Part shown: positions 1 through 64,000 of the stretch, one piece after another
Layout: every line of letters starts with the position of its first letter
Numbering within the stretch: position 1 is the stretch's first letter
NCBI RefSeq assembly: GCF_026241105.1
Contig: NZ_JAPFFT010000007.1
Span: 1-64,000 of the forward strand
Source: Arthrobacter rhizophilus
Lineage (GTDB): Bacteria; Actinomycetota; Actinomycetes; Actinomycetales; Micrococcaceae
Direction: 5' to 3'
DNA: 64,000 bases
The notes under the pieces: generated by a model
The model's database searches: none
What the model saw: only the letters and a program-made list of their open reading frames with translations
What the model was told of the DNA's origin: nothing
Translations under genes and position numbers: made by a program

Positions 1-362
1 AAACCCCTGCCGAGTCACTTCGTGATTTACTGATAGCCAGCTGACCTCGGGTGTTGCATCGACCCCTGGAATTCGCCACGGGCAGGGGCAAGCACGGTTA
101 AACCCCGACGTCGGCACTCAAGGTGAGTGCCGACGTCGGGGTTTCGAAGACTCAGCTGACCTGGACTCCGGTGCGCCTGACGGCTTCGATCAGGTGACGG
201 GTATCTCAGCCCGGCCGGCTGTGCCCAGCTAGTCCCCACCGCCACCCTCGGGATGAGGGGCGCCGTGCACCAGATCGCCGGAAACCTGCCAGTTCGCCGG
301 AGCCTTCCGGCGATCCCGCAGCCTTCCGGCGATTTCGCTCGGTTGGGTGGTGGCAGGGAGGC
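1..362. other. Intergenic stretch at left window edge
   Basis: I see no gene with convincing coding character here; the open frames are short, rich in Arg/Pro/Ser and run antisense. It contains one strong hairpin (100-144) and, at about 280-335, three copies of CCGGCGAT, two of them as CTTCCGGCGAT, spaced irregularly. The minus-strand aminotransferase ends at 363, so this is its 3' flank. Confidence 0.6.
100..144. terminator. Perfect 20-bp hairpin, probable terminator
   Basis: AAACCCCGACGTCGGCACTC (100-119) is followed after 5 nt by its exact reverse complement (125-144). The stem is flanked by A-rich and T-rich ends, so it can work as an intrinsic terminator in either direction. It lies 220 bp past the end of the minus-strand aminotransferase gene and may serve that gene or a gene off the left edge. 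Confidence 0.7.
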
Positions 363-1574
363 CTAGGCCCGGCGGATAGCCTCAGCCAGGCGCTTGACAC
401 CCTCGGTGAGCTGCTCTTCCGGGGCGTAGGAGAAGGCGATGCGGAGCTGGTTGCTGCCACCGCCGTCGGCGTAGAAGGCGCTGCCCGGCACAAACACAAC
501 TCCTGCCTCGATGGCCGCGGTGAGGACTTGCTCGGTGTCGATGCCCTCAGGCAGCGTGACCCAGGTGAAGAAGCCACCCGTGGGCGTGGTCCACCTGGTC
601 CCTTCAGGCATGTGAGCCGCCAGGGCGTCCAGCGTTGCCTTGCAACGGGAAGCGTAGACGCCACTGTATGCGGCAATCTGGTCCTGCCAATCGAAGCTGC
701 TGATGTATTGCTCCACAACCAGCTGGCTCAAGACCGAGGGGCAGATAGTGGTTGCCTCTGAGGCGATCTGGAGGCGGCTGCGCACATCACGGGGAGCCAC
801 TACCCAACCGACGCGCAAGCCGGGGGCGAAGATCTTGGAAAACGAACCCAGGTAGAACACGTTGTCCGGGTCGAGCGCGTGCATGGCCGGCTTGAGCGTG
901 CCATTGAAGCTCAACAGGCCGTAGGGGTTGTCCTCGACGATCAGCACGCCCTCGGCGCGGCAGATGTCCACAACACGCTGCCTACGATCCAGGGAAAGGC
1001 TGATGCCGGAGGGGTTGTTGAAGTTGGGAATTGTGTAGAAGAACTTGATGGTCTTGCCAGCCGCTTTGAGCCCGGAGATGACGTCCTGGAGGCGGTCGGG
1101 ATCGACGCCGTCGTTGTCCATCGCCACGTGTGCCACCTCGGCCTGGAAGCCTTCGAACACGCCGAGCGCCCCCACGTAGCTTGGTCCTTCCGCGATCACC
1201 ACGTCTCCGGGATCGCAGAAGAGCTTGGTGACGAGCTCCAGCGCCATCTGCGAGCCTGCGGTGACTTGCACGTTTTCGGGGGACGTCTTGATGCCCTCGA
1301 GCTCCATGACCTGGCAGATCAGGGCTTGCAGCTCCTCGGTTCCCGCACCCGAGCCGTACTGCAGGGCCTCCAGCCCGCGGCGAGTTACGACGTCGGACGC
1401 CATGGCGGCGATGCGCTCCATCGGCAGCACGGGCAGGTAGGGGTTGCCGCCGGCAAGGGAGATCATGCCTGGCTGCATGGACACATCGAAGACAGCGCGG
1501 ACGGGGGAGGGCTGGAAGCCGGCCGCACGCTTGGCCATCCGGTCGACGTGGGATAGCTCTGTTGTGGTGGTCAT
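363..1574 (-). CDS. PLP-dependent aminotransferase, class I/II (MocR/2-aminoadipate aminotransferase-like)
   Basis: A 403-aa fold-type I aminotransferase that transfers an amino group between an amino acid and a 2-oxo acid in the cytoplasm. The Schiff-base lysine is K247 in SFSKIFAPGLRVGW, and the PLP-ring aspartate is in VEDNPYG (D215). The N-terminal SLAGGNPYLPVLP segment is typical of the 2-aminoadipate/kynurenine aminotransferase group that is also fused in MocR regulators, but no DNA-binding domain is present. I chose the ATG at 1574 over an upstream in-frame start because it has AAGGA 5 nt ahead and matches family length. It lies 58 bp downstream of the TetR gene on the same strand. The amino-acid substrate cannot be told from sequence. 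Confidence 0.9.
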   Translation of the reverse strand: MTTTTELSHVDRMAKRAAGFQPSPVRAVFDVSMQPGMISLAGGNPYLPVLPMERIAAMASDVVTRRGLEALQYGSGAGTEELQALICQVMELEGIKTSPENVQVTAGSQMALELVTKLFCDPGDVVIAEGPSYVGALGVFEGFQAEVAHVAMDNDGVDPDRLQDVISGLKAAGKTIKFFYTIPNFNNPSGISLSLDRRQRVVDICRAEGVLIVEDNPYGLLSFNGTLKPAMHALDPDNVFYLGSFSKIFAPGLRVGWVVAPRDVRSRLQIASEATTICPSVLSQLVVEQYISSFDWQDQIAAYSGVYASRCKATLDALAAHMPEGTRWTTPTGGFFTWVTLPEGIDTEQVLTAAIEAGVVFVPGSAFYADGGGSNQLRIAFSYAPEEQLTEGVKRLAEAIRRA

Positions 1575-1632
1575 GGTGGTCCTTCGTTTGATCGTTTGTT
1601 GGCGGGCTGCTTCGATGCGGCCCGCGCGTGTC

Positions 1633-2313
1633 CTAGTGGGCGTCCACGAGTTTGGAGCGCTTCTTGAGGATGAATTCTTCGGCGTCGATGCCGAACTCCC
1701 TCGCAGCAAAGCGGTGCAGCGTCTCGATCATCTCCGCGGGTGTGAAGCGGTGGACCCCGTTCAGGGACTGGATCGCGAGCCCATCGATCGTGGCCAGAAG
1801 CAGGGTGGCCACTTCGTCAATATCGATGGCTGGCTGGATCAAGTTCTCGTCCACGGCCTCCTCGAGCGCCCGGACGAACAGGCCACGCCATGAAGTCCAG
1901 ACTGCTGCGACGCTGTCCCGGATCTCGGAGTTCTTGTGTGCTGCAGCGTAGATCTGCAACCAGAAACCCCAGGCTTCTTCGAAGGGGGTGTCGCTCTGGA
2001 TCGAGAAAGTCAGGAGGTCGTGGAGGCGTTCCACTGCGTTGGTGCCCTGATTGTAGATGCGCTGCCATTCGGCGAGGGATTCGTCGATGCGGTACTCCAC
2101 CGCTGCGCCGATCAACCTCTCCCGGTGCCGGAAGTAGTGCTGGATCATGCCGATGCTGAAGCCCGAGGCCTCGGAGAGTTCGGCAAAGGAGCAACCCTCT
2201 ACGCCTTGGCGGGCAATCACCTGCGAGGCCTGGTGCAGGATGTTCTGCCGGCGCTCGGCCATGGCTTCGGCCGTGACGCTTCGTGTGCGGCGGCCCGGGT
2301 TTGTCTCGCTCAT
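1633..2313 (-). CDS. TetR/AcrR-family transcriptional regulator
   Basis: A 226-aa cytoplasmic repressor-type protein. The N-terminal helix-turn-helix lies at about residues 25-65 (VIARQGVEGCSFAELSEASGF, then SIGMIQHYFRHRERLI), which is the TetR signature. The remainder is helical and would form the ligand-binding and dimer domain. It sits head-to-head with the ABC transporter operon (start at 2485) and upstream of the aminotransferase, the classic position for a local repressor of both directions. Palindromes at 2431-2460 in the shared gap are candidate operators. The ligand is unknown but may be the imported amino-acid conjugate. Confidence 0.9.
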   Translation of the reverse strand: MSETNPGRRTRSVTAEAMAERRQNILHQASQVIARQGVEGCSFAELSEASGFSIGMIQHYFRHRERLIGAAVEYRIDESLAEWQRIYNQGTNAVERLHDLLTFSIQSDTPFEEAWGFWLQIYAAAHKNSEIRDSVAAVWTSWRGLFVRALEEAVDENLIQPAIDIDEVATLLLATIDGLAIQSLNGVHRFTPAEMIETLHRFAAREFGIDAEEFILKKRSKLVDAH

Positions 2314-2406
2314 GCCGTTGCTCCTTCGTTTGTCTGGTCGCGCTGATCCGGCGGGGCGCCTTGTGGGTGCCCTTTAGTCATCTCTCCATGATGTTGCCAT
2401 GGTCCC

Positions 2407-2460
2407 TTGACACGCGTTGTTACTCATCTCACAATAAGTTGAACATATTGTTATTTCAAC
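2407..2460 (+). promoter_or_regulatory. Promoter with interleaved palindromes ahead of the ABC operon
   Basis: A perfect -35 hexamer TTGACA (2407-2412) is followed after 17 bp by CACAAT (2430-2435), a plausible -10. Downstream are two interleaved inverted repeats: ACAATA-N9-TATTGT (2431-2451) and GTTGAA-N11-TTCAAC (2438-2460). Their position over the start-of-transcription region suits repressor binding, most simply by the divergent TetR protein. This stretch is much more AT-rich than its surroundings. Confidence 0.6.
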
Positions 2461-2484
2461 CCGACTCGAACCGGAGATCCACAA

Positions 2485-3444
2485 ATGATGCGCAAAGGCG
2501 TGAAAAGCTCGCTCGTTGCAGCGGCAGCCATCAGTTTCTTGGCGTTGACGACGGCCTGCTCCAACACCGAAGGTGCGGCCGCTACCGCATCCGGCAATGC
2601 GTCGGCGGGCGGCCAAAGCAGCCAGAGCGGCCAGGAACTCGCCCAGGCCGTGAAACCCGATTCCAAGGTTCAGGCGCTGCTTCCGACCGCCATCAAGAGC
2701 AAGGGTTCGCTGACCCTCGTCACGGACCCCACCTACGCCCCCATCGACTTCACCGATGACCAGGGCAAGATCGTCGGACTTGAGCCGGACATGGCTCTCG
2801 CCGTCGCCAAGAAGATGGGCGTCACCATCAACATCGAAAAGGCCGACTTCAACGGCATCCTGGCCGGCATCGAGGCCCGGCGGTACGACGCCTCCTGGGC
2901 AGCTTTCTCCATCACGGAGGAGCGCATGGACAAGGTCAACATGGTCAGCTACATGCGCGGCGGAACGTCCGTCATGGTCAAAAAGGGCAACCCGCTGGGC
3001 ATCAAATCGGAGCTGGACCTCTGCGGCAAGACCGTGGCTGCCCAGACAGGGACCACCCAAGCACTAAGCGTGCTCCCGTCCTTCGACAAGAAGTGCGCGG
3101 ACGCCGGCAAGGACAAGCCTGTTTCCTTGCTGCTGCCCCAGCAAGACAACGTCAACCAGGCTGTGGCCGCGGGCCGTGCCCAGGCACTCGTGGCGGACAA
3201 CGCCCTCACCGGTTACTACGCCCAGCTGCAGCCGGACGCCTTCACCTCCGTGGACTCCATTCTCGTGGAACCGTCCTTGTCCGGCGTGGTGAGCCCCAAG
3301 GACGACGGCGGCCTGTCCAAGGCATTCCAGGCTGCGGTCCAGTCCCTCATGGACGATGGAACGTACGCCAAGATCATGGAGGCCTGGAACCTCAAGTCCG
3401 GCATTGTCACCAAGTCTGAGATCAACCCGACGGCGGGGTCATGA
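2485..3444 (+). CDS. Amino-acid ABC transporter substrate-binding lipoprotein (SBP family 3)
   Basis: A 319-aa extracellular binding protein. It has a lipoprotein signal peptide with lipobox LTTAC, so Cys25 would be lipidated and hold the protein to the outer membrane face. The sequence from about residue 70 (GSLTLVTDPTYAPIDFTDDQ) to about 300 is a two-lobed family-3 solute-binding domain, typical for polar or aromatic amino acids. GGAGA lies 9 nt before the ATG. Its stop overlaps the start of the permease gene (ATGA at 3441), so the genes are translationally coupled. Specificity is not predictable from sequence. Confidence 0.92.
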   Translation: MMRKGVKSSLVAAAAISFLALTTACSNTEGAAATASGNASAGGQSSQSGQELAQAVKPDSKVQALLPTAIKSKGSLTLVTDPTYAPIDFTDDQGKIVGLEPDMALAVAKKMGVTINIEKADFNGILAGIEARRYDASWAAFSITEERMDKVNMVSYMRGGTSVMVKKGNPLGIKSELDLCGKTVAAQTGTTQALSVLPSFDKKCADAGKDKPVSLLLPQQDNVNQAVAAGRAQALVADNALTGYYAQLQPDAFTSVDSILVEPSLSGVVSPKDDGGLSKAFQAAVQSLMDDGTYAKIMEAWNLKSGIVTKSEINPTAGS

Positions 3445-4337
3445 CCGTGTCTGACCGGCCCATCACGGCTGAGGCACGGCCTGATTTCGCGGAGCTGGCG
3501 TCGCGGCCTGTCCTCAAGCGCAAGCGGCCCGGCCAGCTGGTCGCCATGGTGGTAGTGGGCCTGTTCGCCCTCATGGGCACCTACGTCATCGTCACCAACC
3601 CCGGCTTCGGCTGGCCAACCGTGGCCAAATACTTGTTCGATATCCGCATCCTCAACGGCCTTCTGACCACCATCGAACTCACGGTCATAGCCATGGTCCT
3701 CGGACTCGTGATCGGCCTGGTGGTCGCGGTCATGAGGATGTCGGACAACGCGCTCCTCCGTGGCGTGGCGGGTGCCTACATCTGGTTCTTCCGTGGCACC
3801 CCGCTCTTGGTGCAGATGCTTTTCTGGGGCTTCGCAGCCGTACTGTTTCCCACCATCGGCATCGGCATCCCTGGCGGTCCCATGTTGGTGGAATGGAACA
3901 CCAACGATGTCCTGCCGCTGTTCGTCGCAGGCATCCTGGGCCTGGGCTTGAACGAAGGCGCCTACATGGCAGAAATCGTGCGTGCCGGCCTGATGGGTGT
4001 TCCCGCGGGACAGTCCGAGGCTTCCCACGCCATGGGCTTCAGCCGGATGGAAACCCTGCGCCACGTAGTCATCCCGCAGGCCATGAAAATCATCCTTCCA
4101 CCCGTAGGCAACGAGACCATTTCCATGCTCAAGACCACGTCGTTGGTGATCGTGATCGGCGTCGGGGACTTGCTATACAACACCCAGCAGATCTACGCGC
4201 GCAATCTCCAGCAGATCCCGCTGCTGATCGTGGCGAGCCTCTGGTACATCCTGCTCACCACCATCCTCTCGCTCGTCCAGGCGCGCATTGAGAAGCGGTA
4301 CTCCCGCGGCAACAACATCCAGGCACGAAAGGCGTAG
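3441..4337 (+). CDS. Amino-acid ABC transporter permease (HisM/GlnP type)
   Basis: A 298-aa membrane protein. After a cytosolic N-terminus of about 35 residues it has roughly five to six hydrophobic segments. The conserved cytoplasmic EAA loop lies at about 190-215 ([20 protein letters not shown]), the contact site for the ATPase. The family usually works as a homodimer when a single permease gene is present, as here. The gene is coupled by ATGA overlap to the binding protein and lies 5 bp ahead of the ATPase gene. Confidence 0.92.
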
Positions 4338-4342
4338 CGGCA

Positions 4343-5101
4343 ATGTCTGAAGTCCAGTTCCTCAACGTGCACAAGGATTTCTCCGGCATGGAGGTCCTCA
4401 AAGGCATCAACTTCACGGTCGAATCCGGACAGGTGGCCTGCTTGATCGGCCCCTCAGGCTCGGGCAAGTCCACTCTGCTCCGCTGCGTCAACCACCTCGA
4501 AACCACCAGCTCCGGAACCATCCTGGTAGGTGGCCGCATGATCGGCTACGAGGTTCACGGTGACAGGCTGATCGAGGCACACCAGAAGGACATCAACAAG
4601 CGCCGCTCCAGGATTGGCATGGTGTTTCAGTCCTTCAACCTCTTCGGCCACATGACGGCCCTCGAAAACGTGATGATGGGCCCCGTGAAACTCCTCAAGG
4701 TTCCCAAGGCCCAAGCCGAGGCCGAAGCCCGCGAACTCCTGGCCAAGGTGGGCCTCGCCGACCGCACGGGGCACTACCCGGCCCAGCTCTCCGGCGGCCA
4801 ACAACAGCGTGTGGCCATTGCCCGGGCGCTGTCCATGAAGCCCGACCTCATGCTCTTCGACGAGCCAACCTCGGCGCTTGACCCCGAACTTGTGGGCGAA
4901 GTCCTGGACGTCATGAAGGCGCTGGCCCGCGACGGCATGACCATGATCGTCGTGACGCACGAGATGGGCTTTGCCCGCGAAGTGGCCGACGTTGTGGCGT
5001 TCATGGACGGCGGCGTCATTGTCGAAGCCGGTGATCCCAACGAGATCATCACCCGCCCCCAGCACGAGCGAACAAAGGCGTTCCTCTCCAAAGTTCTCTA
5101 G
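4343..5101 (+). CDS. Amino-acid ABC transporter ATP-binding protein (GlnQ-like)
   Basis: A 252-aa cytoplasmic ATPase that powers the permease at 3441-4337. It shows Walker A (GPSGSGKST), a Q-loop, the signature LSGGQQQR, Walker [14 protein letters not shown] and the switch His in VVTHEMG. Length and motif spacing are normal for the polar amino-acid uptake family. An insert around residues 65-90 ([20 protein letters not shown]) is also seen in some family members. Confidence 0.94.
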
Positions 5102-5123
5102 GCCACAATCAAAGGATCCAACC

Positions 5124-6722
5124 TTGACCAGTTCCATCCCCACCAACAACGTCGGCCTCGCCGTCATGACCACTCTGCGGAACTATGGGATCGACGCGAT
5201 CTTCGGGATCCCCGGCACCCACAACCTCGAGTTCTACCGGCACCTGGAGCCGCTCGGCATCCGTCCCGTAACCACCCGCCACGAGCAGGGAGCCGGGTAC
5301 GGCTCCGACGGATGGAGCCAGCTCAAGGGGCTTCCCGGCGTCGTGATCACCACTTCCGGACCCGGCCTGCTCAACGCGATGTCAGCCGCGGCCACTTCCT
5401 ATTGCGAGTCCCGGCCGATGATCATCCTGTCCCCGGGCGCGCCACGAGGCAGTGAATTCTCGGATATCGGGCTGCTGCACGAAACCAAGGACCCCACTGG
5501 CGCTGTGCGTGCCTTGATCGGGCGCAGCACGCGTGTGTCCAGCGGCAGCGAAGCCGTTGAGCTGATCCACGAGGCCTTCGCCTTCTTCGCCCACGGGCGG
5601 CCGCGTCCGGTCCACATCGAGATCCCGCTGGACGTGCTGGAGGCCGCGTCCGACGTCGACCCTTCCGCTCTGGAGGCCCGCCCCTTGGGTGCTCCGAAAG
5701 CAGCAGCCGACGACGCCGTCGCCACCGCCGCGGACATCCTCCGCCGGGCGTCGAATCCGGTGATCCTGGCCGGGGGCGGTTCGCTAGGAACCGGCGGCGC
5801 GCTCCTCGAACTTGCAGAACTCCTGCAAGCCCCCGTGGTGACCACCATCAATGGCAAGGGTGCAATTCCGGAAGCCCATCCGCTGTCCCTTGGTTCGGAA
5901 ATCCGGCTCGCAGCGGCACAGGATCTTTGCAATTCCTCGGACGCGCTGCTGGTGATCGGCTCGAAGGTGGGCGAATCGGAGCTGTGGGGCGGCAAGATCG
6001 TTCCGCAAGGGAGTTGCATCCGCATCGACATCGATCCGTCCCAACTTCAGTGCAATCTTGCGCCGGACGTCGAGCTCCTGGGCAACGCGTCCGCCGTCGT
6101 ACCCCAACTGCTCGCGGCGCTCGCCGGGCATGAGCCGGCCTCCGCTCCGGAACTGGACCTTTTGCGCGGCGAACTGCAGGAGGAAGCCCGCTCCATGGCG
6201 CCCGTGCTGTCACAAATCAACCAGATCCTCGCGGCCGCGCTGCCGGCGGACACCGTCATTGCGGGTGACTCCTCGCAGATCACGTACTTCGGGACCACGT
6301 CCTTCTTCCCCATGCAGCGGCCGCACCAGCTCCTGTACACGCCTGCGTACGCAACGCTGGGTTACGGACTGCCGGCCGCGATCGGGGCCAAAGTGGCGGA
6401 TCCGGATCGTCCGGTGGTGGGGCTGATCGGCGACGGGGCGCTCATGTTTGCCGTTCAGGAATTGATCACCGCCGTGGAACAGGGCGTGGACCTGCCCATC
6501 ATCTGCATCAACAACGGCGGCTACGGCGAAATCCGGCAGAACATGGAGGACCGTGACTTGGCTCCGGTCGGCGTGAACCTGGCGCAACCGGACTGGGTGC
6601 GCCTGGCCGAAGGCTTCGGGCTGACTGCGTTCAACGTTGATTCGCTCGACGAGCTCGCCGGCGTTGTCATCAAGGCTCTTGCCGTCAAAGGACCGAGCCT
6701 CATCCACGTGAGCATCCAGTAA
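5124..6722 (+). CDS. Thiamine diphosphate-dependent enzyme, acetolactate synthase/2-oxo acid decarboxylase-like
   Basis: A 532-aa ThDP enzyme with the three usual domains: pyrimidine-binding (1-175), central (about 190-330) and ThDP-binding (about 360-525). The catalytic Glu is present in RHEQGAGYGSDGW, and the Mg/ThDP motif runs from GDGALMFA to INNGGYGEI. I chose TTG at 5124 because AAAGGA lies 7 nt upstream and the longer frame would run far into the ATPase gene. The next 2-oxo acid-consuming step after the nearby aminotransferase is a natural role, giving an aldehyde or acyloin. Acetolactate synthase proper is unlikely because no small subunit is present. The substrate is inferred only from context. 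Confidence 0.85.
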   Translation: MTSSIPTNNVGLAVMTTLRNYGIDAIFGIPGTHNLEFYRHLEPLGIRPVTTRHEQGAGYGSDGWSQLKGLPGVVITTSGPGLLNAMSAAATSYCESRPMIILSPGAPRGSEFSDIGLLHETKDPTGAVRALIGRSTRVSSGSEAVELIHEAFAFFAHGRPRPVHIEIPLDVLEAASDVDPSALEARPLGAPKAAADDAVATAADILRRASNPVILAGGGSLGTGGALLELAELLQAPVVTTINGKGAIPEAHPLSLGSEIRLAAAQDLCNSSDALLVIGSKVGESELWGGKIVPQGSCIRIDIDPSQLQCNLAPDVELLGNASAVVPQLLAALAGHEPASAPELDLLRGELQEEARSMAPVLSQINQILAAALPADTVIAGDSSQITYFGTTSFFPMQRPHQLLYTPAYATLGYGLPAAIGAKVADPDRPVVGLIGDGALMFAVQELITAVEQGVDLPIICINNGGYGEIRQNMEDRDLAPVGVNLAQPDWVRLAEGFGLTAFNVDSLDELAGVVIKALAVKGPSLIHVSIQ

Positions 6723-6906
6723 CCGCCTCGCCGCCCCTCCGACGCTCGCTCAGTTGTGGCGGTCGTCCGGCCGACGCTCGATCACTTTCTTGGAGCAAGT
6801 GATGGAGCGTCCGGTGGAAAGCCCATATAAGTGAGCGAGGATCAGCCGGGCGAGGGCAGTGTGTCTGGGAACAGCTTTGGACAGTATGACTTTAGGAAGG
6901 AACACG

Positions 6907-8526
6907 ATGAGCGGGACGGTCAAAAATGCCGAGTTGAAGGCCACGGCATGGGGGTGGGTGGACCAGCAGAAGGAACAGCTTTCCGCCTGGCACACGAATA
7001 TTTGGGAACTGGCCGAACCGGCCTGGCGTGAATACGAGTCCTGCGCTTGGTATGTGAGAACGCTTCGAGAACATGGCTTCACGGTCGAGGAGGGCAGCGG
7101 GGGCATGCCCACCGGGTTCGCAGCCGAGTGGACAAGTCCCGCCGGACCCGGCGCGAGGATCCTTGGCTACGCCGAATACGATGCAATTCCGGGAAATTGC
7201 CAAGCCGCATCAACCAAACGGGAGCCCCGTGCCGGTATGTCACGCTTCGCGCCGGGCCACACGGATCCACATTCGGCTCTGGGCATCTCGACACTCGCGG
7301 GATTCCTCGCCGCTAAAGACACCATGGAACGGCACAACATACCGGGCACCTTGGTCTATACGGGTGAGCCAGCCGAAAAAGTCCAAGGATCCAAGGTGGT
7401 CCACGGCCTGCGCGGCTATTACGACAACCTGGACGCGATCATCTCGTACCACCCGTTCTATATGATGCCCCTCTGCAACACCGCGCGTTGGGACACCCAC
7501 TGCGGCTCGTACTACAGCAAGATCTACACCTTCACCTGCGACAACCCCGAGGGCTGGAACAATACGTATGGCGATAGTCCCATCCCGTCGTCGCACTCCG
7601 CCGCCCGGGCACCGGGAGCTGACGCTGCGCTGTTCACGATGTTTTCGCTGACTAAAACCACGCAGGACTCCATGCTGCCGCAAGCGGGCGGATGGTCGCT
7701 GTCGGAAGCGATCCTTACCGCTGGGCAGGCGACGGCGGACAATCAGCCTGCGGGACTGGCCCAGATCCAGTACTCCTGGCGTTGTCCGAGCCTCGCCGAA
7801 GCCGATTCAGTACTCGCCGTGCTCGATCGCAACGCGGAACTCGCCGCGGCTGCGTCGCATTGCAACGTTAGTTCCCGCTGGGTGGCCCGCAACCGGCCGG
7901 GCATCGCCAACCATACGGTTGCCCAAGTGGCGTGGGAGAACATCGCTGCCGTGGGCGCGCCGGTTTTGGATGAGCGGGCCCGGGTGATCGGACGTGAAAT
8001 CCAGGCTTCGTGCGGGGTGGGGCCCGTGGAGAATCCGTTCCATCCGGCAACGGCGGAGCTCATCAGCCCGCAGGACGCCGAGGCAGAGTTGCGCCGGCAC
8101 ATCCCGGCCACACAGCAGAACTGGACCAGCGACGACTACGTTGAAATGACCTGGTACGCGCCCACCATCCGCTTCTACACGGCGCGGCCTACGTTGGCGC
8201 CCGACGCGAAAGGCACCGCATACCCGGGCTGGGCCATGACCGCCATGGGTGGAATACCGGAGACGATCGACCCCACCATCACGGCCACGGGCAAGATGAT
8301 TGCGGGGATGGTGCTGGACTTGCTGACCTCGCCGGAGGTGCTGGCTGAGGCAAACGCAGAGTTCGACGCCGAGAAGCGCCGCCGCGGTGCCGTGGCACCG
8401 CTGCTTCCTGCCGATTTCAGTGCGCCGACGGATTTCCGCTGGCCCGAATACATCGGGGAAGGCAAAACACGCGAGTGGTGGATCCCCGTGTCCGAAGAGG
8501 CATGGAACACCGCCGGCGGCAACTAA
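6907..8526 (+). CDS. M20-family amidohydrolase (AbgB/IAA-amino-acid hydrolase-like)
   Basis: A 539-aa metallo-amidohydrolase, longer than the 400-aa norm and closer in size and look to AbgB, which cleaves p-aminobenzoyl-glutamate. The metal-site region is GPGARILGYAEYDAIPGN, followed by GHTDPHSALGIS and VYTGEPAEKVQGSK; the dimerisation domain lies at about 200-320. I chose ATG 6907 because AGGAAGGA lies 6 nt upstream, although earlier in-frame starts exist at 6859 and 6886. It follows the ThDP gene by 184 bp. It would release a free amino acid from an N-acyl conjugate, which fits the transporter and aminotransferase nearby. Confidence 0.83.
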   Translation: MSGTVKNAELKATAWGWVDQQKEQLSAWHTNIWELAEPAWREYESCAWYVRTLREHGFTVEEGSGGMPTGFAAEWTSPAGPGARILGYAEYDAIPGNCQAASTKREPRAGMSRFAPGHTDPHSALGISTLAGFLAAKDTMERHNIPGTLVYTGEPAEKVQGSKVVHGLRGYYDNLDAIISYHPFYMMPLCNTARWDTHCGSYYSKIYTFTCDNPEGWNNTYGDSPIPSSHSAARAPGADAALFTMFSLTKTTQDSMLPQAGGWSLSEAILTAGQATADNQPAGLAQIQYSWRCPSLAEADSVLAVLDRNAELAAAASHCNVSSRWVARNRPGIANHTVAQVAWENIAAVGAPVLDERARVIGREIQASCGVGPVENPFHPATAELISPQDAEAELRRHIPATQQNWTSDDYVEMTWYAPTIRFYTARPTLAPDAKGTAYPGWAMTAMGGIPETIDPTITATGKMIAGMVLDLLTSPEVLAEANAEFDAEKRRRGAVAPLLPADFSAPTDFRWPEYIGEGKTREWWIPVSEEAWNTAGGN

Positions 8527-8562
8527 CCCGGACGCTCCCCCCACCTATAGGGGAAAAACACA

Positions 8563-8598
8563 GAACCCTCCTGCAGATCATGATCTGCAGGAGGGTTC
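8563..8598. terminator. Perfect 36-bp palindrome, terminator
   Basis: Two 18-nt arms (8563-8580 and 8581-8598) are exact reverse complements with no spacer, so the hairpin must open a small loop at TGATCA. It is followed by CGTCGTTT and lies 37 bp past the amidohydrolase stop, closing that operon. Confidence 0.75.
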
Positions 8599-8611
8599 CG
8601 TCGTTTGGCCT

Positions 8612-8724
8612 TATATGTGAGCGGGCGTCCGGCTGGAAGGCCGTATATGTGAGCGGGCGTCCGGCTGGAAGGCCGTATATGTGAGCGGGCGTCCGCCTGG
8701 AGGGGCCTATATGTGAGCGGGCGT
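8612..8724. repeat. Four tandem copies of a 32-bp unit
   Basis: TATATGTGAGCGGGCGT starts at 8612, 8644, 8676 and 8708, exactly 32 bp apart, with near-identical filler ending GGCTGGAAGGCC in the first two copies. The fourth copy runs into the stop codon of the minus-strand peroxiredoxin gene. Related single copies occur at about 6827 (ATATAAGTGAGCGAGG) and 53361 (GATAGGTGAGCGAGG), always in intergenic DNA. There is no spacer diversity, so this is not a CRISPR array. Confidence 0.85.
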
Positions 8725-9191
8725 TACAGCCCCAGTTCGGCCTTCAGCGCTGCTACGTGGCCCTGGGCCTTGACCTGGTACTGGGTCAGCCTGACCTTGC
8801 CTTCGCCGTCGAGCACTACAGTGGAGCGGACCAGGCCGTCCACCACTTCGCCGTTCACGAGCTTCTCGCCCCAGGCACCGTAAGCCAGCGCCACGGCGTG
8901 GTCTTCGTCGGAGAGGAGCGGGAAGGTCAGGGAGAAGTCGCCGGCGAAGCGTGCGATCTTTTCCGGAGCGTCGGGGGAGATGCCAAGGACTTCGTAGCCG
9001 GAGGACTGAAGGCTGGACAGGCTGTCGCGGAAGTCGCAGGCCTCGGTGGTGCAGCCAGGGGTGGCGGCTTCCGGGTAGAAGTACACGATGACGTTGCGTC
9101 CGCGGTAATCGGACAGGGAGACCTTCTGGCCTTCGGAGTTAAGCAGCGCAAAATCGGGGGCCTGGGTTCCGGCGAGGAGTTTCTGGGTCAC
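8724..9191 (-). CDS. bcp: Thioredoxin-dependent peroxiredoxin, BCP/PrxQ type
   Basis: A 155-aa cytoplasmic thiol peroxidase that reduces H2O2 and organic peroxides using thioredoxin. The active site is FYPEAATPGCTTEACDF, with peroxidatic Cys47 and resolving Cys52 five residues later, the arrangement of atypical two-Cys PrxQ enzymes. Length is standard. It is the last gene of the minus-strand run but is separated by 67 bp from the regulator gene, so it may have its own promoter. Its 3' end carries the 32-bp tandem repeats. Confidence 0.93.
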   Translation of the reverse strand: MTQKLLAGTQAPDFALLNSEGQKVSLSDYRGRNVIVYFYPEAATPGCTTEACDFRDSLSSLQSSGYEVLGISPDAPEKIARFAGDFSLTFPLLSDEDHAVALAYGAWGEKLVNGEVVDGLVRSTVVLDGEGKVRLTQYQVKAQGHVAALKAELGL

Positions 9192-9258
9192 GTTTCGATC
9201 CTTGACTTGTCGGGCAACCGCCGTGGCCGGCGATCAATCTAAAGGTGTAACGGGCTGC

Positions 9259-9972
9259 CTAGATGCAGTATTCCGCGGGTCCGCGGACGGTGGAGCCTGG
9301 TCCGGGCACGAACTGGTAGCCGCCTCCACGCACTGTGGCGATGACATGGCGGGCTGAGCCCAGCTTGCGCCGGACGCGTCCAACATACACGTCGATCGAC
9401 CGGAATGCCGCGCCGGGACAGTCAAGTGACTCCAAAAAACGTTGCAATTCTTCACGTGGGATGGCTCGGGACAGGTTTTCCACCAAGTAGCGAAGAAGGC
9501 TGTGTTCCATCGCCGTGAAGCTGACCGGGACACCGTCCAGGAGAACGGTGTCCGCGGCCAGGTCCACTGCCACGCTGCTGCGCCGGCCCGCCCGGGCGTT
9601 AGCCCGGACAATCGGCGACGGAGCGGCGGGGCAGGTTCCGGCGTCGGACGCCTCCGTTCCGAAAACACAAGTGCCGCCGCCGGACGCGCCGGAACCACCG
9701 GACGTTGCAGCTCCGGCGGCGGGCCAAAGGAGGACTTCCGCCCCCGGAGCAAGTTTGCGGGCCCGGGCCAGGACGGCTTCAGCGGCCCGGGTCCAAACCT
9801 CGGGATCGATCTCGCGGCCTTCGCCGGGCTGCACCCACAGGGCCAGGCCGCGCGGTTGCAGGGCGGGCCGAAGCGCGCCGGATTGAACCAGACCAGGCCG
9901 GGTGGCTTGGTGCCGCGAGGCGTTGAGCCGTGCGGGCAGTTGCCCGTACGGGGCATGGACGTTGACGGCCAT
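9259..9972 (-). CDS. Winged-helix (OmpR/PhoB-type) DNA-binding protein without a receiver domain
   Basis: A 237-aa protein. The C-terminal 95 residues (about 135-230) form an OmpR-type winged helix: LLDGVPVSFTAMEHSLLRYL, then SRAIPREELQRFL, then SIDVYVGRVRRKLG and IATVRGGGYQFVP. The N-terminal 130 residues are Ala/Pro/Gly-rich and contain no receiver motif or phospho-acceptor Asp that I can find, so classic two-component control is unlikely. It starts 11 bp after allB ends and probably belongs to the allantoin operon. It may sense a metabolite or act constitutively. Confidence 0.75.
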   Translation of the reverse strand: MAVNVHAPYGQLPARLNASRHQATRPGLVQSGALRPALQPRGLALWVQPGEGREIDPEVWTRAAEAVLARARKLAPGAEVLLWPAAGAATSGGSGASGGGTCVFGTEASDAGTCPAAPSPIVRANARAGRRSSVAVDLAADTVLLDGVPVSFTAMEHSLLRYLVENLSRAIPREELQRFLESLDCPGAAFRSIDVYVGRVRRKLGSARHVIATVRGGGYQFVPGPGSTVRGPAEYCI

Positions 9973-9982
9973 GGCTGTGGCC

Positions 9983-11344
9983 TTACACGCCGCCGCGGCG
10001 AATCAGCTTGCCGCTGGGCGTCCGGCCGTCGATCTCGTTGCCGCGCAGGTAGGTTTTGCGTACGACGCCGGAGAGCGCCTTGCCGTCGTACGGCGTGATC
10101 GGGTTCTTGTGCTTGAGTTTCTTGACGTCGACGACGAACGCGTCGTCGGGCGCGAAGATGGAGAAATCGGCGTCGTAGCCGAGCGCCAGCTGGCCTTTGT
10201 TGTGCAGGCGGGCCAAGGCTGCGGGCTTCTCGGACATCCAGGACACCACCTGCTCCAGGGAGATTCCGCGGTGCCGTGCTTCGGTCCAGATCAGGGAGAG
10301 CCCCAACTGCAACGAGGAGACGCCGCCCCAGGCCACGGCGAAGTCGCCGTTTTCCAGGTCCTTCAGGTCAAGGGTCGAGGGGGAGTGGTCCGAGACGATG
10401 CAGTCGATTGTACCGTCCTGCAGGCCCTGCCAGAGCAGCTCGCGGTTGGAGGCCTCGCGGATCGGCGGGCAGCACTTGTACGCGGTGGCGCCGTCGGGGA
10501 TTTCCTCGGCCATGAGCGTCAGGTAGTGAGGGCAGGTCTCCACGGTGAGGTGCACGCCGTCGCGCTTTGCCGTGGCGATCATGGGCAGCGCGTCCGAGGA
10601 GGAGAGGTGCAGGATGTGGGCACGGGCGCCGGTCCAGCGGGCGCGTTCGATCACCTCGGCGATGGCTTTGTTCTCGGCGCCGCGGGGGCGGGAGGCAAGG
10701 AAGGTGGAGTAGTGTGCGCCGCCGGGGTGGGGTGCGTGGTCGATTGAGTGGGAGTCCTCGGCGTGGACAATCATGAGGGAGTCGAAGGACTTGAGCTCGG
10801 CCATGTCCTCTTCCATCTCGTCCGCGTCCAGGTGCGGGAACTCGTCCACCCCGGAGTGGAGGAGGAAGCACTTGAAGCCGAACACGCCCTCGTCGTGCAA
10901 GGGGCGGAGGTCCTTCTTGTTGCCTGGAATGGCGCCGCCCCAGAATCCGACGTCCACGAACGCCTGGTCCTCGGCCACTTCGCGCTTGAGCTTGAGGCCG
11001 TCCACGTTGGTGGTGGGCGGGATGGAGTTCAGCGGCATGTCGATGATGGTGGTGACGCCGCCGGCTCCTGCGGCGCGGGTGGCGGAGGCGAAGCCTTCCC
11101 ATTCGGTGCGGCCAGGCTCGTTGACGTGCACGTGCGTGTCCACTAGGCCGGGAATGAGGGTTTCGTCGTCGGCGAGTTCAATGATCTCGGTGCCCTGCAG
11201 GCCGTTGCCCAAAGGTTCGATCGCGACGATCACGCCGTCGCGGACACCAACTTCGCGGGCGGTGATGCCTGCGGTGGTGAGGATGCGCTGGCCGCGGATG
11301 ACCAGGTCAAACGGGCCGTGTGCTGTGGTGGTTTCTTCAGACAT
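9983..11344 (-). CDS. allB: Allantoinase
   Basis: A 453-aa cyclic amidohydrolase that opens the hydantoin ring of allantoin to give allantoate. The metal site starts with [16 protein letters not shown] (His71, His73), and the bridging Lys region is [13 protein letters not shown]; further ligands are in IVHAEDS and ILHLSSS, and the Asp in [10 protein letters not shown] chose ATG 11344 over a start 33 nt upstream because CAAGGAG precedes it. Its first 8 bp overlap the end of the glycerate kinase gene, so it is coupled to the glyoxylate branch. Confidence 0.94.
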
Positions 11345-12560
11345 GGAGTTGCTCCTTGGTCTCGGTTCGCGCTGCATCTTGGGTGAGTGCCGATTTTTCA
11401 GAGAGGCGCACGCCGATGTGCTTACCTAATTCTTCAAGCAGCGGCCCTGCTTCAGCTATACATTTCTCTACATTGGATTCGAGCCCGGTCAACGCATGGA
11501 CCGATTCGAAACCGGACTCCGAAAGTTGTTCCGGGCTCAGCGTACTGCGGCCGCAGACGGCAATCACAGGGATTCCGGAACGCGCCGCTGCCCGCGCCAC
11601 GCCCATGGGCGTTTTGCCGAGCAGGCTTTGTTCGTCGAGGCTGCCTTCGCCGGTGATCACCAGGTCCGCGCCCGCCAGCCGCTGCTCGAGTTCAGTGAAT
11701 TCGAGGACGACGTCGATGCCCGGCCTGCGTGCCGCGCCGAGCGCCGCGATGGCGATGTAGCCGACGCCGCCCGCCGCACCCGCGCCCGGGGCCTGTGCGG
11801 CGTCCTGGGCTTCGGGGCCGATCTCGCTGGCGAGGACCCGCACGAAGTGGGCCAAGGCGGCGTCGAGCGAGGCGACGTCGTCCGGCGTCGCGCCCTTCTG
11901 CGGTCCGAAGATCGCGGCGGCGCCGGTGCGGCCCAAAAGGGGATTGTCGACGTCGGACGCCAGGACAAACTCGGTGATCTCCAGCCGGACGTCCAGGTTC
12001 GAGAAGTCGATCCGGTCCAGCCGGGCCAAAGCGGCCCCGCCGCCGGGGAGTTCGTTGCCGTCAGCGTCGAGGAGGACAGCGCCGAGGCCTTGCAGGACGC
12101 CGGCGCCGCCGTCGGTATTGGCACTGCCGCCGACGCCGAGGATGATGTGCCGGCAGCCCAGGTCCAGGGCGGCGCGGATGAGTTCGCCCGTGCCCAGGCT
12201 TGTGGAGCTTTTGGCCGTTTCGGGGTTCGGGGCGCTGCCGTCGCCGAAGCCTGGCAGTACCGCGAGCCCGGAGGCCGCCGCCATCTCAATGACGGCTTCC
12301 CTGCCGCGGACAGCGAACTCTGCCTTGATCGGCTGGCCCGTGGGGCCGGTGACCGTGGCGCTGCGGCGGGTGAAGCCGGAGCCGGCGGCGGCGTCGAGAG
12401 TCCCCTCGCCGCCGTCGGCCACTGGAATGAGCGTGGCCTCAAAGTCCTCGCCCGGGCGGCTGGCGGCAAAACCTGCCTGCAGTCCGGCGCTCAAGCGGCT
12501 GGCGACCTCGGGAGCGGACAGCGATCCCTTGAACTTGTCCGGGGCTATGACCACACGCAT
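11337..12560 (-). CDS. glxK: Glycerate kinase (GarK/GlxK family)
   Basis: A 407-aa ATP-dependent glycerate kinase, family 1. It carries the N-terminal [15 protein letters not shown] motif, [10 protein letters not shown], and the glycine-rich [12 protein letters not shown] region seen in GlxK. It phosphorylates glycerate formed from tartronate semialdehyde and feeds it into glycolysis. It starts 22 bp after gcl ends, with AGGAGG upstream (minus strand). The C-terminus runs about 25 residues beyond the usual end ([17 protein letters not shown]). Confidence 0.93.
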
Positions 12561-12582
12561 TCCGTACCTCCTTCAGTACTTA

Positions 12583-14361
12583 CTAGTCCAGCATCGAGAT
12601 GATCGAGGTGGGGGCGTCTGCCCCGCGCTCGGCCAGCTCTTCGAACTCGTTCACGCCGTTGATTTCAACACCCATGGAGATGTTGGTGACCTTTTCCAGG
12701 ATCACTTCAACCACCACGGGAACCTTGAACTCGCCCATGAGTGCCTTGGCCTTGTCGAACGCGGCAGGCAGGTCCGACGGGTTCTCCACGCGGATGGCCT
12801 TGCAGCCCAGGCCCTCGGCAACCTTGACGTGGTCCACGCCGTAGCCGTTGGTCTCGGGGGAGTTGATGTTCTCGAACGCCAGGGACACGTTCTGTTCCAT
12901 GTTGAAGCCGCGCTGCGACTGGCGGATCAAGCCCAGGTACGAGTTGTTCACCACCACGTGGATGTACGGCAGGTTGAACTGTGCGCCCACGGCCAGCTCT
13001 TCGATCATGAACTGGAAATCGTAGTCACCGGACAGGGCAACAACGGTCTCGTCCGGCTTCCCGCGGACAACGCCCAGGGCGGCCGGTGCGGTCCAGCCCA
13101 AGGGGCCGGCCTGGCCGGCGTTGATCCACTTGCGCGGGCCGAAGACGTGCAGCAGCTGTGCGCCGGCGATCTGGGAGAGGCCGATGGTGGACACGTAAGT
13201 GGTGTCCTTGCCGAAGGCCTTGTTCATCTCCTCGTAAACGCGCTGCGGCTTGATCGGCACGTTCTCGAAGTGGGTCTTGCGCTGCAGGGAACCCTTGCGG
13301 GCGATGCAGTCGGCAACCCAAACGGAGTAGTCCGGCAGGGACTTGGCTGCCTGGCGCTCGCGGGCCAGCTCGATCAGCCCGTCCAGCGCCGCACCGGCGT
13401 CGGACGCGATGCCGAAGTCCGGCGAGAACACGCGGCCGATCTGCGTCGGCTCGATGTCGATGTGCACGAACTTGCGGCCGGCCGTGTAGGTGTCCAAGCC
13501 GCCGGTGTGGCGGTTGGCCCAGCGGTTGCCGATGCCGATCACGAAGTCAGAGGCCAGCATGGTCTCGTTGCCGTAGCGGTGCGAGGTCTGCAGGCCCACC
13601 ATGCCGGCCATCAGGGGGTGGTCGTCCGGGATGGTGCCCCAGCCCATCAGGGTGGGGATGACCGGAACGTTCAGCAGTTCGGCCAGCTCAACCAGCTGCG
13701 CGGAGGCGCCGGCGTTGATGATGCCGCCACCTGCAACGATCAGCGGGCGCTCGGCTGCGGTGAGCATGTCCAGTGCCTTTTCCAACTGCTTGCGGCTGGC
13801 CTTCGGCTTCTCGACGGCGATTGGCTCGTAAGCGTCGATGTCGAACTCGATCTCGGCCATCTGCACGTCGAACGGCAGGTCCAGCAGGACCGGGCCCGGA
13901 CGGCCGGAGCGCATCAGCTGGAAGGCCTTCTGGAAGGCGCCCGGAACCTGGCCCGGTTCCATGATGGTCATGGCCATCTTGGTGACCGGCTTGGCGATGG
14001 ACTCGATGTCCACGGCCTGGAAGTCTTCCTTGTGCAGCTTGGCGACGGGGGCCTGGCCGGTGATGCAGAGCATGGGGATGGAATCTGCCCAAGCCGCGTA
14101 CAGGCCGGTGATCATGTCCGTTCCTGCGGGGCCCGAGGTGCCGATGCAGATACCGATGTTTCCGTCCGCTGCTCGGGAGTAGCCGTCAGCCATGTGGCTG
14201 GCGCCTTCAACGTGGCGGGCCAGGGTGTGGCGGATGCCGCCGTGTGCCCGCATCGCGGAATAGAAGGGGTTGATTGCCGCGCCTGGCAGGCCGAACGCCT
14301 CGATGGCGCCTTCCTTTGCCAAGATGGCGACGGCTGCGTCTACAGTGCGCATCTTCGTCAT
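12583..14361 (-). CDS. gcl: Glyoxylate carboligase (tartronate-semialdehyde synthase)
   Basis: A 592-aa ThDP enzyme that joins two glyoxylates into tartronate semialdehyde and CO2. The motif [15 protein letters not shown] has Val where other ThDP enzymes have the catalytic Glu, a hallmark of Gcl; compare RHEQGA in the protein at 5124-6722. The ThDP motif is [12 protein letters not shown] to [17 protein letters not shown] lies ahead of the ATG. It is the central step of the allantoin-to-glycerate route encoded by its neighbours. Confidence 0.96.
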
Positions 14362-14424
14362 GGTGTGCTCCTTGAAAAGTCTGTTTGTGCCCGTTGCGGG
14401 CGGTTTTTGGGTGTAGTGGGGGAG

Positions 14425-14449
14425 CCGCCGTCGTGAAGTACGACGGCGG
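14425..14449. terminator. Hairpin between glxR and gcl
   Basis: CCGCCGTCGT (14425-14434) pairs perfectly with ACGACGGCGG (14440-14449) across a 5-nt loop. There is no strong U-run on the minus strand, so it may be a partial terminator or a processing and stability hairpin that tunes gcl relative to glxR. The same ACGACGGCGG stem recurs at 50630 and 58363. Confidence 0.5.
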
Positions 14450-14490
14450 TTGCCCGGTTTTGCTTGTTTCCGGCCTGTCGCCGGGATGCT

Positions 14491-15369
14491 TTACTTGCGG
14501 CCGCTGAGCTGGAGGACCTGCTTGAAGAGGCCGGAGTGGTCGAGTCCGCCGTCGCCCTGGTTGACAGTGGCGGCCACGAGCTGTGCGACGACGGCGCCGA
14601 GCGGGATTGCGACGTTGGCTTCGCGGGCTGCGGAGGTGACGATACCGAGGTCCTTGTTGTGGAGGGCCAGGCGGAAGCCGGGGTCGAAGTTGCGGTCGAG
14701 CATCTTCTGGCCCTTCTGGTCGAGGACCTTGGAGCCGGCCAAGCCGCCGCCGAGGACCTTGAGGGCTGCGTCGGTGTCCACGCCGTAGGCCTCAAGGAAG
14801 GCGATAGCCTCGCCGAGGACCTCGATGTTGACGGCCACGATCAGCTGGTTGGCTGCCTTGACGGTCTGGCCGGAGCCGGAGGGACCGACGTGGACGATCG
14901 TCTTGCCGACGGCGTTGAGGACATCCTGTGCTGCTTCGAAGTCGGCTGCGTCGCCACCTACCATGATCGAAAGGACGGCGTCGATGGCGCCCTGTTCGCC
15001 GCCGGATACCGGGGCGTCCAGCGGGCGGATGCCGGCTGCGACGGCGTCTGCCGAGAGGCGGGCGGCGACGTCGGGACGGATGCTGCTCGCGTCGATCCAG
15101 AGGGTGCCCTTCTTCGCGTTGGCGAAGACACCGTCCGGGCCGCTGACGACACCTTCGACGTCGGGGGAGTCCGGCACCATGGTGATGACGACGTCGGCGT
15201 CCTTGACGGCGTCGGCGATGCTCGTGGCACCCTTGCCGCCTTCGGAGACGAGTTTGTCGATCTTGTCCTGGCTGCGGTTGAAACCGGTGACGGCGTGGCC
15301 GGCCTTGACCAGGTTGATGGCCATGGGGAGGCCCATGATTCCGAGTCCGATGACTGCAACGTTGCTCAT
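14491..15369 (-). CDS. glxR: 2-hydroxy-3-oxopropionate (tartronate semialdehyde) reductase
   Basis: A 292-aa NAD(P)H-dependent member of the beta-hydroxyacid dehydrogenase family that reduces tartronate semialdehyde to D-glycerate. The Rossmann motif GLGIMGLPMAINLVKAGH opens the protein, the substrate loop is DAPVSGGEQGA, and the catalytic Lys lies in GSGQTVKAANQLIV. Length is standard. It sits between hyi and gcl on the minus strand. Confidence 0.94.
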   Translation of the reverse strand: MSNVAVIGLGIMGLPMAINLVKAGHAVTGFNRSQDKIDKLVSEGGKGATSIADAVKDADVVITMVPDSPDVEGVVSGPDGVFANAKKGTLWIDASSIRPDVAARLSADAVAAGIRPLDAPVSGGEQGAIDAVLSIMVGGDAADFEAAQDVLNAVGKTIVHVGPSGSGQTVKAANQLIVAVNIEVLGEAIAFLEAYGVDTDAALKVLGGGLAGSKVLDQKGQKMLDRNFDPGFRLALHNKDLGIVTSAAREANVAIPLGAVVAQLVAATVNQGDGGLDHSGLFKQVLQLSGRK

Positions 15370-15413
15370 GATTTTCCTTACTGAAGTCTTTGTTCTAGCT
15401 CAGGTGTGCTGGA

Positions 15414-15479
15414 CCCAACTAGCCCGCAGTTGTTGTCGTTTTGAGGGCTCTAAACGACATCAACTGCTACTCAGTTGGG
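15414..15479. repeat. REP-like long hairpin in the hyi-glxR gap
   Basis: Inner arms GCAGTTGTTGTCGTTT (15426-15441) and AAACGACATCAACTGC (15452-15467) pair at 15 of 16 positions. They are nested inside outer arms CCCAACT (15414-15420) and AGTTGGG (15473-15479). There is no T-run, so it is less like a terminator than an extragenic palindromic repeat. From memory, similar CCCAACT...AGTTGGG elements are common between Arthrobacter genes, but I cannot search. Confidence 0.65.
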
Positions 15480-15489
15480 CGGGTGGGGG

Positions 15490-16293
15490 CTAGTGGGAGG
15501 TGACGCGCTGGCGGATGGCCCAGCTGAAGGCCGTTTCCTGCGGTTCCTTGTATTCGAGGCCGATGTAGCCGCTGTAGCCGAGTTCGCGGCTGCGGGCGAT
15601 CCATTCGCCGAGGGGAAGCTCACCGGTTCCGGGAGCCCCGCGGCCGGGGTTGTCGGCGATCTGGATGTGGCCGAAGTCCTTGGCATGGTTTTCGATGACG
15701 GCTGCGACGTCGTCCCCGTTGACTGCCAGGTGGTAGAAGTCGGCGAGGAGCTTGACGTTCGAGGCGCCCGATTCTTCCTTGACGCGGGCGATCACCTTGA
15801 GGGCGTCGGCGGCTTTGAGGAGCGGGTACTTGGGGGCGCCACTGACGGGCTCGAGAAGGACGGTGCCGCCGATGCGTGCGACGCCTTCTGCAGCGCTGGC
15901 CAGGTTTTCGGCGCCGATGGCGTCCTGCTTCTCAGTGGATTCGCCGTCCATGCGGTTGCCGTAGAGGGCGTTGAAGGCCTTGCAGCCGAGCCGCTCGCCG
16001 ATGCCTGCGACAACGTCGATGTTGTCGAGGAATTCGGAAGAGCGGGCGGGCCAGGAAACCAGCCCGCGGTCGCCGCCCGGCATGTTTCCGGCGTTGAAGT
16101 TCAGGCCGGTGAGCTGAACGCCAGCGTCCTTGATGGCGTTCTCGAACTCGGTTACCTGGGCGTCCGACGGGACGGAGGTGTCGAAGGGCCACCAGAATTC
16201 GACGGCGTCAAAGCCGGCAGCCTTCGCGGCCGCGGGGCGCTCGAGCAGGGGCAGCTCCGTCAGGAGGATGGAGCAGTTCACTGTGTACGTCAT
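15490..16293 (-). CDS. hyi: Hydroxypyruvate isomerase
   Basis: A 267-aa TIM-barrel isomerase that interconverts hydroxypyruvate and tartronate semialdehyde. Family features are the N-terminal YTVNCSILLTELPLLERP, FDAVEFWWPF, and the metal-site Glu/His residues in VLLEPVSG, LLADFYHLAVNGDD and GYIGLEYKE. I chose ATG 16293 because GGAAGGA precedes it; the frame stays open for 80 more codons of non-conserved sequence. It is the first gene of the allantoin/glyoxylate operon and lies behind tandem palindromic operators at 16373-16408. Confidence 0.92.
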   Translation of the reverse strand: MTYTVNCSILLTELPLLERPAAAKAAGFDAVEFWWPFDTSVPSDAQVTEFENAIKDAGVQLTGLNFNAGNMPGGDRGLVSWPARSSEFLDNIDVVAGIGERLGCKAFNALYGNRMDGESTEKQDAIGAENLASAAEGVARIGGTVLLEPVSGAPKYPLLKAADALKVIARVKEESGASNVKLLADFYHLAVNGDDVAAVIENHAKDFGHIQIADNPGRGAPGTGELPLGEWIARSRELGYSGYIGLEYKEPQETAFSWAIRQRVTSH

Positions 16294-16372
16294 CGTAGGT
16301 GTCCTTCCGGGGAGGGCTTGGGATCTATGTTCCGCTTGGCTTGTTCTCTTGGCTGATTGGCCGTTAGTAAGT

Positions 16373-16408
16373 TTCCGCTTTGTGGAATTTAGATTCTGCT
16401 TTATGAAA
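16373..16408 (-). promoter_or_regulatory. Tandem palindromic operator ahead of hyi
   Basis: TTCCGCTTTGTGGAA (16373-16387) and TTCTGCTTTATGAAA (16394-16408) are two copies of the same 15-nt pseudo-palindrome, 21 bp apart, or two helical turns. The TTCC-N7-GGAA form resembles operators of IclR-family allantoin/glyoxylate regulators such as AllR. A half-copy TTCCGCTTGG follows at 16330. A regulator of this type is not encoded in the window. Confidence 0.6.
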
Positions 16409-16533
16409 AGTTTAGAGAAGGAGGGGTTGCGAGTCAAGGGGGTGTGGGTTTGGGATACCAAACACGTCCTGGAGGTCAAGCTGGGGGAGGCGCTCAATCC
16501 AAACGTGCGCACCGGGCTTGGGTAAGGCCGCTG

Positions 16534-16627
16534 CACCTAGACGCAACTCAGTGACCACCTATTTCGCGTCTTCTGACACCTAGATGGGGTGCAATGACCA
16601 CCTATTTTGCATGGTCTCACCACCTAG
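16534..16627 (+). promoter_or_regulatory. Phased CACCTAG/T operator array A
   Basis: Five boxes read CACCTAG (16534), CACCTAT (16556), CACCTAG (16577), CACCTAT (16599) and CACCTAG (16621). Start-to-start spacing is 22, 21, 22 and 22 bp, so all lie on one face of the helix. The last box is within TCTCACCACCTAG, which is identical to the last box of array B. It ends 77 bp before the bacteriocin start. Heptamers at 22-bp intervals recall SARP-type activator sites of actinomycetes, but no SARP gene is in this window. Confidence 0.8.
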
Positions 16628-16704
16628 ACGGACATGTCAGGCCTTTGGATTGGTCACGGGATCGGGTTATCCGGTCCCAGTCAAACCAGCTCCAAGGAGG
16701 AATT

Positions 16705-16980
16705 ATGGAAACAACGATCCGCCCCTCGAAGAAGGCAATGACTCTCGCAACCGCAGTGAGCGTTGCGGGCCTCGGCCTGGCCAGTGTGAGCGTCATGTAC
16801 ATCGCCGGCATGTTCGGCCTGTCCAGCGCATTAGCCTCACAGATCGTAAATGCTGTGGAAGTCGGTGGAATTGCCCTCGCAATCGTGATGGGGGTACTTT
16901 CCGGTGGCGTGGCAGCGGGGGTCATCGCGACTGCGCGCTGGGCAATTTTCCAGTTTGGTAAGCGGGCGGCCGTAGCCTAG
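16705..16980 (+). CDS. Circular bacteriocin precursor, AS-48/circularin-like
   Basis: A 91-aa peptide. A leader of about 34-36 residues with a hydrophobic core precedes a mature region of about 56 residues starting near MFGLSSALAS. FGLSSALASQIVNAVEVGG lines up without gaps with the enterocin AS-48 segment FGIPAAVAGTVLNVVEAGG, and the C-terminal GKRAAVA with its GKRAVIAW. AAGGAGG lies 5 nt before the ATG. Known members are cut from the leader and joined head-to-tail, forming a compact helical bundle that permeabilises membranes. The terminal aromatic residue of AS-48 is absent here. The following genes encode membrane proteins and ABC transporters expected for maturation, export and immunity. 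Confidence 0.85.
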   Translation: METTIRPSKKAMTLATAVSVAGLGLASVSVMYIAGMFGLSSALASQIVNAVEVGGIALAIVMGVLSGGVAAGVIATARWAIFQFGKRAAVA

Positions 16981-17003
16981 CCGCCGCAACGAGGGTACCT
17001 AAA

Positions 17004-17582
17004 TTGCGCATGAGCGTCAGGAACGGCGACAAGCCATTGCTCCTCATTGCGATGATGCTGTCCCTGGCGCTCATGCTGGCCGGATTCATCATCGGATTCC
17101 AAACGGATCTGGCGGCACAATCCGAGCCGCATCAACCGGCGCCCACTGAAGCAGGGCTCACCTGGCTGTCTGTCCTGGGACGGATTCTCGTGACAAACAT
17201 ACCGGCCTTGTGCCTTATATTCTCCGGCGTCATTACGGGGGGCATCTCGACGTTGATCGCGTGGCCGCTTACAGCCATCTACATCGGCTCCACAATGCGG
17301 ATCGGTCAAACTCGCTTGGGAATAAGTGAAGTTGTGGACTCGATTTGGATTTATGCTCCGATCGAATTTCTAGCACTTCTGTTGGGTGCCGGTGCCGGGC
17401 TCATGCCCCTCACTGCCGCCGTCCGGTCGGCCCTCTCCACTTCTGAGCACGCAAGGCCGTTGCAGCAATATCTGCACACATTCCCATTTGCCCTCAAGAT
17501 CTTGGGCATTGCTTCAGTCCTACTCCTAGCCGCGGCCCTCCTCGAAGCCACGGTTCTAGCCACAAAAGGATTCGCCCCATGA
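17004..17582 (+). CDS. SpoIIM/DUF95-type membrane protein of the circular bacteriocin cluster
   Basis: A 192-aa membrane protein with four to five hydrophobic segments (about 12-30, 58-80, 85-98, 115-135 and 165-185). The ISTLIAWPLTAIYIGSTMRIG and IWIYAPIEFLALLLGAGAGL segments match the stage II sporulation protein M (DUF95) family, found in nearly all circular bacteriocin clusters and needed for maturation or export. I took TTG 17004, with GAGGG 10 nt upstream; ATG 17010 is an alternative. Its stop overlaps the next start (ATGA at 17579). Confidence 0.75.
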   Translation: MRMSVRNGDKPLLLIAMMLSLALMLAGFIIGFQTDLAAQSEPHQPAPTEAGLTWLSVLGRILVTNIPALCLIFSGVITGGISTLIAWPLTAIYIGSTMRIGQTRLGISEVVDSIWIYAPIEFLALLLGAGAGLMPLTAAVRSALSTSEHARPLQQYLHTFPFALKILGIASVLLLAAALLEATVLATKGFAP

Positions 17583-18157
17583 CGTCATCTTCAATGAGCG
17601 TGCAACAGGCAACCGAAGGGAAGCCCTCCCGGACGTTGTCAAGGAGCACAGCACCCTTTGTTTGGATCTGTTCCGCTGGGGCACTTTTAGGTCTCCTGCT
17701 GCTGAGGAGCCAACAACTTCACGGGGCTGTGTCAGTCAAAGTTGCACAGACTGATGCGGCTAGGGCGATTAGCGACCCGGCGGTTACCGAGCTCGCGGTG
17801 AATGTTGGGTTCTACCTCGGAGTGGTTCTCTCGACGGTACTTTCGACGCTGTACTTTTCGTTGATATCCACCGCTGAGAGCAGCTTCTTTCCCGGGCTGA
17901 AACGTGGAGGACTCCGTTTCCGAGTTGGCCTATTAGGCTGCACAGCGGTCGTGTCCCTGCTTGGCGTCCAACTCGTCAGCCTGCTGTTGACGCTCTCATC
18001 CCCGAAGGACCACTGGTTGACCTTCCTATACGTGGCTCTCGTGGGCGCGTGCGCTCCCTTCAATTTCCGAAAGCAATGGTCGGGATCTTCCTCCAAAACC
18101 ATTGCGGCTATTTTCGCTGCCTCGATCGCAACCGCAGCCGTTTCTCTGGCTCTCTGA
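17579..18157 (+). CDS. Membrane protein of unknown function in bacteriocin cluster
   Basis: A 192-aa protein with a polar N-terminus of about 25 residues and about four hydrophobic segments (28-43, 72-95, 113-135 and 143-190 in two parts). I recognise no family. It is coupled to the SpoIIM gene by a 4-bp overlap and followed by another small membrane protein. By position it could assist circularisation or secretion, or be part of immunity. Confidence 0.65.
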   Translation: MTSSSMSVQQATEGKPSRTLSRSTAPFVWICSAGALLGLLLLRSQQLHGAVSVKVAQTDAARAISDPAVTELAVNVGFYLGVVLSTVLSTLYFSLISTAESSFFPGLKRGGLRFRVGLLGCTAVVSLLGVQLVSLLLTLSSPKDHWLTFLYVALVGACAPFNFRKQWSGSSSKTIAAIFAASIATAAVSLAL

Positions 18158-18177
18158 AACCTAGAAGAGGTCTGATA

Positions 18178-18537
18178 TTGATTTACTCATCAACGGTCCG
18201 AACTATCGCCACTGTTTCTGTGCTCGCGTGCATCGAGGGCAGCATCGTCGTTGGGCTCCATAACGAACCGAAGACTCCTGTGCTTGCATGGGCATCTTTG
18301 GCCGCCGGCGCGGTCGCCCTGCTGGTAGTGCTCGCTACAAAACGAAGTCCGAAGCGCGATGCTGTCCTATTCATGATTTGCGGGATGGGTGGCGGTGTGT
18401 TCATAGCGGCCTCGACCGTTGGCTTCCCCGGATCGCTTCCGATATGGCTTTGGACGATCGGCACAATGTCTATCGGAACCGTGGCGATCATCGTGGATGC
18501 CGAGTCGGCTCAAAGCAAATCCGTCAATCGTCTCTAG
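18178..18537 (+). CDS. Small membrane protein of unknown function in bacteriocin cluster
   Basis: A 119-aa protein with about four hydrophobic segments that fill most of its length and a polar C-terminus (VDAESAQSKSVNRL). I chose the TTG at 18178 because AGAAGAGG lies about 8 nt upstream; a longer frame would overlap the previous gene by over 100 bp with non-hydrophobic sequence. No family is recognised. Small multi-helix proteins next to circular bacteriocin genes often provide immunity, so this is a candidate. Confidence 0.6.
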   Translation: MIYSSTVRTIATVSVLACIEGSIVVGLHNEPKTPVLAWASLAAGAVALLVVLATKRSPKRDAVLFMICGMGGGVFIAASTVGFPGSLPIWLWTIGTMSIGTVAIIVDAESAQSKSVNRL

Positions 18538-18546
18538 GCGTCGGCA

Positions 18547-20067
18547 ATGGGAAGTTTGAGAGCGGCTTACAAATTCACCGGGGTGCGCCTGCTGGCGGTA
18601 ACCGGATGGCCGATATCTATTCGCACACTCGTGGTCCTCGGCGTGAGCATGGGGATTGCGTTTACCTGTGTTGTTCTGGCCGGATCGCTATTTGTGATGC
18701 GGTTGCTTCGCGATGCCCTGTCCTTCGACGGCACGGGAACCAATGCGAGCAGCGGTGCAACGATGACAATCGTCCTGTTGGCGCTCGCCGTCTGCCTCTA
18801 TATCTCCGTTGGTGCGCTCGCGCGCGAAGCACTCAGCAGCCGGAGATTTGCGGTGCGTTTTAGTCCGAACCGAGAGCTCTACCGAGCGACAGATGTTTCG
18901 ATGCACCACGTCTTCCTCGCCGAGGGAGGTCCGCGAGCTGCCTTCTTGTTTGGATTATCAGCCGCCGTCTGTACCGCGGCCTGGGTTGTTGTGCATGAGG
19001 AGCATGGAGGCGGCGGTCCGCTGACCCTGGCCCTCGTGGTTGCCCCGTTCGCCTTGACCGCGGCTTGGCTTGCCTTGAGTTCCAAGCTAGCCGCAAGTGA
19101 TCCTCGTATTCCGAGCCTGGTCCTCGGCTCGCTTGCCTTCGCCGGCGGCTTGCTCCTTGCCGCGTTCCTAGGAATCGGAGCGGCCCGAGGGTTGCTTGCG
19201 TTGAATCGTGCAGCGCTTGGGTCGTACCTGCCATTCAACGCAACCGGTGCGGAGGGGTACTGGATCGCGACCGCAGCGGCGATCGCCGTCGTCGTATTTT
19301 CCTTCCTCGCAATCCGGAACGTTGGAGCGATCAGGAGGGAATCGTTTCCCGTGAGCGCGCGCGTGCCGCGACGGCGCGGGGGAGATTCCGTATGGAAGAC
19401 GACGACGCCGGTCGTCATGCTCTGGCGGGCCCTGATAGTGAATCTCGTCAGGGACAAGTCGTTTGCCCTTTTCCGTGGAATCGGGATCTGCCTGCTTTTG
19501 GCGGCTGCCGCTGCGGTCGGCTTTCGCTTGGGCGGGATCGGGCCGGAATTCCTTCGGGAGGTCCCCGGAATTCAGAATGTTGCTGCCTGCATCGTTTTCA
19601 TGGCGGGAGTTGTGGGGAATGAACTCATGTGCAAGGCGAACAATCCGATCGGACTTCTTCCGCAATTGAGGTACGGCTGGGAATCCGGGTTCGGCCTCAA
19701 TTCTCTGGTGTGGGGCGTAATCCTGACACAGTCTGTGCCGCTGGTGCTGCTTACTGCACCGGCGATGGGAGTCGTTGTCTGGGCTGCAACCGGCGTCCTG
19801 CCCATGGCGACTCTCCTGATTCCGTGGTCGATTGCCGCCAGCAACATTGTTGGAAACGCCTACAGCAAGGTCAAAGTCAGGCAAGCAGACGGCTCGATGG
19901 AAGTGTCTCTCGCGGCAGCGTTCATTGCCTTGCTGATTGCCGCTCCGGTGCTCGGGCTTTTCCTGTTGGGCAACATCCCCGCAACCATTGCCGCCGTCGT
20001 TTACACGGCTCTTCTCACTGGAGGTGCAAAGATTTGCCTGCAACGCAGAATTCTCTCCCAGAAATAG
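18547..20067 (+). CDS. Large multi-pass membrane protein, probable ABC transporter permease
   Basis: A 506-aa protein with roughly 10-12 hydrophobic segments throughout. A cytoplasmic basic loop lies near residues 255-290 ([20 protein letters not shown]). I find no catalytic motif. The next gene, an ABC ATPase, starts inside its 3' end (TTG 20034, 34 bp before its stop), so the two are translated together and probably form one exporter. It would export the circular bacteriocin or protect against it. Confidence 0.7.
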
Positions 20068-20714
20068 TTTTTGATCGCGTGTTTGCCGGATACTCCGCTG
20101 AGCGCCCCATCTACGAAAACGTCTCCTTCGAGTTCACCGGACCTGCCTTGATTCACTTGCAGGGCAAGAACGGATCCGGAAAATCGACCTTCGTCGAACT
20201 GGCAAGTGGCTATCTGTCTCCGTGGGCCGGAACGGTTCTGGTCAACGAGACGAGAGCCGATGACCCTGGAACTAGGAACAGACGGAGGGTGTGCCGATCT
20301 GAAGCTGCCCTGTTCGCTCAGATGACCGCCCGCGACCACATTGTCTTCGCCTGTATTGCCCGAGATGTCGATCCTGGCCCTGAGATACTCCGGGCGACAC
20401 AGCTGGGGATCGAACCGTGGCTGGGCGAGAACGCGGGCAACCTGTCCACTGGAAATGTGCGCAAACTTTGGTACGTCATGAACACCGTTGGCCAGTTTGA
20501 TTGCGTGGTCCTGGACGAGCCGTTCAACGGCACTGACGCCGAAGGCGTGGCCTACATGGTTGAGGAGATCAGGCGCTGGGCCGAGTCCAAACTCGTGGTT
20601 ATAGTGACCCATTCACTTCAGGACTTGCTCCCCGAAGCCATCACGGTCCGTCTTGAAGATCTCAAGTCGCAAACCGCTAGTGGGTCGCGCGATGGAAGCA
20701 TGGGCGCGAAATGA
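20034..20714 (+). CDS. ABC transporter ATP-binding protein (bacteriocin cluster)
   Basis: A 226-aa ATPase. Walker A is GKNGSGKST, the signature is NLSTGNVRK (degenerate against LSGGQ), Walker B is [14 protein letters not shown], and the switch His is in IVTHSL. I chose TTG 20034 because GGAGGTG lies 8 nt upstream and the family fold begins directly after it ([13 protein letters not shown]). It is the partner of the 506-aa membrane protein. A second, different ABC system follows at 20711. Confidence 0.8.
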
Positions 20715-21634
20715 GAATCGTCGTTGATGGTGTCGGGGCGAGCTACGGCGCAAAAGAGGTGCTCCGGGACGTCTCCTTCGCTCTGAACCCGGGAGAGATA
20801 GTCGGGCTCGTTGGTCCCAACGGCCATGGCAAGACCACATTGATGAAACGGATGCTCGACCTAATTACGGGAACTGGTCAAACCACTTTTGACGGAATGC
20901 CTTACCGTGCCCTGACACGTCCACAGTTGAGGGTGGGATCGCTGCTGTCCACGGAGGCGTTTCACCCTGGCCGGTCCGCTATGAACCATCTTCGGATGGT
21001 CGCGGCAGCTTCCGGCATATCAAAACGAAGCGCTGAGTCCGCGCTAGCCCGCGTAGGGCTCAGCGAGTATGCGGCGAAGTCACCTGCCTCCTACTCAATG
21101 GGGATGAAGCAACGTCTCGCACTTGCAGCGGCGCTGATGCCAGACCCCCAAGTGCTGATCCTTGACGAACCGATCAACGGCTTGGATGTGGACGGTGTTC
21201 ATTGGTTTCGAAACACAATCCGCAGCTTGGCGGGGGAGGGCAGGACCATCTTGCTTTCAACGCATATTTTGAGCGAGCTGGAGAAACTCGCAGATCGTGT
21301 GTTGGTTCTGCACGGTGGACGTCTCCGGGCTGATTGTCCGATGGAAGAACTCAAGACAACGGCCTCAGGTCCAACGGTCAACGTCACTGTGGACCGTCCC
21401 GCGGAGTTTGCCGCTCGATTGGGCGCAGAGGATGGCCTGACAGTGACCCTCCAGGGGGAGTCTCTAGTCATTGACGGAATGACGGCGAGAGACGTGGGCT
21501 CTCTGGCCAACAAATTTGGCTTCACCCTCTTTGAACTATCAACGACGCTTCGCACCTTGGAGGACGGCTACAACGAGATTGTAGGCGCCGGGGACTCTGG
21601 ACATGATCAGCAGGGGATATGGGGTAAGCCATGA
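20711..21634 (+). CDS. ABC transporter ATP-binding protein, BcrA/CcmA-like
   Basis: A 307-aa ATPase with Walker A GPNGHGKTT, signature YSMGMKQRL, Walker B VLILDEPINGLD and H-loop LLSTHILSE, followed by an 80-residue C-terminal extension typical of drug and bacteriocin resistance ABC proteins. The start overlaps the previous stop (ATGA at 20711) and its own stop overlaps the permease start (ATGA at 21631). It probably forms an immunity pump with 21631-22410. Confidence 0.88.
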   Translation: MRIVVDGVGASYGAKEVLRDVSFALNPGEIVGLVGPNGHGKTTLMKRMLDLITGTGQTTFDGMPYRALTRPQLRVGSLLSTEAFHPGRSAMNHLRMVAAASGISKRSAESALARVGLSEYAAKSPASYSMGMKQRLALAAALMPDPQVLILDEPINGLDVDGVHWFRNTIRSLAGEGRTILLSTHILSELEKLADRVLVLHGGRLRADCPMEELKTTASGPTVNVTVDRPAEFAARLGAEDGLTVTLQGESLVIDGMTARDVGSLANKFGFTLFELSTTLRTLEDGYNEIVGAGDSGHDQQGIWGKP

Positions 21635-22410
21635 GGGATGCGGTTCGCTACGAGCGGGTCCGGCTGACTACGACGCGTGGCTTCCACATTCTGACAGCAA
21701 TGACGATCTTGGTATCCGTCCTAGTCAGTTGGGCGATGTCAGTGATGATCGCCAACATGGCGCCAGAAATGACCGCCCAGGCTGCTGGCGAGGCGGCCAC
21801 GGTGGCAGCCACCCGTTCTCCCCTGGTGCTCCTTGCCCCGGGCCTGCTTGGGATCTTCTCTTTTGGACAGGAGAAGCGTTACGGAACGCTAGCCATGGCA
21901 CTGCTGGCCATACCTCAACGGGGCACCCTGTTCGCGGCCAAGTTGGTGATGACGTTGCTGACAGCCACAACTTGGACGACCGTGTCGATGATGATGTCCG
22001 TGATTGTGTCGAATGCTGTCCTGGGGAGCTCGAACCTGTTCGAATCCGACCCACCGGTTCTGATCGGCTGTCTGATCCTCGCGAACGGATGGGCTCTCCT
22101 TGGAATCGGCGTGGGACTGCTCTTGCCTCGAACTGGGGCTGTGGCCATGTTGGTAGCTGGATCTGCATTGGTAGAGCCGCTGCTGGGCCAGTTGGTGGAA
22201 AGAACCGAGCTGTGGGGAACGTCTGCAGCAGCGTTCCTCCCGTTCCGGGCGGGATCGTCGCTGATCAGTTTTGCCGACCCAGCTCTCGCGACGGTCGTGG
22301 CGGAAACTGCTCCTCGCCTGCCGGCCTTAACCGGCGGAGGGGTGTTCTTCCTCTATGTCGGGGCCCTCCTTCTGGCGGGGTACAAGAAGGGTCTCGGGAA
22401 AGCTCAATAG
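21631..22410 (+). CDS. ABC-2 type permease, putative bacteriocin immunity
   Basis: A 259-aa membrane protein with about six hydrophobic segments (about 20-42, 60-80, 100-125, 140-160, 170-190 and 230-252). The layout matches ABC-2 permeases that pair with BcrA-type ATPases. It is the last gene of the circular-bacteriocin half; the next gene starts 207 bp later behind operator array B. Confidence 0.8.
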   Translation: MRDAVRYERVRLTTTRGFHILTAMTILVSVLVSWAMSVMIANMAPEMTAQAAGEAATVAATRSPLVLLAPGLLGIFSFGQEKRYGTLAMALLAIPQRGTLFAAKLVMTLLTATTWTTVSMMMSVIVSNAVLGSSNLFESDPPVLIGCLILANGWALLGIGVGLLLPRTGAVAMLVAGSALVEPLLGQLVERTELWGTSAAAFLPFRAGSSLISFADPALATVVAETAPRLPALTGGGVFFLYVGALLLAGYKKGLGKAQ

Positions 22411-22451
22411 GGATCAACGCCGGCGGCCATCACGGTCGGATGAAAATCCTT

Positions 22452-22566
22452 CTAGGTGCAAACCGTCGATTTACACCTAGGCCCGCCGTCAGCCACACCT
22501 AGATTGGGCGATCCCACCCCTAATTCCGGTCTCCGGGCACCTAGTTTCACCCATCTCACCACCTAG
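22452..22566 (+). promoter_or_regulatory. Phased CACCTAG operator array B
   Basis: Boxes start at 22474, 22496, 22538 and 22560 (all exact CACCTAG). A degenerate copy, CCCCTAA, lies at 22517 and an inverted copy, CTAGGTG, at 22452. Successive starts are 22, 22, 21, 21 and 22 bp apart. The last box sits in TCTCACCACCTAG, as in array A. TAGTCT at 22583-22588 could be a -10; if so, the last box would occupy the -35 position with a 17-bp spacer. The array precedes the daptide genes. Confidence 0.8.
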
Positions 22567-22617
22567 GCCCGTTTTGGCGTCATAGTCTCCTTCACGAGGA
22601 CGGACCCGGCAGACCGA

Positions 22618-23697
22618 ATGTTGGCGGGCCGCCGTGACGAACGTATGCAGCGGACAACTATTGGGGGTTGGGAATTGAAGCTGAGTCAGCAACAGACCAT
22701 TGCAGCAGCTGTGGACCAGTGGATTACGGGCATTCCCGGGCGAATACCGGATCATGCCATCTTCGTTGAGGATCCCGGACATGAGCCGTTTGCAAAGGAA
22801 CTTGCCGGCGAGCAGTCGATCGTCCTTGTGCTTGACGGCGGCGGGGAAGATGATGTGGTCATCCCAGTCTCCGGGCTCTTCGATGTCGCAGGTGAAGAAC
22901 TCTTGGTTGGTGGAACCCTCAGTCTGGAGATCCAGGACTATGTGGCCATTCCGTTCGTCAATCTCATCGGCGTCACGGTAGTCAGGATTACCACGGCTGA
23001 AGACTGGCAGGCCTTCTTCGATGACGCGGAAGAATCCCGACGATCGGGCTACTTTGTGCGACAGCTCACCGAAGTGAACGCCGTTCTTGCCGAGCGGGGC
23101 CTTTTGGACGGCCGCCCAGCTACCGGTTCCTCGCTGGCAAGGCTCCACATCACACGAGACGGAAGGGTACTCAGCGGACCCTACGGAACCCAGATCGGTT
23201 GGGCCGGAGACTCCTTGGCCGACATTCACAAAAGGTGCCTCGCGCTCCAACCGGAGTCTTCGCTCGCTTCCGTCTGTGACGTTGACATGATTCGTAAGTC
23301 CCTTGGCGCCAGGCCTTGGATTCCCCGCTATTTGGCGGCATTGGATGCTTGGAAGTTCATTCCCCAGGGCAATCGCGCCGATACTACGCTGGTCGGTTTC
23401 GGTGCCAGTCTCTACGGCGCATCGCCTACTGATGATCTCCCATCACCGCGCGCACCCTTCATCATCCACAGGGCAGGAGAGCACACGCTCCTAGACACTG
23501 CGTCCGGACGGACTTTCAGACTCGGACCTGATGCCGCAGCGATCATCGAGGCACTCTCGAATCTGCGGGATGTCCAAGCCGCCGCGTCCGCTGTAGCAGC
23601 TCCGCTGGGCATTTCTGCAGCGGTTGCCGAGGAATCCGCACGAGTGATTCTCGCGCAGTTCGAGCAGGCAGGCGTGGACGTTTTCGGCGCCAGCTGA
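22618..23697 (+). CDS. Daptide biosynthesis RiPP recognition protein (MpaC-like)
   Basis: A 359-aa protein. Residues about 280-355 (HTLLDTASGRTFRLGPDAAA... to the final GVDVF) have the pattern of a PqqD-like RiPP recognition element, which binds precursor leaders. The first 270 residues match no catalytic family I know. In the daptide pathway, MpaC escorts the precursor for the dehydrogenase MpaB. Position directly ahead of an aminotransferase, a dehydrogenase and Thr-ending precursors supports this. The ATG at 22618 has no good ribosome site; ATG 22645 is possible. Confidence 0.75.
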   Translation: MLAGRRDERMQRTTIGGWELKLSQQQTIAAAVDQWITGIPGRIPDHAIFVEDPGHEPFAKELAGEQSIVLVLDGGGEDDVVIPVSGLFDVAGEELLVGGTLSLEIQDYVAIPFVNLIGVTVVRITTAEDWQAFFDDAEESRRSGYFVRQLTEVNAVLAERGLLDGRPATGSSLARLHITRDGRVLSGPYGTQIGWAGDSLADIHKRCLALQPESSLASVCDVDMIRKSLGARPWIPRYLAALDAWKFIPQGNRADTTLVGFGASLYGASPTDDLPSPRAPFIIHRAGEHTLLDTASGRTFRLGPDAAAIIEALSNLRDVQAAASAVAAPLGISAAVAEESARVILAQFEQAGVDVFGAS

Positions 23698-23751
23698 ATT
23701 CCGAACCTCCACTTTGCCGGCCACCCGTCGAACTCAAAGGACTAACAACCG

Positions 23752-25041
23752 ATGATCGCAGCACCTGACTGTGCCATACCCAGCACTCAGCTCCCGCTCT
23801 GGATTCCCCTGATTGCGCAGCACGATTTCCCTGTCGCGAGCTACACCGCTGTCAGCGCCCGCGGCGTCCACGTAGCTTTTGAAGACGGTCGACGCCGCCT
23901 TTGCGCAAAGAGCGGACTGTGGAACGCCAACCTCGGTTACGGCAACCCACGTATTGCCGAGGCAATCGCCACGGAACTTGAAGCTGCGTCCTACCTTCCG
24001 TTGTTCAGGACGGCGCATCGCAAAGCGATCGAGGCGGCCAACGCACTTCTCTCACTCCCCGCCCACCGCTTTCAGCGGGTGGTTTTCTCCACCTCCGGGG
24101 GAGCTGCCAACGACGCCGGCATGAAGCTCGCGCGTCAATACTTCGCCCTGGACGGACAACCCGAGCGAAAAATCATCGTAGGCCTGACCGGCAGCTATCA
24201 CGGGCTCACCTACGGGAGCCAGGCCCTCAGCGGTGACGACCTCGGTCAGGCCGTCTATGGTGTCGACCGGCGCAATATCCGACACATCAGATTCGATGAC
24301 GGGGGCGCGGAACTGGCGCAATTGATGTTCAGGGAAGGGCGCAGGGTCGCCGCGGTCATCGTCGAACCGGTCCTCGGATCCGGTGCGGACGTTGTGCCGG
24401 AAAGCTTTCTGGACTCATTGTTGAAACTCCGGGAGGAGCACGGCTTTCTGGTTGTCGCGGACGAGGTGGCCACCGGATTCGGGCGGGTGAATTCCTGGTT
24501 CGTTTCTGATGAGTGGCCGTCGGCTCCGGACGTCATCGTGACGTCGAAGGCCCTGACCAACGGCACCAGCGCGTGCGCTGCACTTCTGATCGGAGCGCGG
24601 GTAACGGAGAAGTTCGATTCCACGGAATCTGTCTTTGTCCATGGAGAGACGCAAGCAGGAACCCCGGCCACGTGCGCCGCCATTCTTTCGACCATCGACG
24701 AAATGAAAAGGCTGGATCATGGCAGCCTCACAGCGGCCGTCTCGGCCGGACTCGATGATCTCATCGGCCGACTCCAGGGCACTCCCGGCGTCGGTACGGC
24801 CACCGGTCGGGGCTGCATGCGGGCCATCAAGCTGGAAACAGTGGACGGATTGCCATTGTCACCTAGCGGTGTCTTAGCCGTTGTCAGGCGTATTCACCAG
24901 GCCGGAGCGATCGTGCAGCCCGGCCCAAGCCGGATCCAACTCCTGCCGGCCTTGGTATTCACGAAGGAAAACTTCGAGGAACTCCACGCGGCCATCGCAG
25001 CGGGGCTCAGCGCAGCCCGTCGGGACGGAGCCTTCGCGTGA
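23752..25041 (+). CDS. Daptide-type aminotransferase, class III PLP enzyme (MpaD-like)
   Basis: A 429-aa class III aminotransferase. PLP contacts are STSGGAAND, GSYHG (residues 147-151), VVADEVATGFGR (Asp237) and Lys266 in VIVTSKALTNG. In the daptide pathway this enzyme aminates the ketone left when the C-terminal Thr of the precursor has been oxidised and decarboxylated. AAAGGAC lies upstream of the ATG. Its stop overlaps the GTG start of the dehydrogenase. Ornithine- or diaminobutyrate-type metabolism is an alternative but does not fit the neighbours. Confidence 0.85.
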   Translation: MIAAPDCAIPSTQLPLWIPLIAQHDFPVASYTAVSARGVHVAFEDGRRRLCAKSGLWNANLGYGNPRIAEAIATELEAASYLPLFRTAHRKAIEAANALLSLPAHRFQRVVFSTSGGAANDAGMKLARQYFALDGQPERKIIVGLTGSYHGLTYGSQALSGDDLGQAVYGVDRRNIRHIRFDDGGAELAQLMFREGRRVAAVIVEPVLGSGADVVPESFLDSLLKLREEHGFLVVADEVATGFGRVNSWFVSDEWPSAPDVIVTSKALTNGTSACAALLIGARVTEKFDSTESVFVHGETQAGTPATCAAILSTIDEMKRLDHGSLTAAVSAGLDDLIGRLQGTPGVGTATGRGCMRAIKLETVDGLPLSPSGVLAVVRRIHQAGAIVQPGPSRIQLLPALVFTKENFEELHAAIAAGLSAARRDGAFA

Positions 25042-26252
25042 TCGCAGACCGGACCTGGAAGACTCGCTGCGTCGTTGTCGATGGGGGGATGCCTGCCAAT
25101 TACCTTGGCACACTGATTCGTGGACGGGCCGGACTCGTGGTGGACAGCGCACTCACCGAGCACCGAGATCGACTCTTGGACGGCGGTCTCAACGGAGCGG
25201 CCGTCTTGGAACTCGACGCCCGACCCGTGTCATTCGCGACCCTGACGGTTGTTGCCGACTTCACTCGAGCACACGGTCTCGAGACCGTTGTGGCACTCGG
25301 CGGCGGCTCCGTCCTCGACGCGGTGAAACTTTCCGCGCTGTTCTTCGCCGATCCGTGCTTCGCTGAATTTGCGGCGCGCCACGCCAAGCGATCGGGCCTC
25401 GTCGTCATACCTTTCGGGACCGAACCAAACGAGCGCCCTAGAACCATCCTGATGCCGTCCACTGTGGGGACCGGCGCCGAAGTCAGCGCTGTAGCATGCC
25501 TGGACACCGACGTCGGACGCCACCTGATCGCCTCACCTCACCTGTCGGGTGACCTAGCGGTGCTCGACGCCGCGCATTTCGCGAGCCTCCCCCGGACCCT
25601 TGTGTTCGAAGGGCTGCTCGAAGCGTTTCTCCGGGTGGCCGGAACGATGATCGGCAGCAGCCGGAGCACTTTCGACGACGACGCCCTCTCACTTCTGGCG
25701 CGGATCGTGCGGCTGGGCCATCGCTTGCAGCACGAAGATTCCGCTGAGCTGCGGCTTGTTGCGGCCCGGCTCAGCATGGAAACCCACACCGGATGGTCGC
25801 TCATGGCTCGAAACCCTTACGGGGCGAAGCACTGGTATGTCGCGAACGAATTGGCATACCTGACAGGTGAGAGAAAGATGACCGCAACTGCCACCGTCAT
25901 CGGACCCATATGGGATGAAATCGAAGGCGGCGCCACGGCCTGGGGCAACCCTCATCGTTTGTCCGAACTATGGTCCGTGGTGGCAGAAGTTGACCCTTCG
26001 CTCGGTCGCTCTGCCGCCTCCGGCATCAGGGAGTTGCTGCAGCGATGGGGCGTCCAAGGGCTCGATGACCTGAGCGAACAAACTGCCGTGAAAACAGCCA
26101 AATTGGCAGTCGGCCGCTGGGGTGGGGTGCTGCCCATGCTGCGCGGCATTGACCCCGCGCAAATCCAGCACGTTCTCCTGAACTCAGTCAAGAAACAGCC
26201 AGTCTTGCCAGGCCCTTTGGGCGACCAACGAGCGGCAAGGGAGAGGGGGTGA
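25038..26252 (+). CDS. Daptide-type dehydrogenase, iron-containing alcohol dehydrogenase family (MpaB-like)
   Basis: A 404-aa member of the Fe-ADH fold. The cofactor motif GGGSVLD (88-94) and MPSTVGTGAEVS (139-150) are family hallmarks. In daptides the enzyme oxidises the side-chain alcohol of the C-terminal Thr, followed by loss of the carboxylate. The canonical metal-site D-x3-H appears as E191-x3-E195, and the usual downstream His pair is not clear (KHWYVANEL holds one His), so the metal site is altered. GTG start overlaps the aminotransferase stop. Confidence 0.82.
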   Translation: MIADRTWKTRCVVVDGGMPANYLGTLIRGRAGLVVDSALTEHRDRLLDGGLNGAAVLELDARPVSFATLTVVADFTRAHGLETVVALGGGSVLDAVKLSALFFADPCFAEFAARHAKRSGLVVIPFGTEPNERPRTILMPSTVGTGAEVSAVACLDTDVGRHLIASPHLSGDLAVLDAAHFASLPRTLVFEGLLEAFLRVAGTMIGSSRSTFDDDALSLLARIVRLGHRLQHEDSAELRLVAARLSMETHTGWSLMARNPYGAKHWYVANELAYLTGERKMTATATVIGPIWDEIEGGATAWGNPHRLSELWSVVAEVDPSLGRSAASGIRELLQRWGVQGLDDLSEQTAVKTAKLAVGRWGGVLPMLRGIDPAQIQHVLLNSVKKQPVLPGPLGDQRAARERG

Positions 26253-26256
26253 GCAA

Positions 26257-26400
26257 ATGAACAACACCATCGCGCCAAGGCTTCTGGACCTCGAAATCCA
26301 GGAGCTGGAAAGCATCGACGTTCCAGACGACTGGAGCGAACGTATCCACGGAATCACCGTAGGGCTTGCTTTGGTCGGAATCGCCGTCACCATCACGTGA
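26257..26400 (+). CDS. Daptide precursor peptide 1
   Basis: A 47-aa precursor. The leader holds LDLEIQELESIDVPDD and the hydrophobic core region (about 24-47) ends GIAVTIT with C-terminal Thr, the residue converted to dimethyl-propanediamine in known daptides. AGGGGGTGA lies before the ATG. It shares the E-hydrophobic-E-S/N-x-D-x-PD leader pattern with the next two peptides but its core differs and contains a charged SERIH stretch. Too short for most gene finders. Confidence 0.82.
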   Translation: MNNTIAPRLLDLEIQELESIDVPDDWSERIHGITVGLALVGIAVTIT

Positions 26401-26451
26401 TGAGCAGCCGGCCGAAAGACCAGTCAATCGACACAGGGGGAGGTGAAAGCG

Positions 26452-26577
26452 ATGCAGGAACAGCTCAATATCTCAATCCAGGAAATTGAGTCCATGGATA
26501 CACCGGACTTCAACAATTGGTTCATCGGCGTGTCCCAAGGGGTGGCTATAGGCATCATTGCCGTCAGCATCACCTAG
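26452..26577 (+). CDS. Daptide precursor peptide 2
   Basis: A 41-aa precursor starting at ATG 26452, with GGGGGAGGTGA upstream. The leader has ISIQEIESMDTPDF, and the core NNWFIGVSQGVAIGIIAVSIT ends in Thr. The shortest of the three, with an almost uncharged helical core suited to membrane insertion. The CACCTAG at its stop codon is coding (Thr-stop) and not part of an array. Confidence 0.84.
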   Translation: MQEQLNISIQEIESMDTPDFNNWFIGVSQGVAIGIIAVSIT

Positions 26578-26629
26578 GCGGAAGCAAGGCCGACTATCCA
26601 AGACACCAAGACGATCGAGAGGAGGGGCA

Positions 26630-26767
26630 ATGATCGCAACATCAAACCTTCAGCTGACCATTGAAGAACTGGAGAACCTCGATACACCTGACGACACACC
26701 GTGGTACATCCGCGTTGGCGACGTCATCATTATCGCCGGCATCGTCGTCGGCATCGCTGCGACCTAG
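26630..26767 (+). CDS. Daptide precursor peptide 3
   Basis: A 45-aa precursor starting at ATG 26630 behind GAGAGGAGGGG. The leader LQLTIEELENLDTPDD is the clearest copy of the shared recognition pattern. The core TPWYIRVGDVIIIAGIVVGI ends AAT with C-terminal Thr. A frame 24 residues longer exists but begins in the spacer after precursor 2 and lacks conservation. Confidence 0.84.
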   Translation: MIATSNLQLTIEELENLDTPDDTPWYIRVGDVIIIAGIVVGIAAT

Positions 26768-26775
26768 CCAGTACG

Positions 26776-26810
26776 CGCGGGTGGTGAAGCGCTAGCGTTC
26801 GCCACCCGCG
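26776..26810 (+). terminator. Hairpin after the precursor genes
   Basis: CGCGGGTGG (26776-26784) pairs with CCACCCGCG (26802-26810), and the inner sequences are also largely complementary. No U-run follows, so some transcripts should read through. Such a hairpin between RiPP precursors and their modifying enzymes commonly protects or partly terminates mRNA, giving more precursor than enzyme. Confidence 0.6.
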
Positions 26811-26852
26811 TGAACTCCCCTCCCCACGTCTGACTCCCGAGAGTACGAGTTG

Positions 26853-27677
26853 ATGAGAACCGCAATTGACAAGACCGTTGCCGACATCCTGCGCGCCATT
26901 GGCCACGAGAGTCTTCCTGAGGATCTGTACGGCATTGAAGGGTCTCGCCTTTACGACAGGCTCACTTCCGACGATCTGTCCGAGCTTCCCGAGATTCTGG
27001 GCGCTGCACGGAAAACAGCCGGACCCATCCTCGAATTAGCCGCGGGGTCCGGCAGGATTACCCGGGCGCTCCTGGCTCTGGGGCGTCCCCTGACAGCAGT
27101 TGACTCTTCGCCGGAAATGCTTGAAATGCTCAGGCAAAGGGCTGAGACCCGGTCCTTTAATCCTCGGGGAGTCGCAGTGGAGGTCGTAGAGGCGGACATG
27201 TCCCAACTGCCTATTGGCGGCAACTACGGCTGCATCGTCCTGGGTGCCAGCTCAGTGACCCTTCTGACTCATGACCAGCGACGGGCACTCTTCGGCCGGG
27301 TCCGCGATTCCTTGGCCCCTGAAGGCCGCTTTGTGCTCACAGTCCTCGACGCCGACTCATCTGACCAGTCGCCGGAGGATTACGAGGGCTCGATTACTGG
27401 ATTCTCGGTGCTCGACGCCAATTCCATCCTCTTCAATCTTGAACGCCGGGACCCGGATAGCGGAGCAAGGCACGTGACCATGATCAAGATCGATTTCGAT
27501 GAGGGAAAGTCATACCGAACGGCCGCCTATGTCAGCGATGTGGCTTACGTCCGGAACGGGGTCATTGAAGCCGAGCTCTCCGCTGGGGGCTTGCATGTTC
27601 TCGAAAGAGGAGCTGTCCGGATCGCCTCGCCGGTCCCTTCCCTGAACAAGGTTGAGATGTGGGTATGCGGCAAATGA
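26853..27677 (+). CDS. Daptide-type SAM-dependent methyltransferase (MpaM-like)
   Basis: A 274-aa class I methyltransferase. The SAM-binding motif I is PILELAAGSGRITRALL, the acidic loop is LTAVDSSPEML, and the later motifs are VEADMSQLP and GCIVLGASSVTLL. In daptides the enzyme dimethylates the new C-terminal amine. A TTG directly before the ATG (26850) gives one extra residue. Its stop overlaps the YcaO start (ATGATGA at 27674). Confidence 0.84.
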   Translation: MRTAIDKTVADILRAIGHESLPEDLYGIEGSRLYDRLTSDDLSELPEILGAARKTAGPILELAAGSGRITRALLALGRPLTAVDSSPEMLEMLRQRAETRSFNPRGVAVEVVEADMSQLPIGGNYGCIVLGASSVTLLTHDQRRALFGRVRDSLAPEGRFVLTVLDADSSDQSPEDYEGSITGFSVLDANSILFNLERRDPDSGARHVTMIKIDFDEGKSYRTAAYVSDVAYVRNGVIEAELSAGGLHVLERGAVRIASPVPSLNKVEMWVCGK

Positions 27678-28921
27678 TGATCGACCCGGCACGGACCTTG
27701 GATCCCTCCCTCGGCCTGGTTTCTGACGCGCAGGTCTACGTCCCGAATGAGGTTGGTCTATGGCGCACGGTGGCGTATTTGGCCAACGCCCCGTGGGACG
27801 GGGAACATCCCAGGCTTTCTTCCGCCGTCGGAGCATTCGACGTCAACAGGCGATCCTCGGTGACCAGGGGATCCGGCGAGGCGGTGGAGCGCTTCGCGCT
27901 CGTTCCAGTGCCGGCCGATTCGGAACACCTCATCGTGGCCAACCCTTGCCACGAAAAGAGGATCGACTTCGTGGGAGCAGGACTAGGGCACCCCTCGGCC
28001 CTTGGCCTTGAGTTCCCGTGGTACCGGGCGACGGACCTGGTTTCCGGGACTGAGTCACATGTTCCCGCAGGGGTTGTGGACTACAACCCCTGCAAATTCC
28101 CGGAAGAAGGTCTTGCTGGTCAGTTGTTCGATCCATCTCCCAACGGAGCCGCCGCCGGACCCTCGGAACACTTCGCCATGACTTCCGCCGTGGCTGAAGT
28201 CATTGAGCGTGATGCCTTCTTGTGGGCTTGGCACAACAGGACACAGCTCAAGAAAATCATCATGGAAGACTTGCCGGCAGAACTGTCTGGTAATCCGGAC
28301 ACTCGCAGTCTCACTCGGCTCTTCAGAATCGCCCTCGACTCCGGTATCAACGCCAATCTTGCTTTTGTCCCGAACGACGACGGGCCATTGGAAATCGCGG
28401 TCAGCGTCATCATCGGTGACACGAAGCATGGACAGTTCGGTGCGGTCGGAATCAAGGCTTCCGCAGACCCTATTACGGCATTGAGGGGCGCGCTCCAGGA
28501 AGGGCTTCAAATCCGTGAACTCCTCCTGTCCAGATCGCTGTCCCCGGTTACAAGCCACGCAGCGGTGACAGACGACGAATCGAGAGCGGACTTCTGGATG
28601 ACGCGCCCAGCAATCGATGAACTTCGCGCATGGGTGCAGTCGTTCTCGAAGGCGCCACTGCCTCGTGCCCACCCCCAACCCGACGTGGACGATTTGGTGC
28701 AGCATCTGGCTCGGAAAGGAATCACTTCGCACTGGGTAAGCCTCACTCACAGGCTTCCTGCGGCGATACAAGAGATCGGCTGGCAAGCGGGCAAGGCGAT
28801 CTGTCCGGGTGCGTTCCCACTCACCATGGACGAATCCAAGCGACTGTCCTCGGTGCCGAACAGCTTTGACGGCCCGCCACGTCGGAACGCCTTCGCTTCA
28901 ACGCCACATCCGTTGATATGA
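27674..28921 (+). CDS. YcaO-domain protein in daptide cluster
   Basis: A 415-aa YcaO protein. ATP-site motifs are visible as TRGSGEAVERFAL (residues 64-76) and SAVAEVIERDAFLWAW (171-186), preceded by DPSPNGAAAGPS, as in azoline-forming YcaO enzymes. YcaO proteins use ATP to activate peptide amide oxygens and form azolines, thioamides or amidines. The C-terminus (ASTPHPLI) lacks the PxPxP tail of standard cyclodehydratases, and no E1-like, ocin-ThiF or TfuA partner is near. Start chosen at the ATG overlapping the methyltransferase stop; GTG 27659 is possible. I do not know YcaO as a core daptide enzyme. Confidence 0.82.
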   Translation: MMIDPARTLDPSLGLVSDAQVYVPNEVGLWRTVAYLANAPWDGEHPRLSSAVGAFDVNRRSSVTRGSGEAVERFALVPVPADSEHLIVANPCHEKRIDFVGAGLGHPSALGLEFPWYRATDLVSGTESHVPAGVVDYNPCKFPEEGLAGQLFDPSPNGAAAGPSEHFAMTSAVAEVIERDAFLWAWHNRTQLKKIIMEDLPAELSGNPDTRSLTRLFRIALDSGINANLAFVPNDDGPLEIAVSVIIGDTKHGQFGAVGIKASADPITALRGALQEGLQIRELLLSRSLSPVTSHAAVTDDESRADFWMTRPAIDELRAWVQSFSKAPLPRAHPQPDVDDLVQHLARKGITSHWVSLTHRLPAAIQEIGWQAGKAICPGAFPLTMDESKRLSSVPNSFDGPPRRNAFASTPHPLI

Positions 28922-30618
28922 GCCCCTACAGGAACGACGACACGGTGACACGACCCTCTCACTCTCGAACTACGATTCAATGGCCTGCACAGCTGGCTCC
29001 AACCGCGTCCATTGATGAGCCCCTGCGGGCCGGCGGGCCATGGATCGTGGCTCTGAACGGCGTGCCCAAAGCCAGGGTCTCTGCGGACGTGGCCAATGTG
29101 CTCAAAGTTTTGGACGGCAAGAAGGAACCTGCGCAAGTAGCTCACCACCTTGGCAGTCCATGGACTGCTGAGGACGTCATGGGGGTCGCTCGCCAATTGG
29201 TCCACACGGGTGTCTTCGATGTGACGGCAAACCAGGCAGAATCTCGCCGAGTCCAGTTCCGTGCGCCCCTCACCGTGCAGGTTACGTTGTTCAATCCCGC
29301 GCCGCTCCTCAACTTCTTCCGCCCGGCGGTTGCCGCAATGGCCCGTCCCGGATTCATCGCTGCGGCGGCTGTTCTCGTCGTCAGCGGCATCATCGGTGCT
29401 TTCATGGCGGGCCCGAACGTTTGGCGGGTACTGGCAACGCCACTTCCCTTGGAGGCCTATCTTTACGTCGCCACCGCGATGTTCGCGTCCACTTTGCTGC
29501 ACGAGCTCGGTCATGGAATGGCGCTCGTCTATTTCGGTGGCACGCCCAGACGCATCGGAATCATGCTCTTTTATCTGGCCCCGGCGTTCTTTTGCGACGT
29601 GACGGACGGCTGGCGACTCAGTTCGCCCAAACAAAGGGTGCTGGTGGCGCTGGCCGGGCCCTTGGTTCACCTCGGCCTTGGGAGCCTTGCGCTGGTGTTT
29701 CAGGGCATTCTGCCGGCGACGTCCCTTAAAGACGCCGCCATCCTCTACGGAATCATTTGCTACGCAATAGCCGTCTTGAACCTTTTTCCGTTCATCAAGC
29801 TGGATGGCTACGTGGCGTTGATGTCAGCTGTGGATATTCCGCACCTACGTCGAAAATCCATCGCCGCATTGTCAGACGTGGTCAGCTCCAGGTTTCTTGG
29901 TTCACGTATCAATACGGGCAACCAAGGTCTCCTGGCATGGTTCGGCCTTGCAAGCTTCTTGTCAGGCATCGCCTTCATGGTCATTGGTTTCCAAAGATTC
30001 GCACCGATCGTCCTGCAACTCGGCTACGCGGGAAACATTGTGGTCCTCGCTGTCTTTGTTCTTTTGCTTGTGTTGGCCTTCAGGGGAATCATCCAGTTTT
30101 TTCATTCGGCCTCAAAGAGCGGCAGCCCGACGTGGCGGCGGATTGGTTTCTTGCTCCTCGGAACCGCTGTCGCGGCAGGACTCCTCGTCGTGATTCCGAT
30201 CAGGTCTGTCGTCGTGGCCGGTTACACCTACATCAACGGAGAACTAAAGATCGTGACCCCCATCGAGTCGCCCGCTCAAGCGATCGCCCCGGGAGACAGG
30301 GTGACTTTGAAGTCCCAAGGAATGGTGGTTCATGAAGAACTGGGACAAGCCACCATCGGCGCAGAACCGCCGTCGAACTCGATTGCACCTGTGGAGACCA
30401 TCGTCCCGGTGACGTTTCCGGGCACGAATGTCCCTGTGCGTGCATACCCGGGAAGCCTTGAAGGTTCGGTGTCCCTCCCGGTCTCGGGACGAGCCGAGGT
30501 GACGGGCCAGAGGGATATGCGGCTGTGGGAGTGGCTCTGGGATGCCGCCTCGAATTCTCCGCTATGGCCAGGGAAATTCGGACAAGCCACCAAAGTCTCG
30601 ACGGAAGGGCAACAGTGA
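28918..30618 (+). CDS. Daptide intramembrane metalloprotease, M50 family (MpaP-like)
   Basis: A 566-aa polytopic protease. Residues about 35-105 (GPWIVALNGVPKARVSADVA onward) resemble a PqqD/RRE domain. The M50 catalytic motif HELGHG is at 195-200 and the third ligand in NLFPFIKLDGY (Asp296); about ten hydrophobic segments cover 145-430. The C-terminal 130 residues form a soluble, beta-rich domain, probably outside. It likely removes daptide leaders during export. ATGA overlap couples it to YcaO; 4 bp of overlap couple it to the ABC ATPase. Confidence 0.85.
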   Translation: MSPYRNDDTVTRPSHSRTTIQWPAQLAPTASIDEPLRAGGPWIVALNGVPKARVSADVANVLKVLDGKKEPAQVAHHLGSPWTAEDVMGVARQLVHTGVFDVTANQAESRRVQFRAPLTVQVTLFNPAPLLNFFRPAVAAMARPGFIAAAAVLVVSGIIGAFMAGPNVWRVLATPLPLEAYLYVATAMFASTLLHELGHGMALVYFGGTPRRIGIMLFYLAPAFFCDVTDGWRLSSPKQRVLVALAGPLVHLGLGSLALVFQGILPATSLKDAAILYGIICYAIAVLNLFPFIKLDGYVALMSAVDIPHLRRKSIAALSDVVSSRFLGSRINTGNQGLLAWFGLASFLSGIAFMVIGFQRFAPIVLQLGYAGNIVVLAVFVLLLVLAFRGIIQFFHSASKSGSPTWRRIGFLLLGTAVAAGLLVVIPIRSVVVAGYTYINGELKIVTPIESPAQAIAPGDRVTLKSQGMVVHEELGQATIGAEPPSNSIAPVETIVPVTFPGTNVPVRAYPGSLEGSVSLPVSGRAEVTGQRDMRLWEWLWDAASNSPLWPGKFGQATKVSTEGQQ

Positions 30619-31325
30619 AAATCCATGCCAGCTTTGACGGGTTCAGCAAGAAACGAGGCACAAGTTTCGCCGTCGAAGACTTGACGTTCGATGTACCGGC
30701 CGGGCGAATCGTGGGACTGATAGGACCCAACGGCGCCGGAAAGAGCACGGCCCTGGCGGGCTTGACCGGCCTGTTGGAGGCGACGTCCGGGCGTGCCACG
30801 GTCTTTGGAACTGACTACCGGACCCTGCACAGACCCGTCACCAAAGTAGGGGTGAACCTGGACGGAATGGACGTCGAGCCTGGGCTCACCGGCCGGCGTC
30901 ACCTGCAGATCTGTCGGCTTGCCGCCGGGACTCTGCCCGAGAGCGTCGATCGCGTCTTGGAACTGGTCGATTTGACCGCCCAAGCGAGCAAAAAGGTCCG
31001 GGACTACTCCCTCGGGATGAGACAGCGTCTGGGCATCGCCTCGGCAATCATCGGTGGCCCCAAGCTCCTGGTCCTCGACGAACCGGCCAACGGGCTCGAC
31101 CCTGATGGCATTCAATGGCTGCGATCGTTCCTCAGGGACTTCGCCAGGTCCGGGGGAAGCGTGCTGATTTCCAGCCACCAGCTGACGGAACTGGAACAGA
31201 TAGCCGACGACGTGGTCATCCTGAAGCGGCGGATGTTGTTCTGTGGGTCCGTTGAGAACGCCACTGCTGTTGGTGGCGGGAATCTGGAAGCCGCATATTT
31301 CCGGATTCTGGAGGGAGCCCGATGA
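30615..31325 (+). CDS. ABC transporter ATP-binding protein, daptide export or immunity
   Basis: A 236-aa ATPase with Walker A GPNGAGKST, signature DYSLGMRQRLG, Walker B LLVLDEPANGLD and H-loop ISSHQLTE. The BcrA-like motifs suggest drug or peptide export. I chose the GTG at 30615 (GAAGGG 5 nt upstream), which overlaps the protease stop; the upstream frame lies within the protease gene. It is followed by two permeases that likely complete one transporter. Confidence 0.88.
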   Translation: MKIHASFDGFSKKRGTSFAVEDLTFDVPAGRIVGLIGPNGAGKSTALAGLTGLLEATSGRATVFGTDYRTLHRPVTKVGVNLDGMDVEPGLTGRRHLQICRLAAGTLPESVDRVLELVDLTAQASKKVRDYSLGMRQRLGIASAIIGGPKLLVLDEPANGLDPDGIQWLRSFLRDFARSGGSVLISSHQLTELEQIADDVVILKRRMLFCGSVENATAVGGGNLEAAYFRILEGAR

Positions 31326-32071
31326 ACTACGAAGTCCATGCGGCTTTCGCCGGCGGCCTCCGGTCCGAGCTGCTGAGATACTTCAGCGGTTACTCCGCCC
31401 TCGGCATCCTGGCCTTCAGTGGGCTGGTGCCTTGGTTCGTGGCTAATTTCCTTGGCTGGCCCGATCATGCGGACAAGCTTTCATCGGCCCAAAACGTCGA
31501 GACGTTTTGGGCCCTCGCCGCGACGATCGCAATCGTTGCCACTTTCGCAGGAAGCTACCTCATAACCCGGGAAGCCTATTTTGGGACTCTTCGACGAAGC
31601 GTTGCCATCTCCGGGATGAGTCAGCTTGTGAGGACCAAGTACGCAGCCTCGCTGGTTGTCGGACTTTTCACGGCAGCTTCAGGCCTGGCTCTCTGGAGCG
31701 GCAGTACCGCGCTCGCAGTGTCCTCGGAAGTGCGCTCTGAACTTGTGGAAGGCGCCTCCTGGCAAGCTTTGCTCGGCGTCGTCGTCGCCTCATGGGTCGG
31801 GTGCTTGTGGGGTTGTTCACTCGGCTGGATCATCAGGCATTACTATGCAACCACGATCGTCACCATGCTGATTCCCCTCGCTTTGGAACTCCCCCTCATG
31901 GCGAACTTTCCTGAAATCGCCCGGTGGCTGCCGTCGGGAGCTTTGGCAGGGATCGCAAACCTGCCGATTGAGGGCCTGCTCGGACCGTTCCACGCATGGC
32001 TGGTCTCTCTGGGATGGCTGATTGCAGGAGGAGCAGGTGCGATGTGGGTGCTGCGGAGCAGGGGGGTCTAG
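31322..32071 (+). CDS. ABC-2 type permease A of daptide transporter
   Basis: A 249-aa membrane protein with about six hydrophobic segments, starting with a soluble 25-residue N-terminus. Layout matches ABC-2 permeases. ATGA overlap with the ATPase gene; the next permease starts at the very next base after its stop. Weak sequence resemblance to the following permease suggests that the two form a heterodimer. Confidence 0.8.
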   Translation: MNYEVHAAFAGGLRSELLRYFSGYSALGILAFSGLVPWFVANFLGWPDHADKLSSAQNVETFWALAATIAIVATFAGSYLITREAYFGTLRRSVAISGMSQLVRTKYAASLVVGLFTAASGLALWSGSTALAVSSEVRSELVEGASWQALLGVVVASWVGCLWGCSLGWIIRHYYATTIVTMLIPLALELPLMANFPEIARWLPSGALAGIANLPIEGLLGPFHAWLVSLGWLIAGGAGAMWVLRSRGV

Positions 32072-32788
32072 TTGGTCAACTATGCACCTGCCTTCTTATC
32101 TGACATGCGGCGCCCCTGGCTGTGGAAAGGATCAGCGGTCTGTGCGTTGCTCGTGGCTGGTCTGATCGGCGCCCTTGTTGTGGCCGCGGCAATCGGTTCC
32201 AAAGAAGACGGCGGCCAGGCGATGACGGGCGTAGATCGAACTCTCTTGGAAGCCGGCTTGTCGCTGATGCTTACCGCAGCGGCCGTGGTGGGCTCTTTCT
32301 CATTCACGTCGGACTTTGATACGAGATCGTTTCATCGACGCATCTTGATGTTCCAGCGTGGCGCGGCATTCACCGGACGAGCGGCCTCCATCACAGTCGC
32401 TGCCCTCGTGACGGGCGCAATTGTAGGGGTGTTTTTCGGGCTATCAGGGGAACTTGTGGCTAACCTGTGGCATGTCAGCGCCCCCGCCGTGCTGGCCTTC
32501 GCCGCGATGGCCGGAATCGGTTCGCTCTGGGGTTTCGCGATCGGTTCCCTCATCCGCAACCATTTCCTGAGCCTTTTTGTTGTACCCCTGAGCCTTGTTC
32601 TGCCGGCAGCTCTCGCCAGCCGGCTGGGACAATTCGCCGATCTTCTCTTCCCGAACCTGGTCACGGATTGGGTGAACCAATGGGCGTTGGGAAGCGTGAA
32701 GCTGGATTCCTTTGCGGGGGCAGTTACCTGGCTTGCCTGCTCGCTCGGCGGGGCATATTGGGTGTTTTTAAAGCGCGACCTGACTTAA
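32072..32788 (+). CDS. ABC-2 type permease B of daptide transporter
   Basis: A 238-aa membrane protein of about six hydrophobic segments, starting with TTG immediately after the upstream stop. GSFSFTSDFDTRSFHRRILMFQR is a typical ABC-2 loop after the second helix (compare SYLITREAYFGTLRRSVAIS in permease A). It should pair with permease A and the ATPase at 30615. Confidence 0.78.
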   Translation: MVNYAPAFLSDMRRPWLWKGSAVCALLVAGLIGALVVAAAIGSKEDGGQAMTGVDRTLLEAGLSLMLTAAAVVGSFSFTSDFDTRSFHRRILMFQRGAAFTGRAASITVAALVTGAIVGVFFGLSGELVANLWHVSAPAVLAFAAMAGIGSLWGFAIGSLIRNHFLSLFVVPLSLVLPAALASRLGQFADLLFPNLVTDWVNQWALGSVKLDSFAGAVTWLACSLGGAYWVFLKRDLT

Positions 32789-32816
32789 CCATTTACCGTT
32801 CATTAGGGAATTTACT

Positions 32817-33014
32817 GTGAAGCGTAATCCGGCCATTTGGCTATTACTCACCCTTATTTTTGGTTTCTACTCCATCTACGTCTTTTCCTCCGCACCCGGA
32901 GATTCATTGTGGGCCATCGTTTCCGGAGTGGTCCTCGTAGCGGGTTCACTGGCTTCGCTTTGGAAGTTCCTGCGCGATGTCAAGGCATCAAAGAACCAAA
33001 GAAGCGGCGAGTGA
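32817..33014 (+). CDS. Small two-helix membrane protein at end of daptide operon
   Basis: A 65-aa protein starting at GTG 32817. It has two hydrophobic segments (about 5-24 and 31-51) and a basic C-terminus (KFLRDVKASKNQRSGE). It follows the last permease by 28 bp on the same strand and ends the island. No family is recognised. A small membrane immunity protein is a reasonable guess. Confidence 0.6.
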   Translation: MKRNPAIWLLLTLIFGFYSIYVFSSAPGDSLWAIVSGVVLVAGSLASLWKFLRDVKASKNQRSGE

Positions 33015-33074
33015 CGCGGGTGCCCCGCTACAGCAAACTTTCCCCCGTGACCCCGGCGTCCGCCGTCGTTGGCT

Positions 33075-34772
33075 TCAGAACGTGGCCCCTCCCGTTTCGC
33101 CCAGTGGGTACTCGCGCTGGAGTTCGGCCACCTTGGGATCGTCCTCGTCAGCTCCGTAGTCCGAGTTTCGGGTGATGTCCTTTCCATCAGGGAGCTTCAT
33201 CGCGCGGAAAACCAGGGACAGGACTGCAGCAACGATGAGGTTGATCGCGAATGCCACCACGGCGATGTAGACCTGCACGTTGGTGCCCGGGATGGCCGCG
33301 ATGGAGCCGCCAAAGTTGGCCTTCGTCACCGGATTGACCACGTTGTATGCCGCAATAGTGCCGTAGATGATTCCCGCGGCCCAGCCTGCGAAGAGCGCCC
33401 AGCGGTGGAACCACCTCGTGTAGAGCCCGGCCACGATCGCCGGGAAGGTCTGCAGGATCCAGATACCACCGAGGAGTTGCATGTTGATGGCGGCCGACTG
33501 GTCCATCGCGATGACGAAGATCAGCGCCCCGAACTTCACCACGAGCGAGGCGATTTTGGAGACCTTCGCTTCCTGCCGGGGATCGGCGTCGGGTCTGATC
33601 AGGTCACGGTAGATATTTCGCGTAAACAGGTTGGCGGCAGCGATCGACATGATGGCAGCCGGGACTAAGGCGCCGATGGCGATAGCCGCCAAAGCGATCC
33701 CTGCAAACCACGCGGGGAAGTTGTCCAGGAACAACTGCGGAACCACCAGTTGCGGGTTGACGGCACCGTTCAGATCAATCGGCTTGGTTCCCGCAGAGAT
33801 GGCCGCGTAGCCGAGGAGGGCAAGGAAACCCAGCATCAGCGAGTACAGCGGGAGCACCGCGGCATTCTTGCGGATCGTGTTCCTGCTCTTGGTAGCCAGA
33901 ACCCCGGTGACCGAGTGCGGGTACATGAACAGGGCCAGCGCAGAGCCAAGAGCCAGTGTCCAGTAGGCCGAGTAGCTGGCCGCGCCCGGGATGAAGACGC
34001 CGGTTGGCTTGCCAGTGGCCGGGCTGATGGCGTCGAGTTTCGTCTGGGCTGCACCAAAGATGTTGTCCCAGCCTCCGAACTTGATCGGCAGGTAGATCAC
34101 CGCGACGATGACCGCCAGATAGATCAGAAGATCCTTCACGACGGCGATCAGCGCCGGGGCGCGAAGGCCCGAAGTGTAGGTGTAGGCGGCCAAGACCACG
34201 AAAGCGATGATCAGCGGCAAGTCAGTCAGCAACACATTCTCCGCGCTGCCGAGGCCCAATACCGTGAGCACGGCCTTGATGCCAACCAATTGCAGCGCGA
34301 TGTACGGCATTGTCGCGACAATGCCGGTGAGGGCCACCGCTACCGTCAGCGCCCTGCTGCCGTATCGCCCGCCAACGAAGTCCGCCGGAGTGACGAAACC
34401 ATGCCTGTGCGAGACGGACCACAACCGGCTCATCAGCAGGAACACGATCGGGTACAGCACGATCGTGTACGGCACTGCGAAGAAGCCACTCACGGCTCCG
34501 GTGGCCCACATTGCCGCCGGGACGGCCACGAACGTGTAGGCCGTGTACAGGTCTCCACCGAGAAGGAACCACGTCACCCAGGTTCCAAAACCGCGGCCAC
34601 CGAGCCCCCACTCATCGAGGCTGTGCAACCCCGTCTCTTTGCCCGAGCGCCAGCGCGCAGCGAAGAAGCCCAACACCGCCACCAGGACAAAGAGGACGAC
34701 GACGACGGTGAGCGCGACGCCGTTGACAGGCCTATCCGCTGTGGTCGCCAGCGGGACGGCGAGCCCGCTCAT
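33075..34772 (-). CDS. mctP: Sodium:solute symporter, monocarboxylate type (MctP-like)
   Basis: A 565-aa member of the SSS family with about 13 membrane segments. GLGGRGFGTWVTWFLLGGDLYTAYTFVAVP near the N-terminus and the AAIMSIAAANLFTRNIYRDL segment, which covers the usual second Na-site region, are family features. MctP proteins take up lactate, pyruvate, acetate or alanine. Its ATG overlaps the stop of the DUF3311 gene, the usual partner arrangement in actinobacteria. Confidence 0.88.
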   Translation of the reverse strand: MSGLAVPLATTADRPVNGVALTVVVVLFVLVAVLGFFAARWRSGKETGLHSLDEWGLGGRGFGTWVTWFLLGGDLYTAYTFVAVPAAMWATGAVSGFFAVPYTIVLYPIVFLLMSRLWSVSHRHGFVTPADFVGGRYGSRALTVAVALTGIVATMPYIALQLVGIKAVLTVLGLGSAENVLLTDLPLIIAFVVLAAYTYTSGLRAPALIAVVKDLLIYLAVIVAVIYLPIKFGGWDNIFGAAQTKLDAISPATGKPTGVFIPGAASYSAYWTLALGSALALFMYPHSVTGVLATKSRNTIRKNAAVLPLYSLMLGFLALLGYAAISAGTKPIDLNGAVNPQLVVPQLFLDNFPAWFAGIALAAIAIGALVPAAIMSIAAANLFTRNIYRDLIRPDADPRQEAKVSKIASLVVKFGALIFVIAMDQSAAINMQLLGGIWILQTFPAIVAGLYTRWFHRWALFAGWAAGIIYGTIAAYNVVNPVTKANFGGSIAAIPGTNVQVYIAVVAFAINLIVAAVLSLVFRAMKLPDGKDITRNSDYGADEDDPKVAELQREYPLGETGGATF

Positions 34773-35050
34773 TGTTCCTGCTCCTCGGTGCGTGGGCCCC
34801 GCGCGGCCTCGCGGCGGCGGCGGTCCTCCTTGTTAACCAGCCAGTAGGCGATGCCAATCATGCCTGCGGTGACCGGAACCCAGAGCATTTGGTACCAGTA
34901 GAAGAACGGCATACCGGCAAACCGCGGCTTGTCGATCGAATACAAGGGGACAAACAACGGAACCAGAATAGCGATGGCTAGCAGGATTCCGGCCACAATA
35001 TACGGACCGGGCCTTGCAGGCCCCCGGGTTGGCACGTCGGGAGTTGACAT
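34769..35050 (-). CDS. DUF3311 family small membrane protein
   Basis: A 93-aa protein with two hydrophobic segments (about 15-38 and 50-68). PLYSIDKPRFAGMPFFYWYQMLWVPVTAG is the DUF3311 signature. These proteins are almost always encoded directly ahead of an SSS symporter and probably act as an accessory subunit. Its stop overlaps the symporter start. Confidence 0.88.
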   Translation of the reverse strand: MSTPDVPTRGPARPGPYIVAGILLAIAILVPLFVPLYSIDKPRFAGMPFFYWYQMLWVPVTAGMIGIAYWLVNKEDRRRREAARGPRTEEQEQ

Positions 35051-35116
35051 GGACGCCTCCTCAAAGAGACGGCCCCCGGAGCGGGATGAGCTTCCCGGGA
35101 CGTGCCGGTGGCCTGA

Positions 35117-35137
35117 GGACCGTGAATATAACGGTCC
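35117..35137 (-). promoter_or_regulatory. Palindrome upstream of the DUF3311-symporter operon
   Basis: GGACCGT-N7-ACGGTCC is a perfect 7-bp inverted repeat, about 67 bp ahead of the DUF3311 start, with an AT-rich centre (GAATATA). Size and position suit an operator for a dimeric repressor or activator of monocarboxylate uptake. No regulator gene is adjacent. Confidence 0.5.
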
Positions 35138-35267
35138 ACCAACAGAATAGATTCTGGATTAATTCTCCGACAGGGGAAGTGCGCCCCGTTTTTGCGGCGG
35201 GGCCAGCACTAGAACAGCAGAGGGCAGCCACCGATGCCGGTGACCGCCCTGCCAAAACTGGATTTGG

Positions 35268-37781
35268 TCAGCCGTCAGTATCCTTCGCAGTCGGCTGGCC
35301 GTTGGAACCAGGGCCGGAACCGGAACCCGACCCGGAACCGATCACGCTGTGCTGGGGTTCGGGCATGTTCGAGTCAGCACCGTTCACGGACTGCCAGATG
35401 GCCTTGTTGTAGAGCTGCTCATCGATCTTGTCTTCGGTAGCGGTGTCCTGGGTGGCTACCTGTGGGGCCATCGGAGCGTTTGCCCCGTTGACGGTGGTCA
35501 TGTCGTAGCTGGGCTTAAGCGCGGTGTACGGGGTGTTGTCCGGCTTGGCCGTGAACGAGGCGTTCATGGGAGTAGCGAACGCATCGAACTGGGTCAGCGG
35601 GGCGATGCCGGCGATCAGGCCGATGGTGCGGACCATTGAAGCCGTGCTGTAGAACGTTGAATCGACTTTCCCGGTCTGTGTGTAGGGGCTGATGGCCAGC
35701 GCCAAGGTGCGGTGCGAATCCACGTGATCCGGGCCATTCTGCGCGTCATCCTCGGTGACGAAGATGGCAGTGTCCTTCCAGGCGGAGGAGTGGGACACGG
35801 TGTCCACCAGCTTGCCGAGCGCGTAGTCGTTGTCCGCGACGTATGCCTTCGGCGTGGGGGCGCCAACACGGGTGGCCTGGGTGTGGTCGTTGGGCAGCCG
35901 GACGAACTGGACCGTGGGAACAGTTCCGGACGCCACTTGGGACTGGAAGTCCTTGGCCCATTCCTCAACACGCGGAGTACCGCAGTTAGGCTTCAGCGGT
36001 GCGAACGATCCCGCGGAATCAGGGCAGTTCAGGTCGTAGCCGTGGTAGTTGTGGTCGGTCTGCGCATCCAGAACGGGGTCTGCGGCGTTGGAGGTGCCGG
36101 CGTTGTTGGAAACGTAGAAGCCGTAGTTGCGGAAGCTGACGCCGGCCTTGGCCAGCCGCTGCCAGACATACGTGTTGTCAGGCTGCTGGGCCGCGATTTC
36201 AGGGGCGTTCCCTTCGCTGGGATACGGTGCCTTGCGGCCCGAGTAGTTGGCCGGCCACATCTGCTCGGCGTAGGGGTTCGAGTTGGCCGAGGCCACCCAG
36301 TTCCAACCGTTGGCACTGACTTCAGCATCGGCATAGAAGTTGTCAATCGTGGTGAACTTCTTGGACAGGGCTCTCATATTCGGGGCAGACTCGTCGCCGA
36401 AGAGATTCAGCGAGGGATCTCCGTTGCCCTTGCCGAGGCTGCCGAGCACCTGGTCATAGGTGCGGTTTTCCTTGACCACGTAGATCACGTGTTTGATGGG
36501 GCTCTCTTGACCGGGTTGGCGCGGGATGATGTTGCCACCAGCGGTGTCCGGGCGGTTGTTGTTTTTGACCTGCTCGGTGGCCTTCTGCAGTTGGCCGCCT
36601 TCCGGAATGCTGAAGCTGCTCAGAGTGCCAACGATCATGGATCCGCTGTACTGGTTTTCGGCGGTCGGTGCAGTGGACTCAGGGTTCGGGTGGCCAGCGC
36701 CGTTGTTCGGCCCGGCGCCAAGCCCCTTCGCATTGGTGACGTGCAGGGTCCCGCCGCTGAAGGCCAATGAACTCGGGTACCAGCCGACAGGCACCTTGCC
36801 AGCAACTGCGTTGTGGGCAAGGTCGACGACGGCGACGTCATTGTTCCCGGAGTTGCTCACGAAGAGGCGGTGCCCGGCTTCGTCCAAGGCCAGCCCCGTG
36901 GGGTTGGTTCCCACTGGTGCGCCCTTCTCAGGCGCGACGCTGATACTCGAGCTTGTGCCGGCGGCGGTATCGACCACCGAGATGGTGTCGTCATCGCCAT
37001 TGGCGACGTAAAGCGTACGTCCGTCCTTCGAGAGGACGGACTTGTTGGGGTGGAGACCCACGGTGACGGTGCGGGAAACCTTCGGTTCTGCGCCTGAGAT
37101 GTCCACCGCGGAGAGATCGGACGCGCCCTGGTTGGTGACGAACGCCGTCGTACCGTCTGGCGAAACGGCAACTGAAAGTGGCCGGTGACCGGCCGGCGTC
37201 GTCGAAACGGTGCCAGTGGCGAGGTCGACGATGGACACGGCGTCGGCCAGCTGGTCTGCAACTACCAGCCGCTTACCGTCGGGCGTGATCGCCAATCCGG
37301 CCGGGAAGAGGTTCAGTGCCTTGCCCGCGGGGGTCGTAGTGGGCAGCTGGATGGGCGCACCTTCCGCCAGTTTGCCGCCGGAGTAGCTGTAGGTGCGGAT
37401 TTTGGAGTTCGCGGCCGCGCTGGCGTAAAGCTTGGTGCCGTCCGGACTCCAGGCCAAGCCCATGTAGAGCGATTCTGGAGACTTGTAGGAGATGGTCTGG
37501 TCTACCTCGTGATCTGCGAGATCGACGAGTTGCAGGGACTGGGTACCTTGACCGTTGTTGGTGACGGCGAGCCTCTTGCCGTCGGGGGAGATGGCGGAGT
37601 TCAACGGGAGGTCTCCGAGTGAGGTCTGCTGTCCAGTTGGCGTGACGCGCATGCCTACTGACGTGACGGCCGTTCCGTCCTCGTGAGGGCCGGCGAACGT
37701 GGAAACGGCCGCAAAGGCAGCTCCGCCGACGAGCACACAAGACAATGTTCCGATGATGACCGGGATTGTTTTGAATTTCAT
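35268..37781 (-). CDS. Exported bifunctional YncE beta-propeller/phosphoesterase family protein
   Basis: An 837-aa secreted protein. A signal peptide covers residues 1-26 (ends GGAAFAAVS). Residues about 45-370 are YncE/NHL-like beta-propeller repeats (TPDGKRLVVADQ, SPDGTTAFVTNQ, DGRTLYVANGDDD). Residues about 420-770 form an AcpA/phospholipase C-type phosphoesterase domain beginning KHVIYVVKENRTYDQVLG, with FVTEDDAQNGPDHVDSHRT supplying metal ligands. The tail is GSGSGSGP-rich. It likely cleaves phosphate esters outside the cell; substrate unknown. Confidence 0.85.
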   Translation of the reverse strand: MKFKTIPVIIGTLSCVLVGGAAFAAVSTFAGPHEDGTAVTSVGMRVTPTGQQTSLGDLPLNSAISPDGKRLAVTNNGQGTQSLQLVDLADHEVDQTISYKSPESLYMGLAWSPDGTKLYASAAANSKIRTYSYSGGKLAEGAPIQLPTTTPAGKALNLFPAGLAITPDGKRLVVADQLADAVSIVDLATGTVSTTPAGHRPLSVAVSPDGTTAFVTNQGASDLSAVDISGAEPKVSRTVTVGLHPNKSVLSKDGRTLYVANGDDDTISVVDTAAGTSSSISVAPEKGAPVGTNPTGLALDEAGHRLFVSNSGNNDVAVVDLAHNAVAGKVPVGWYPSSLAFSGGTLHVTNAKGLGAGPNNGAGHPNPESTAPTAENQYSGSMIVGTLSSFSIPEGGQLQKATEQVKNNNRPDTAGGNIIPRQPGQESPIKHVIYVVKENRTYDQVLGSLGKGNGDPSLNLFGDESAPNMRALSKKFTTIDNFYADAEVSANGWNWVASANSNPYAEQMWPANYSGRKAPYPSEGNAPEIAAQQPDNTYVWQRLAKAGVSFRNYGFYVSNNAGTSNAADPVLDAQTDHNYHGYDLNCPDSAGSFAPLKPNCGTPRVEEWAKDFQSQVASGTVPTVQFVRLPNDHTQATRVGAPTPKAYVADNDYALGKLVDTVSHSSAWKDTAIFVTEDDAQNGPDHVDSHRTLALAISPYTQTGKVDSTFYSTASMVRTIGLIAGIAPLTQFDAFATPMNASFTAKPDNTPYTALKPSYDMTTVNGANAPMAPQVATQDTATEDKIDEQLYNKAIWQSVNGADSNMPEPQHSVIGSGSGSGSGPGSNGQPTAKDTDG

Positions 37782-37940
37782 GATCCAAAGCTAGGAGCCG
37801 CGAAACACGTTGGTCCGACTCACAGGGAACCGTCAGCTAAATCATCAGTGAACTGATGAAGTGGGTCGGTCGGTACCGCTTGCTCCATGAACCACCCGGT
37901 TTGGTAGTTCAAACCCCAGCCGGGGTCTAGGCTCGGCCTC

Positions 37941-39746
37941 ATGACAGCCGACAGATCGACGCCGCGGGATCCGATTCAGGACCCGGCGCCGAGGGACCCG
38001 ACGGCGCACGCCGAGCCTGGTGCCGGGCGCAGCTTCCGGAGCGAGTTGAAACGCGGAGAGGACGTCATCGATCCGATGACTTTCGCCGATTCGCTTCCGC
38101 AGGATCGCGGCATCGCCCCGCGCATCCGGATCAGCCACAGCAAGTGGTTCAATCTGCTCTGGTTGCTCCCGATCGGCTTCGTACTGCTCATCGTCGCGGT
38201 CGCCGTCGCGAAGGGGATACGGGGATTGCCTCCCGTCGAGTCGTTCCTGAAGACCTATCCGGGAGCCTCAAAGCTGCCGGTGGGCGCGCCCGTGGGCTTT
38301 CCGGCGTGGCTGGGGTGGCAACACTTCCTCAATATGTTCCTCTTGATCTTCATCATCCGTTCGGGTGCACAGATACTCACGGATCACCCGCGACTGTATT
38401 GGACGCGGCATTCGACGCCGGGACGGGATTGGTTCCGGGTACAGAAGCCAGTGCCGGAAGATCCAATGTGGACGGCTAAGAAGGATTCGATCAGCCTGCC
38501 GCAGCAGGTAGGCCTGCCTGGGCTGCGGCATTCCATCGGGTTGGCACGCTGGTGGCACCTCGGGATCGACACGCTGTGGCTGGTCAATGGAATCGTCTTT
38601 TTTGTGCTTTTGTTCGCGACGGGCCAATGGATGCGCGTGGTCCCGCTGAGCTGGGACGTCATCCCGAACTCGATCTCGGTGGTCATCCAATACCTCTCTT
38701 TGGACTGGCCGATCGAGAGCGGATGGACCAACTACAACAGCCTGCAACTGATCGCTTACTTCGTCACGATCTTCATCGCCGCACCCTTGGCGCTGGTCAC
38801 CGGGCTGGGCATGTCCCCGGCGCTCTCCACGCGTTTTCGTCGTATCAGCTCGGTCTTCAACATTCAGATGGCCCGGTCCTTGCACTTTCTGGTGCTGTGC
38901 TGGTTCTTGTTGTTCATCGTCCTTCACGTGGCGTTGGTGCTAACCACCGGGGCGCTGGAGAATCTCAACCACATGTACGCGGGACGCAACGACCAATCCT
39001 GGATCGGGTTCTGGATCTTTGCTGCGTCGATGGTGGTCATCATTTTGGGGTGGGTTGCCGCCACACCGTTTACCTTCCGGCATCCCCGCCTCATCCAGAG
39101 GGCCGGTTCCGCGCTGATCGGCCCGGCAGAGCGGTTATTCGAGCACATCGACTCACGCCCGGGGCAGTACACCGAGAAGGACATCTCGCCGTACCTGTGG
39201 CTCAACGGCCAGTACCCTGTATCCGAAGAGTACAAGAACCTGTTCAACAACGATTTCCTGGACTACCGGTTGCGCGTCAACGGGCTCGTGGGCAATCCAG
39301 TCGAGTTGAGCCTCGCCGAGCTGCGGTCAATGGATTACCACGAGCAGATCACGCAGCACTTCTGCATCCAAGGCTGGTCAGGAGTGGCAAAGTGGGGCGG
39401 GGTATCGATGCAGGCCATCCTCGACTTGGTCAAGCCGACGCCGGAGGCAAAGTGGGTGGTGCTCTATTCGTTGGGCGATGGACCGGATAAGGGCGACTAC
39501 TACGACGCGCATCCGATCGAGCAGATGGGCTATCAGCTCACGATGCTCGCTTACGACATGAACGGTACTCCACTGTCGTATGGCCACGGTGCGCCGCTCC
39601 GGCTGCGCAACGAGGTGCAGCTCGGCTTCAAGATGGTCAAGTGGATCAAAGGCATCGAATTTGTAGCCGACTTCTCCGAGGTGGGTGGCGGCTTCGGTGG
39701 TTACAACGAAGACCACGAGTTCTTCGGATACCGGCAGTCGATCTAA
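37941..39746 (+). CDS. Membrane-anchored molybdopterin-dependent oxidoreductase with cytochrome b-like domain
   Basis: A 601-aa fusion. The first 45 residues are polar; residues about 70-390 hold six or so hydrophobic segments with His residues in helices (WQHFLNMFLL, ARWWHLGIDT, ARSLHFLVLC, FIVLHVALV) that could bind haem as in cytochrome b561/FdnI proteins. From about 430 the sequence is an oxidoreductase molybdopterin-binding (sulfite oxidase/MsrP-type) domain with the molybdenum ligand Cys in QHFCIQGWSG. It probably passes electrons between a substrate outside and the quinone pool. Substrate unknown. Confidence 0.82.
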   Translation: MTADRSTPRDPIQDPAPRDPTAHAEPGAGRSFRSELKRGEDVIDPMTFADSLPQDRGIAPRIRISHSKWFNLLWLLPIGFVLLIVAVAVAKGIRGLPPVESFLKTYPGASKLPVGAPVGFPAWLGWQHFLNMFLLIFIIRSGAQILTDHPRLYWTRHSTPGRDWFRVQKPVPEDPMWTAKKDSISLPQQVGLPGLRHSIGLARWWHLGIDTLWLVNGIVFFVLLFATGQWMRVVPLSWDVIPNSISVVIQYLSLDWPIESGWTNYNSLQLIAYFVTIFIAAPLALVTGLGMSPALSTRFRRISSVFNIQMARSLHFLVLCWFLLFIVLHVALVLTTGALENLNHMYAGRNDQSWIGFWIFAASMVVIILGWVAATPFTFRHPRLIQRAGSALIGPAERLFEHIDSRPGQYTEKDISPYLWLNGQYPVSEEYKNLFNNDFLDYRLRVNGLVGNPVELSLAELRSMDYHEQITQHFCIQGWSGVAKWGGVSMQAILDLVKPTPEAKWVVLYSLGDGPDKGDYYDAHPIEQMGYQLTMLAYDMNGTPLSYGHGAPLRLRNEVQLGFKMVKWIKGIEFVADFSEVGGGFGGYNEDHEFFGYRQSI

Positions 39747-39771
39747 AGGTCCTCGAGCGCGGGCGCGGCAG

Positions 39772-40968
39772 TCAGCCGTCCAGCTCTCCGCGCCGGAATC
39801 GCAGCTCCCGTAGGGCGCCTCGGAGCGGCGACCCCGTAAACGGCAGGTCCTCCAACCTGACCTTCCCAGAAGCTGACAGGGCCAGTGCATTGGCCGTGGC
39901 AGCTGCTCGCTGCGGCAAGCCAATGGACGCCGCGAAATCGGCCCAGTGCCTTGCTTTGAGGTTCTTGGTTTTTCCGGATACCGGCAACGCGAGCGAGTCA
40001 TCTCCATACAGCAGCGTGCACGGAATGTCGTAGATCGGAGCCATGACAAATTCGCCGTGCTGGCCCCCGAGGACCGAGAGGTTCTTCGCGTGCAGGTCGC
40101 CGTTCCCGGTCAGCCATGCAAAAACAAGCTGGAGGTACAGATTGCGGCTTGCCACGAGTGGGGCTTTGCACATCCCGGCCAGTGCAGAGGCCACGTCCTC
40201 GGATTTCACAGAATATTTGGAAGCCGGTGGCAGGCCCATGACTTGGGCTCCGTCCTCCATGGGCAAGCGCACCCAAGTGCGGTCCTCGTCCCGGACGCGG
40301 TCGAAGCGTTCCACCAACAACCCCGGCAGCCCGTGCATGTCCGTGATGATGCGGCTCTTGGCTACCGGGATCTTGAGATCCTTGGCCGCGGAGAGGTGTG
40401 CCGCTTCGTTCGCCAGCAAGTGGGCATGATTGGGCGGGTCAAGTTTGAGTAGATACCGCTGCCCCTTGAATGACAGGGGCGTGGTCAGCATGGAAGCGCT
40501 TGCCTTGTCTTGGACGCCAGGGATTGCATGACGGTCCACCGCGTTGGCCAAGGCAGTGAAGTCCAGCTCCTCGGGTCTGGAGATGTCGGCCAGCGGTGCC
40601 GGCTCCACGGGGATTTCCCCGGCGGGAACCACTTGGACGTCTCCGGGGGCATCGGCTCCGACAGCGAGCAGGAGAGTGAGTTCGTCGTCGAGGCTGGTCT
40701 TGGTGGCGTCCCTGAGCACGCTCAGTCGGTGCCCCTCCGGCAGCAGGCCGGCGAAGAATGGCGGAAGAGCGCCAGCGGGCGTCTCCACGGCAAGGTCTGC
40801 CAGGGGCAATGAACTGGCAACCGCGGGCAAACCGGAGGTCAGATACTCGGCTGTATAGGAGAAATTCACCCCACCGTGGACCGTGCGGACGAGGCGGCCA
40901 GCGAGGGCACCGCCCTTATGAACGTCTGCCGCGCGGACGAACTTCAGGTCTTGGAGATCGTCGGCCAT
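39772..40968 (-). CDS. hipA: HipA-family kinase toxin
   Basis: A 398-aa HipA-type serine/threonine kinase. The N-subdomain (GRLVRTVHGGVNFSYTAEYL) is followed by the kinase core: QRYLLKLDP (Lys), LVERFDR, the catalytic LTGNGDLHAKNLSVL with Asp and Asn, and IYDIPCTLLYGDD (metal Asp). E. coli HipA phosphorylates GltX and causes dormancy; the target here is unknown. I chose ATG 40968, which overlaps the HipB stop. The longer open frame upstream is the HipB coding region in another frame. Confidence 0.88.
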   Translation of the reverse strand: MADDLQDLKFVRAADVHKGGALAGRLVRTVHGGVNFSYTAEYLTSGLPAVASSLPLADLAVETPAGALPPFFAGLLPEGHRLSVLRDATKTSLDDELTLLLAVGADAPGDVQVVPAGEIPVEPAPLADISRPEELDFTALANAVDRHAIPGVQDKASASMLTTPLSFKGQRYLLKLDPPNHAHLLANEAAHLSAAKDLKIPVAKSRIITDMHGLPGLLVERFDRVRDEDRTWVRLPMEDGAQVMGLPPASKYSVKSEDVASALAGMCKAPLVASRNLYLQLVFAWLTGNGDLHAKNLSVLGGQHGEFVMAPIYDIPCTLLYGDDSLALPVSGKTKNLKARHWADFAASIGLPQRAAATANALALSASGKVRLEDLPFTGSPLRGALRELRFRRGELDG

Positions 40969-41219
40969 CAGCTGGCCGCCATGTGAAGGCCGACGGCGTT
41001 CGCCACCGCCACGACTGCCGTCAGCGAAGGATTGCCCGCGGCCGTTTCGATCGCCCGAACGGTCCTTTCGGAGGTTCCAGCAAGGTCGGCAAGGTCCGCT
41101 TGAGTGATTCCGGCCTCTTTGCGGGCTTTCCTTATGCTCGCCGCGATGGCCGCAAGGTCTTCCACGAGTCTCCTCGGATTCGGCATGATGTTGCCGATTT
41201 GGCAATTTCCTAGGTCCAT
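40968..41219 (-). CDS. hipB: HipB-type XRE-family antitoxin
   Basis: An 83-aa DNA-binding antitoxin. The helix-turn-helix is at about 30-80: IRKARKEAGITQADLADLAG, then SERTVRAIETAAGNPS. It neutralises HipA and represses its own operon. The start at 41219 has no clear ribosome site; an alternative ATG at 41186 would leave the palindrome at 41181-41196 straddling the start codon. It overlaps hipA by 4 bp, which secures coupled production. Confidence 0.86.
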   Translation of the reverse strand: MDLGNCQIGNIMPNPRRLVEDLAAIAASIRKARKEAGITQADLADLAGTSERTVRAIETAAGNPSLTAVVAVANAVGLHMAAS

Positions 41220-41316
41220 TCTGAACCATTTTGCCTAAATCGGCAAGATGCTGCCGAAATCGATCCTTTAGACTGCTGTGAGGTCACCAAAACCAAATTT
41301 CGGCAAGATCCTGCCG
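41181..41316. promoter_or_regulatory. Three HipB-type operators at 60-bp intervals
   Basis: CGGCATGATGTTGCCG (41181), CGGCAAGATGCTGCCG (41241) and CGGCAAGATCCTGCCG (41301) share the form CGGCAnGATnnTGCCG. They start exactly 60 bp apart. The first overlaps the beginning of hipB. Several extra TTTTGCC/GGCAAAAT half-sites lie between. The arrangement suits cooperative autorepression by HipB or HipAB. Confidence 0.75.
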
Positions 41317-41368
41317 ATTTCCCCCGGGGAGCCCGGCTCGCGGAAAGGAGTGCTGCACACCCCGCCAG

Positions 41369-41692
41369 CTACGTCTCCGCCAGCCATTCCGGATCGAAAT
41401 CCGGATGGTCCGAGTAGGGCAGTGCAAGGGCATTCAACGATTTCGTGGTCCATTCGATCGACTCCGGAATCCACCGCGGGTCATCTCCAAGCGCGTGGTG
41501 GACCATGGTTGCCAAGGCCGTCTGCCGTGCAGATTCAACAATGCTGAGCAGTCTTCGTTTTGACGCGCATTCCAAAAGAAGGCGGCGCTCGTACCATTTG
41601 CCCGCTTCGGAGACGGAACGGTCGCCCAGGAGTTTGCGCGCCGCGGCCTCGTCCTCGTCCAGGCGCTCGGACAGGAAATCGACGATATCCAC
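41369..41692 (-). CDS. DUF6221 family protein
   Basis: A 107-aa soluble protein. MDIVDFLSERLDEDEAAA at the N-terminus and ALPYSDHPDFDPEW at the C-terminus are the DUF6221 pattern, common in actinobacteria and some of their phages. No function is known. It lies between hipBA and the ammonium transporter on the same strand as both. Confidence 0.75.
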   Translation of the reverse strand: MDIVDFLSERLDEDEAAARKLLGDRSVSEAGKWYERRLLLECASKRRLLSIVESARQTALATMVHHALGDDPRWIPESIEWTTKSLNALALPYSDHPDFDPEWLAET

Positions 41693-41739
41693 AAAACGAG
41701 CGTACGCGCCTGCTGCGGCCGCGGAAATGCCTGCTTCCG

Positions 41740-43134
41740 CTATGCCGGGTCGGCTTGCTTTTCGCGCTGGAGTTCGACGGCGGCACTGGCCGCGGGGGCG
41801 TAAGCGGCGTCAGCGGCACGGGCTGAAACCGGGACGGACGCGGCGGCAACCGGGATGTTGACGTGGGGGAGCGCAACTGCGTGGGGAAGGGCGTTGAAGT
41901 GGCTCCGGGACAGTCCGCCGAACTCATAGGCGGTCTCGGCGTGCTCGGACAGGTCCACGCCGGCAAGCTCGGCCTCCTGGCTGACCCGGAATCCAACGGT
42001 CTTGTGGATGACCAGGGCAATTATCGCCGTCATGACTCCAGATACTGCAAGGGTGACAAGAATGGCGACAATCTGCGCCACGAGCTGCTGGAGCCCTCCG
42101 CCGTAGAACAATCCTCCACCTTTGCCGTTGACCGGCAGCGCAATGAATCCGAGCGCCAGGGTGCCTACAAGCCCGCCACCAAGGTGGACGCCCACGACGT
42201 CGAGCGAGTCATCGAATCCGAACTTGTGCTTCAGGTCCACGAACACGGCACAGGCGGCACCGGCCACAAGGCCCAGGCCAAGGGCTGCGGCCGGAGCGAC
42301 GTTGGCGCAGGCCGGGGTAATGGCCACGAGGCCGGCAACGACGCCGGATGCCGCACCCAAGGATGTGGGGTGGCCGTGCCGGATCTTCTCCGTCACCAGC
42401 CAGCTGAGCATGGCCCCGGCTGGGGCAACAAGGGTGTTGACCCAGATCAAGCCGGCCTGCGCCGCCGTCGTGGCAGCGCCGGCGTTGAAGCCGAACCAGC
42501 CGAACCACAGGAGGCCAGCGCCAAGCATGATGAAGGGGAGGTTGTGCGGGCGGTGGTTCGAGTCCTTCCCGAAGCCGTGGCGCTTGCCCAGGATCAACGC
42601 CAGGACAAAGGCGGCGGCGCCGGAACTGATTTCCACAACCGTGCCTCCCGCGAAGTCAATCACCTGGCCAAAGACGGAACTGATGGCTCCGCCGGGGCTC
42701 AGGAGGCCGCCGCCCCAGACCATGAAAGCCAAGGGGCAGTACACCAGCGTGATCCAGATGGGGACGAAGATAACCCAGGAAGTGAACTTGGCACGGTCGG
42801 CAATCGCCCCACTGATGAGGGCAACGGTGACGATAGCGAAGGTAGCGCTGAAGCCAAGCTTGATGAGATCGGTGGAGCCAACCAGGTCCGCCGAACCGAA
42901 GCTGCTGAACGGATTGCCGAAAATCCCCAGGACACTCTTGCCGCTGATCATCGAGTAGCCCCACAGGATCCACACGGCACCTACGATGCCTGCGGAGATG
43001 AAGCTCATCATGATCATGTTGAGGGAGGCCTTGGCCCGGGTCATGCCACCGTAGAAGAGGCCGAGCGCTGGAGTCATGAGCAGCGCAAGTGCCGCTGACA
43101 CCATCACCCAAACGTTTTCCGCAGTGATATTCAC
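41740..43134 (-). CDS. amt: Ammonium transporter (Amt family)
   Basis: A 464-aa protein with 11 membrane segments and an extended C-terminal tail of about 60 residues after GVDLSEHAETAYEF. Family signatures are ALGLFYGGMTRAK, FAGGTVVEISSGAAAFVLA and DDSLDVVGVHLGGGLVGTLALG, the last with a pore His. It conducts ammonium into the cell when nitrogen is scarce. No glnB or glnD follows it on this strand, so this copy stands alone. Confidence 0.93.
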   Translation of the reverse strand: MNITAENVWVMVSAALALLMTPALGLFYGGMTRAKASLNMIMMSFISAGIVGAVWILWGYSMISGKSVLGIFGNPFSSFGSADLVGSTDLIKLGFSATFAIVTVALISGAIADRAKFTSWVIFVPIWITLVYCPLAFMVWGGGLLSPGGAISSVFGQVIDFAGGTVVEISSGAAAFVLALILGKRHGFGKDSNHRPHNLPFIMLGAGLLWFGWFGFNAGAATTAAQAGLIWVNTLVAPAGAMLSWLVTEKIRHGHPTSLGAASGVVAGLVAITPACANVAPAAALGLGLVAGAACAVFVDLKHKFGFDDSLDVVGVHLGGGLVGTLALGFIALPVNGKGGGLFYGGGLQQLVAQIVAILVTLAVSGVMTAIIALVIHKTVGFRVSQEAELAGVDLSEHAETAYEFGGLSRSHFNALPHAVALPHVNIPVAAASVPVSARAADAAYAPAASAAVELQREKQADPA

Positions 43135-43518
43135 GTGCGTTTCCCTTCTTATCGGAGTGCCGTAGGAGGGCCGCCGTTGCTGGCCCCGTTCTTCCCCTGC
43201 TCAATATTTCCGGTTCCGTGTTTCCGGCAATGCGAGGAAAAATTGCGGGGACGTTACATAAGTGGGACTGGCGTGAAGAACGCATGACGGGCATGTTTCG
43301 GGAATGTTAACGCCGTTACCGTGAGGGCGTCGGGTCGCCCGGAACAGGGGTGCAGGATCGTTGTGTTTCCGCGGATTCTGGGCCGGTTGGAGGTGAAATC
43401 ATGCCATGACGGCAGAAATCCGGACATTTCTTCCACGTGAACGGCGGCTCACTGCTCCCTAAGGGGATGTTTGAGGCATCCGCTGGCGCGTCACACCCGC
43501 CAAGCGCACACTTAGCCT
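43135..43518. other. Divergent intergenic region ahead of amt
   Basis: 384 bp between the divergent amt and amidotransferase genes. GTTACATAAGTGGGAC (43253-43268) and GTTAACGCCGTTACC (43305-43319) loosely recall GlnR-type GTnAC half-sites, but the match is weak. I see no small gene or RNA that I can defend. Confidence 0.4.
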
Positions 43519-44256
43519 GTGAAGCCGTTTCTCCTGCTCGCATCTCGTGCCGAAGACGCCGCCGCCGAGGAAGAGTACCAGGCGTATCTTCGTTTTGGAG
43601 GCCTGGCTCCCGAGCAGCTCATACGCATCCGGCTGGAAGCGGCGCCCCTGCCGGCGCTTGAGCTCTCCGACTATTCCGGCGTGATTGTGGGTGGCAGCCC
43701 TTTTACCTCGAGCGATCCGCCTGGGCACAAGAGTCCGGTCCAGAAACGGGTGGAGAAGGAGCTCGCGCAGCTGCTGGACAGGATTGTTGCTGCCGACTTT
43801 CCCTTTCTAGGGGCCTGCTACGGCGTCGGAACCCTGGGACTTCACCAGGGGGCTGTGATTGACCGTACCTACGGTGAAGGACTCGGCGGGGTAACCATCA
43901 AACTGACAGCGGATGGCCTCCAAGACCCGCTCCTCAAAGGCATGTCCGAGCGCTTTGTAGCCTTTACCGGCCACAAGGAAGCCTGCACGGTCCTGCCAGG
44001 ACACGCCGTGTTGCTGGCCGGCTCGGCCGCTTGCCCTGTGCAGATGTTCCGCATCAAGAGGAACCTCTACGCCACTCAGTTCCATCCGGAGCTCGATGCC
44101 GATGGTCTGGTTACGCGGATCGGCACCTATCGCTACGCCGGATATTTCCCGCCCGATGCCGCGGAACAGCTGATGGCGGACGCCCGAAAGTTCACGGCGA
44201 CCGAACCGATGAAGATCCTCAAGAACTTTGTCCTGCGGTACTCGCGTCCTCGATAG
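43519..44256 (+). CDS. Class I glutamine amidotransferase-like protein
   Basis: A 245-aa GATase1-fold protein. The nucleophile Cys100 is in FLGACYGVGTLG, and the His-Glu pair is in TQFHPELDADG. Stand-alone proteins of this type (annotated as glutamine amidotransferase or GMP synthase-like) hydrolyse glutamine or gamma-glutamyl compounds. It starts at GTG 43519 with almost no Shine-Dalgarno sequence but with TTAGCCT just upstream, so it may be a near-leaderless message. Confidence 0.82.
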   Translation: MKPFLLLASRAEDAAAEEEYQAYLRFGGLAPEQLIRIRLEAAPLPALELSDYSGVIVGGSPFTSSDPPGHKSPVQKRVEKELAQLLDRIVAADFPFLGACYGVGTLGLHQGAVIDRTYGEGLGGVTIKLTADGLQDPLLKGMSERFVAFTGHKEACTVLPGHAVLLAGSAACPVQMFRIKRNLYATQFHPELDADGLVTRIGTYRYAGYFPPDAAEQLMADARKFTATEPMKILKNFVLRYSRPR

Positions 44257-44284
44257 AGTCGGAGGGATGAAGCACAATGGGCCC

Positions 44285-44590
44285 ATGACCTTTGCAAACG
44301 TGGGAAGTCTCGGCACGAAACCTGGCCAACGCGACGCCGTCGTCTCCATCCTGCTCAGACCGAAGCCGGAGCTGCGGGATGCGGGCTGCTTGCTCTACGA
44401 GGTGGGCGTCAACGACGAAGCGCCGGACACGGTCTTTGTCTGCGAACTGTGGGAGTCCGCAGAAGCGCATCAAGGATCGCTGCATCTGGACAGCGTGAGG
44501 GCCGCCATTGGTGAGGCAATGCCGCTGCTTTCCGGTGAGATGGGCGGCAGTCGGTTCACCGTGCTGGGCTCACCGCTCCGTGACGCCTGA
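44285..44590 (+). CDS. Putative quinol monooxygenase (ABM domain)
   Basis: A 101-aa dimeric ferredoxin-like fold protein. ANVGSLGTKPGQRDAVVSIL, GCLLYEVGVNDEAPDTVFVCELWES and AHQGSLHLDSVR follow the antibiotic biosynthesis monooxygenase pattern. Such enzymes hydroxylate quinols or small aromatics without a metal. I took ATG 44285 as the start; ATG 44267 would put the GGAGGG too close. Confidence 0.82.
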   Translation: MTFANVGSLGTKPGQRDAVVSILLRPKPELRDAGCLLYEVGVNDEAPDTVFVCELWESAEAHQGSLHLDSVRAAIGEAMPLLSGEMGGSRFTVLGSPLRDA

Positions 44591-44670
44591 AATTCACCCA
44601 GCCGACATATGGCTGACGGACAGGATTTTCATAGCCCTTACATAGCTGCCATAGCTACGGTTGGTTCATT

Positions 44671-45717
44671 ATGGAAAAGCAAGAGCCCCATGGTTCCGGT
44701 CTTGGGGGTGGACGGAAGCGAAATCGGCGGAACTTTTGGAGTTCCCTCCGATATCGATGGGCCTTGCTGACAGTCTGCGCGGTTGTCTTGGCGCCGGCCC
44801 TTACGGCAACGATCTACTCCGCCGCACATGCGCGTTCATCCGCCGCCCGTGCCGTGTCGGCGATCGCCACTGCGACATCGTCCGCGACCGCGACGGCGGC
44901 GGCCCCGACGGCGGCGGCCCCCGTGCCGTCGTCGACCACTTCTGTCGCGCCCGAGACTCCGACTGCCTCCGCAGTGGCTCCTGCTCCCGCGGCGGTGGCG
45001 CCGGTTGTGCCCGCTGCACCGGCGCCAGGCGTGACTCCTGCTTTGGACGCGGAGATCAACGGCATCCTCGACGCCAACAACCAGTACCAGATCGGTGTCA
45101 CACTGATCGACTTGTCCAATGGCTCAAGCCATCAGTACGGGGTCCAGGCGCCATTCGAGGCAGCAAGCACGGCCAAGGTCCTGGCTGCCGCAGCCTACTA
45201 TCACCTTGTCGAGACAGGCGAAGTTTCGCTTGACGATCCCTTGGGGGACTACACATCCGGACTCCAGATCAAGGACATGATCCAAGAGAGCGACAACGAT
45301 TCCTGGTCCTTGATCATGGACGCCGTGGGCTACTCGGAACTGCAGGCGTATGCCGCCTCAATCGGCGTCAGCTATGACCCCTTGAACAACACCCTGACTC
45401 CAAGCGAGATGGCGAGCATCCTGGCTGACCTCTACACCGGAAAGCTTTTGAACCAACAGGACACCGCGCAACTGCTGTCCTACATGCAGAACACGAACTA
45501 CGAATTCCTCATCCCCGCCGCGGTACCGGCCGGTATCAGCGTTTTCCACAAGTACGGGCTGCTCGACGACGAACTCCACGACGCCAGCGTCCTCACCAAG
45601 GGCACCAGTTCCTATGTGTTCGTGGTCTACACCAAAGGTCAGAACGAGAGCGACATACCGGCCCGCACCGACGTCTTCCACCAACTCACCCAGGCTGTGG
45701 TTACTGGCCTGTTCTAG
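44671..45717 (+). CDS. Membrane-anchored serine hydrolase, class A beta-lactamase-like
   Basis: A 348-aa exported protein. A basic N-terminus and hydrophobic segment (about 30-50) anchor it; a 70-residue Ala/Pro/Thr linker follows. From residue 122 the domain has the penicilloyl-serine motifs S166-T-A-K169 and S207-D-N209. The third motif, usually KTG, is replaced by HKYG or TKG, so beta-lactamase activity is doubtful. It may act on peptidoglycan peptides. No clear ribosome site precedes the ATG. Confidence 0.82.
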   Translation: MEKQEPHGSGLGGGRKRNRRNFWSSLRYRWALLTVCAVVLAPALTATIYSAAHARSSAARAVSAIATATSSATATAAAPTAAAPVPSSTTSVAPETPTASAVAPAPAAVAPVVPAAPAPGVTPALDAEINGILDANNQYQIGVTLIDLSNGSSHQYGVQAPFEAASTAKVLAAAAYYHLVETGEVSLDDPLGDYTSGLQIKDMIQESDNDSWSLIMDAVGYSELQAYAASIGVSYDPLNNTLTPSEMASILADLYTGKLLNQQDTAQLLSYMQNTNYEFLIPAAVPAGISVFHKYGLLDDELHDASVLTKGTSSYVFVVYTKGQNESDIPARTDVFHQLTQAVVTGLF

Positions 45718-45744
45718 CGAGCCTTCGGCTTCAACAGCTCCAGC

Positions 45745-45795
45745 ACAACGACGCCGGCCGTGGAGTCAGTCTGACTGCACGGCCGGCGTCGTTGT
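45745..45795. terminator. Terminator, 18-bp perfect stem
   Basis: ACAACGACGCCGGCCGTG (45745-45762) pairs exactly with 45778-45795 across a 15-nt loop that itself contains CAGTCTGACTG. TTTCCTT follows. It closes the serine hydrolase gene and can also serve the minus-strand gene ending at 45975. Confidence 0.85.
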
Positions 45796-45974
45796 TTCCT
45801 TATGGGCGCTGAGCGCCTGTCGCATTGCTGGTTATTTGCCTCCTCTCCGCATAGGGTCGGGCCAATTTCCGATGAAACTCGTGTGGTCCTGCATGGTCTT
45901 CTCCTGACTGAGGCTTGTCCCTGCGCGGTGTGGCGCAGGTGGGTCGTGCCTGCCATGGGGCAGGTGCGGCCTGG

Positions 45975-46826
45975 TCAGTCGGGGGAAGACCCCGGATCGA
46001 ACGCGGGTTCTGCAGCGGGGTTCTCACGGCCCTCAGGGAGCCGGCCGTCGTGGAAGGGCGGTGCCAACGCGCGCTGTTCCGGGAGATCTGCCGCCCCATG
46101 GGCGGATCCTCCCTGTGGTCCCGACGTCGATCCCGACTCGCGTGGGGACGCCGCCGCGGGAGCGGGCGTGTCCGCCGGAGGATCCACAGCCCCTGCCGAT
46201 GAGTTCGTCATCGCCAATTCGGCAGGGAACATTGGAGCAGGCCTGTCCGGAATGAAGCGAAGGATATTTTTGTTGGCTGACGGTCCGGTCTGGACGGCTG
46301 GTGAAAGAGCGCTGGTACGGAGAATCGTGGTGGGGTCGGGTGGGGTCGGCGCGCTGGTCGGAGGCCCTGCGGGCACCGGGACCGGGAGGACGGCTGGAAC
46401 GCTTGTTCCCGAAGGAGGCGGGATGCCGGGCACTGAAGGCAAAGCCGGCTTTGGCGGCAAAGCCGGCTTTGGCAGTGGCAGGAGTTCCCCGATCGCGCTG
46501 TCAACGGGGGGCGTCACGGCATCGATGATTCCAACAACGGCGGGTGGCGCGGCGTTGTTCGGTAACTGATTGACCAAAGTCTTGGGAATCCCCGCCAATT
46601 GGCTCGGACTTGGAATGGCGGAAGGGACGTCACCGACCAGCGACCGCAGGGGATCGGGAAGGGGACCGGGGACTATGGAAACCGACGGAACCGACGGCAG
46701 GAGGTCAGTAGCTTGCGACGGACCGGCAAGCCACACCAGCCACGCGGTTACGCCAAAAGTCGCGACAAGAACAGGGCGTAATAAGGAAATGCCACGGGGT
46801 CCCAGATACCCGTCCAAACACTCCAC
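45975..46826 (-). CDS. Pro/Ala-rich exported protein of unknown function
   Basis: A 283-aa protein. A signal peptide is plausible at residues 15-40 (LLRPVLVATFGVTAWLVWLA, cleavage near PSQA). The rest is low-complexity, rich in Pro, Ala, Ser and Val, with repeated LPxVPxV-type runs and no recognisable domain. It may be a wall-spanning or cell-surface protein. Strong third-position GC supports coding, but the low complexity leaves some doubt. Confidence 0.6.
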   Translation of the reverse strand: MECLDGYLGPRGISLLRPVLVATFGVTAWLVWLAGPSQATDLLPSVPSVSIVPGPLPDPLRSLVGDVPSAIPSPSQLAGIPKTLVNQLPNNAAPPAVVGIIDAVTPPVDSAIGELLPLPKPALPPKPALPSVPGIPPPSGTSVPAVLPVPVPAGPPTSAPTPPDPTTILRTSALSPAVQTGPSANKNILRFIPDRPAPMFPAELAMTNSSAGAVDPPADTPAPAAASPRESGSTSGPQGGSAHGAADLPEQRALAPPFHDGRLPEGRENPAAEPAFDPGSSPD

Positions 46827-47154
46827 CTCCCCAGTGCGGTGTTTGCACGCTAGGTTACGCTCGTCCTCGGCGGTAGTCCATAGCTAAGCATGCTTAGTTT
46901 CCGAATTCAGGAAGCATCGTCAGGTAGTTTTCAAGCTTGATTATTTCTTTTCCACGCGTTCAGCGCCGCTTCGCACGATGGCGGAGCCGTGGCCGCGGTG
47001 TGCGGACGATTCCGGGATTTGAGACTCCTCGTCGGAACAAGCGGTTTCGGCGGAGTTCCGTTCTGTCTATTGTGAGGGTTCTTACGCCAAGTGTCTTGTC
47101 GTGGGATGGCATCTGGTTTTACTTGGTGGCAGTCTTCATTAATCGGAGGAACAC
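46827..47154. other. Intergenic region ahead of the M20-hutF operon
   Basis: 328 bp between divergent genes; no credible gene seen. It contains the perfect palindrome CTAAGCATGCTTAG (46884-46897) directly followed by TTCCGAATTCAGGAA (46899-46913), described separately. GGAGGA precedes the GTG start at 47155. Confidence 0.6.
46884..46913 (+). promoter_or_regulatory. Adjacent palindromes, candidate operators
   Basis: CTAAGCATGCTTAG is a perfect 14-bp palindrome. TTCCGAATTCAGGAA follows after one base and has the same TTCC-N7-GGAA form as the hyi operator at 16373. They lie about 240-270 bp ahead of the M20 gene and 58-87 bp ahead of the divergent Pro-rich gene. Regulation of either side is possible. 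Confidence 0.4.
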
Positions 47155-48369
47155 GTGGAAACCGTCAATCAGCTCCTTGACTCAATCAAGGACGTGGGCC
47201 GCGATGCGGTGCGCGGAGGATACTCCAGGGCCGTCTACTCGACCCCCGAGCTCGACCTCAGGCAGTGGTTCATCGAACAAGCCCAGCAGCGCGGCCTCGA
47301 CGTCGAGACCGACCTCAACGGCATCATCTGGGCTTGGTGGGGAAAGCCCCAGAACGGTGCGCTTGTCACCGGCAGCCACCTCGACTCCGTCCCCGGAGGA
47401 GGGGCCTTTGACGGGCCGCTCGGCGTCGCTTCCGCACTGGCCGCCGTCGATATCCTCAAGTCCCGCAGCCTTGGCTCAAATGCCGCAGCGCCGACGCGCT
47501 CCCTGGCCATCACGGTCTTCCCGGAAGAGGAAGGATCCCGCTTTGGCGTGGCGTGCCTGGGCTCGAGGATCCTGACCGGCGCGATCGACGTCGACAAGGC
47601 GCTGAACCTGCGCGACGTCGACGGCAACACTTTCGCCGACGTCGCGCGGGGCCACGGACTGGATCCCCGGTACGTCGGGCACGATCCGAAGGCGCTTGCG
47701 CGAATCGGCGACTTCGTCGAACTCCATGTCGAACAAGGCAAGGGGCTGGGCCAGAGCGGGCCGGCCATCGCCGTCGGAAGCTCAATCTTGGGCCACGGCC
47801 GCTGGAAACTGAGCGTCAGCGGCCAAGGCAACCACGCCGGGACAACCCTCATGGCCGACCGTGCCGATCCGATGGTCGCGGCCGCGCAGATCGTCGTTGC
47901 CGTCCGCGACACCGCGGCCAAACAGCCGGATGCGAGGGCCACCGTCGGGCGCTTGACGCCCGTTCCGGGTGGTACCAACGTGATTGCCTCCCGTGTGGAC
48001 CTGTGGCTTGACGCCCGCCATCCCGACGACGCCGTCACGGCGCAACTGATCGAATCGATCTACGGCGCAGCCCGGGAAATCGCGGCGAGCGAAGGATGTA
48101 CGGTAACCCTCACGGAGGAGTCCTACAGCGACACCGTGCACTTCGATCCGGGCCTGAGCCGACGCCTCGCCGATCTTCTGCCCGGGGCGCCGGTTCTGGC
48201 GACCGGCGCAGGGCACGACGCCGGTGTGCTGGCTGGACATGTCCCCTCGGCGATGCTCTTCGTCCGCAATCCCAGCGGAATCTCGCATTCCCCGGAAGAA
48301 TACGTGGCTGACGAGGACGCCTCGGCCGGCGCCGTTGCGCTCGCCGACGTATTAGAGGGACTTCTGTGA
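47155..48369 (+). CDS. M20-family amidohydrolase, allantoate amidohydrolase/N-carbamoylase-like
   Basis: A 404-aa metallo-amidase of the AllC/HyuC group. Metal ligands are in GSHLDSVPGGGAFDGPLGV (His, Asp), VFPEEEGSRFG (Glu-Glu) and a late His in GAGHDAGVLAG; the substrate helper is LHVEQGKGL. The GTG at 47155 has CGGAGGA upstream. Its stop overlaps the GTG start of hutF. Allantoate hydrolysis is one option, but the coupling to hutF suggests instead that it removes the formyl group from N-formylglutamate. It could also be AllC placed by chance. Confidence 0.82.
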   Translation: METVNQLLDSIKDVGRDAVRGGYSRAVYSTPELDLRQWFIEQAQQRGLDVETDLNGIIWAWWGKPQNGALVTGSHLDSVPGGGAFDGPLGVASALAAVDILKSRSLGSNAAAPTRSLAITVFPEEEGSRFGVACLGSRILTGAIDVDKALNLRDVDGNTFADVARGHGLDPRYVGHDPKALARIGDFVELHVEQGKGLGQSGPAIAVGSSILGHGRWKLSVSGQGNHAGTTLMADRADPMVAAAQIVVAVRDTAAKQPDARATVGRLTPVPGGTNVIASRVDLWLDARHPDDAVTAQLIESIYGAAREIAASEGCTVTLTEESYSDTVHFDPGLSRRLADLLPGAPVLATGAGHDAGVLAGHVPSAMLFVRNPSGISHSPEEYVADEDASAGAVALADVLEGLL

Positions 48370-49718
48370 ACGGGTTCTGGTGCGAGGCGGCGCTGGTAAA
48401 CGCGGACGCCTCGGCCGGGGTTTCGGAGGTTGCCACGGGCGTTCGGCTGGAAGTACGCGACGGCCGAATCACCGGAATCACCACCGGGGTCCAGCCCGAA
48501 GCCTCTGACCAGATCCTGAATGGCGTCGTCTTCCCGGCGGCGGCCAACGCCCACTCACATGCATTCCACCGGATCCTGCGCGGACGGACGCACGATGGGC
48601 GTGGTGACTTTTGGGTGTGGCGAGAGCAGATGTACCGGAGCGCCGCTGAACTCACGCCCGAGAAATACGAAAAGCTCGCCACAGCAGTCTTCACCGAAAT
48701 GGTGGTGTCCGGCTTCAGCAGCGTGGCGGAGTTCCACTACGTCCACCACCAGCCCGAAGGGACGCCGTATCCGGAGCCGCACGCCATGGAACTGGCGTTG
48801 GCAAGGGCTGCCGTTGCGGCCGGGATCCGGCTCACTTTGCTGGACACCCTTTATCTCGCGGGAGGCATCGGAACGCCGCTCAGCCCGGAACAGGCGCGGT
48901 TCGGCGACGCCGACGCCCAGGCTTGGCTGGACCGGCTCGCCTCGCTGAGGGCCGAAATCGCGCGGACCTTTCCGCCGGACATGGTCAGCGTGGGGGCCGC
49001 CCTGCATTCCGTCCGCGGCGTGCCCGAGGAGGCTCTCAAGACGGTCGCCCGGCAGTTGCCCGCGGACATTCCGCTCCACATCCATCTGAGCGAACAACCG
49101 GCCGAGAACGAGGCCTGCCTGCAGGCCTATGGCGTCACCCCAACTGGACTCCTTGCCCGGCATGGCCTGTTGTCCACGCGGCTCTCCGCCGTCCACGCCA
49201 CTCACCTGACACCGGAGGACATCAAGCTCCTCGGAGACGCTGGAGCCACAGTGGTGATGTGTCCAAGCACCGAAGCCGATCTCGCCGATGGAATCGGGCC
49301 GGCCCGCGCATTGTCCGACGCCGGAGCGACCATCGCGCTCGGCACGGACCAGCACGCCGTGATCGACCCCTGGGTCGAAATGCGCACCTTGGAGCTCGGA
49401 GAACGCCTTGGTTCCGGTCAGCGGGGCAGGTTTTCACCGCAGGAACTGCTTCGCGCTGCCACGGTCGGTGCGGCGGCATCCATGGGCACGCCCATAGCGT
49501 CGGCGCTGGAAGTAGGCGCAGTCTGCGACCTTATGGCTGTGGCCCCGGACTCGGTGCGAACTGCCGGTTCCATGCCGCAGCAGTTCGCGTTCAGCGCGAC
49601 GGCGAGTGACGTCATCGGCGTCGTCATTGCCGGGGAACTGGTGGCTTCACACGGAGTCCACGTACGGCTCGGCACGCCGGGCAGGTTGCTCACGGAGGCG
49701 TTGAAGGAGTTTTCCTGA
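48366..49718 (+). CDS. hutF: Formimidoylglutamate deiminase
   Basis: A 450-aa amidohydrolase-superfamily enzyme that converts N-formimidoyl-glutamate to N-formylglutamate and ammonia in histidine breakdown. NAHSHAFHRILRGRTHDGRGDFWVWREQMY is the HutF signature with the HxH metal site; further ligands lie in HLSEQPAENEAC, VHATHLTPED and GTDQHAVID. GTG start overlaps the upstream stop. Other hut genes (hutH, U, I) are not in the window. Confidence 0.9.
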   Translation: MNGFWCEAALVNADASAGVSEVATGVRLEVRDGRITGITTGVQPEASDQILNGVVFPAAANAHSHAFHRILRGRTHDGRGDFWVWREQMYRSAAELTPEKYEKLATAVFTEMVVSGFSSVAEFHYVHHQPEGTPYPEPHAMELALARAAVAAGIRLTLLDTLYLAGGIGTPLSPEQARFGDADAQAWLDRLASLRAEIARTFPPDMVSVGAALHSVRGVPEEALKTVARQLPADIPLHIHLSEQPAENEACLQAYGVTPTGLLARHGLLSTRLSAVHATHLTPEDIKLLGDAGATVVMCPSTEADLADGIGPARALSDAGATIALGTDQHAVIDPWVEMRTLELGERLGSGQRGRFSPQELLRAATVGAAASMGTPIASALEVGAVCDLMAVAPDSVRTAGSMPQQFAFSATASDVIGVVIAGELVASHGVHVRLGTPGRLLTEALKEFS

Positions 49719-49861
49719 AGGACGGCGCCCACGATCCGTCCATCGGCCGCCAGGCAGAAGGGCGGTCTGCCCAAGGCTCCTCCTGCGCTCCTGCCGTAGA
49801 TTTGCCTTGGTCGACCCCGACCCTTGAACTGCCCTCCCCCCGAATCTGACCAGGAGAATCC

Positions 49862-50611
49862 ATGACGCCGATCCCTACGCACAGCCAACCGCAAACCCGC
49901 CTTGGCGCTTGGGTCACTTTTCTGGACGCGCATGGCATAGAGGCCCTGTCCGGCAGTGGATTCGACTGGATCGGCATCGACCTGCAACATGGCACCGCCA
50001 CCCTGGACGGACTCCCCGGGTTGCTCCGCGCTTGCGAACTCAACCGAACGCCTGCTTTGGTGCGCACGTCCGGGCACAGCGCGGCGGAGATCGGCCGTGC
50101 CCTCGACGCCGGAGCGGCCGGCGTCGTGGTCCCCATGGTCGAGTCCGCGGCCCAAGCCGCGGCGATCGCCGCCGCCTGCACTTTTCCGCCGGAGGGTGTC
50201 CGCAGTTCCGGGGCTTCACGATCCGCTTTCGCTACTCCTTTGCTGCTGCAGCCCGAGGGGAAAGTGTTGTGCCTGGCCATGATTGAGAGCTCCGCGGGGC
50301 TGACCAATGCCGAGGCCATCGCCCAGGCCGACGGCATCGACGGGATCTTCGTGGGGCCCTACGATTTGGCCCTGTCCCTCGGCGCCAGCGGCGTCACGGA
50401 TCCGAGGACCCTCGACGCGATCGTCCACGTTCTGGCGGTGGCCCGAAATCATGGGAAGCTGACCGGCGCGTTCAGTGGCTCAGTCGAGTTGAGCGGTGCG
50501 TTGCGCGACGCCGATCTGCTGGCTGTCGACTCGGACCTCGCCTTCCTGAGGTCCGGCGCCGAAGCCAAGCTGGCGGCCACCCGTGCGGCACTTTCGGCCG
50601 CGCGGGGCTAG
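49862..50611 (+). CDS. HpcH/HpaI aldolase/citrate lyase family protein
   Basis: A 249-aa class II, metal-dependent aldolase. GFDWIGIDLQHG, VVPMVESAAQA, the metal Glu in LAMIESSAGL and GIFVGPYDLALSLG are HpcH/HpaI signatures. Such enzymes cleave 2-oxo-hydroxy acids to pyruvate and an aldehyde; the preferred substrate here is not known. It follows hutF by 143 bp and has GGAGAA upstream, so it may be separate from the histidine operon. Confidence 0.9.
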   Translation: MTPIPTHSQPQTRLGAWVTFLDAHGIEALSGSGFDWIGIDLQHGTATLDGLPGLLRACELNRTPALVRTSGHSAAEIGRALDAGAAGVVVPMVESAAQAAAIAAACTFPPEGVRSSGASRSAFATPLLLQPEGKVLCLAMIESSAGLTNAEAIAQADGIDGIFVGPYDLALSLGASGVTDPRTLDAIVHVLAVARNHGKLTGAFSGSVELSGALRDADLLAVDSDLAFLRSGAEAKLAATRAALSAARG

Positions 50612-50629
50612 CAGCGCTGAAACCGATGA

Positions 50630-50657
50630 CGACGGCGGGTGCTGCCCGCCGCCGTCG
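50630..50657. terminator. Bidirectional terminator hairpin
   Basis: CGACGGCGG (50630-50638) pairs with CCGCCGTCG (50649-50657) over a 10-nt GC-rich loop that can pair further. It lies between convergent genes (aldolase ending 50611, kinase fragment ending 50674). Confidence 0.65.
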
Positions 50658-50673
50658 GGCACTGGACCTAACG

Positions 50674-51147
50674 TCAGTCGAGCGGCAGCGTGACGGTAAC
50701 GCAAGTACCGTTGCCTGGCTTGGAGGCGATGGAGACCTCGCCGCCCACTTCATTGACGGCGATGGACATGAGGCGGAGTCCGAATCCGTGGTTCCCGCTA
50801 GCGGCAGTGGCGTGGCTATCGAAGCCGGCGCCATTGTCCGTGACGGTCAGCCGGATCCCGTGATAGACGGCGGCAAGCCGGACGGTGATGTCGTGGGCGT
50901 GCGCGTACTTGAACGCGTTGCTGAGGACTTCCTTGGCTGCATGGTAGAGGAGGGACGCCGAGCCGGACGAGATTTCAATCCCATGGTGCGGCGTCTCCCA
51001 GTGGACCTCGGTCCCTTGGCGGCGGAGCGGTGCGGCCAAGCGGTCGATGCAGCCGGCGAGCCCCAAGGCGTGGAAGTCAACGGGTTGCTGATCGGTGATA
51101 ACGCCGTTGATGGCGGTAACCTCGTCCAGAGCTGTTGATGTCTTCAT
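50674..51147 (-). CDS. Stand-alone histidine kinase ATPase domain protein
   Basis: A 157-aa protein that is essentially a HATPase_c domain: N-box KEVLSNAFKYAH, G1 box DNGAGFD and G2 box HGFGLRLM. The start VDFHALGLAGCIDRLAAPL resembles the linker after the phospho-acceptor His in NarL-type sensor kinases, but that His and any sensor or membrane region are absent. It could be the remains of a larger kinase or an independent ATP-binding regulator. No response regulator gene is adjacent. Confidence 0.75.
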   Translation of the reverse strand: MKTSTALDEVTAINGVITDQQPVDFHALGLAGCIDRLAAPLRRQGTEVHWETPHHGIEISSGSASLLYHAAKEVLSNAFKYAHAHDITVRLAAVYHGIRLTVTDNGAGFDSHATAASGNHGFGLRLMSIAVNEVGGEVSIASKPGNGTCVTVTLPLD

Positions 51148-51303
51148 GACCGGTCCTGCTCCCCTTGCAGCCTTGGTGCTTTCGCCGGCGAATGGGTTCC
51201 GCCTCTGCTTGGATTAAGAGTGGACCCTGGGCCTCAAGGTTCCCGCGATATTTGCTTAGTTTCGTCCTAATTTTTTGTCAGGAATCTTCAAGGTCCGCAG
51301 GCG

Positions 51304-52194
<891 letters not shown>

Positions 52195-52284
52195 TTACGA
52201 CGGCGGCACCCCCTTGCCGCTTGGAACGCTCGCTCACAGGCGGCCCTTGGGAATGAATCCAAATACTTGAATGTTCAATGAATT

Positions 52285-53325
52285 ATGGACTTTGGAATCT
52301 TCACTTTCGGAGAGCTATCCCGCGACATCAGGACCGGCGTCTCCCCGTCACCGCAGCAGCGGCTCAAAGACATCATTGAGCTGGCGAAGCTCGCCGAGCA
52401 GGCAGGGCTTTCGTCCCTGAGCTTGGGAGAGCACCATCGGCACGATTTCGCACTCTCGGCCCCGGAAATCGTGCTCGCGGCCATCGCTCGAGAAACCACC
52501 AACCTTCGGCTGGGCACCGCCGTCACGGTTTTATCCACCCAGGACCCTGTCCGGCTCTTTGAGCAGTTCTCCACGCTGGATCTCATTTCGGGCGGGCGGG
52601 CAGAGATTATCGCTGGCCGTGGCGCCTTTGTGGAGTCGTACTCCTTGTTTGGCCACAGATTAGAGGACTATGACGAGCTGTTCGAAGAGAAGCTGAAGAT
52701 GCTGCTCGCGTTGCGTGACAACGGCAACCTTCACTGGGAGGGAAACCTGACCCAAACCGTCTCCGGGATGGACATAGCGCCCCGTCCGGTCCAGGAAAAG
52801 TTGCCCATCTGGGTGGGCGTGGGCGGTACTCCGCAGAGTTTCGTCCGGGCGGGGCGATTGGGTCTGCCGTTGTTCATTGCTCTGTTGTCCGGACCGGCAC
52901 GATTCAGGCGGCTCGTGGAGCTGTACCGGGAGGCCGCTGAAAACGCAGGACACGACGCTGCCGCCCTGCCAGTCGGTGCTGGTGGCCATTTCTACGTGGC
53001 GCCGACGTCGCAGCAAGCCCGGGACACCTTCTACCCTTACTATCGCGCCTACTTTGAGCAGAACATGCCCCGGCCAGTTGACCATTTCCCGCGGAGCACC
53101 TTCGACGAATGGACCGAACCGGGTGGGGGCCTGCTAGTTGGAAGCCCACAACAGGTCGTCGAAAAGCTATTGGAAATCCATAGCGTCCTCGGTAACACGC
53201 GGTATCTGGCTCAGGTCGGTCTCGGCGGCTTGCCCTTCGCTGAGACGGCGCGGTCCATTGAGCTTCTGGCTACCGAAATCATCCCTGCAGTGAACCGCGA
53301 GATCGGCGTCGCTTTTGCGCGGTAA
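52285..53325 (+). CDS. LLM-class (luciferase-like) flavin-dependent oxidoreductase
   Basis: A 346-aa TIM-barrel flavoprotein. SLGEHHRHDFALSAPEIVLAAIA, LGTAVTVLSTQDPVRLFEQF and SGGRAEIIAGRGAFVESY are typical of the LLM family that uses FMNH2 or F420. The substrate is unknown. No ribosome site is obvious, and the start lies 144 bp from the divergent hydrolase gene. Confidence 0.9.
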   Translation: MDFGIFTFGELSRDIRTGVSPSPQQRLKDIIELAKLAEQAGLSSLSLGEHHRHDFALSAPEIVLAAIARETTNLRLGTAVTVLSTQDPVRLFEQFSTLDLISGGRAEIIAGRGAFVESYSLFGHRLEDYDELFEEKLKMLLALRDNGNLHWEGNLTQTVSGMDIAPRPVQEKLPIWVGVGGTPQSFVRAGRLGLPLFIALLSGPARFRRLVELYREAAENAGHDAAALPVGAGGHFYVAPTSQQARDTFYPYYRAYFEQNMPRPVDHFPRSTFDEWTEPGGGLLVGSPQQVVEKLLEIHSVLGNTRYLAQVGLGGLPFAETARSIELLATEIIPAVNREIGVAFAR

Positions 53326-53340
53326 ACCCGACCATGTGCA

Positions 53341-53396
53341 GGAGGGTTGGGGAAAAGAGCCCGATAGGTGAGCGAGGGTTGGGGAAATGGCCCTTG
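53341..53396. repeat. Short intergenic repeat related to the 32-bp unit
   Basis: GAGGGTTGGGGAAA occurs twice (53343 and 53376), around GATAGGTGAGCGAGG, which resembles the core TATATGTGAGCGGG of the tandem repeat at 8612-8724 and the single copy near 6827. It follows the LLM gene and precedes the ABC exporter. Confidence 0.5.
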
Positions 53397-53515
53397 TTTC
53401 TGCAGGACGGTCGCGCACGGTCGCCCAGCCACGCTTCGCCCTGAGGGAAAGCCCTAGTTGCCCCCAGCAACCAGTCGTAGACTGGCCTTCGAATCACTAC
53501 GTGAGTTGGAGACCG

Positions 53516-55249
53516 ATGCTCTGGAAACTTCTCATTCAGTACCTGCGGCCACATCGGCGGCTGCTGATCGCCGTCGTCATTTTCCAGTTGGCGCAGTCAA
53601 TAGCGTCGCTGTACCTGCCCACGCTGAATGCGGACATTATTGACGAAGGCGTGGCCAAGGGGGATACCGGGTACATCCTTGGAACCGGCAGTCTCATGCT
53701 GCTCATCACCCTCGTGCAAATCGCCTGTTCGGTGACTGCCGTGTACTTCGGCGCGAAAGCGGCCATGGGATTGGGGCGGGACCTGCGTGGCGCCATTTTC
53801 ACCAGAGTGGGGGAGTTCTCCGAGCAGGAGGTCACCCGCTTCGGAGCACCGTCCCTGATCACGCGCTCCACCAACGACGTGCAGCAGGTCCAACAGCTCG
53901 TCCTGATGACCTGCACCCTCATGGTGGCGGCCCCCATACTCAGCATCGGCGGCGTGATCATGGCCGTCCGGCAGGATGCCCAGTTGTCTTGGTTGATCGC
54001 TGTGAGTGTCCCGGTGTTGCTTGTTGCCGTCGGCCTCATTGTGACCCGGATGGTTCCCCTGTTCCGCAAGATGCAGGTCCGGATCGACACCGTGAACAGG
54101 GTGCTCCGCGAACAACTGGCCGGCATCCGTGTGGTGCGTGCGTTCGTGCGTGAGGACATGGAGACGGAACGCTTCGCCTCAGCCAACCAGGACGTCACCG
54201 AGATGGCATTGCGGGCCGGTCGGTTGATGGCCCTCATGTTCCCGGTAGTGATGCTGGTGCTCAACGTCTCCAGCGTGGCCGTGATCTGGTTCGGATCCTT
54301 CCGGATCAACGACGGGTCCATGCAGGTAGGTACGTTGATCGCTTTCCTGAGCTACCTCATGCAAATCCTGATGTCCGTCATGATGGCCACATTCATGGCC
54401 GTGATGATCCCGCGTGCGGCCGTTTCGGCTGACCGCATCGGACAGGTGCTGGAGACCGAATCGAGCGTGCGGCCTCCCAAGAATCCGGTCACGGAGACCG
54501 CCGGGCGCGGTGAGTTGGAGTTGCTCGACGTCGGATTCGCCTACCCGGGTGCCGAGCAGCCGGTCCTCAACGGGATCAGCTTCCAGGCCCGTGCGGGCCA
54601 GACGACGGCGATCATCGGCAGCACCGGCGCCGGCAAGACCACCCTGGTTAACTTGTTCCCCAGGCTCTTCGACGCGAGCAGCGGCTCGGTGAGGATCGAC
54701 GGCGTCGACGTCCGCGAGCTTCACCCGGACCTCCTGTGGGGGCACATCGGGCTGGTTCCGCAAAAGCCCTACCTATTCTCAGGCACGGTCCGCAGCAACC
54801 TGCTCTACGGCAAGCCCGACGCCACAGAGGAAGAACTTTGGCGGGCCCTCTCCATCGCCCAGGCGCAGGATTTCGTGGAGGAAATGGAAGGCGGGCTGGA
54901 TGCTCCGATCTCGCAAGGCGGCACCAACGTTTCCGGTGGCCAGCGCCAGCGCCTCGCCATCGCCCGGGCCCTCGTGAAACAGCCCGAGCTTTACATCTTC
55001 GACGACTCCTTCTCCTCCCTGGACACCGCCACCGATGCCAGGCTGCGGCAAGCCCTCAAACGCCACACGTCCGGCGCCACCATGGTCATCATCGCGCAGC
55101 GGGTGTCCAGCATCGCCGACGCCGAGCAGATTCTAGTGCTCGACGACGGGCGGCTGGTGGGGCGTGGAACCCACGAAGAGTTGCTGGAGACGTCTGAAAC
55201 GTACCGCGAGATAGTTTCCTCGCAACTGGCAGCGGAGGAGGCGGCATGA
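53516..55249 (+). CDS. Heterodimeric ABC exporter subunit 1 (degenerate ATP site)
   Basis: A 577-aa half-transporter: six membrane segments (about 15-310) and a nucleotide-binding domain (about 335-570). Walker A is GSTGAGKTT and the signature is NVSGGQRQR. The Walker B region reads LYIFDDSFSSLD, with Asp where the catalytic Glu is normal. I chose ATG 53516 at the start of the conserved LWKLLIQYLRPHRRLL; the longer frame adds non-conserved sequence. ATGA overlap joins it to subunit 2. Exports drugs, lipids or peptides. Confidence 0.9.
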   Translation: MLWKLLIQYLRPHRRLLIAVVIFQLAQSIASLYLPTLNADIIDEGVAKGDTGYILGTGSLMLLITLVQIACSVTAVYFGAKAAMGLGRDLRGAIFTRVGEFSEQEVTRFGAPSLITRSTNDVQQVQQLVLMTCTLMVAAPILSIGGVIMAVRQDAQLSWLIAVSVPVLLVAVGLIVTRMVPLFRKMQVRIDTVNRVLREQLAGIRVVRAFVREDMETERFASANQDVTEMALRAGRLMALMFPVVMLVLNVSSVAVIWFGSFRINDGSMQVGTLIAFLSYLMQILMSVMMATFMAVMIPRAAVSADRIGQVLETESSVRPPKNPVTETAGRGELELLDVGFAYPGAEQPVLNGISFQARAGQTTAIIGSTGAGKTTLVNLFPRLFDASSGSVRIDGVDVRELHPDLLWGHIGLVPQKPYLFSGTVRSNLLYGKPDATEEELWRALSIAQAQDFVEEMEGGLDAPISQGGTNVSGGQRQRLAIARALVKQPELYIFDDSFSSLDTATDARLRQALKRHTSGATMVIIAQRVSSIADAEQILVLDDGRLVGRGTHEELLETSETYREIVSSQLAAEEAA

Positions 55250-57216
55250 GCAGCGCACCCAGCACCACCAGCCGCCCGCCCCGCCCTCCGATGGGGCCCG
55301 GCCGTGGCGGACCCTTCGCCGGCATGAACGTCCCGGCCGAAAAGGCCATGAACTTCCTGCCATCTGCCAAGCGGCTCCTCGGCACCCTTCGGCCAGAGCG
55401 CATGTGGCTGACCCTGGTTCTTGTCCTGGCTGTCGCGAGCGTGACCCTGTCCGTGATCGGCCCCCGGCTTCTGGGCCAAGGCACCAACCTGATCTTCGCC
55501 GGCGTCGTATCCAAGCAACTTCCTGCAGGGATCAGCAAGGCGCAGCTCATTGACGGCTTGCGCGCTTCCGGCCAGAACTCCAAAGCGGACATGCTCAGGG
55601 GCATGGACCTGACCCCCGGCGTCGGGATCGACTTCGGGGCGTTGTCCTCGATCCTGCTGTGGGTGCTGGTCCTCTATGTCCTGGCCTCAGCGTTCGGCTG
55701 GATCCAGGCGTACGTGCTCAACGGCGTCGTGCAGCGCACGGTGTACCGGCTGCGCGAGCAGATCGAAGCGAAAATCAACCGCCTTCCGTTGCGCTACTTC
55801 GACTCCGTGCAGCGCGGTGAACTCCTCAGCCGTGTGACCAACGACGTCGACAACATCTCGCAAAGCCTCCAGCAGTCCATCAGCCAGGCGGTAACCTCGC
55901 TGCTCACCGTGGCGGGAGTCATCTTCATGATGTTCCTGCTGTCGCCGATTCTGGCGTTCATCACCCTGGTCACCGTGCCCCTGACGCTCGTGACCACCAT
56001 GCTGATCGCCAAGCGCTCACAGAAGCTGTTCGTCGCTCAGTGGAAGAACACCGGCGAGCTGAACGGGCAGATCGAAGAGACCTACACCGGCCATGCCCTC
56101 GTGAAGGTGTTCGGCAGGCAGCGGGAGGTGGAACAGCGCTTCAGCGAGAAGAACGCGGAGTTGTTCTCGGCCAGTTTCGGAGCGCAGTTCATCAGCGGCC
56201 TGATCATGCCGGCACTGACATTCATCGGCAACCTGGTCTATGTCGGGATCGCCGTGGTGGGTGGCCTGCAGGTGGCCTCCGGCGCCATGCAGCTGGGCGA
56301 TGTCCAGGCCTTCATCCAGTACTCGCGCCAGTTCACCCAGCCGCTCGCGCAGCTTGGTTCAATGGCCAATCTCCTTCAGTCTGGCGTGGCATCCGCCGAA
56401 CGCGTCTTCGGGCTGCTCGACACCGAAGAGCAGAGCCCGGACCCTGAGCCCTCGGCCGTTCCGCAGGTGACGCGTGGGCGCTTGGTGTTCGAGAACATCT
56501 CTTTCTCCTACTCGGCGGACAAGCCGCTGATCCAGGACTTGAGCCTGGTGGCAGAGCCCGGGCAATCCGTGGCGATCGTCGGGCCCACCGGGGCGGGCAA
56601 AACCACCCTTGTGAACCTGATGATGCGCTTCTACGAGCTCGACGCGGGGCGGATAACGCTCGACGGCGTGGACGTCGCCTCGATGTCGCGGTACGAGCTG
56701 CGCTCGCGGATGGGTATGGTGCTGCAGGACACATGGCTGTTCGGCGGCACCATCCGGGACAACATCGCTTACGGCCGGCCGGATGCCACCGAAGCCGAGA
56801 TTCTGGAGGCCGCGCAGGCGACATACGTGGACCGCTTCGTGCACTCGCTCCCGGAAGGGTATGACACAGTGCTCGACGACGAAGGAAGCAACGTTTCTGC
56901 AGGTGAGAAGCAGTTGCTCACCATTGCCCGGGCGTTCTTGGCGCGTCCTTCAGTCTTGATCCTGGACGAGGCCACGAGCTCTGTGGATACCCGGACCGAG
57001 GTCCTGGTGCAGAAAGCCATGAGTGCCCTGCGTTCGGACCGCACGAGCTTTGTAATCGCGCACCGCCTCTCCACGATCCGCGACGCCGACCTCATCCTGG
57101 TGATGGAGGCTGGGCGGATCGTGGAGCAAGGAACACATGCGGAACTGTTGGCTGCTGGCGGCGCGTACTCGCGGCTGTACGAGGCCCAGTTCGCGGCGCC
57201 GGTGGCGGAGGTTTAG
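55246..57216 (+). CDS. Heterodimeric ABC exporter subunit 2
   Basis: A 656-aa half-transporter. A 45-residue Pro-rich N-terminus precedes a six-helix domain with a long extracellular or loop insert (about 85-125), then a nucleotide-binding domain with Walker A GPTGAGKTT, signature NVSAGEKQL and a normal Walker B LILDEATSSVD. It pairs with subunit 1, giving one competent and one degenerate ATP site as in LmrCD/TM287-288-type exporters. Confidence 0.92.
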   Translation: MSSAPSTTSRPPRPPMGPGRGGPFAGMNVPAEKAMNFLPSAKRLLGTLRPERMWLTLVLVLAVASVTLSVIGPRLLGQGTNLIFAGVVSKQLPAGISKAQLIDGLRASGQNSKADMLRGMDLTPGVGIDFGALSSILLWVLVLYVLASAFGWIQAYVLNGVVQRTVYRLREQIEAKINRLPLRYFDSVQRGELLSRVTNDVDNISQSLQQSISQAVTSLLTVAGVIFMMFLLSPILAFITLVTVPLTLVTTMLIAKRSQKLFVAQWKNTGELNGQIEETYTGHALVKVFGRQREVEQRFSEKNAELFSASFGAQFISGLIMPALTFIGNLVYVGIAVVGGLQVASGAMQLGDVQAFIQYSRQFTQPLAQLGSMANLLQSGVASAERVFGLLDTEEQSPDPEPSAVPQVTRGRLVFENISFSYSADKPLIQDLSLVAEPGQSVAIVGPTGAGKTTLVNLMMRFYELDAGRITLDGVDVASMSRYELRSRMGMVLQDTWLFGGTIRDNIAYGRPDATEAEILEAAQATYVDRFVHSLPEGYDTVLDDEGSNVSAGEKQLLTIARAFLARPSVLILDEATSSVDTRTEVLVQKAMSALRSDRTSFVIAHRLSTIRDADLILVMEAGRIVEQGTHAELLAAGGAYSRLYEAQFAAPVAEV

Positions 57217-57223
57217 CGGGTCT

Positions 57224-57321
57224 GTCACACCGAGCAACTTTTTGGCGTCTTGGGTTAGGGAGAAGCCCGGAAATCCGGGGTCTTGGTGCTAACCGGCCGC
57301 TAAAAATGTGACAGGCGTGAC
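57224..57321. repeat. 98-bp direct repeat, left copy
   Basis: Begins GTCAC and ends GTGAC, contains GCAACTTTTTGGCG and AGGGAGAAGCCC. A copy of equal length and high similarity lies at 58227-58324, so the pair brackets the DUF559 gene. The inverted GTCAC/GTGAC ends give each copy small terminal inverted repeats. Confidence 0.85.
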
Positions 57322-57388
57322 GCTTGGTTGTCCACATGGGAGATGCCGGGGGTGACGCAGACACGCCGCGGCCCGGCACGATGGCCAT

Positions 57389-58222
57389 GTGGATGTTGAA
57401 AAGGCGCTTAACCTCTGCGGGGGTGTGGCGCGAAGGCCGGTGCTGGCGCGTCTTGGCATCACCGACGGCCAGCTGAGGAGGGCGGTTCGCAGCGGTGTGG
57501 AACAACCGGCGCGGGGCGTCTACGCGCTCGCTTCGGCATCCGTCGCCGATGTGGCCCTGGTTCGGAACCACCAAATACGGACCTGCGCCAGTGCGGCCCA
57601 GTTCTACGGGTTGTGGGTCATTGACCGGTCCGGCCCGCTGCACGTGCACCACAGGCGCAACCGAGGGGCCCGCGACGTCCTACATCACGGTGGTTTGCTG
57701 CTCCCCGCGCATCCGCACAGACCAGTGGCTTCCCTGGCAGATGTCCTGATCCACGCATTGCGCTGCCTGCCCTGGCATGAATCCTTGGTCATGGTGGAGT
57801 GTGCAGTGGCCCGGGGTGACATGACAGTGGGTTTCCTGCGGGAGCGGCTGCCGGGAAAGCGCAACGGCAAGGCGCGCCAGGTTCTTCGTTGGGTGGATCG
57901 CGGGGCTGAATCGATGTTGGAGACGCTGGCCCGGACCTACTTCCGGAGGGCCGGAATACACGTCCAGCCACAGTTCTATCTCGACGGCGTGGGCTACATG
58001 GATCTGTTGCTGGACGGTTGGCTGTTGGTGGAACTCGACGGCCGCCACCATGCGGATTGGCGGCAGGTAAAGAAAGACCATCGCCGAAACAACTCGTCCG
58101 TGGTTCAGGGCTATACGGTGCTCCGTTACTACTACTCGGACGTGGTCTATGAAGCAGAAACCATGGTCGCGGAGGTTCTTGCGGTGCTTGGGCGCGGGAA
58201 AATTGCCCGTCCGGCAGCGTAG
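57389..58222 (+). CDS. DUF559/Vsr-like endonuclease-domain protein
   Basis: A 277-aa protein starting at GTG 57389. Residues 1-60 resemble the AbiEi-type winged-helix N-terminus (GGVARRPVLARLGITDGQLRRAVRSG, GVYALAS). The C-terminal 110 residues fit the DUF559 nuclease-like fold: MDLLLDGWLLVELDGRHHAD, then KDHRRNNSSVVQGYTVLRYYY. Such proteins are common and variable in actinobacteria and often in mobile or defence settings. It is enclosed by 98-bp direct repeats. Confidence 0.8.
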   Translation: MDVEKALNLCGGVARRPVLARLGITDGQLRRAVRSGVEQPARGVYALASASVADVALVRNHQIRTCASAAQFYGLWVIDRSGPLHVHHRRNRGARDVLHHGGLLLPAHPHRPVASLADVLIHALRCLPWHESLVMVECAVARGDMTVGFLRERLPGKRNGKARQVLRWVDRGAESMLETLARTYFRRAGIHVQPQFYLDGVGYMDLLLDGWLLVELDGRHHADWRQVKKDHRRNNSSVVQGYTVLRYYYSDVVYEAETMVAEVLAVLGRGKIARPAA

Positions 58223-58226
58223 CTGT

Positions 58227-58324
58227 GTCACGCCAGGCAACTTTTTGGCGCCTTGGGTCAGGGAGAAGCCCAGAAATCCAGGAGCTTGGATGCCAGCCGC
58301 GGCCAAAAACCTGCCTCGTGTGAC
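58227..58324. repeat. 98-bp direct repeat, right copy
   Basis: Same length, orientation and GTCAC...GTGAC ends as 57224-57321, with scattered substitutions (for example GCGCCTTGGGTCAGGG for GCGTCTTGGGTTAGGG). It starts 5 bp after the DUF559 stop codon. Confidence 0.85.
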
Positions 58325-58362
58325 ACTCGCCGTTACAGGGAGGGGTGAAGAGGCGGACACGA

Positions 58363-58392
58363 ACGACGGCGGGAGGTGCCCCCCGCCGTCGT
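58363..58392. terminator. Terminator hairpin between convergent genes
   Basis: ACGACGGCGGG (58363-58373) pairs with CCCGCCGTCGT (58382-58392) over an 8-nt loop, followed by CGTTTCATT. It lies between the DUF559 gene (plus) and the small minus-strand ORF ending at 58420. Confidence 0.7.
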
Positions 58393-58419
58393 CGTTTCAT
58401 TGCGTCCGAAAAGGTGTTG

Positions 58420-58632
58420 TTACAGGGAGTGTGCGTCGAATGCCGTGGCTTTCGCTGCGCTGCCGTTCAGGCTGACCGTGAAGGTGTTCGGCCCGCTGCA
58501 CGTAACCGCGATGCTTGCCTTGGAAGTGTTGTGGCGCACGGAGAAATCGTGTACCAGGGCGTCCAGTGTGTGGTGGGTGGTCGAACGGTCCCAAATTTTG
58601 AGGGTTACGGAGTCGGCAGTTTCAAACGTCAT
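58420..58632 (-). CDS. Small hypothetical protein
   Basis: A 70-aa soluble protein with alternating beta-like pattern (VTLKIWDRST, ASIAVTCSGPNTFTVSLNG). I know no family. A ribosome-like GGAAG lies 9 nt ahead of the ATG and a terminator hairpin follows its stop on this strand, which supports a real gene. Confidence 0.55.
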   Translation of the reverse strand: MTFETADSVTLKIWDRSTTHHTLDALVHDFSVRHNTSKASIAVTCSGPNTFTVSLNGSAAKATAFDAHSL

Positions 58633-58894
58633 TGTTCAGTGCTTCCATTCATGAATCCGGATATTCGGCTATCGCGCCAGTGCGAAGCCACGGTATGACC
58701 TATCCATGAACGCCTGAGACTCCAGGCGGGCTCTACAAGCTCACCGGTTTGGCCTCATTGCGTCCACCAGGATGGGCAAAAACTTGGCCGGGACATTGTG
58801 TCCTGGCCCTGCCTTTCCATAGTGCACAGTGAGGCGTAGATGGCTCAAGCCAAGAAGGCGTTTGTTGCTAGTGAGTCTCATCACAGCCGGAGCG

Positions 58895-59779
58895 TTAGTT
58901 CGACGCGAGCCACAAAGTGCCGAAGACCGGATCCTGGGTGAGGACCTGCAAAGTGTGGAAGCCCCGAGCGGCCAACGCAATCCGCATGGCCGCCTGCAAA
59001 GTGGGCTGGTTCATGCCGAGGCCACCACCGAGGACGATCGGCCCCTCGATGTTCAGTTGCTCAGCGCATTTCGCCGCCAACGTGGCAAGATCGGCCCCTG
59101 CCTGGAGGATCATGTCCAACGACGCCGTATGTCCCGAGGCCGCGCACTCAAAGACCAAGGGCGACTTGGCAGCCCAAAACTCGCGCCCGGCGTCGCCATG
59201 GAAAAGGGCGATCAAACCCTCGGGGCCGGTGAGGCCGCAAGACTTCAGGAGCGCTTGCGTCAGTTCGTCGGGGCGTAGCCCGTGGTTCATGCGCTCAAGG
59301 CTGTACCTCACTGCTTCACGGCCGAACCAGTATCCGCTGCCTTCGGCGCCAAGCAAGTAGCCCCAGCCCCCCGCACGCGCCTGGTCCTTACCGTTAGTGC
59401 CCCAGGCCGCGGACCCAGTGCCCGCGATCACCGCAATTCCGGTGCTGTATCCAGCAGCAGCCAGCAGAAGGCGCGTGTCATGGACAACGGAGACGACGGC
59501 GGAGGGAGCCAACGGTTGAATCAGTACCGTCAGCGCTTGTGCATCGTCAGCGGTGTCAATCCCTCCGGAGCCAACCACGACGCGCGCAACGGTCTCACCG
59601 CCGAGTTCGGCAAAGACGCCCTCCAGGTTGCTGCGGGCTTGGGCTCGGCTCACGTTCTGCACATTGGCGCTGCCACCGGAAACATCGGCAACAGCGGTTC
59701 CATCGATCCATTTGATCCCGCGCGTCTTTGAACCACCGATGTCCAAACCTACGACCGCACCGTCGACTGGGGTCTTCAC
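58895..59779 (-). CDS. BadF/BadG-type ATPase family sugar kinase (N-acetylglucosamine kinase-like)
   Basis: A 294-aa ASKHA-fold kinase. The phosphate-1 motif is GLDIGGSKTRGIKW, the phosphate-2 motif is AVIAGTGSAAWG, and the adenosine motif is GPIVLGGGLGMNQP; LGAEGSGYWFGREA is typical of GlcNAc kinases. It would phosphorylate an amino sugar or sugar freed by the neighbouring enzymes. It is the last gene of a minus-strand carbohydrate group and lies 101 bp after the GH130-type gene. Confidence 0.85.
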   Translation of the reverse strand: MKTPVDGAVVGLDIGGSKTRGIKWIDGTAVADVSGGSANVQNVSRAQARSNLEGVFAELGGETVARVVVGSGGIDTADDAQALTVLIQPLAPSAVVSVVHDTRLLLAAAGYSTGIAVIAGTGSAAWGTNGKDQARAGGWGYLLGAEGSGYWFGREAVRYSLERMNHGLRPDELTQALLKSCGLTGPEGLIALFHGDAGREFWAAKSPLVFECAASGHTASLDMILQAGADLATLAAKCAEQLNIEGPIVLGGGLGMNQPTLQAAMRIALAARGFHTLQVLTQDPVFGTLWLASN

Positions 59780-59880
59780 TGATATTCCTTACTTCGTGAG
59801 AATGCTTGGCGCCGCATGAAGATGCTCGGCGCAGGGGGCCTGCGCCGAGCATCAAAAGCGCTGGTTGGTCGCAGCGGTTG

Positions 59881-60978
59881 CTAGCTTTGGTCTGCGCGGT
59901 AGAAGTACATTTCGCGGGATCCGGAGGGGGCATCCCAGCCTTGTGCGAACATCCAGGTTCCGCCGAATCTAAGCAGGCCTCCCCATGCCAGCGACCCTCC
60001 CCTGTGCACCGCTTTCTGGGTGAAGGGGTGGTTCACGTCATACAGCGCTTGCGCTGCGGAGAACTGGCCGTCTGCGTCGCCGTAGAAGAAGTCGAGGACC
60101 AGCTTGCCGCCAGCACCAGCACCAGCGCCAGCGCCGTCGCCCTCGCCGCCGTCGTCGACAATGGCGCACGCCACTTCGTGCAGTGAGCCACCCAGCGGCC
60201 CGAGGTCCAGATACTCTTGCGGCTCAAACGTCCAGTTCACCATGTCGGCGGACCGTCCCACATGGGTGGTTCCGCCGCAGCCCTCGGACAGATACATCAG
60301 GTAGTGGCCGCCAATCTTGACGGCTTCGCCGCGGGCGTTCCGGGGGATGACGGCTCCCTTGGCCCAAAATTTCGAAACCTGGTGGGGGACTGCCAAACCG
60401 AGCTTTTCCCAGTGGATGAGGTCGTCGGACGCTGCAACATTGATGTCGCAGCCAACGTCGCCGAGGGGATAGACATCCGGATCCTGGCCGGATTGATCCT
60501 CGCTGCGATCAATTGTCCAGATCCCGTTGTAGAACATGTAGTACCGGCCGTTGGCCTGGTACACCTTGGGATCTTCGCAGCCGAGGATCTCATTGTCCTG
60601 TGTGGGGTAGATCGCCGGATTGGAGGGGCTGTCCTGCCAGCCCGTTGCGGGATCGTAGACGGCAACACCGATGCGGCTCGAGACCGACTCCTTACGCGGA
60701 GATGCGCGGTAGAACAGGTAGAGCTTGCCGTCGCGCTCCATGACAGAGGGATTGAAGATCGAATCCGCGGTCCAGCCGATGCCGGTAGGATCCGACCAGT
60801 CCTCGACTTGCCGGAAGGTCAGGGAATCGTCCTTGCGGAACGGGCCCACAGCCCATTCGGGGTGTTCGGGGTACTCGGCGGAGAACTGGTCGGTGGAAAT
60901 GGTGTCCGTCAGCGGATTGCCGAACGTGAGTGCTCCCTCGTAGCTGTGGAGCAGGGCTTCTGTGGTGATCTTCTGCAT
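59881..60978 (-). CDS. GH130-like beta-propeller glycosidase/phosphorylase
   Basis: A 365-aa five-bladed propeller protein. Motifs IFNPSVMERDGKLYLFYRA, SRIGVAVYD and ILGCEDPKV are typical of GH130 enzymes, which cleave or phosphorolyse beta-mannosides. A Gly/Ala-rich insert (GEGDGAGAGAGAGG) near residue 295 breaks the fold in a loop. No signal peptide, so it acts in the cytoplasm. I chose ATG 60978 because AGGAAGA precedes it. GH43 or GH32 is a less likely placement. Confidence 0.75.
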   Translation of the reverse strand: MQKITTEALLHSYEGALTFGNPLTDTISTDQFSAEYPEHPEWAVGPFRKDDSLTFRQVEDWSDPTGIGWTADSIFNPSVMERDGKLYLFYRASPRKESVSSRIGVAVYDPATGWQDSPSNPAIYPTQDNEILGCEDPKVYQANGRYYMFYNGIWTIDRSEDQSGQDPDVYPLGDVGCDINVAASDDLIHWEKLGLAVPHQVSKFWAKGAVIPRNARGEAVKIGGHYLMYLSEGCGGTTHVGRSADMVNWTFEPQEYLDLGPLGGSLHEVACAIVDDGGEGDGAGAGAGAGGKLVLDFFYGDADGQFSAAQALYDVNHPFTQKAVHRGGSLAWGGLLRFGGTWMFAQGWDAPSGSREMYFYRADQS

Positions 60979-61061
60979 GGTTCTTCCTGTGGTGGCGGTG
61001 GGTGGGCCCACGCCGGCGAGGGCCCCGGCCTGAGCTTGCGAAGGCTGGGAGCCGGTGGGGA

Positions 61062-63137
61062 CTAGTTGCGGACCAAGGTCACCCAGGTGAACCCACCCGG
61101 CGCTACAGCGACGCGGCCGGAATGATCTGCCCCGTTCTGGTCGGAACTTGGCTTGACGGGCTGGCCGGAAGCATCAAAAGCCTGCTGGCTCAGATGGAAG
61201 CCTTGGGGCATGTCCACTTTTCGTTCGATGCTTCCCGGGGCCGCGCTAATGTACAGGGTTGATTGGCCACCGGAGCCTGAGACGGAGACCGAGGAAATCT
61301 GCGGCTGCAGCAGCACTCCATCGATCGCAGCATCGCTTCCGGCCTTGGCGGCCACGCTGTCCTGTCCCGCTGGCATGGCCCGGTCAAGGGAGAACGGGAA
61401 GAGCTTGCCCGGAGCTGCCGTGATGCCTTGCTCGCCTGCCCCGCCGTTTGGCGTGGTGCCGAGGAAAGTGCTCCCGGAATTCCACGACGTGGTTCCGGCG
61501 GCTTCGGGGCGCTGGTTCACGATCGGATATACGTTCCGTGCCTGGTCCGAGGCCGGGACCGGGATCTTCAGGGTGCCGCCCGCGTTGAGCGCGACATATG
61601 CGCCGCCGGACCAGTTTGCCTCACCGGTCCATGCGGAAGCGGGTTTGACCACCGCGCCGCCCGTGATGGTTCCGGCTTCGGCCTCGGCCACCTTGAGCCC
61701 GTCCGTCCCCACGGTACTGCTGATCCCCAGGGCCTTGGCCTTGAGCTCCGGATTGGCGTCCAAAGTGAGCATCGACAGGAGGGTGTGGATGGTGGATTCC
61801 GCCCCGGAGTTGGGGTTGACGCGGCCGTCGGTTTCGATGCCGTCGATCGCGGTCCCGGTCGCCGGGTTGTAGGCGGGCTTTCCGCTGCGGTTTGCGCCGA
61901 AGTACCAGCCGGCAGCCACTGCGGCCACGTCGAGCAGGCCGGGAGCGTTGGCAGCCTTGGCGGTCGCCACGAGTCCTTCAACCCGCGAGTCCACGCCGTA
62001 GGCTATCTGTGCCTCACCCGGGGTGGGGCTCCACGCATTGTCCGGTCCGCCCGCAGCGAGGAGTTGCGGAGTGAATTGGGCGGAGTCCTTCACTGCCGCG
62101 GTCAGCAGGTCAGGGCGATGCAGCAACGGAGAAGCGTTGGCGACTGCGGCCGCGGTCATGCCACCCCAAGCGTGCCACAGGGTTCGGGACTGGTTCCATG
62201 GGAGAATCGCGCCGAAGGGCCATTGTTGAACGGACCCTGAGGACATCGCGGCGATACCCTCGGTGAGTTGGCTCAGCGCGGTAGAAGCAGCGCCGTCGTC
62301 GGGCGCGGCTTTTGAGTATGCGGAGAGTCCGAGCACGGCTTCCGCCGAGGCATCCGCCCCTCCGGTGATCAGCCACGCAGGAACCTTGGCGCCATCAGCG
62401 ATGTCGTATTTTCCGTACTTCGCAAGGGACTGCTTGTTCAGGGACCCGACGGCGAGGTCCAGCCGGGTCTGCAGGAAGGCGGCAAATTGGGGGTCGGCCG
62501 ACTTGAACGCGGCATACCCTTCCCCTAGTGCCCACACGGTCCGGGCCAGCCAGTACGACTCGGCTGAATCGCTGGGGTCGGGCTTTTCCACGGGCTTGGC
62601 ACTCGGTGTCAGCGTGCCATCAGACTGCTGCCACAGGACAACGTTTCCGGCGTTGGGGCCGGTAGTTGTTTGCAAGTACATCAGCTCACGCAGCACGTCG
62701 AAAGCGCGGGTGCGGCTCGAGGCGTCACCGGTCTGCTGCCAGTGGCGCAAGTAGACGACGGCGGTGCGTGCAATGTCGTCCGCGTTGAAGGCCCCCTGGC
62801 TCCAGTAACCCGTGGTTGCGTCCTTGGACCCTCCTCCTACCCGGGTATAGCTGCCGTCGGCGTTCTTGCCGGCATACGTCCACGGCGCTTGTGCCGTGGG
62901 ATGTTCACCGATCTGGTACGTCGTGTGGCCATCCGCGGCGCGGAGCGGAACAGTGTCCAGCAGGAAATTCAGGTGAGACAGATTGGTCAACGGCGCCTGT
63001 GTCGCCGGTGCCTGCGTCGCGGCCGGGGCAGGCTGCGTCGCCGAGGCCAACCCTGCCCCGGTCAGGAGCATCGACAGTGTTGCAACGACCGCGACCGGGG
63101 CGGATTTCAGTCGTGCATGAACAGTAAAACGGGTCAT
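61062..63137 (-). CDS. Secreted protein, probable glycan-active alpha/alpha-barrel
   Basis: A 691-aa exported protein. The signal peptide covers about 1-33 (VVATLSMLLTGAGLASA), followed by a PAPAATQAPATQAP linker. The middle (about 60-480) is helix-rich with Trp/Gly motifs such as ESYWLARTVWALGEGYAAF, TLWHAWGGMTAAAVANAS and GAESTIHTLLSMLTL, as in (alpha/alpha)6 barrels of glycoside hydrolases. The C-terminal 200 residues look beta-rich and may bind carbohydrate. I cannot assign a CAZy family. It probably degrades the glycan whose products feed the two GH130-type enzymes. Confidence 0.65.
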   Translation of the reverse strand: MTRFTVHARLKSAPVAVVATLSMLLTGAGLASATQPAPAATQAPATQAPLTNLSHLNFLLDTVPLRAADGHTTYQIGEHPTAQAPWTYAGKNADGSYTRVGGGSKDATTGYWSQGAFNADDIARTAVVYLRHWQQTGDASSRTRAFDVLRELMYLQTTTGPNAGNVVLWQQSDGTLTPSAKPVEKPDPSDSAESYWLARTVWALGEGYAAFKSADPQFAAFLQTRLDLAVGSLNKQSLAKYGKYDIADGAKVPAWLITGGADASAEAVLGLSAYSKAAPDDGAASTALSQLTEGIAAMSSGSVQQWPFGAILPWNQSRTLWHAWGGMTAAAVANASPLLHRPDLLTAAVKDSAQFTPQLLAAGGPDNAWSPTPGEAQIAYGVDSRVEGLVATAKAANAPGLLDVAAVAAGWYFGANRSGKPAYNPATGTAIDGIETDGRVNPNSGAESTIHTLLSMLTLDANPELKAKALGISSTVGTDGLKVAEAEAGTITGGAVVKPASAWTGEANWSGGAYVALNAGGTLKIPVPASDQARNVYPIVNQRPEAAGTTSWNSGSTFLGTTPNGGAGEQGITAAPGKLFPFSLDRAMPAGQDSVAAKAGSDAAIDGVLLQPQISSVSVSGSGGQSTLYISAAPGSIERKVDMPQGFHLSQQAFDASGQPVKPSSDQNGADHSGRVAVAPGGFTWVTLVRN

Positions 63138-63228
63138 GTCTAACTCCTATGGCTATGGAAGAGGGGGCTGGACTGCTGAGGCGCGGTGTCGCCTTATTCG
63201 CCGTGCTGCGTTTAGGCGCGGTGCTGTC

Positions 63229-64000
63229 CTAGGCGCGGTCGAGGCGTGCCACACCGATCTTCGAGTCAGCCATGCCATAGAAGACGAACAGCTGATCGCC
63301 GATCTTCTCTATTGCGGTGGGGAAAACGACGTTGGGGACGATGCCCGAGATCTCGTCTTCCGTTTCAGGTGCCAGAAGCGGCTTGTCGCTGCGGGCGATC
63401 ACAATGGACGGATCGTCACTGTCGAGGATCATCGCGGCGGCCGTGTAGTTGACGTTCTGCTGGTGATCGAAGGCAGACTTTTCCATCGATCCGGTGACGC
63501 CGTGGTAGATCAGGAGCCAGCCCTCGTCGATGCGGATCGGTGCGGGTCCGCCGCCAATCTTGAGCTGTTCGAAGGGGAACTCGCTCAGGGCTACGAGCTT
63601 GTGCTTGCGCAGGTGAACGAGGTTGCGGATGTCCTTCTCGACGTCGGAAACTGCGACGTAGGAAATCCAGATACCCGGGCGGTTGTCATCGAGGCCGGCC
63701 GGCAGGTGCTCGCCCTCGCCCTCGCGGATCCAGCCGAGGTCCCACATGGGGCGGTGGAGCACAGCGTAGGAAGAGACGCCGTCGGGATCATTGATCGGTT
63801 CCGGGAAGAACACGGCGTCCTTGTTGGCGAATAGGTTCAGGTCCATGGACAAGTCGGCCTGGTACTCGAAATGGCAGGGCCCCAGGCGGTCCCACGTGCG
63901 CAGGTCTTCCGAGTGGGCGAAGGCGAGGCGGGGACCAAGCGGCCCGTAGGCAACATAGGTCATCAGGTGCCGGCCCAAAGACGGTACCCAAGTGATGCGG
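63229..64000 (-). CDS. GH130-family glycoside phosphorylase-like protein, 5' end outside window
   Basis: The C-terminal 256 residues are present; the frame stays open to the window edge (RITWVPSLGRHLMTYVAYGP at its left end). GGGPAPIRIDEGWLLIYHGV is the strong GH130 motif with the catalytic-site contacts, and SGIVPNVVFPTAIE follows. It probably acts on beta-mannosides or related glycosides. It lies 92 bp upstream of the secreted protein on the same strand. Confidence 0.82.
   Translation of the reverse strand, partial: RITWVPSLGRHLMTYVAYGPLGPRLAFAHSEDLRTWDRLGPCHFEYQADLSMDLNLFANKDAVFFPEPINDPDGVSSYAVLHRPMWDLGWIREGEGEHLPAGLDDNRPGIWISYVAVSDVEKDIRNLVHLRKHKLVALSEFPFEQLKIGGGPAPIRIDEGWLLIYHGVTGSMEKSAFDHQQNVNYTAAAMILDSDDPSIVIARSDKPLLAPETEDEISGIVPNVVFPTAIEKIGDQLFVFYGMADSKIGVARLDRA

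Follow-up and report, generated by a model that had tools for sequence, protein, structure and literature searches.

Tandem circular-bacteriocin and daptide cassettes behind arrays of a common operator in Arthrobacter rhizophilus, and their likely STAND/LuxR activator

We identify two tandem peptide cassettes in a 64,000-nucleotide stretch of Arthrobacter rhizophilus DNA (the window): a circular-bacteriocin cassette (16705–22410) followed by a complete daptide cassette (22618–33014), each behind its own array of CACCTAG-type boxes (Table 1). We propose, with a probability of roughly 77% and from sequence comparisons, that this island consists of two independent, complete cassettes whose predicted products are a circular bacteriocin and YcaO-type daptides, and that a STAND/LuxR protein is their likely common activator. 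Every island gene lies on the plus strand, and the island is lower in G+C (58.6% and 60.1%) than its flanks (64.4% and 63.0%). No terminator-like site is listed in the gap that separates gene H from the daptide array, so transcription may read through from one cassette to the other. An earlier sequence-only reading had outlined both cassettes, their limits, and a common operator, all of which are confirmed by profile matches and box arrays. Its statement that no described cluster combines the two classes agrees with our search of a literature collection, in which no paper has both "daptide" and "circular bacteriocin".

Table 1. Features of the island, with the score or context behind each assignment (scores in bits)
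Feature	Coordinates	Strand	Basis
Operator array, bacteriocin cassette	16534..16627	+	five exact CACCTA (CACCTAG/CACCTAT boxes); spacings 22, 21, 22, 22 bp
Circular-bacteriocin-like precursor, 91 aa	16705..16980	+	Pfam Bacteriocin_IId PF09221 29.6, cut-off 23.6
SpoIIM/DUF95-like membrane protein	17004..17582	+	PF01944 27.8, cut-off 26.9
Membrane protein C	17579..18157	+	no family match above cut-off; homologs in other bacteriocin cassettes
Small membrane protein D (119 aa), candidate for immunity	18178..18537	+	retention in relatives at same site
Large membrane protein E, possible permease partner of ATPase F	18547..20067	+	no family match; synteny
ABC transporter ATPase F	20034..20714	+	PF00005 49.7, cut-off 25
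ABC transporter ATPase G	20711..21634	+	NCBIfam matches shown all under cut-off; best lantibiotic protection ABC ATPase, 158.8 vs 309.75
ABC transporter permease-like protein H	21631..22410	+	PF12730 19.1, under cut-off 27; synteny
Operator array, daptide cassette	22474..22566	+	five units, four exact; spacings 22, 21, 21, 22 bp
Daptide RRE (RiPP recognition) protein	22618..23697	+	NF041823 207.6, cut-off 150
Daptide aminotransferase	23752..25041	+	NF041821 555.8, cut-off 450
Daptide dehydrogenase (oxidative decarboxylase)	25038..26252	+	NF041822 327, cut-off 300
Daptide precursor A1, ends ...VTIT	26257..26400	+	NF041808 29.5, cut-off 25
Daptide precursor A2, ends ...VSIT	26452..26577	+	NF041808 34.9, cut-off 25
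Daptide precursor A3, ends ...IAAT	26630..26767	+	NF041808 51.9, cut-off 25
Daptide N-methyltransferase	26853..27677	+	NF041820 237.5, cut-off 175
YcaO protein (DapY-like, predicted imidazoline-forming)	27659..28921	+	PF02624 102.3, cut-off 25.7
Daptide intramembrane HExxH leader protease	28918..30618	+	NF041824 361.4, cut-off 300
ABC transporter ATPase	30615..31325	+	NCBIfam ABC matches, those shown under cut-off
Membrane protein, likely ABC permease	31322..32071	+	no NCBIfam match; synteny in 7 same-genus relatives
Membrane protein, likely ABC permease	32072..32788	+	no NCBIfam match; synteny in 7 same-genus relatives
Small membrane protein R (65 aa), a candidate for daptide immunity; closes the cassette	32817..33014	+	synteny; retained in G425

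The bacteriocin precursor shares its cassette with a SpoIIM/DUF95 membrane protein and an ATPase, the context of class IId, and gave phmmer matches to enterocin NKR-5-3B (2mp8, E=0.0035) and AS-48 (E=0.25). Its score against the circularin A/uberolysin subfamily (NCBIfam TIGR03651) was 25.9, below the cut-off of 30.7, and we therefore do not file it there. We infer a core of ~56–60 residues and, from an alignment of 18 precursors, a leader of ~33–35 residues. The structural model of the precursor, examined for a saposin-like helical bundle in the core, is poor (pLDDT 63, pTM 0.32), and a fold search with it returned no significant match and no AS-48 fold.

In the daptide cassette, the precursors, aminotransferase, dehydrogenase, RRE protein, methyltransferase, and HExxH protease all score above their NCBIfam cut-offs. 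A C-terminal Thr ends all three window precursors and all 35 precursors found by script in 12 loci, the window included; the script missed one precursor in L060 that tblastn found. Between the methyltransferase and protease genes sits a YcaO gene, absent from the text of the sequence-only reading, with a homolog at the same place in 8 syntenic relatives (L055–L062). Of 13 copies, 11 end in PHPLI, which holds PxP only compared with the PxPxP of DapY, one diverged copy ends in PHPFI, and one is interrupted. The protein is predicted to be DapY-like on the strength of its domain and its place in a daptide cluster. Because in two daptide clusters already studied the YcaO enzyme forms a C-terminal imidazoline (PMC12338566), the end product here is probably a C-terminal dimethylimidazoline for some peptides, and not the dimethyldiamine alone. 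The proposed conversion of C-terminal Thr to a dimethylated diamine is in keeping with the daptide gene set, but with a YcaO in the cassette the diamine is probably not the sole end product.

The arrays are in our view the larger finding than the cassette pair. Both window arrays have a period of 21–22 bp, with one reversed box beside the daptide array (22452–22458), and the window holds 6 phased CACCTA pairs, whereas none of 200 dinucleotide-preserving shuffles had any. Arrays occur in at least six further places in the window genome, before small hydrophobic proteins, and many stand alone before single small genes at other sites. The operator is therefore common to both units, as had been claimed, but not private to them, since the array marks a genome-wide promoter set. 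In 10 of 45 arrays an exact TAnnnT lies 23–24 bp from where the last box starts; within the 36 bp covered, and leaving aside the box itself, it occurs at no other offset.

Across 395 sampled family genomes, 77 of them same-genus, CACCTAG pairs were found in 15, of which 12 are same-genus (12/77). These 12 are exactly the same-genus genomes with an Asn-type ortholog of a ~870-aa STAND/LuxR protein. An ortholog (at least 53% identity) is present in 14/395 genomes, including all 12 (Fisher p=1.6e-18, with the limit that Fisher values here ignore kinship and overstate, because boxes within one genome and among related genomes are not independent); the other two ortholog genomes (G394, G390) have arrays of the other box type, described below. 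Three sampled genomes outside the genus hold a CACCTAG pair without an ortholog, one of them a 7-bp tandem repeat, and these pairs are taken as chance; reversed-pattern controls gave 9 matches against 48 real ones in the 12 array genomes. An array also precedes the start of the regulator's own gene (C35 in the window genome; loci L004/L128).

The C-terminus of this regulator is a LuxR-type HTH (PF00196 32.5, cut-off 23.5). Its sequence match to AAA_16 falls under the cut-off, and its structure model (pLDDT 81) has Avs3, Apaf-1, and the MalT–MalY entry 8bob as Foldseek ranks 1–3 (E 2.6e-6 to 1.5e-5), which places it among STAND NTPases. The TM-scores of these matches are low, for 8bob (rank 3, E=1.5e-5), whose chain C we take to be MalT, at 0.21 by query and 0.40 by target. 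MalT proper was rejected as the regulator's identity: the boxes read CACCTAG in place of the MalT box GGGGA(T/G)GAGG, so we call the regulator MalT-like in build. Collectively, these comparisons point to the STAND/LuxR protein as the likely activator of the two cassettes.

Supporting this idea, the regulator and its boxes vary together. Three same-genus relatives have Ser at the recognition-helix residue and CAC[GT][GT]AG arrays, also ahead of their bacteriocin or daptide cassettes. Of 23 regulators, 19 have at least three boxes in a chain; among these, Asn in RTVE-N-HIS accompanies CT at box positions 4–5 (31/37 boxes) and Ser accompanies [GT][GT] (22/24). Triple CAC[GT][GT]AG arrays occur in 6/9 Ser-type genomes (none was found in G150, G186, or G216), 0/13 Asn-type genomes, and 0/4 genomes without an ortholog, and CACCTAG pairs in 0/3 same-genus Ser-type genomes. 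In the tree, the Ser rows of the three same-genus relatives cluster together (98/89) within an Asn clade, in addition to a deep split. As a limit on this evidence, the tree shows few changes (4 for Ser, 2 for Asn). One genome (G390) has two regulators, one per type, each behind its own box type. The correspondence is not strict: the G289b regulator has Thr at the residue and mixed boxes, and the array before the window genome's own regulator includes CACGGAG and CACTCAG, so positions 4–5 are imperfectly conserved. Paralogous regulators (41–44% identity, Ser-type) had no upstream array by eye.

The island adjoins hyi, presumably the gene for hydroxypyruvate isomerase, and this site has a varied history in relatives. 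Two species outside the 395-genome sample, MA-N2 and G409, have the daptide cassette there, next to scars left by the bacteriocin cassette; by this comparison at least three species, the window's included, had both at the site. In other relatives the site holds a single cassette, or lacks both and carries small membrane genes, which may be immunity genes. In G409 a shortened copy of protein D stays after the other bacteriocin genes were lost, and full-length homologs (66–73%) occupy the same site in G432, G423, and G425, where no bacteriocin precursor or SpoIIM gene was found on the site stretch. What was found of the daptide cassette in G425 is limited to the array, a 25-codon piece of the RRE gene, and the whole of R (68%). 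The hyi site thus looks to be a place where array-led cassettes come and go. We lean, if only slightly, toward a broader reading in which the whole peptide regulon was rewired among close relatives (one Asn/Ser swap in the master regulator's recognition helix together with CACCTAG to CAC[GT][GT]AG boxes, the same bacteriocin and daptide cassettes included), the hyi site acts as a point of exchange at which array-led peptide cassettes stack up, and lineages gut the production genes while keeping D and R as immunity genes.

The two clusters could instead be chance neighbours, inserted beside the same gene and otherwise unconnected. The bacteriocin family occurs in 17/395 genomes and the daptide aminotransferase in 12/395; both occur in 2/395 (0.5 expected if independent) and are adjacent only in the window genome (1/395), the other, G150, having them on different contigs, and each cassette is complete and found alone elsewhere. 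We nevertheless hold this to be improbable: the same rare array type leads both cassettes, three or more species had both at the site, and 5/7 same-genus bacteriocin loci are array-led, all five in genomes with a regulator ortholog. The neighbour search in Micrococcaceae thus bears out neither a fixed pair nor, given the scars in two species, cassettes that are always separate; joint occurrence is not obligatory, and adjacency is not private chance either.

Another regulator might bind the arrays, the STAND/LuxR gene being merely a regulon member. LytTR and SARP proteins bind direct repeats at such spacings, the window genome has one LytTR gene (LytTR being the alternative class searched for), and the regulator gene is itself array-led, as a plain target would be. 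Against this, the box type shifts along with the recognition-helix residue in two parts of the tree, and ortholog presence matches the arrays across the 395 genomes, which makes a different binder unlikely. Still less probable, by some way, is that the arrays are mainly recombination sites for cassette exchange and operators secondarily or not at all. Array-led modules beside hyi are indeed exchanged, lost, or truncated in relatives, but the many arrays alone before single small genes elsewhere, and the TAnnnT at the spacing that promoters would show, argue for operators.

Under the common-activator reading, an inducing signal would cause the STAND/LuxR regulator, encoded elsewhere in the genome, to oligomerise as MalT does and to bind the 22-bp-phased boxes along one helix face, with the promoter-proximal box in the -35 region; bound regulator would boost its own abundance along with that of the entire regulon. 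In the bacteriocin unit the leader would then be cut, the ends joined, and the ring exported. The C-terminal Thr of the three daptide precursors would be converted to an amine and methylated, and the YcaO, by analogy, would close the amine to an imidazoline before leader removal and export.

Two peptide classes of unrelated chemistry are thereby tied to one predicted switch, with a likely regulator gene named. The relatives offer a natural experiment: across a regulon, a single residue and a single type of box changed jointly, turning the joint change of a regulator and all its sites into a directly testable question. The array can also be searched for as plain text, giving leads to more array-led small peptides and cassettes of a kind that mining by enzymes may overlook.

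Of known daptide systems, tfDap (Thermobifida fusca) and saDap (Streptomyces azureus), as described in PMC12338566, resemble the window in their RRE protein, aminotransferase, dehydrogenase, methyltransferase, protease, transport genes, several Thr-ending precursors, and YcaO. The window differs in its three precursors, the bacteriocin cassette in tandem, and the common operator array, and its cassette has none of the lanthipeptide-type genes of tfDap. The mpa cluster of Microbacterium paraoxydans shares the core daptide gene set, whereas the window has a YcaO after the methyltransferase; the clusters taken further in PMC10036551 had been selected by a filter for primary modifying enzymes alone. 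With the enterocin NKR-5-3B and AS-48 families the window has in common a Bacteriocin_IId precursor, a SpoIIM/DUF95-like protein, an ATPase, and ABC genes. Its precursor ends in VA, lacking the final Trp of AS-48, and belongs to an actinobacterial branch that shares 23–24% identity with the two aligned AS-48-type precursors. A 2020 survey lists 2 precursors from Actinobacteria compared with 6,925 from Firmicutes (PMC8534725). The predicted AS-48-like circular-bacteriocin cluster of Arthrobacter sp. APC 3897 (71.3% identity to AS-48; PMC10456417) is of the other branch. MalT and MalT-like STAND/LuxR activators (E. coli; Actinoplanes), as described in PMC10427625 and PMC7567727, have the same build as the window regulator, with an N-terminal NTPase, a long helical middle, and a C-terminal LuxR HTH, and MalT uses several sites per promoter, one at the -35 region. 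Relative to MalT as described there, the window regulator is distinguished by its box (CACCTAG in place of GGGGA(T/G)GAGG), by arrays of 3–5 boxes with a 21–22-bp period, by predicted targets that include antimicrobial-peptide cassettes, and by two box dialects tied to one residue.

We identify a set of CACCTAG-type box arrays, read in two dialects, and regard it as a stronger finding than the adjacency of the two cassettes that the arrays lead in the window. The sequence-only reading had described tandem bacteriocin and daptide units, each with its own array, and this description is correct in detail. The bacteriocin precursor passes the cut-off of Pfam Bacteriocin_IId (29.6 against 23.6) and falls short of that of NCBIfam TIGR03651 (25.9 against 30.7); phmmer with this precursor reached enterocin NKR-5-3B at E=0.0035 and AS-48 at E=0.25. 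An AlphaFold model of the bacteriocin was dropped for poor quality. The daptide enzymes and three precursors score above the cut-offs of six NCBIfam families, and a YcaO gene lies between the methyltransferase and the protease. Six phased CACCTA pairs occur in the window versus none in 200 shuffles. A promoter and terminator scan of the window returned 5 promoter-like sites versus 4.4 expected, which is chance level, and we therefore make no sigma-70 claim. Plasmid and phage collections held no matches to the bacteriocin, and the aminotransferase was found in only seven plasmid records, from Streptomyces and Actinomyces, at <60% identity.

Coordinates of the two cassettes, their arrays and the remnant in one relative
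Feature	Position	Strand	Basis
Bacteriocin array, 5 boxes	16534-16627	+	box/spacing match
Circular-bacteriocin cassette	16705-22410	+	gene content
Second array (daptide)	22474-22566	+	box/spacing match
Daptide cassette	22618-33014	+	gene content
Gutted daptide remnant of G425 and nearby gene D	L217 (reversed) 10032-10583 and 12345-12698		

Across the 395 sampled genomes of the family (Micrococcaceae), Bacteriocin_IId matches occur in 17 (15 above cut-off) and the daptide aminotransferase, at E<=1e-90, in 12 (10 above cut-off). Both units are present in two genomes, with 0.5 expected under independence: side by side in the window's own genome, G000, and on different contigs in G150. Seven same-genus relatives have the YcaO-type daptide cassette in synteny, and so does G150 apart from the ABC genes. 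All eight genes of the bacteriocin cassette are present in G394 (78-88% protein identity) and G025 (30-72%). No second unit adjoins the cassette in the fetched stretches of these genomes, which, taken alone, favours two independent cassettes. The earlier reading of the two as one joined island survives only in part: adjacency is confined to G000 among the 395 genomes, but the site itself records a wider past association.

On its left that site has a gene at 15490-16299 that we take to be hyi, in a flank of 85-95% DNA identity across the relatives compared. The common DNA stops at window position 16461 in G394, MA-N2 (an Arthrobacter sp.), G402, G432, G423, and G425, and at 16444-16460 in G381, G467, and G459. 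A search of 121 genomes gave 45 that carry the right-hand transporter; stretches were fetched from 11 of these, with hyi on the same stretch in eight; tblastn hits below 33% identity were dropped, and an unfiltered repeat on seven of these stretches added distant ABC ATPase matches and 25 RRE codons in G425. At the site, G394 carries the bacteriocin cassette, aligning at 82.7% over 5805 columns, and its genome yielded no daptide aminotransferase under the limit applied; G381 carries the daptide cassette, and its genome gave no bacteriocin match. In MA-N2 (locus L067) the daptide cassette aligns at 79.4% over 10576 columns, with short scars of bacteriocin genes G and H upstream. In G409 it aligns at 95.3% over 10597 columns, and the DNA ahead of it holds the bacteriocin array, the opening bases of the precursor gene, a shortened gene D and the beginning of gene E. 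Given these bacteriocin scars beside the daptide cassette, at least three species have held both units here, two of them having since lost most of the bacteriocin unit. The adjacency predates this species and is unstable, and the cassettes are separate units that likely share a regulator more than a fate.

Other relatives retain fragments at the same site. A daptide-like array followed by other genes is found in G402, G423, and G467, gene D plus an array on the opposite strand in G432, and in G459 neither an array nor, save for distant ABC matches, any cassette gene. The daptide unit of G425 is gutted to its array, the RRE codons and a whole R (68%), with D (73%) further on, and this genome looks like an immune non-producer. 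Because G409 retains the gene for the small membrane protein D in shortened form, G432, G423, and G425 retain it whole (66-73%), and G425 also retains R, we propose D and R as candidate immunity genes of non-producers. The hyi-to-symporter interval of relatives (L213-L217) also carries arrays, small membrane proteins and an FtsX/MacB-type transporter; the small proteins tested from it had no family match. In G432 and G423 this interval encodes a 160-aa, probably secreted protein, and a tentative assignment of it as lactococcin-972-like was dropped, Pfam and NCBIfam giving no match.

Arrays with the boxes and spacing of the window recur elsewhere in its genome, on contigs C7, C11, C35, C60 (two), and C77, ahead of mostly small, hydrophobic products that include, by eye, 84-156-aa membrane proteins. 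Among them is a 52-aa hydrophobic peptide on C7 (L002:5317-5472), which is followed by an ABC transporter pair, looks like a bacteriocin by eye and gave no meaningful NCBIfam match. On C35 (L004), right after an array ending at 5829, the opening of a short frame resembles that of the second bacteriocin precursor type found in G394 and G390; this frame may be a decayed bacteriocin gene. CACCTAG pairs at 21-23 bp occur in 15 of the 395 genomes, 12 of which belong to the window's genus, represented by 77 genomes; in those 12 the reversed pattern gave 9 hits versus 48 real ones, and the other 65 same-genus genomes gave no real hits. Spacings over 45 arrays and 159 boxes were 22 bp (45), 21 (40), 43-45 (28), and 23 (1), and in 10 cases an exact TAnnnT stands 23-24 bp beyond the point where the last box starts; as a pattern only, the layout looks like an activator's promoter. 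Array-led methyltransferases in G152 (L108:5894-6652) and G371 (L118:7965-8738) score 140 and 153.6 against a daptide family cut-off of 175, and with no other daptide genes noticed beside them they possibly represent another peptide class of the regulon. One small-protein family adjoins arrays at L114, L119, and L122, its sole tested member (L114) matching peptidase inhibitor family I36 (35.9 over 21.1). Arrays at L111 (G361) and L115 (G063) lie near gene rows whose 101-aa and 115-aa products are WXG100-substrate-like by eye.

The likely regulator is an 865-870-aa gene (as called) with an array ~70 bp before its start in five array genomes; the copy in the window's genome, on C35, has boxes upstream too. 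Its product contains a LuxR-type HTH and is modelled with a predicted STAND fold, a MalT-MalY entry ranking among the three best structural hits, though with low TM-scores. Homologs at E<=1e-80 occur in 21 of 395 genomes. Orthologs, defined by >=53% identity, are found in 14: each of the 12 same-genus genomes with arrays, along with G394 and G390; the g7 group and G289 lie at 42-49%. The arrays of G394 and G390 read CACGGAG, CACTGAG, and CACGTAG. Regulator and circular-bacteriocin gene are 3.8-5.5 kb apart in G394, G390, and G341. The one LytTR gene of the window's genome was also considered as the array binder.

Regulator and boxes covary. The key residue of the RTVE-N-HIS motif in the regulator's recognition helix, presumably a DNA contact as in NarL-type domains, is Asn in G000, 11 further same-genus sample orthologs and Arthrobacter sp. 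18067, and Ser in G394, G390, MA-N2, and the g7 homologs. Among the boxes of the regulators' own arrays, 31 of 37 belonging to the Asn type have CT at positions 4-5, and 22 of 24 belonging to the Ser type have [GT][GT] there. This tally, drawn from a tree of 31 regulators, omits eight paralogs (G216b, G162b, G377b, G063b, G289a, G361b, G289b, and G137b), seven with no array by eye and G289b, which has Thr at the key residue, with mixed boxes; of the remaining 23, G063, G341, G216a, and G186 had fewer than three phased boxes and were not tallied. Genome-wide, triple CAC[GT][GT]AG arrays occur in 3/3 same-genus Ser genomes and 3/6 g7 genomes, and in 0/13 Asn genomes and 0/4 genomes without an ortholog; none of the 26 genomes had a hit for the reversed control. 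CACCTAG pairs number nine in G000, five in 18067 and none in G394, G390, and MA-N2. The dialects extend to cassette promoters. Ser-type boxes stand at the bacteriocin promoter in both G394 and G390 and at the daptide promoter in MA-N2, and CACCTAG boxes at those of G000, G341, and G409. A second, Asn-type regulator copy in G390 (49%) has CACCTAA, CACTCAA, and CACTCAG in its own array. The three Ser genomes form one group (98/89), sister to G000 and nested in the Asn clade, so that, deep split aside, the Ser change would most simply fall in that group's ancestor. An operator switch in the window's own genome, the alternative considered, is reversed by this tree, the change sitting in the sister group.

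Within the genus, five of seven bacteriocin loci (in six sampled genomes) are array-led, all with a regulator ortholog; the two array-less loci (G198 and G320; 340 bp inspected) are in genomes without one. Six of eight YcaO-type daptide cassettes, the window's included, pass a strict array test, and in the other two (L057 and L060) inspection by eye finds two exact boxes along with some weaker ones, which a relaxed script missed; all eight genomes carry the ortholog. At two diverged daptide loci, that of G009 and the second one of G381, a relaxed scan found no array. In two members of the family, AS-48-type precursors with a KAVIAW end occur at L037 (G147) and L038 (G306), where the scan likewise found no arrays. 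Just 5' of array-less bacteriocin genes at L041, L042, and L050, the DNA resembles the last part of a NarL-type HTH gene (by eye), so that these loci may be under another regulator.

The literature searched, with most subscription papers outside its coverage, contained no paper with both 'daptide' and 'circular bacteriocin', and no mention of CACCTAG together with Arthrobacter; the titles and abstract openings listed described no comparable array regulon. An AS-48-like circular-bacteriocin cluster was predicted earlier in an Arthrobacter (PMC10456417), and circular bacteriocins are thus not new to the genus as such. Among 13 YcaO copies inspected, the C-terminus is PHPLI in 11 and PHPFI in one diverged copy, and one copy is interrupted. 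The G409 YcaO gene (L211:14366 onwards) has an in-frame stop inside an otherwise 95% identical daptide cassette. YcaO proteins are reported among the extra genes of major daptide subgroups (PMC10036551). In a further study, two YcaO daptide clusters divert an amine intermediate so that the peptide ends in a C-terminal 3,4-dimethylimidazoline; one of the two does so for 3/4 precursors (PMC12338566). The same study reports mass shifts of -17 (Dmp) and -49 (Diz) for azuritides. Because the YcaO proteins of those two clusters form imidazoline, it is by analogy the likely end form of at least some of the window's three daptides.
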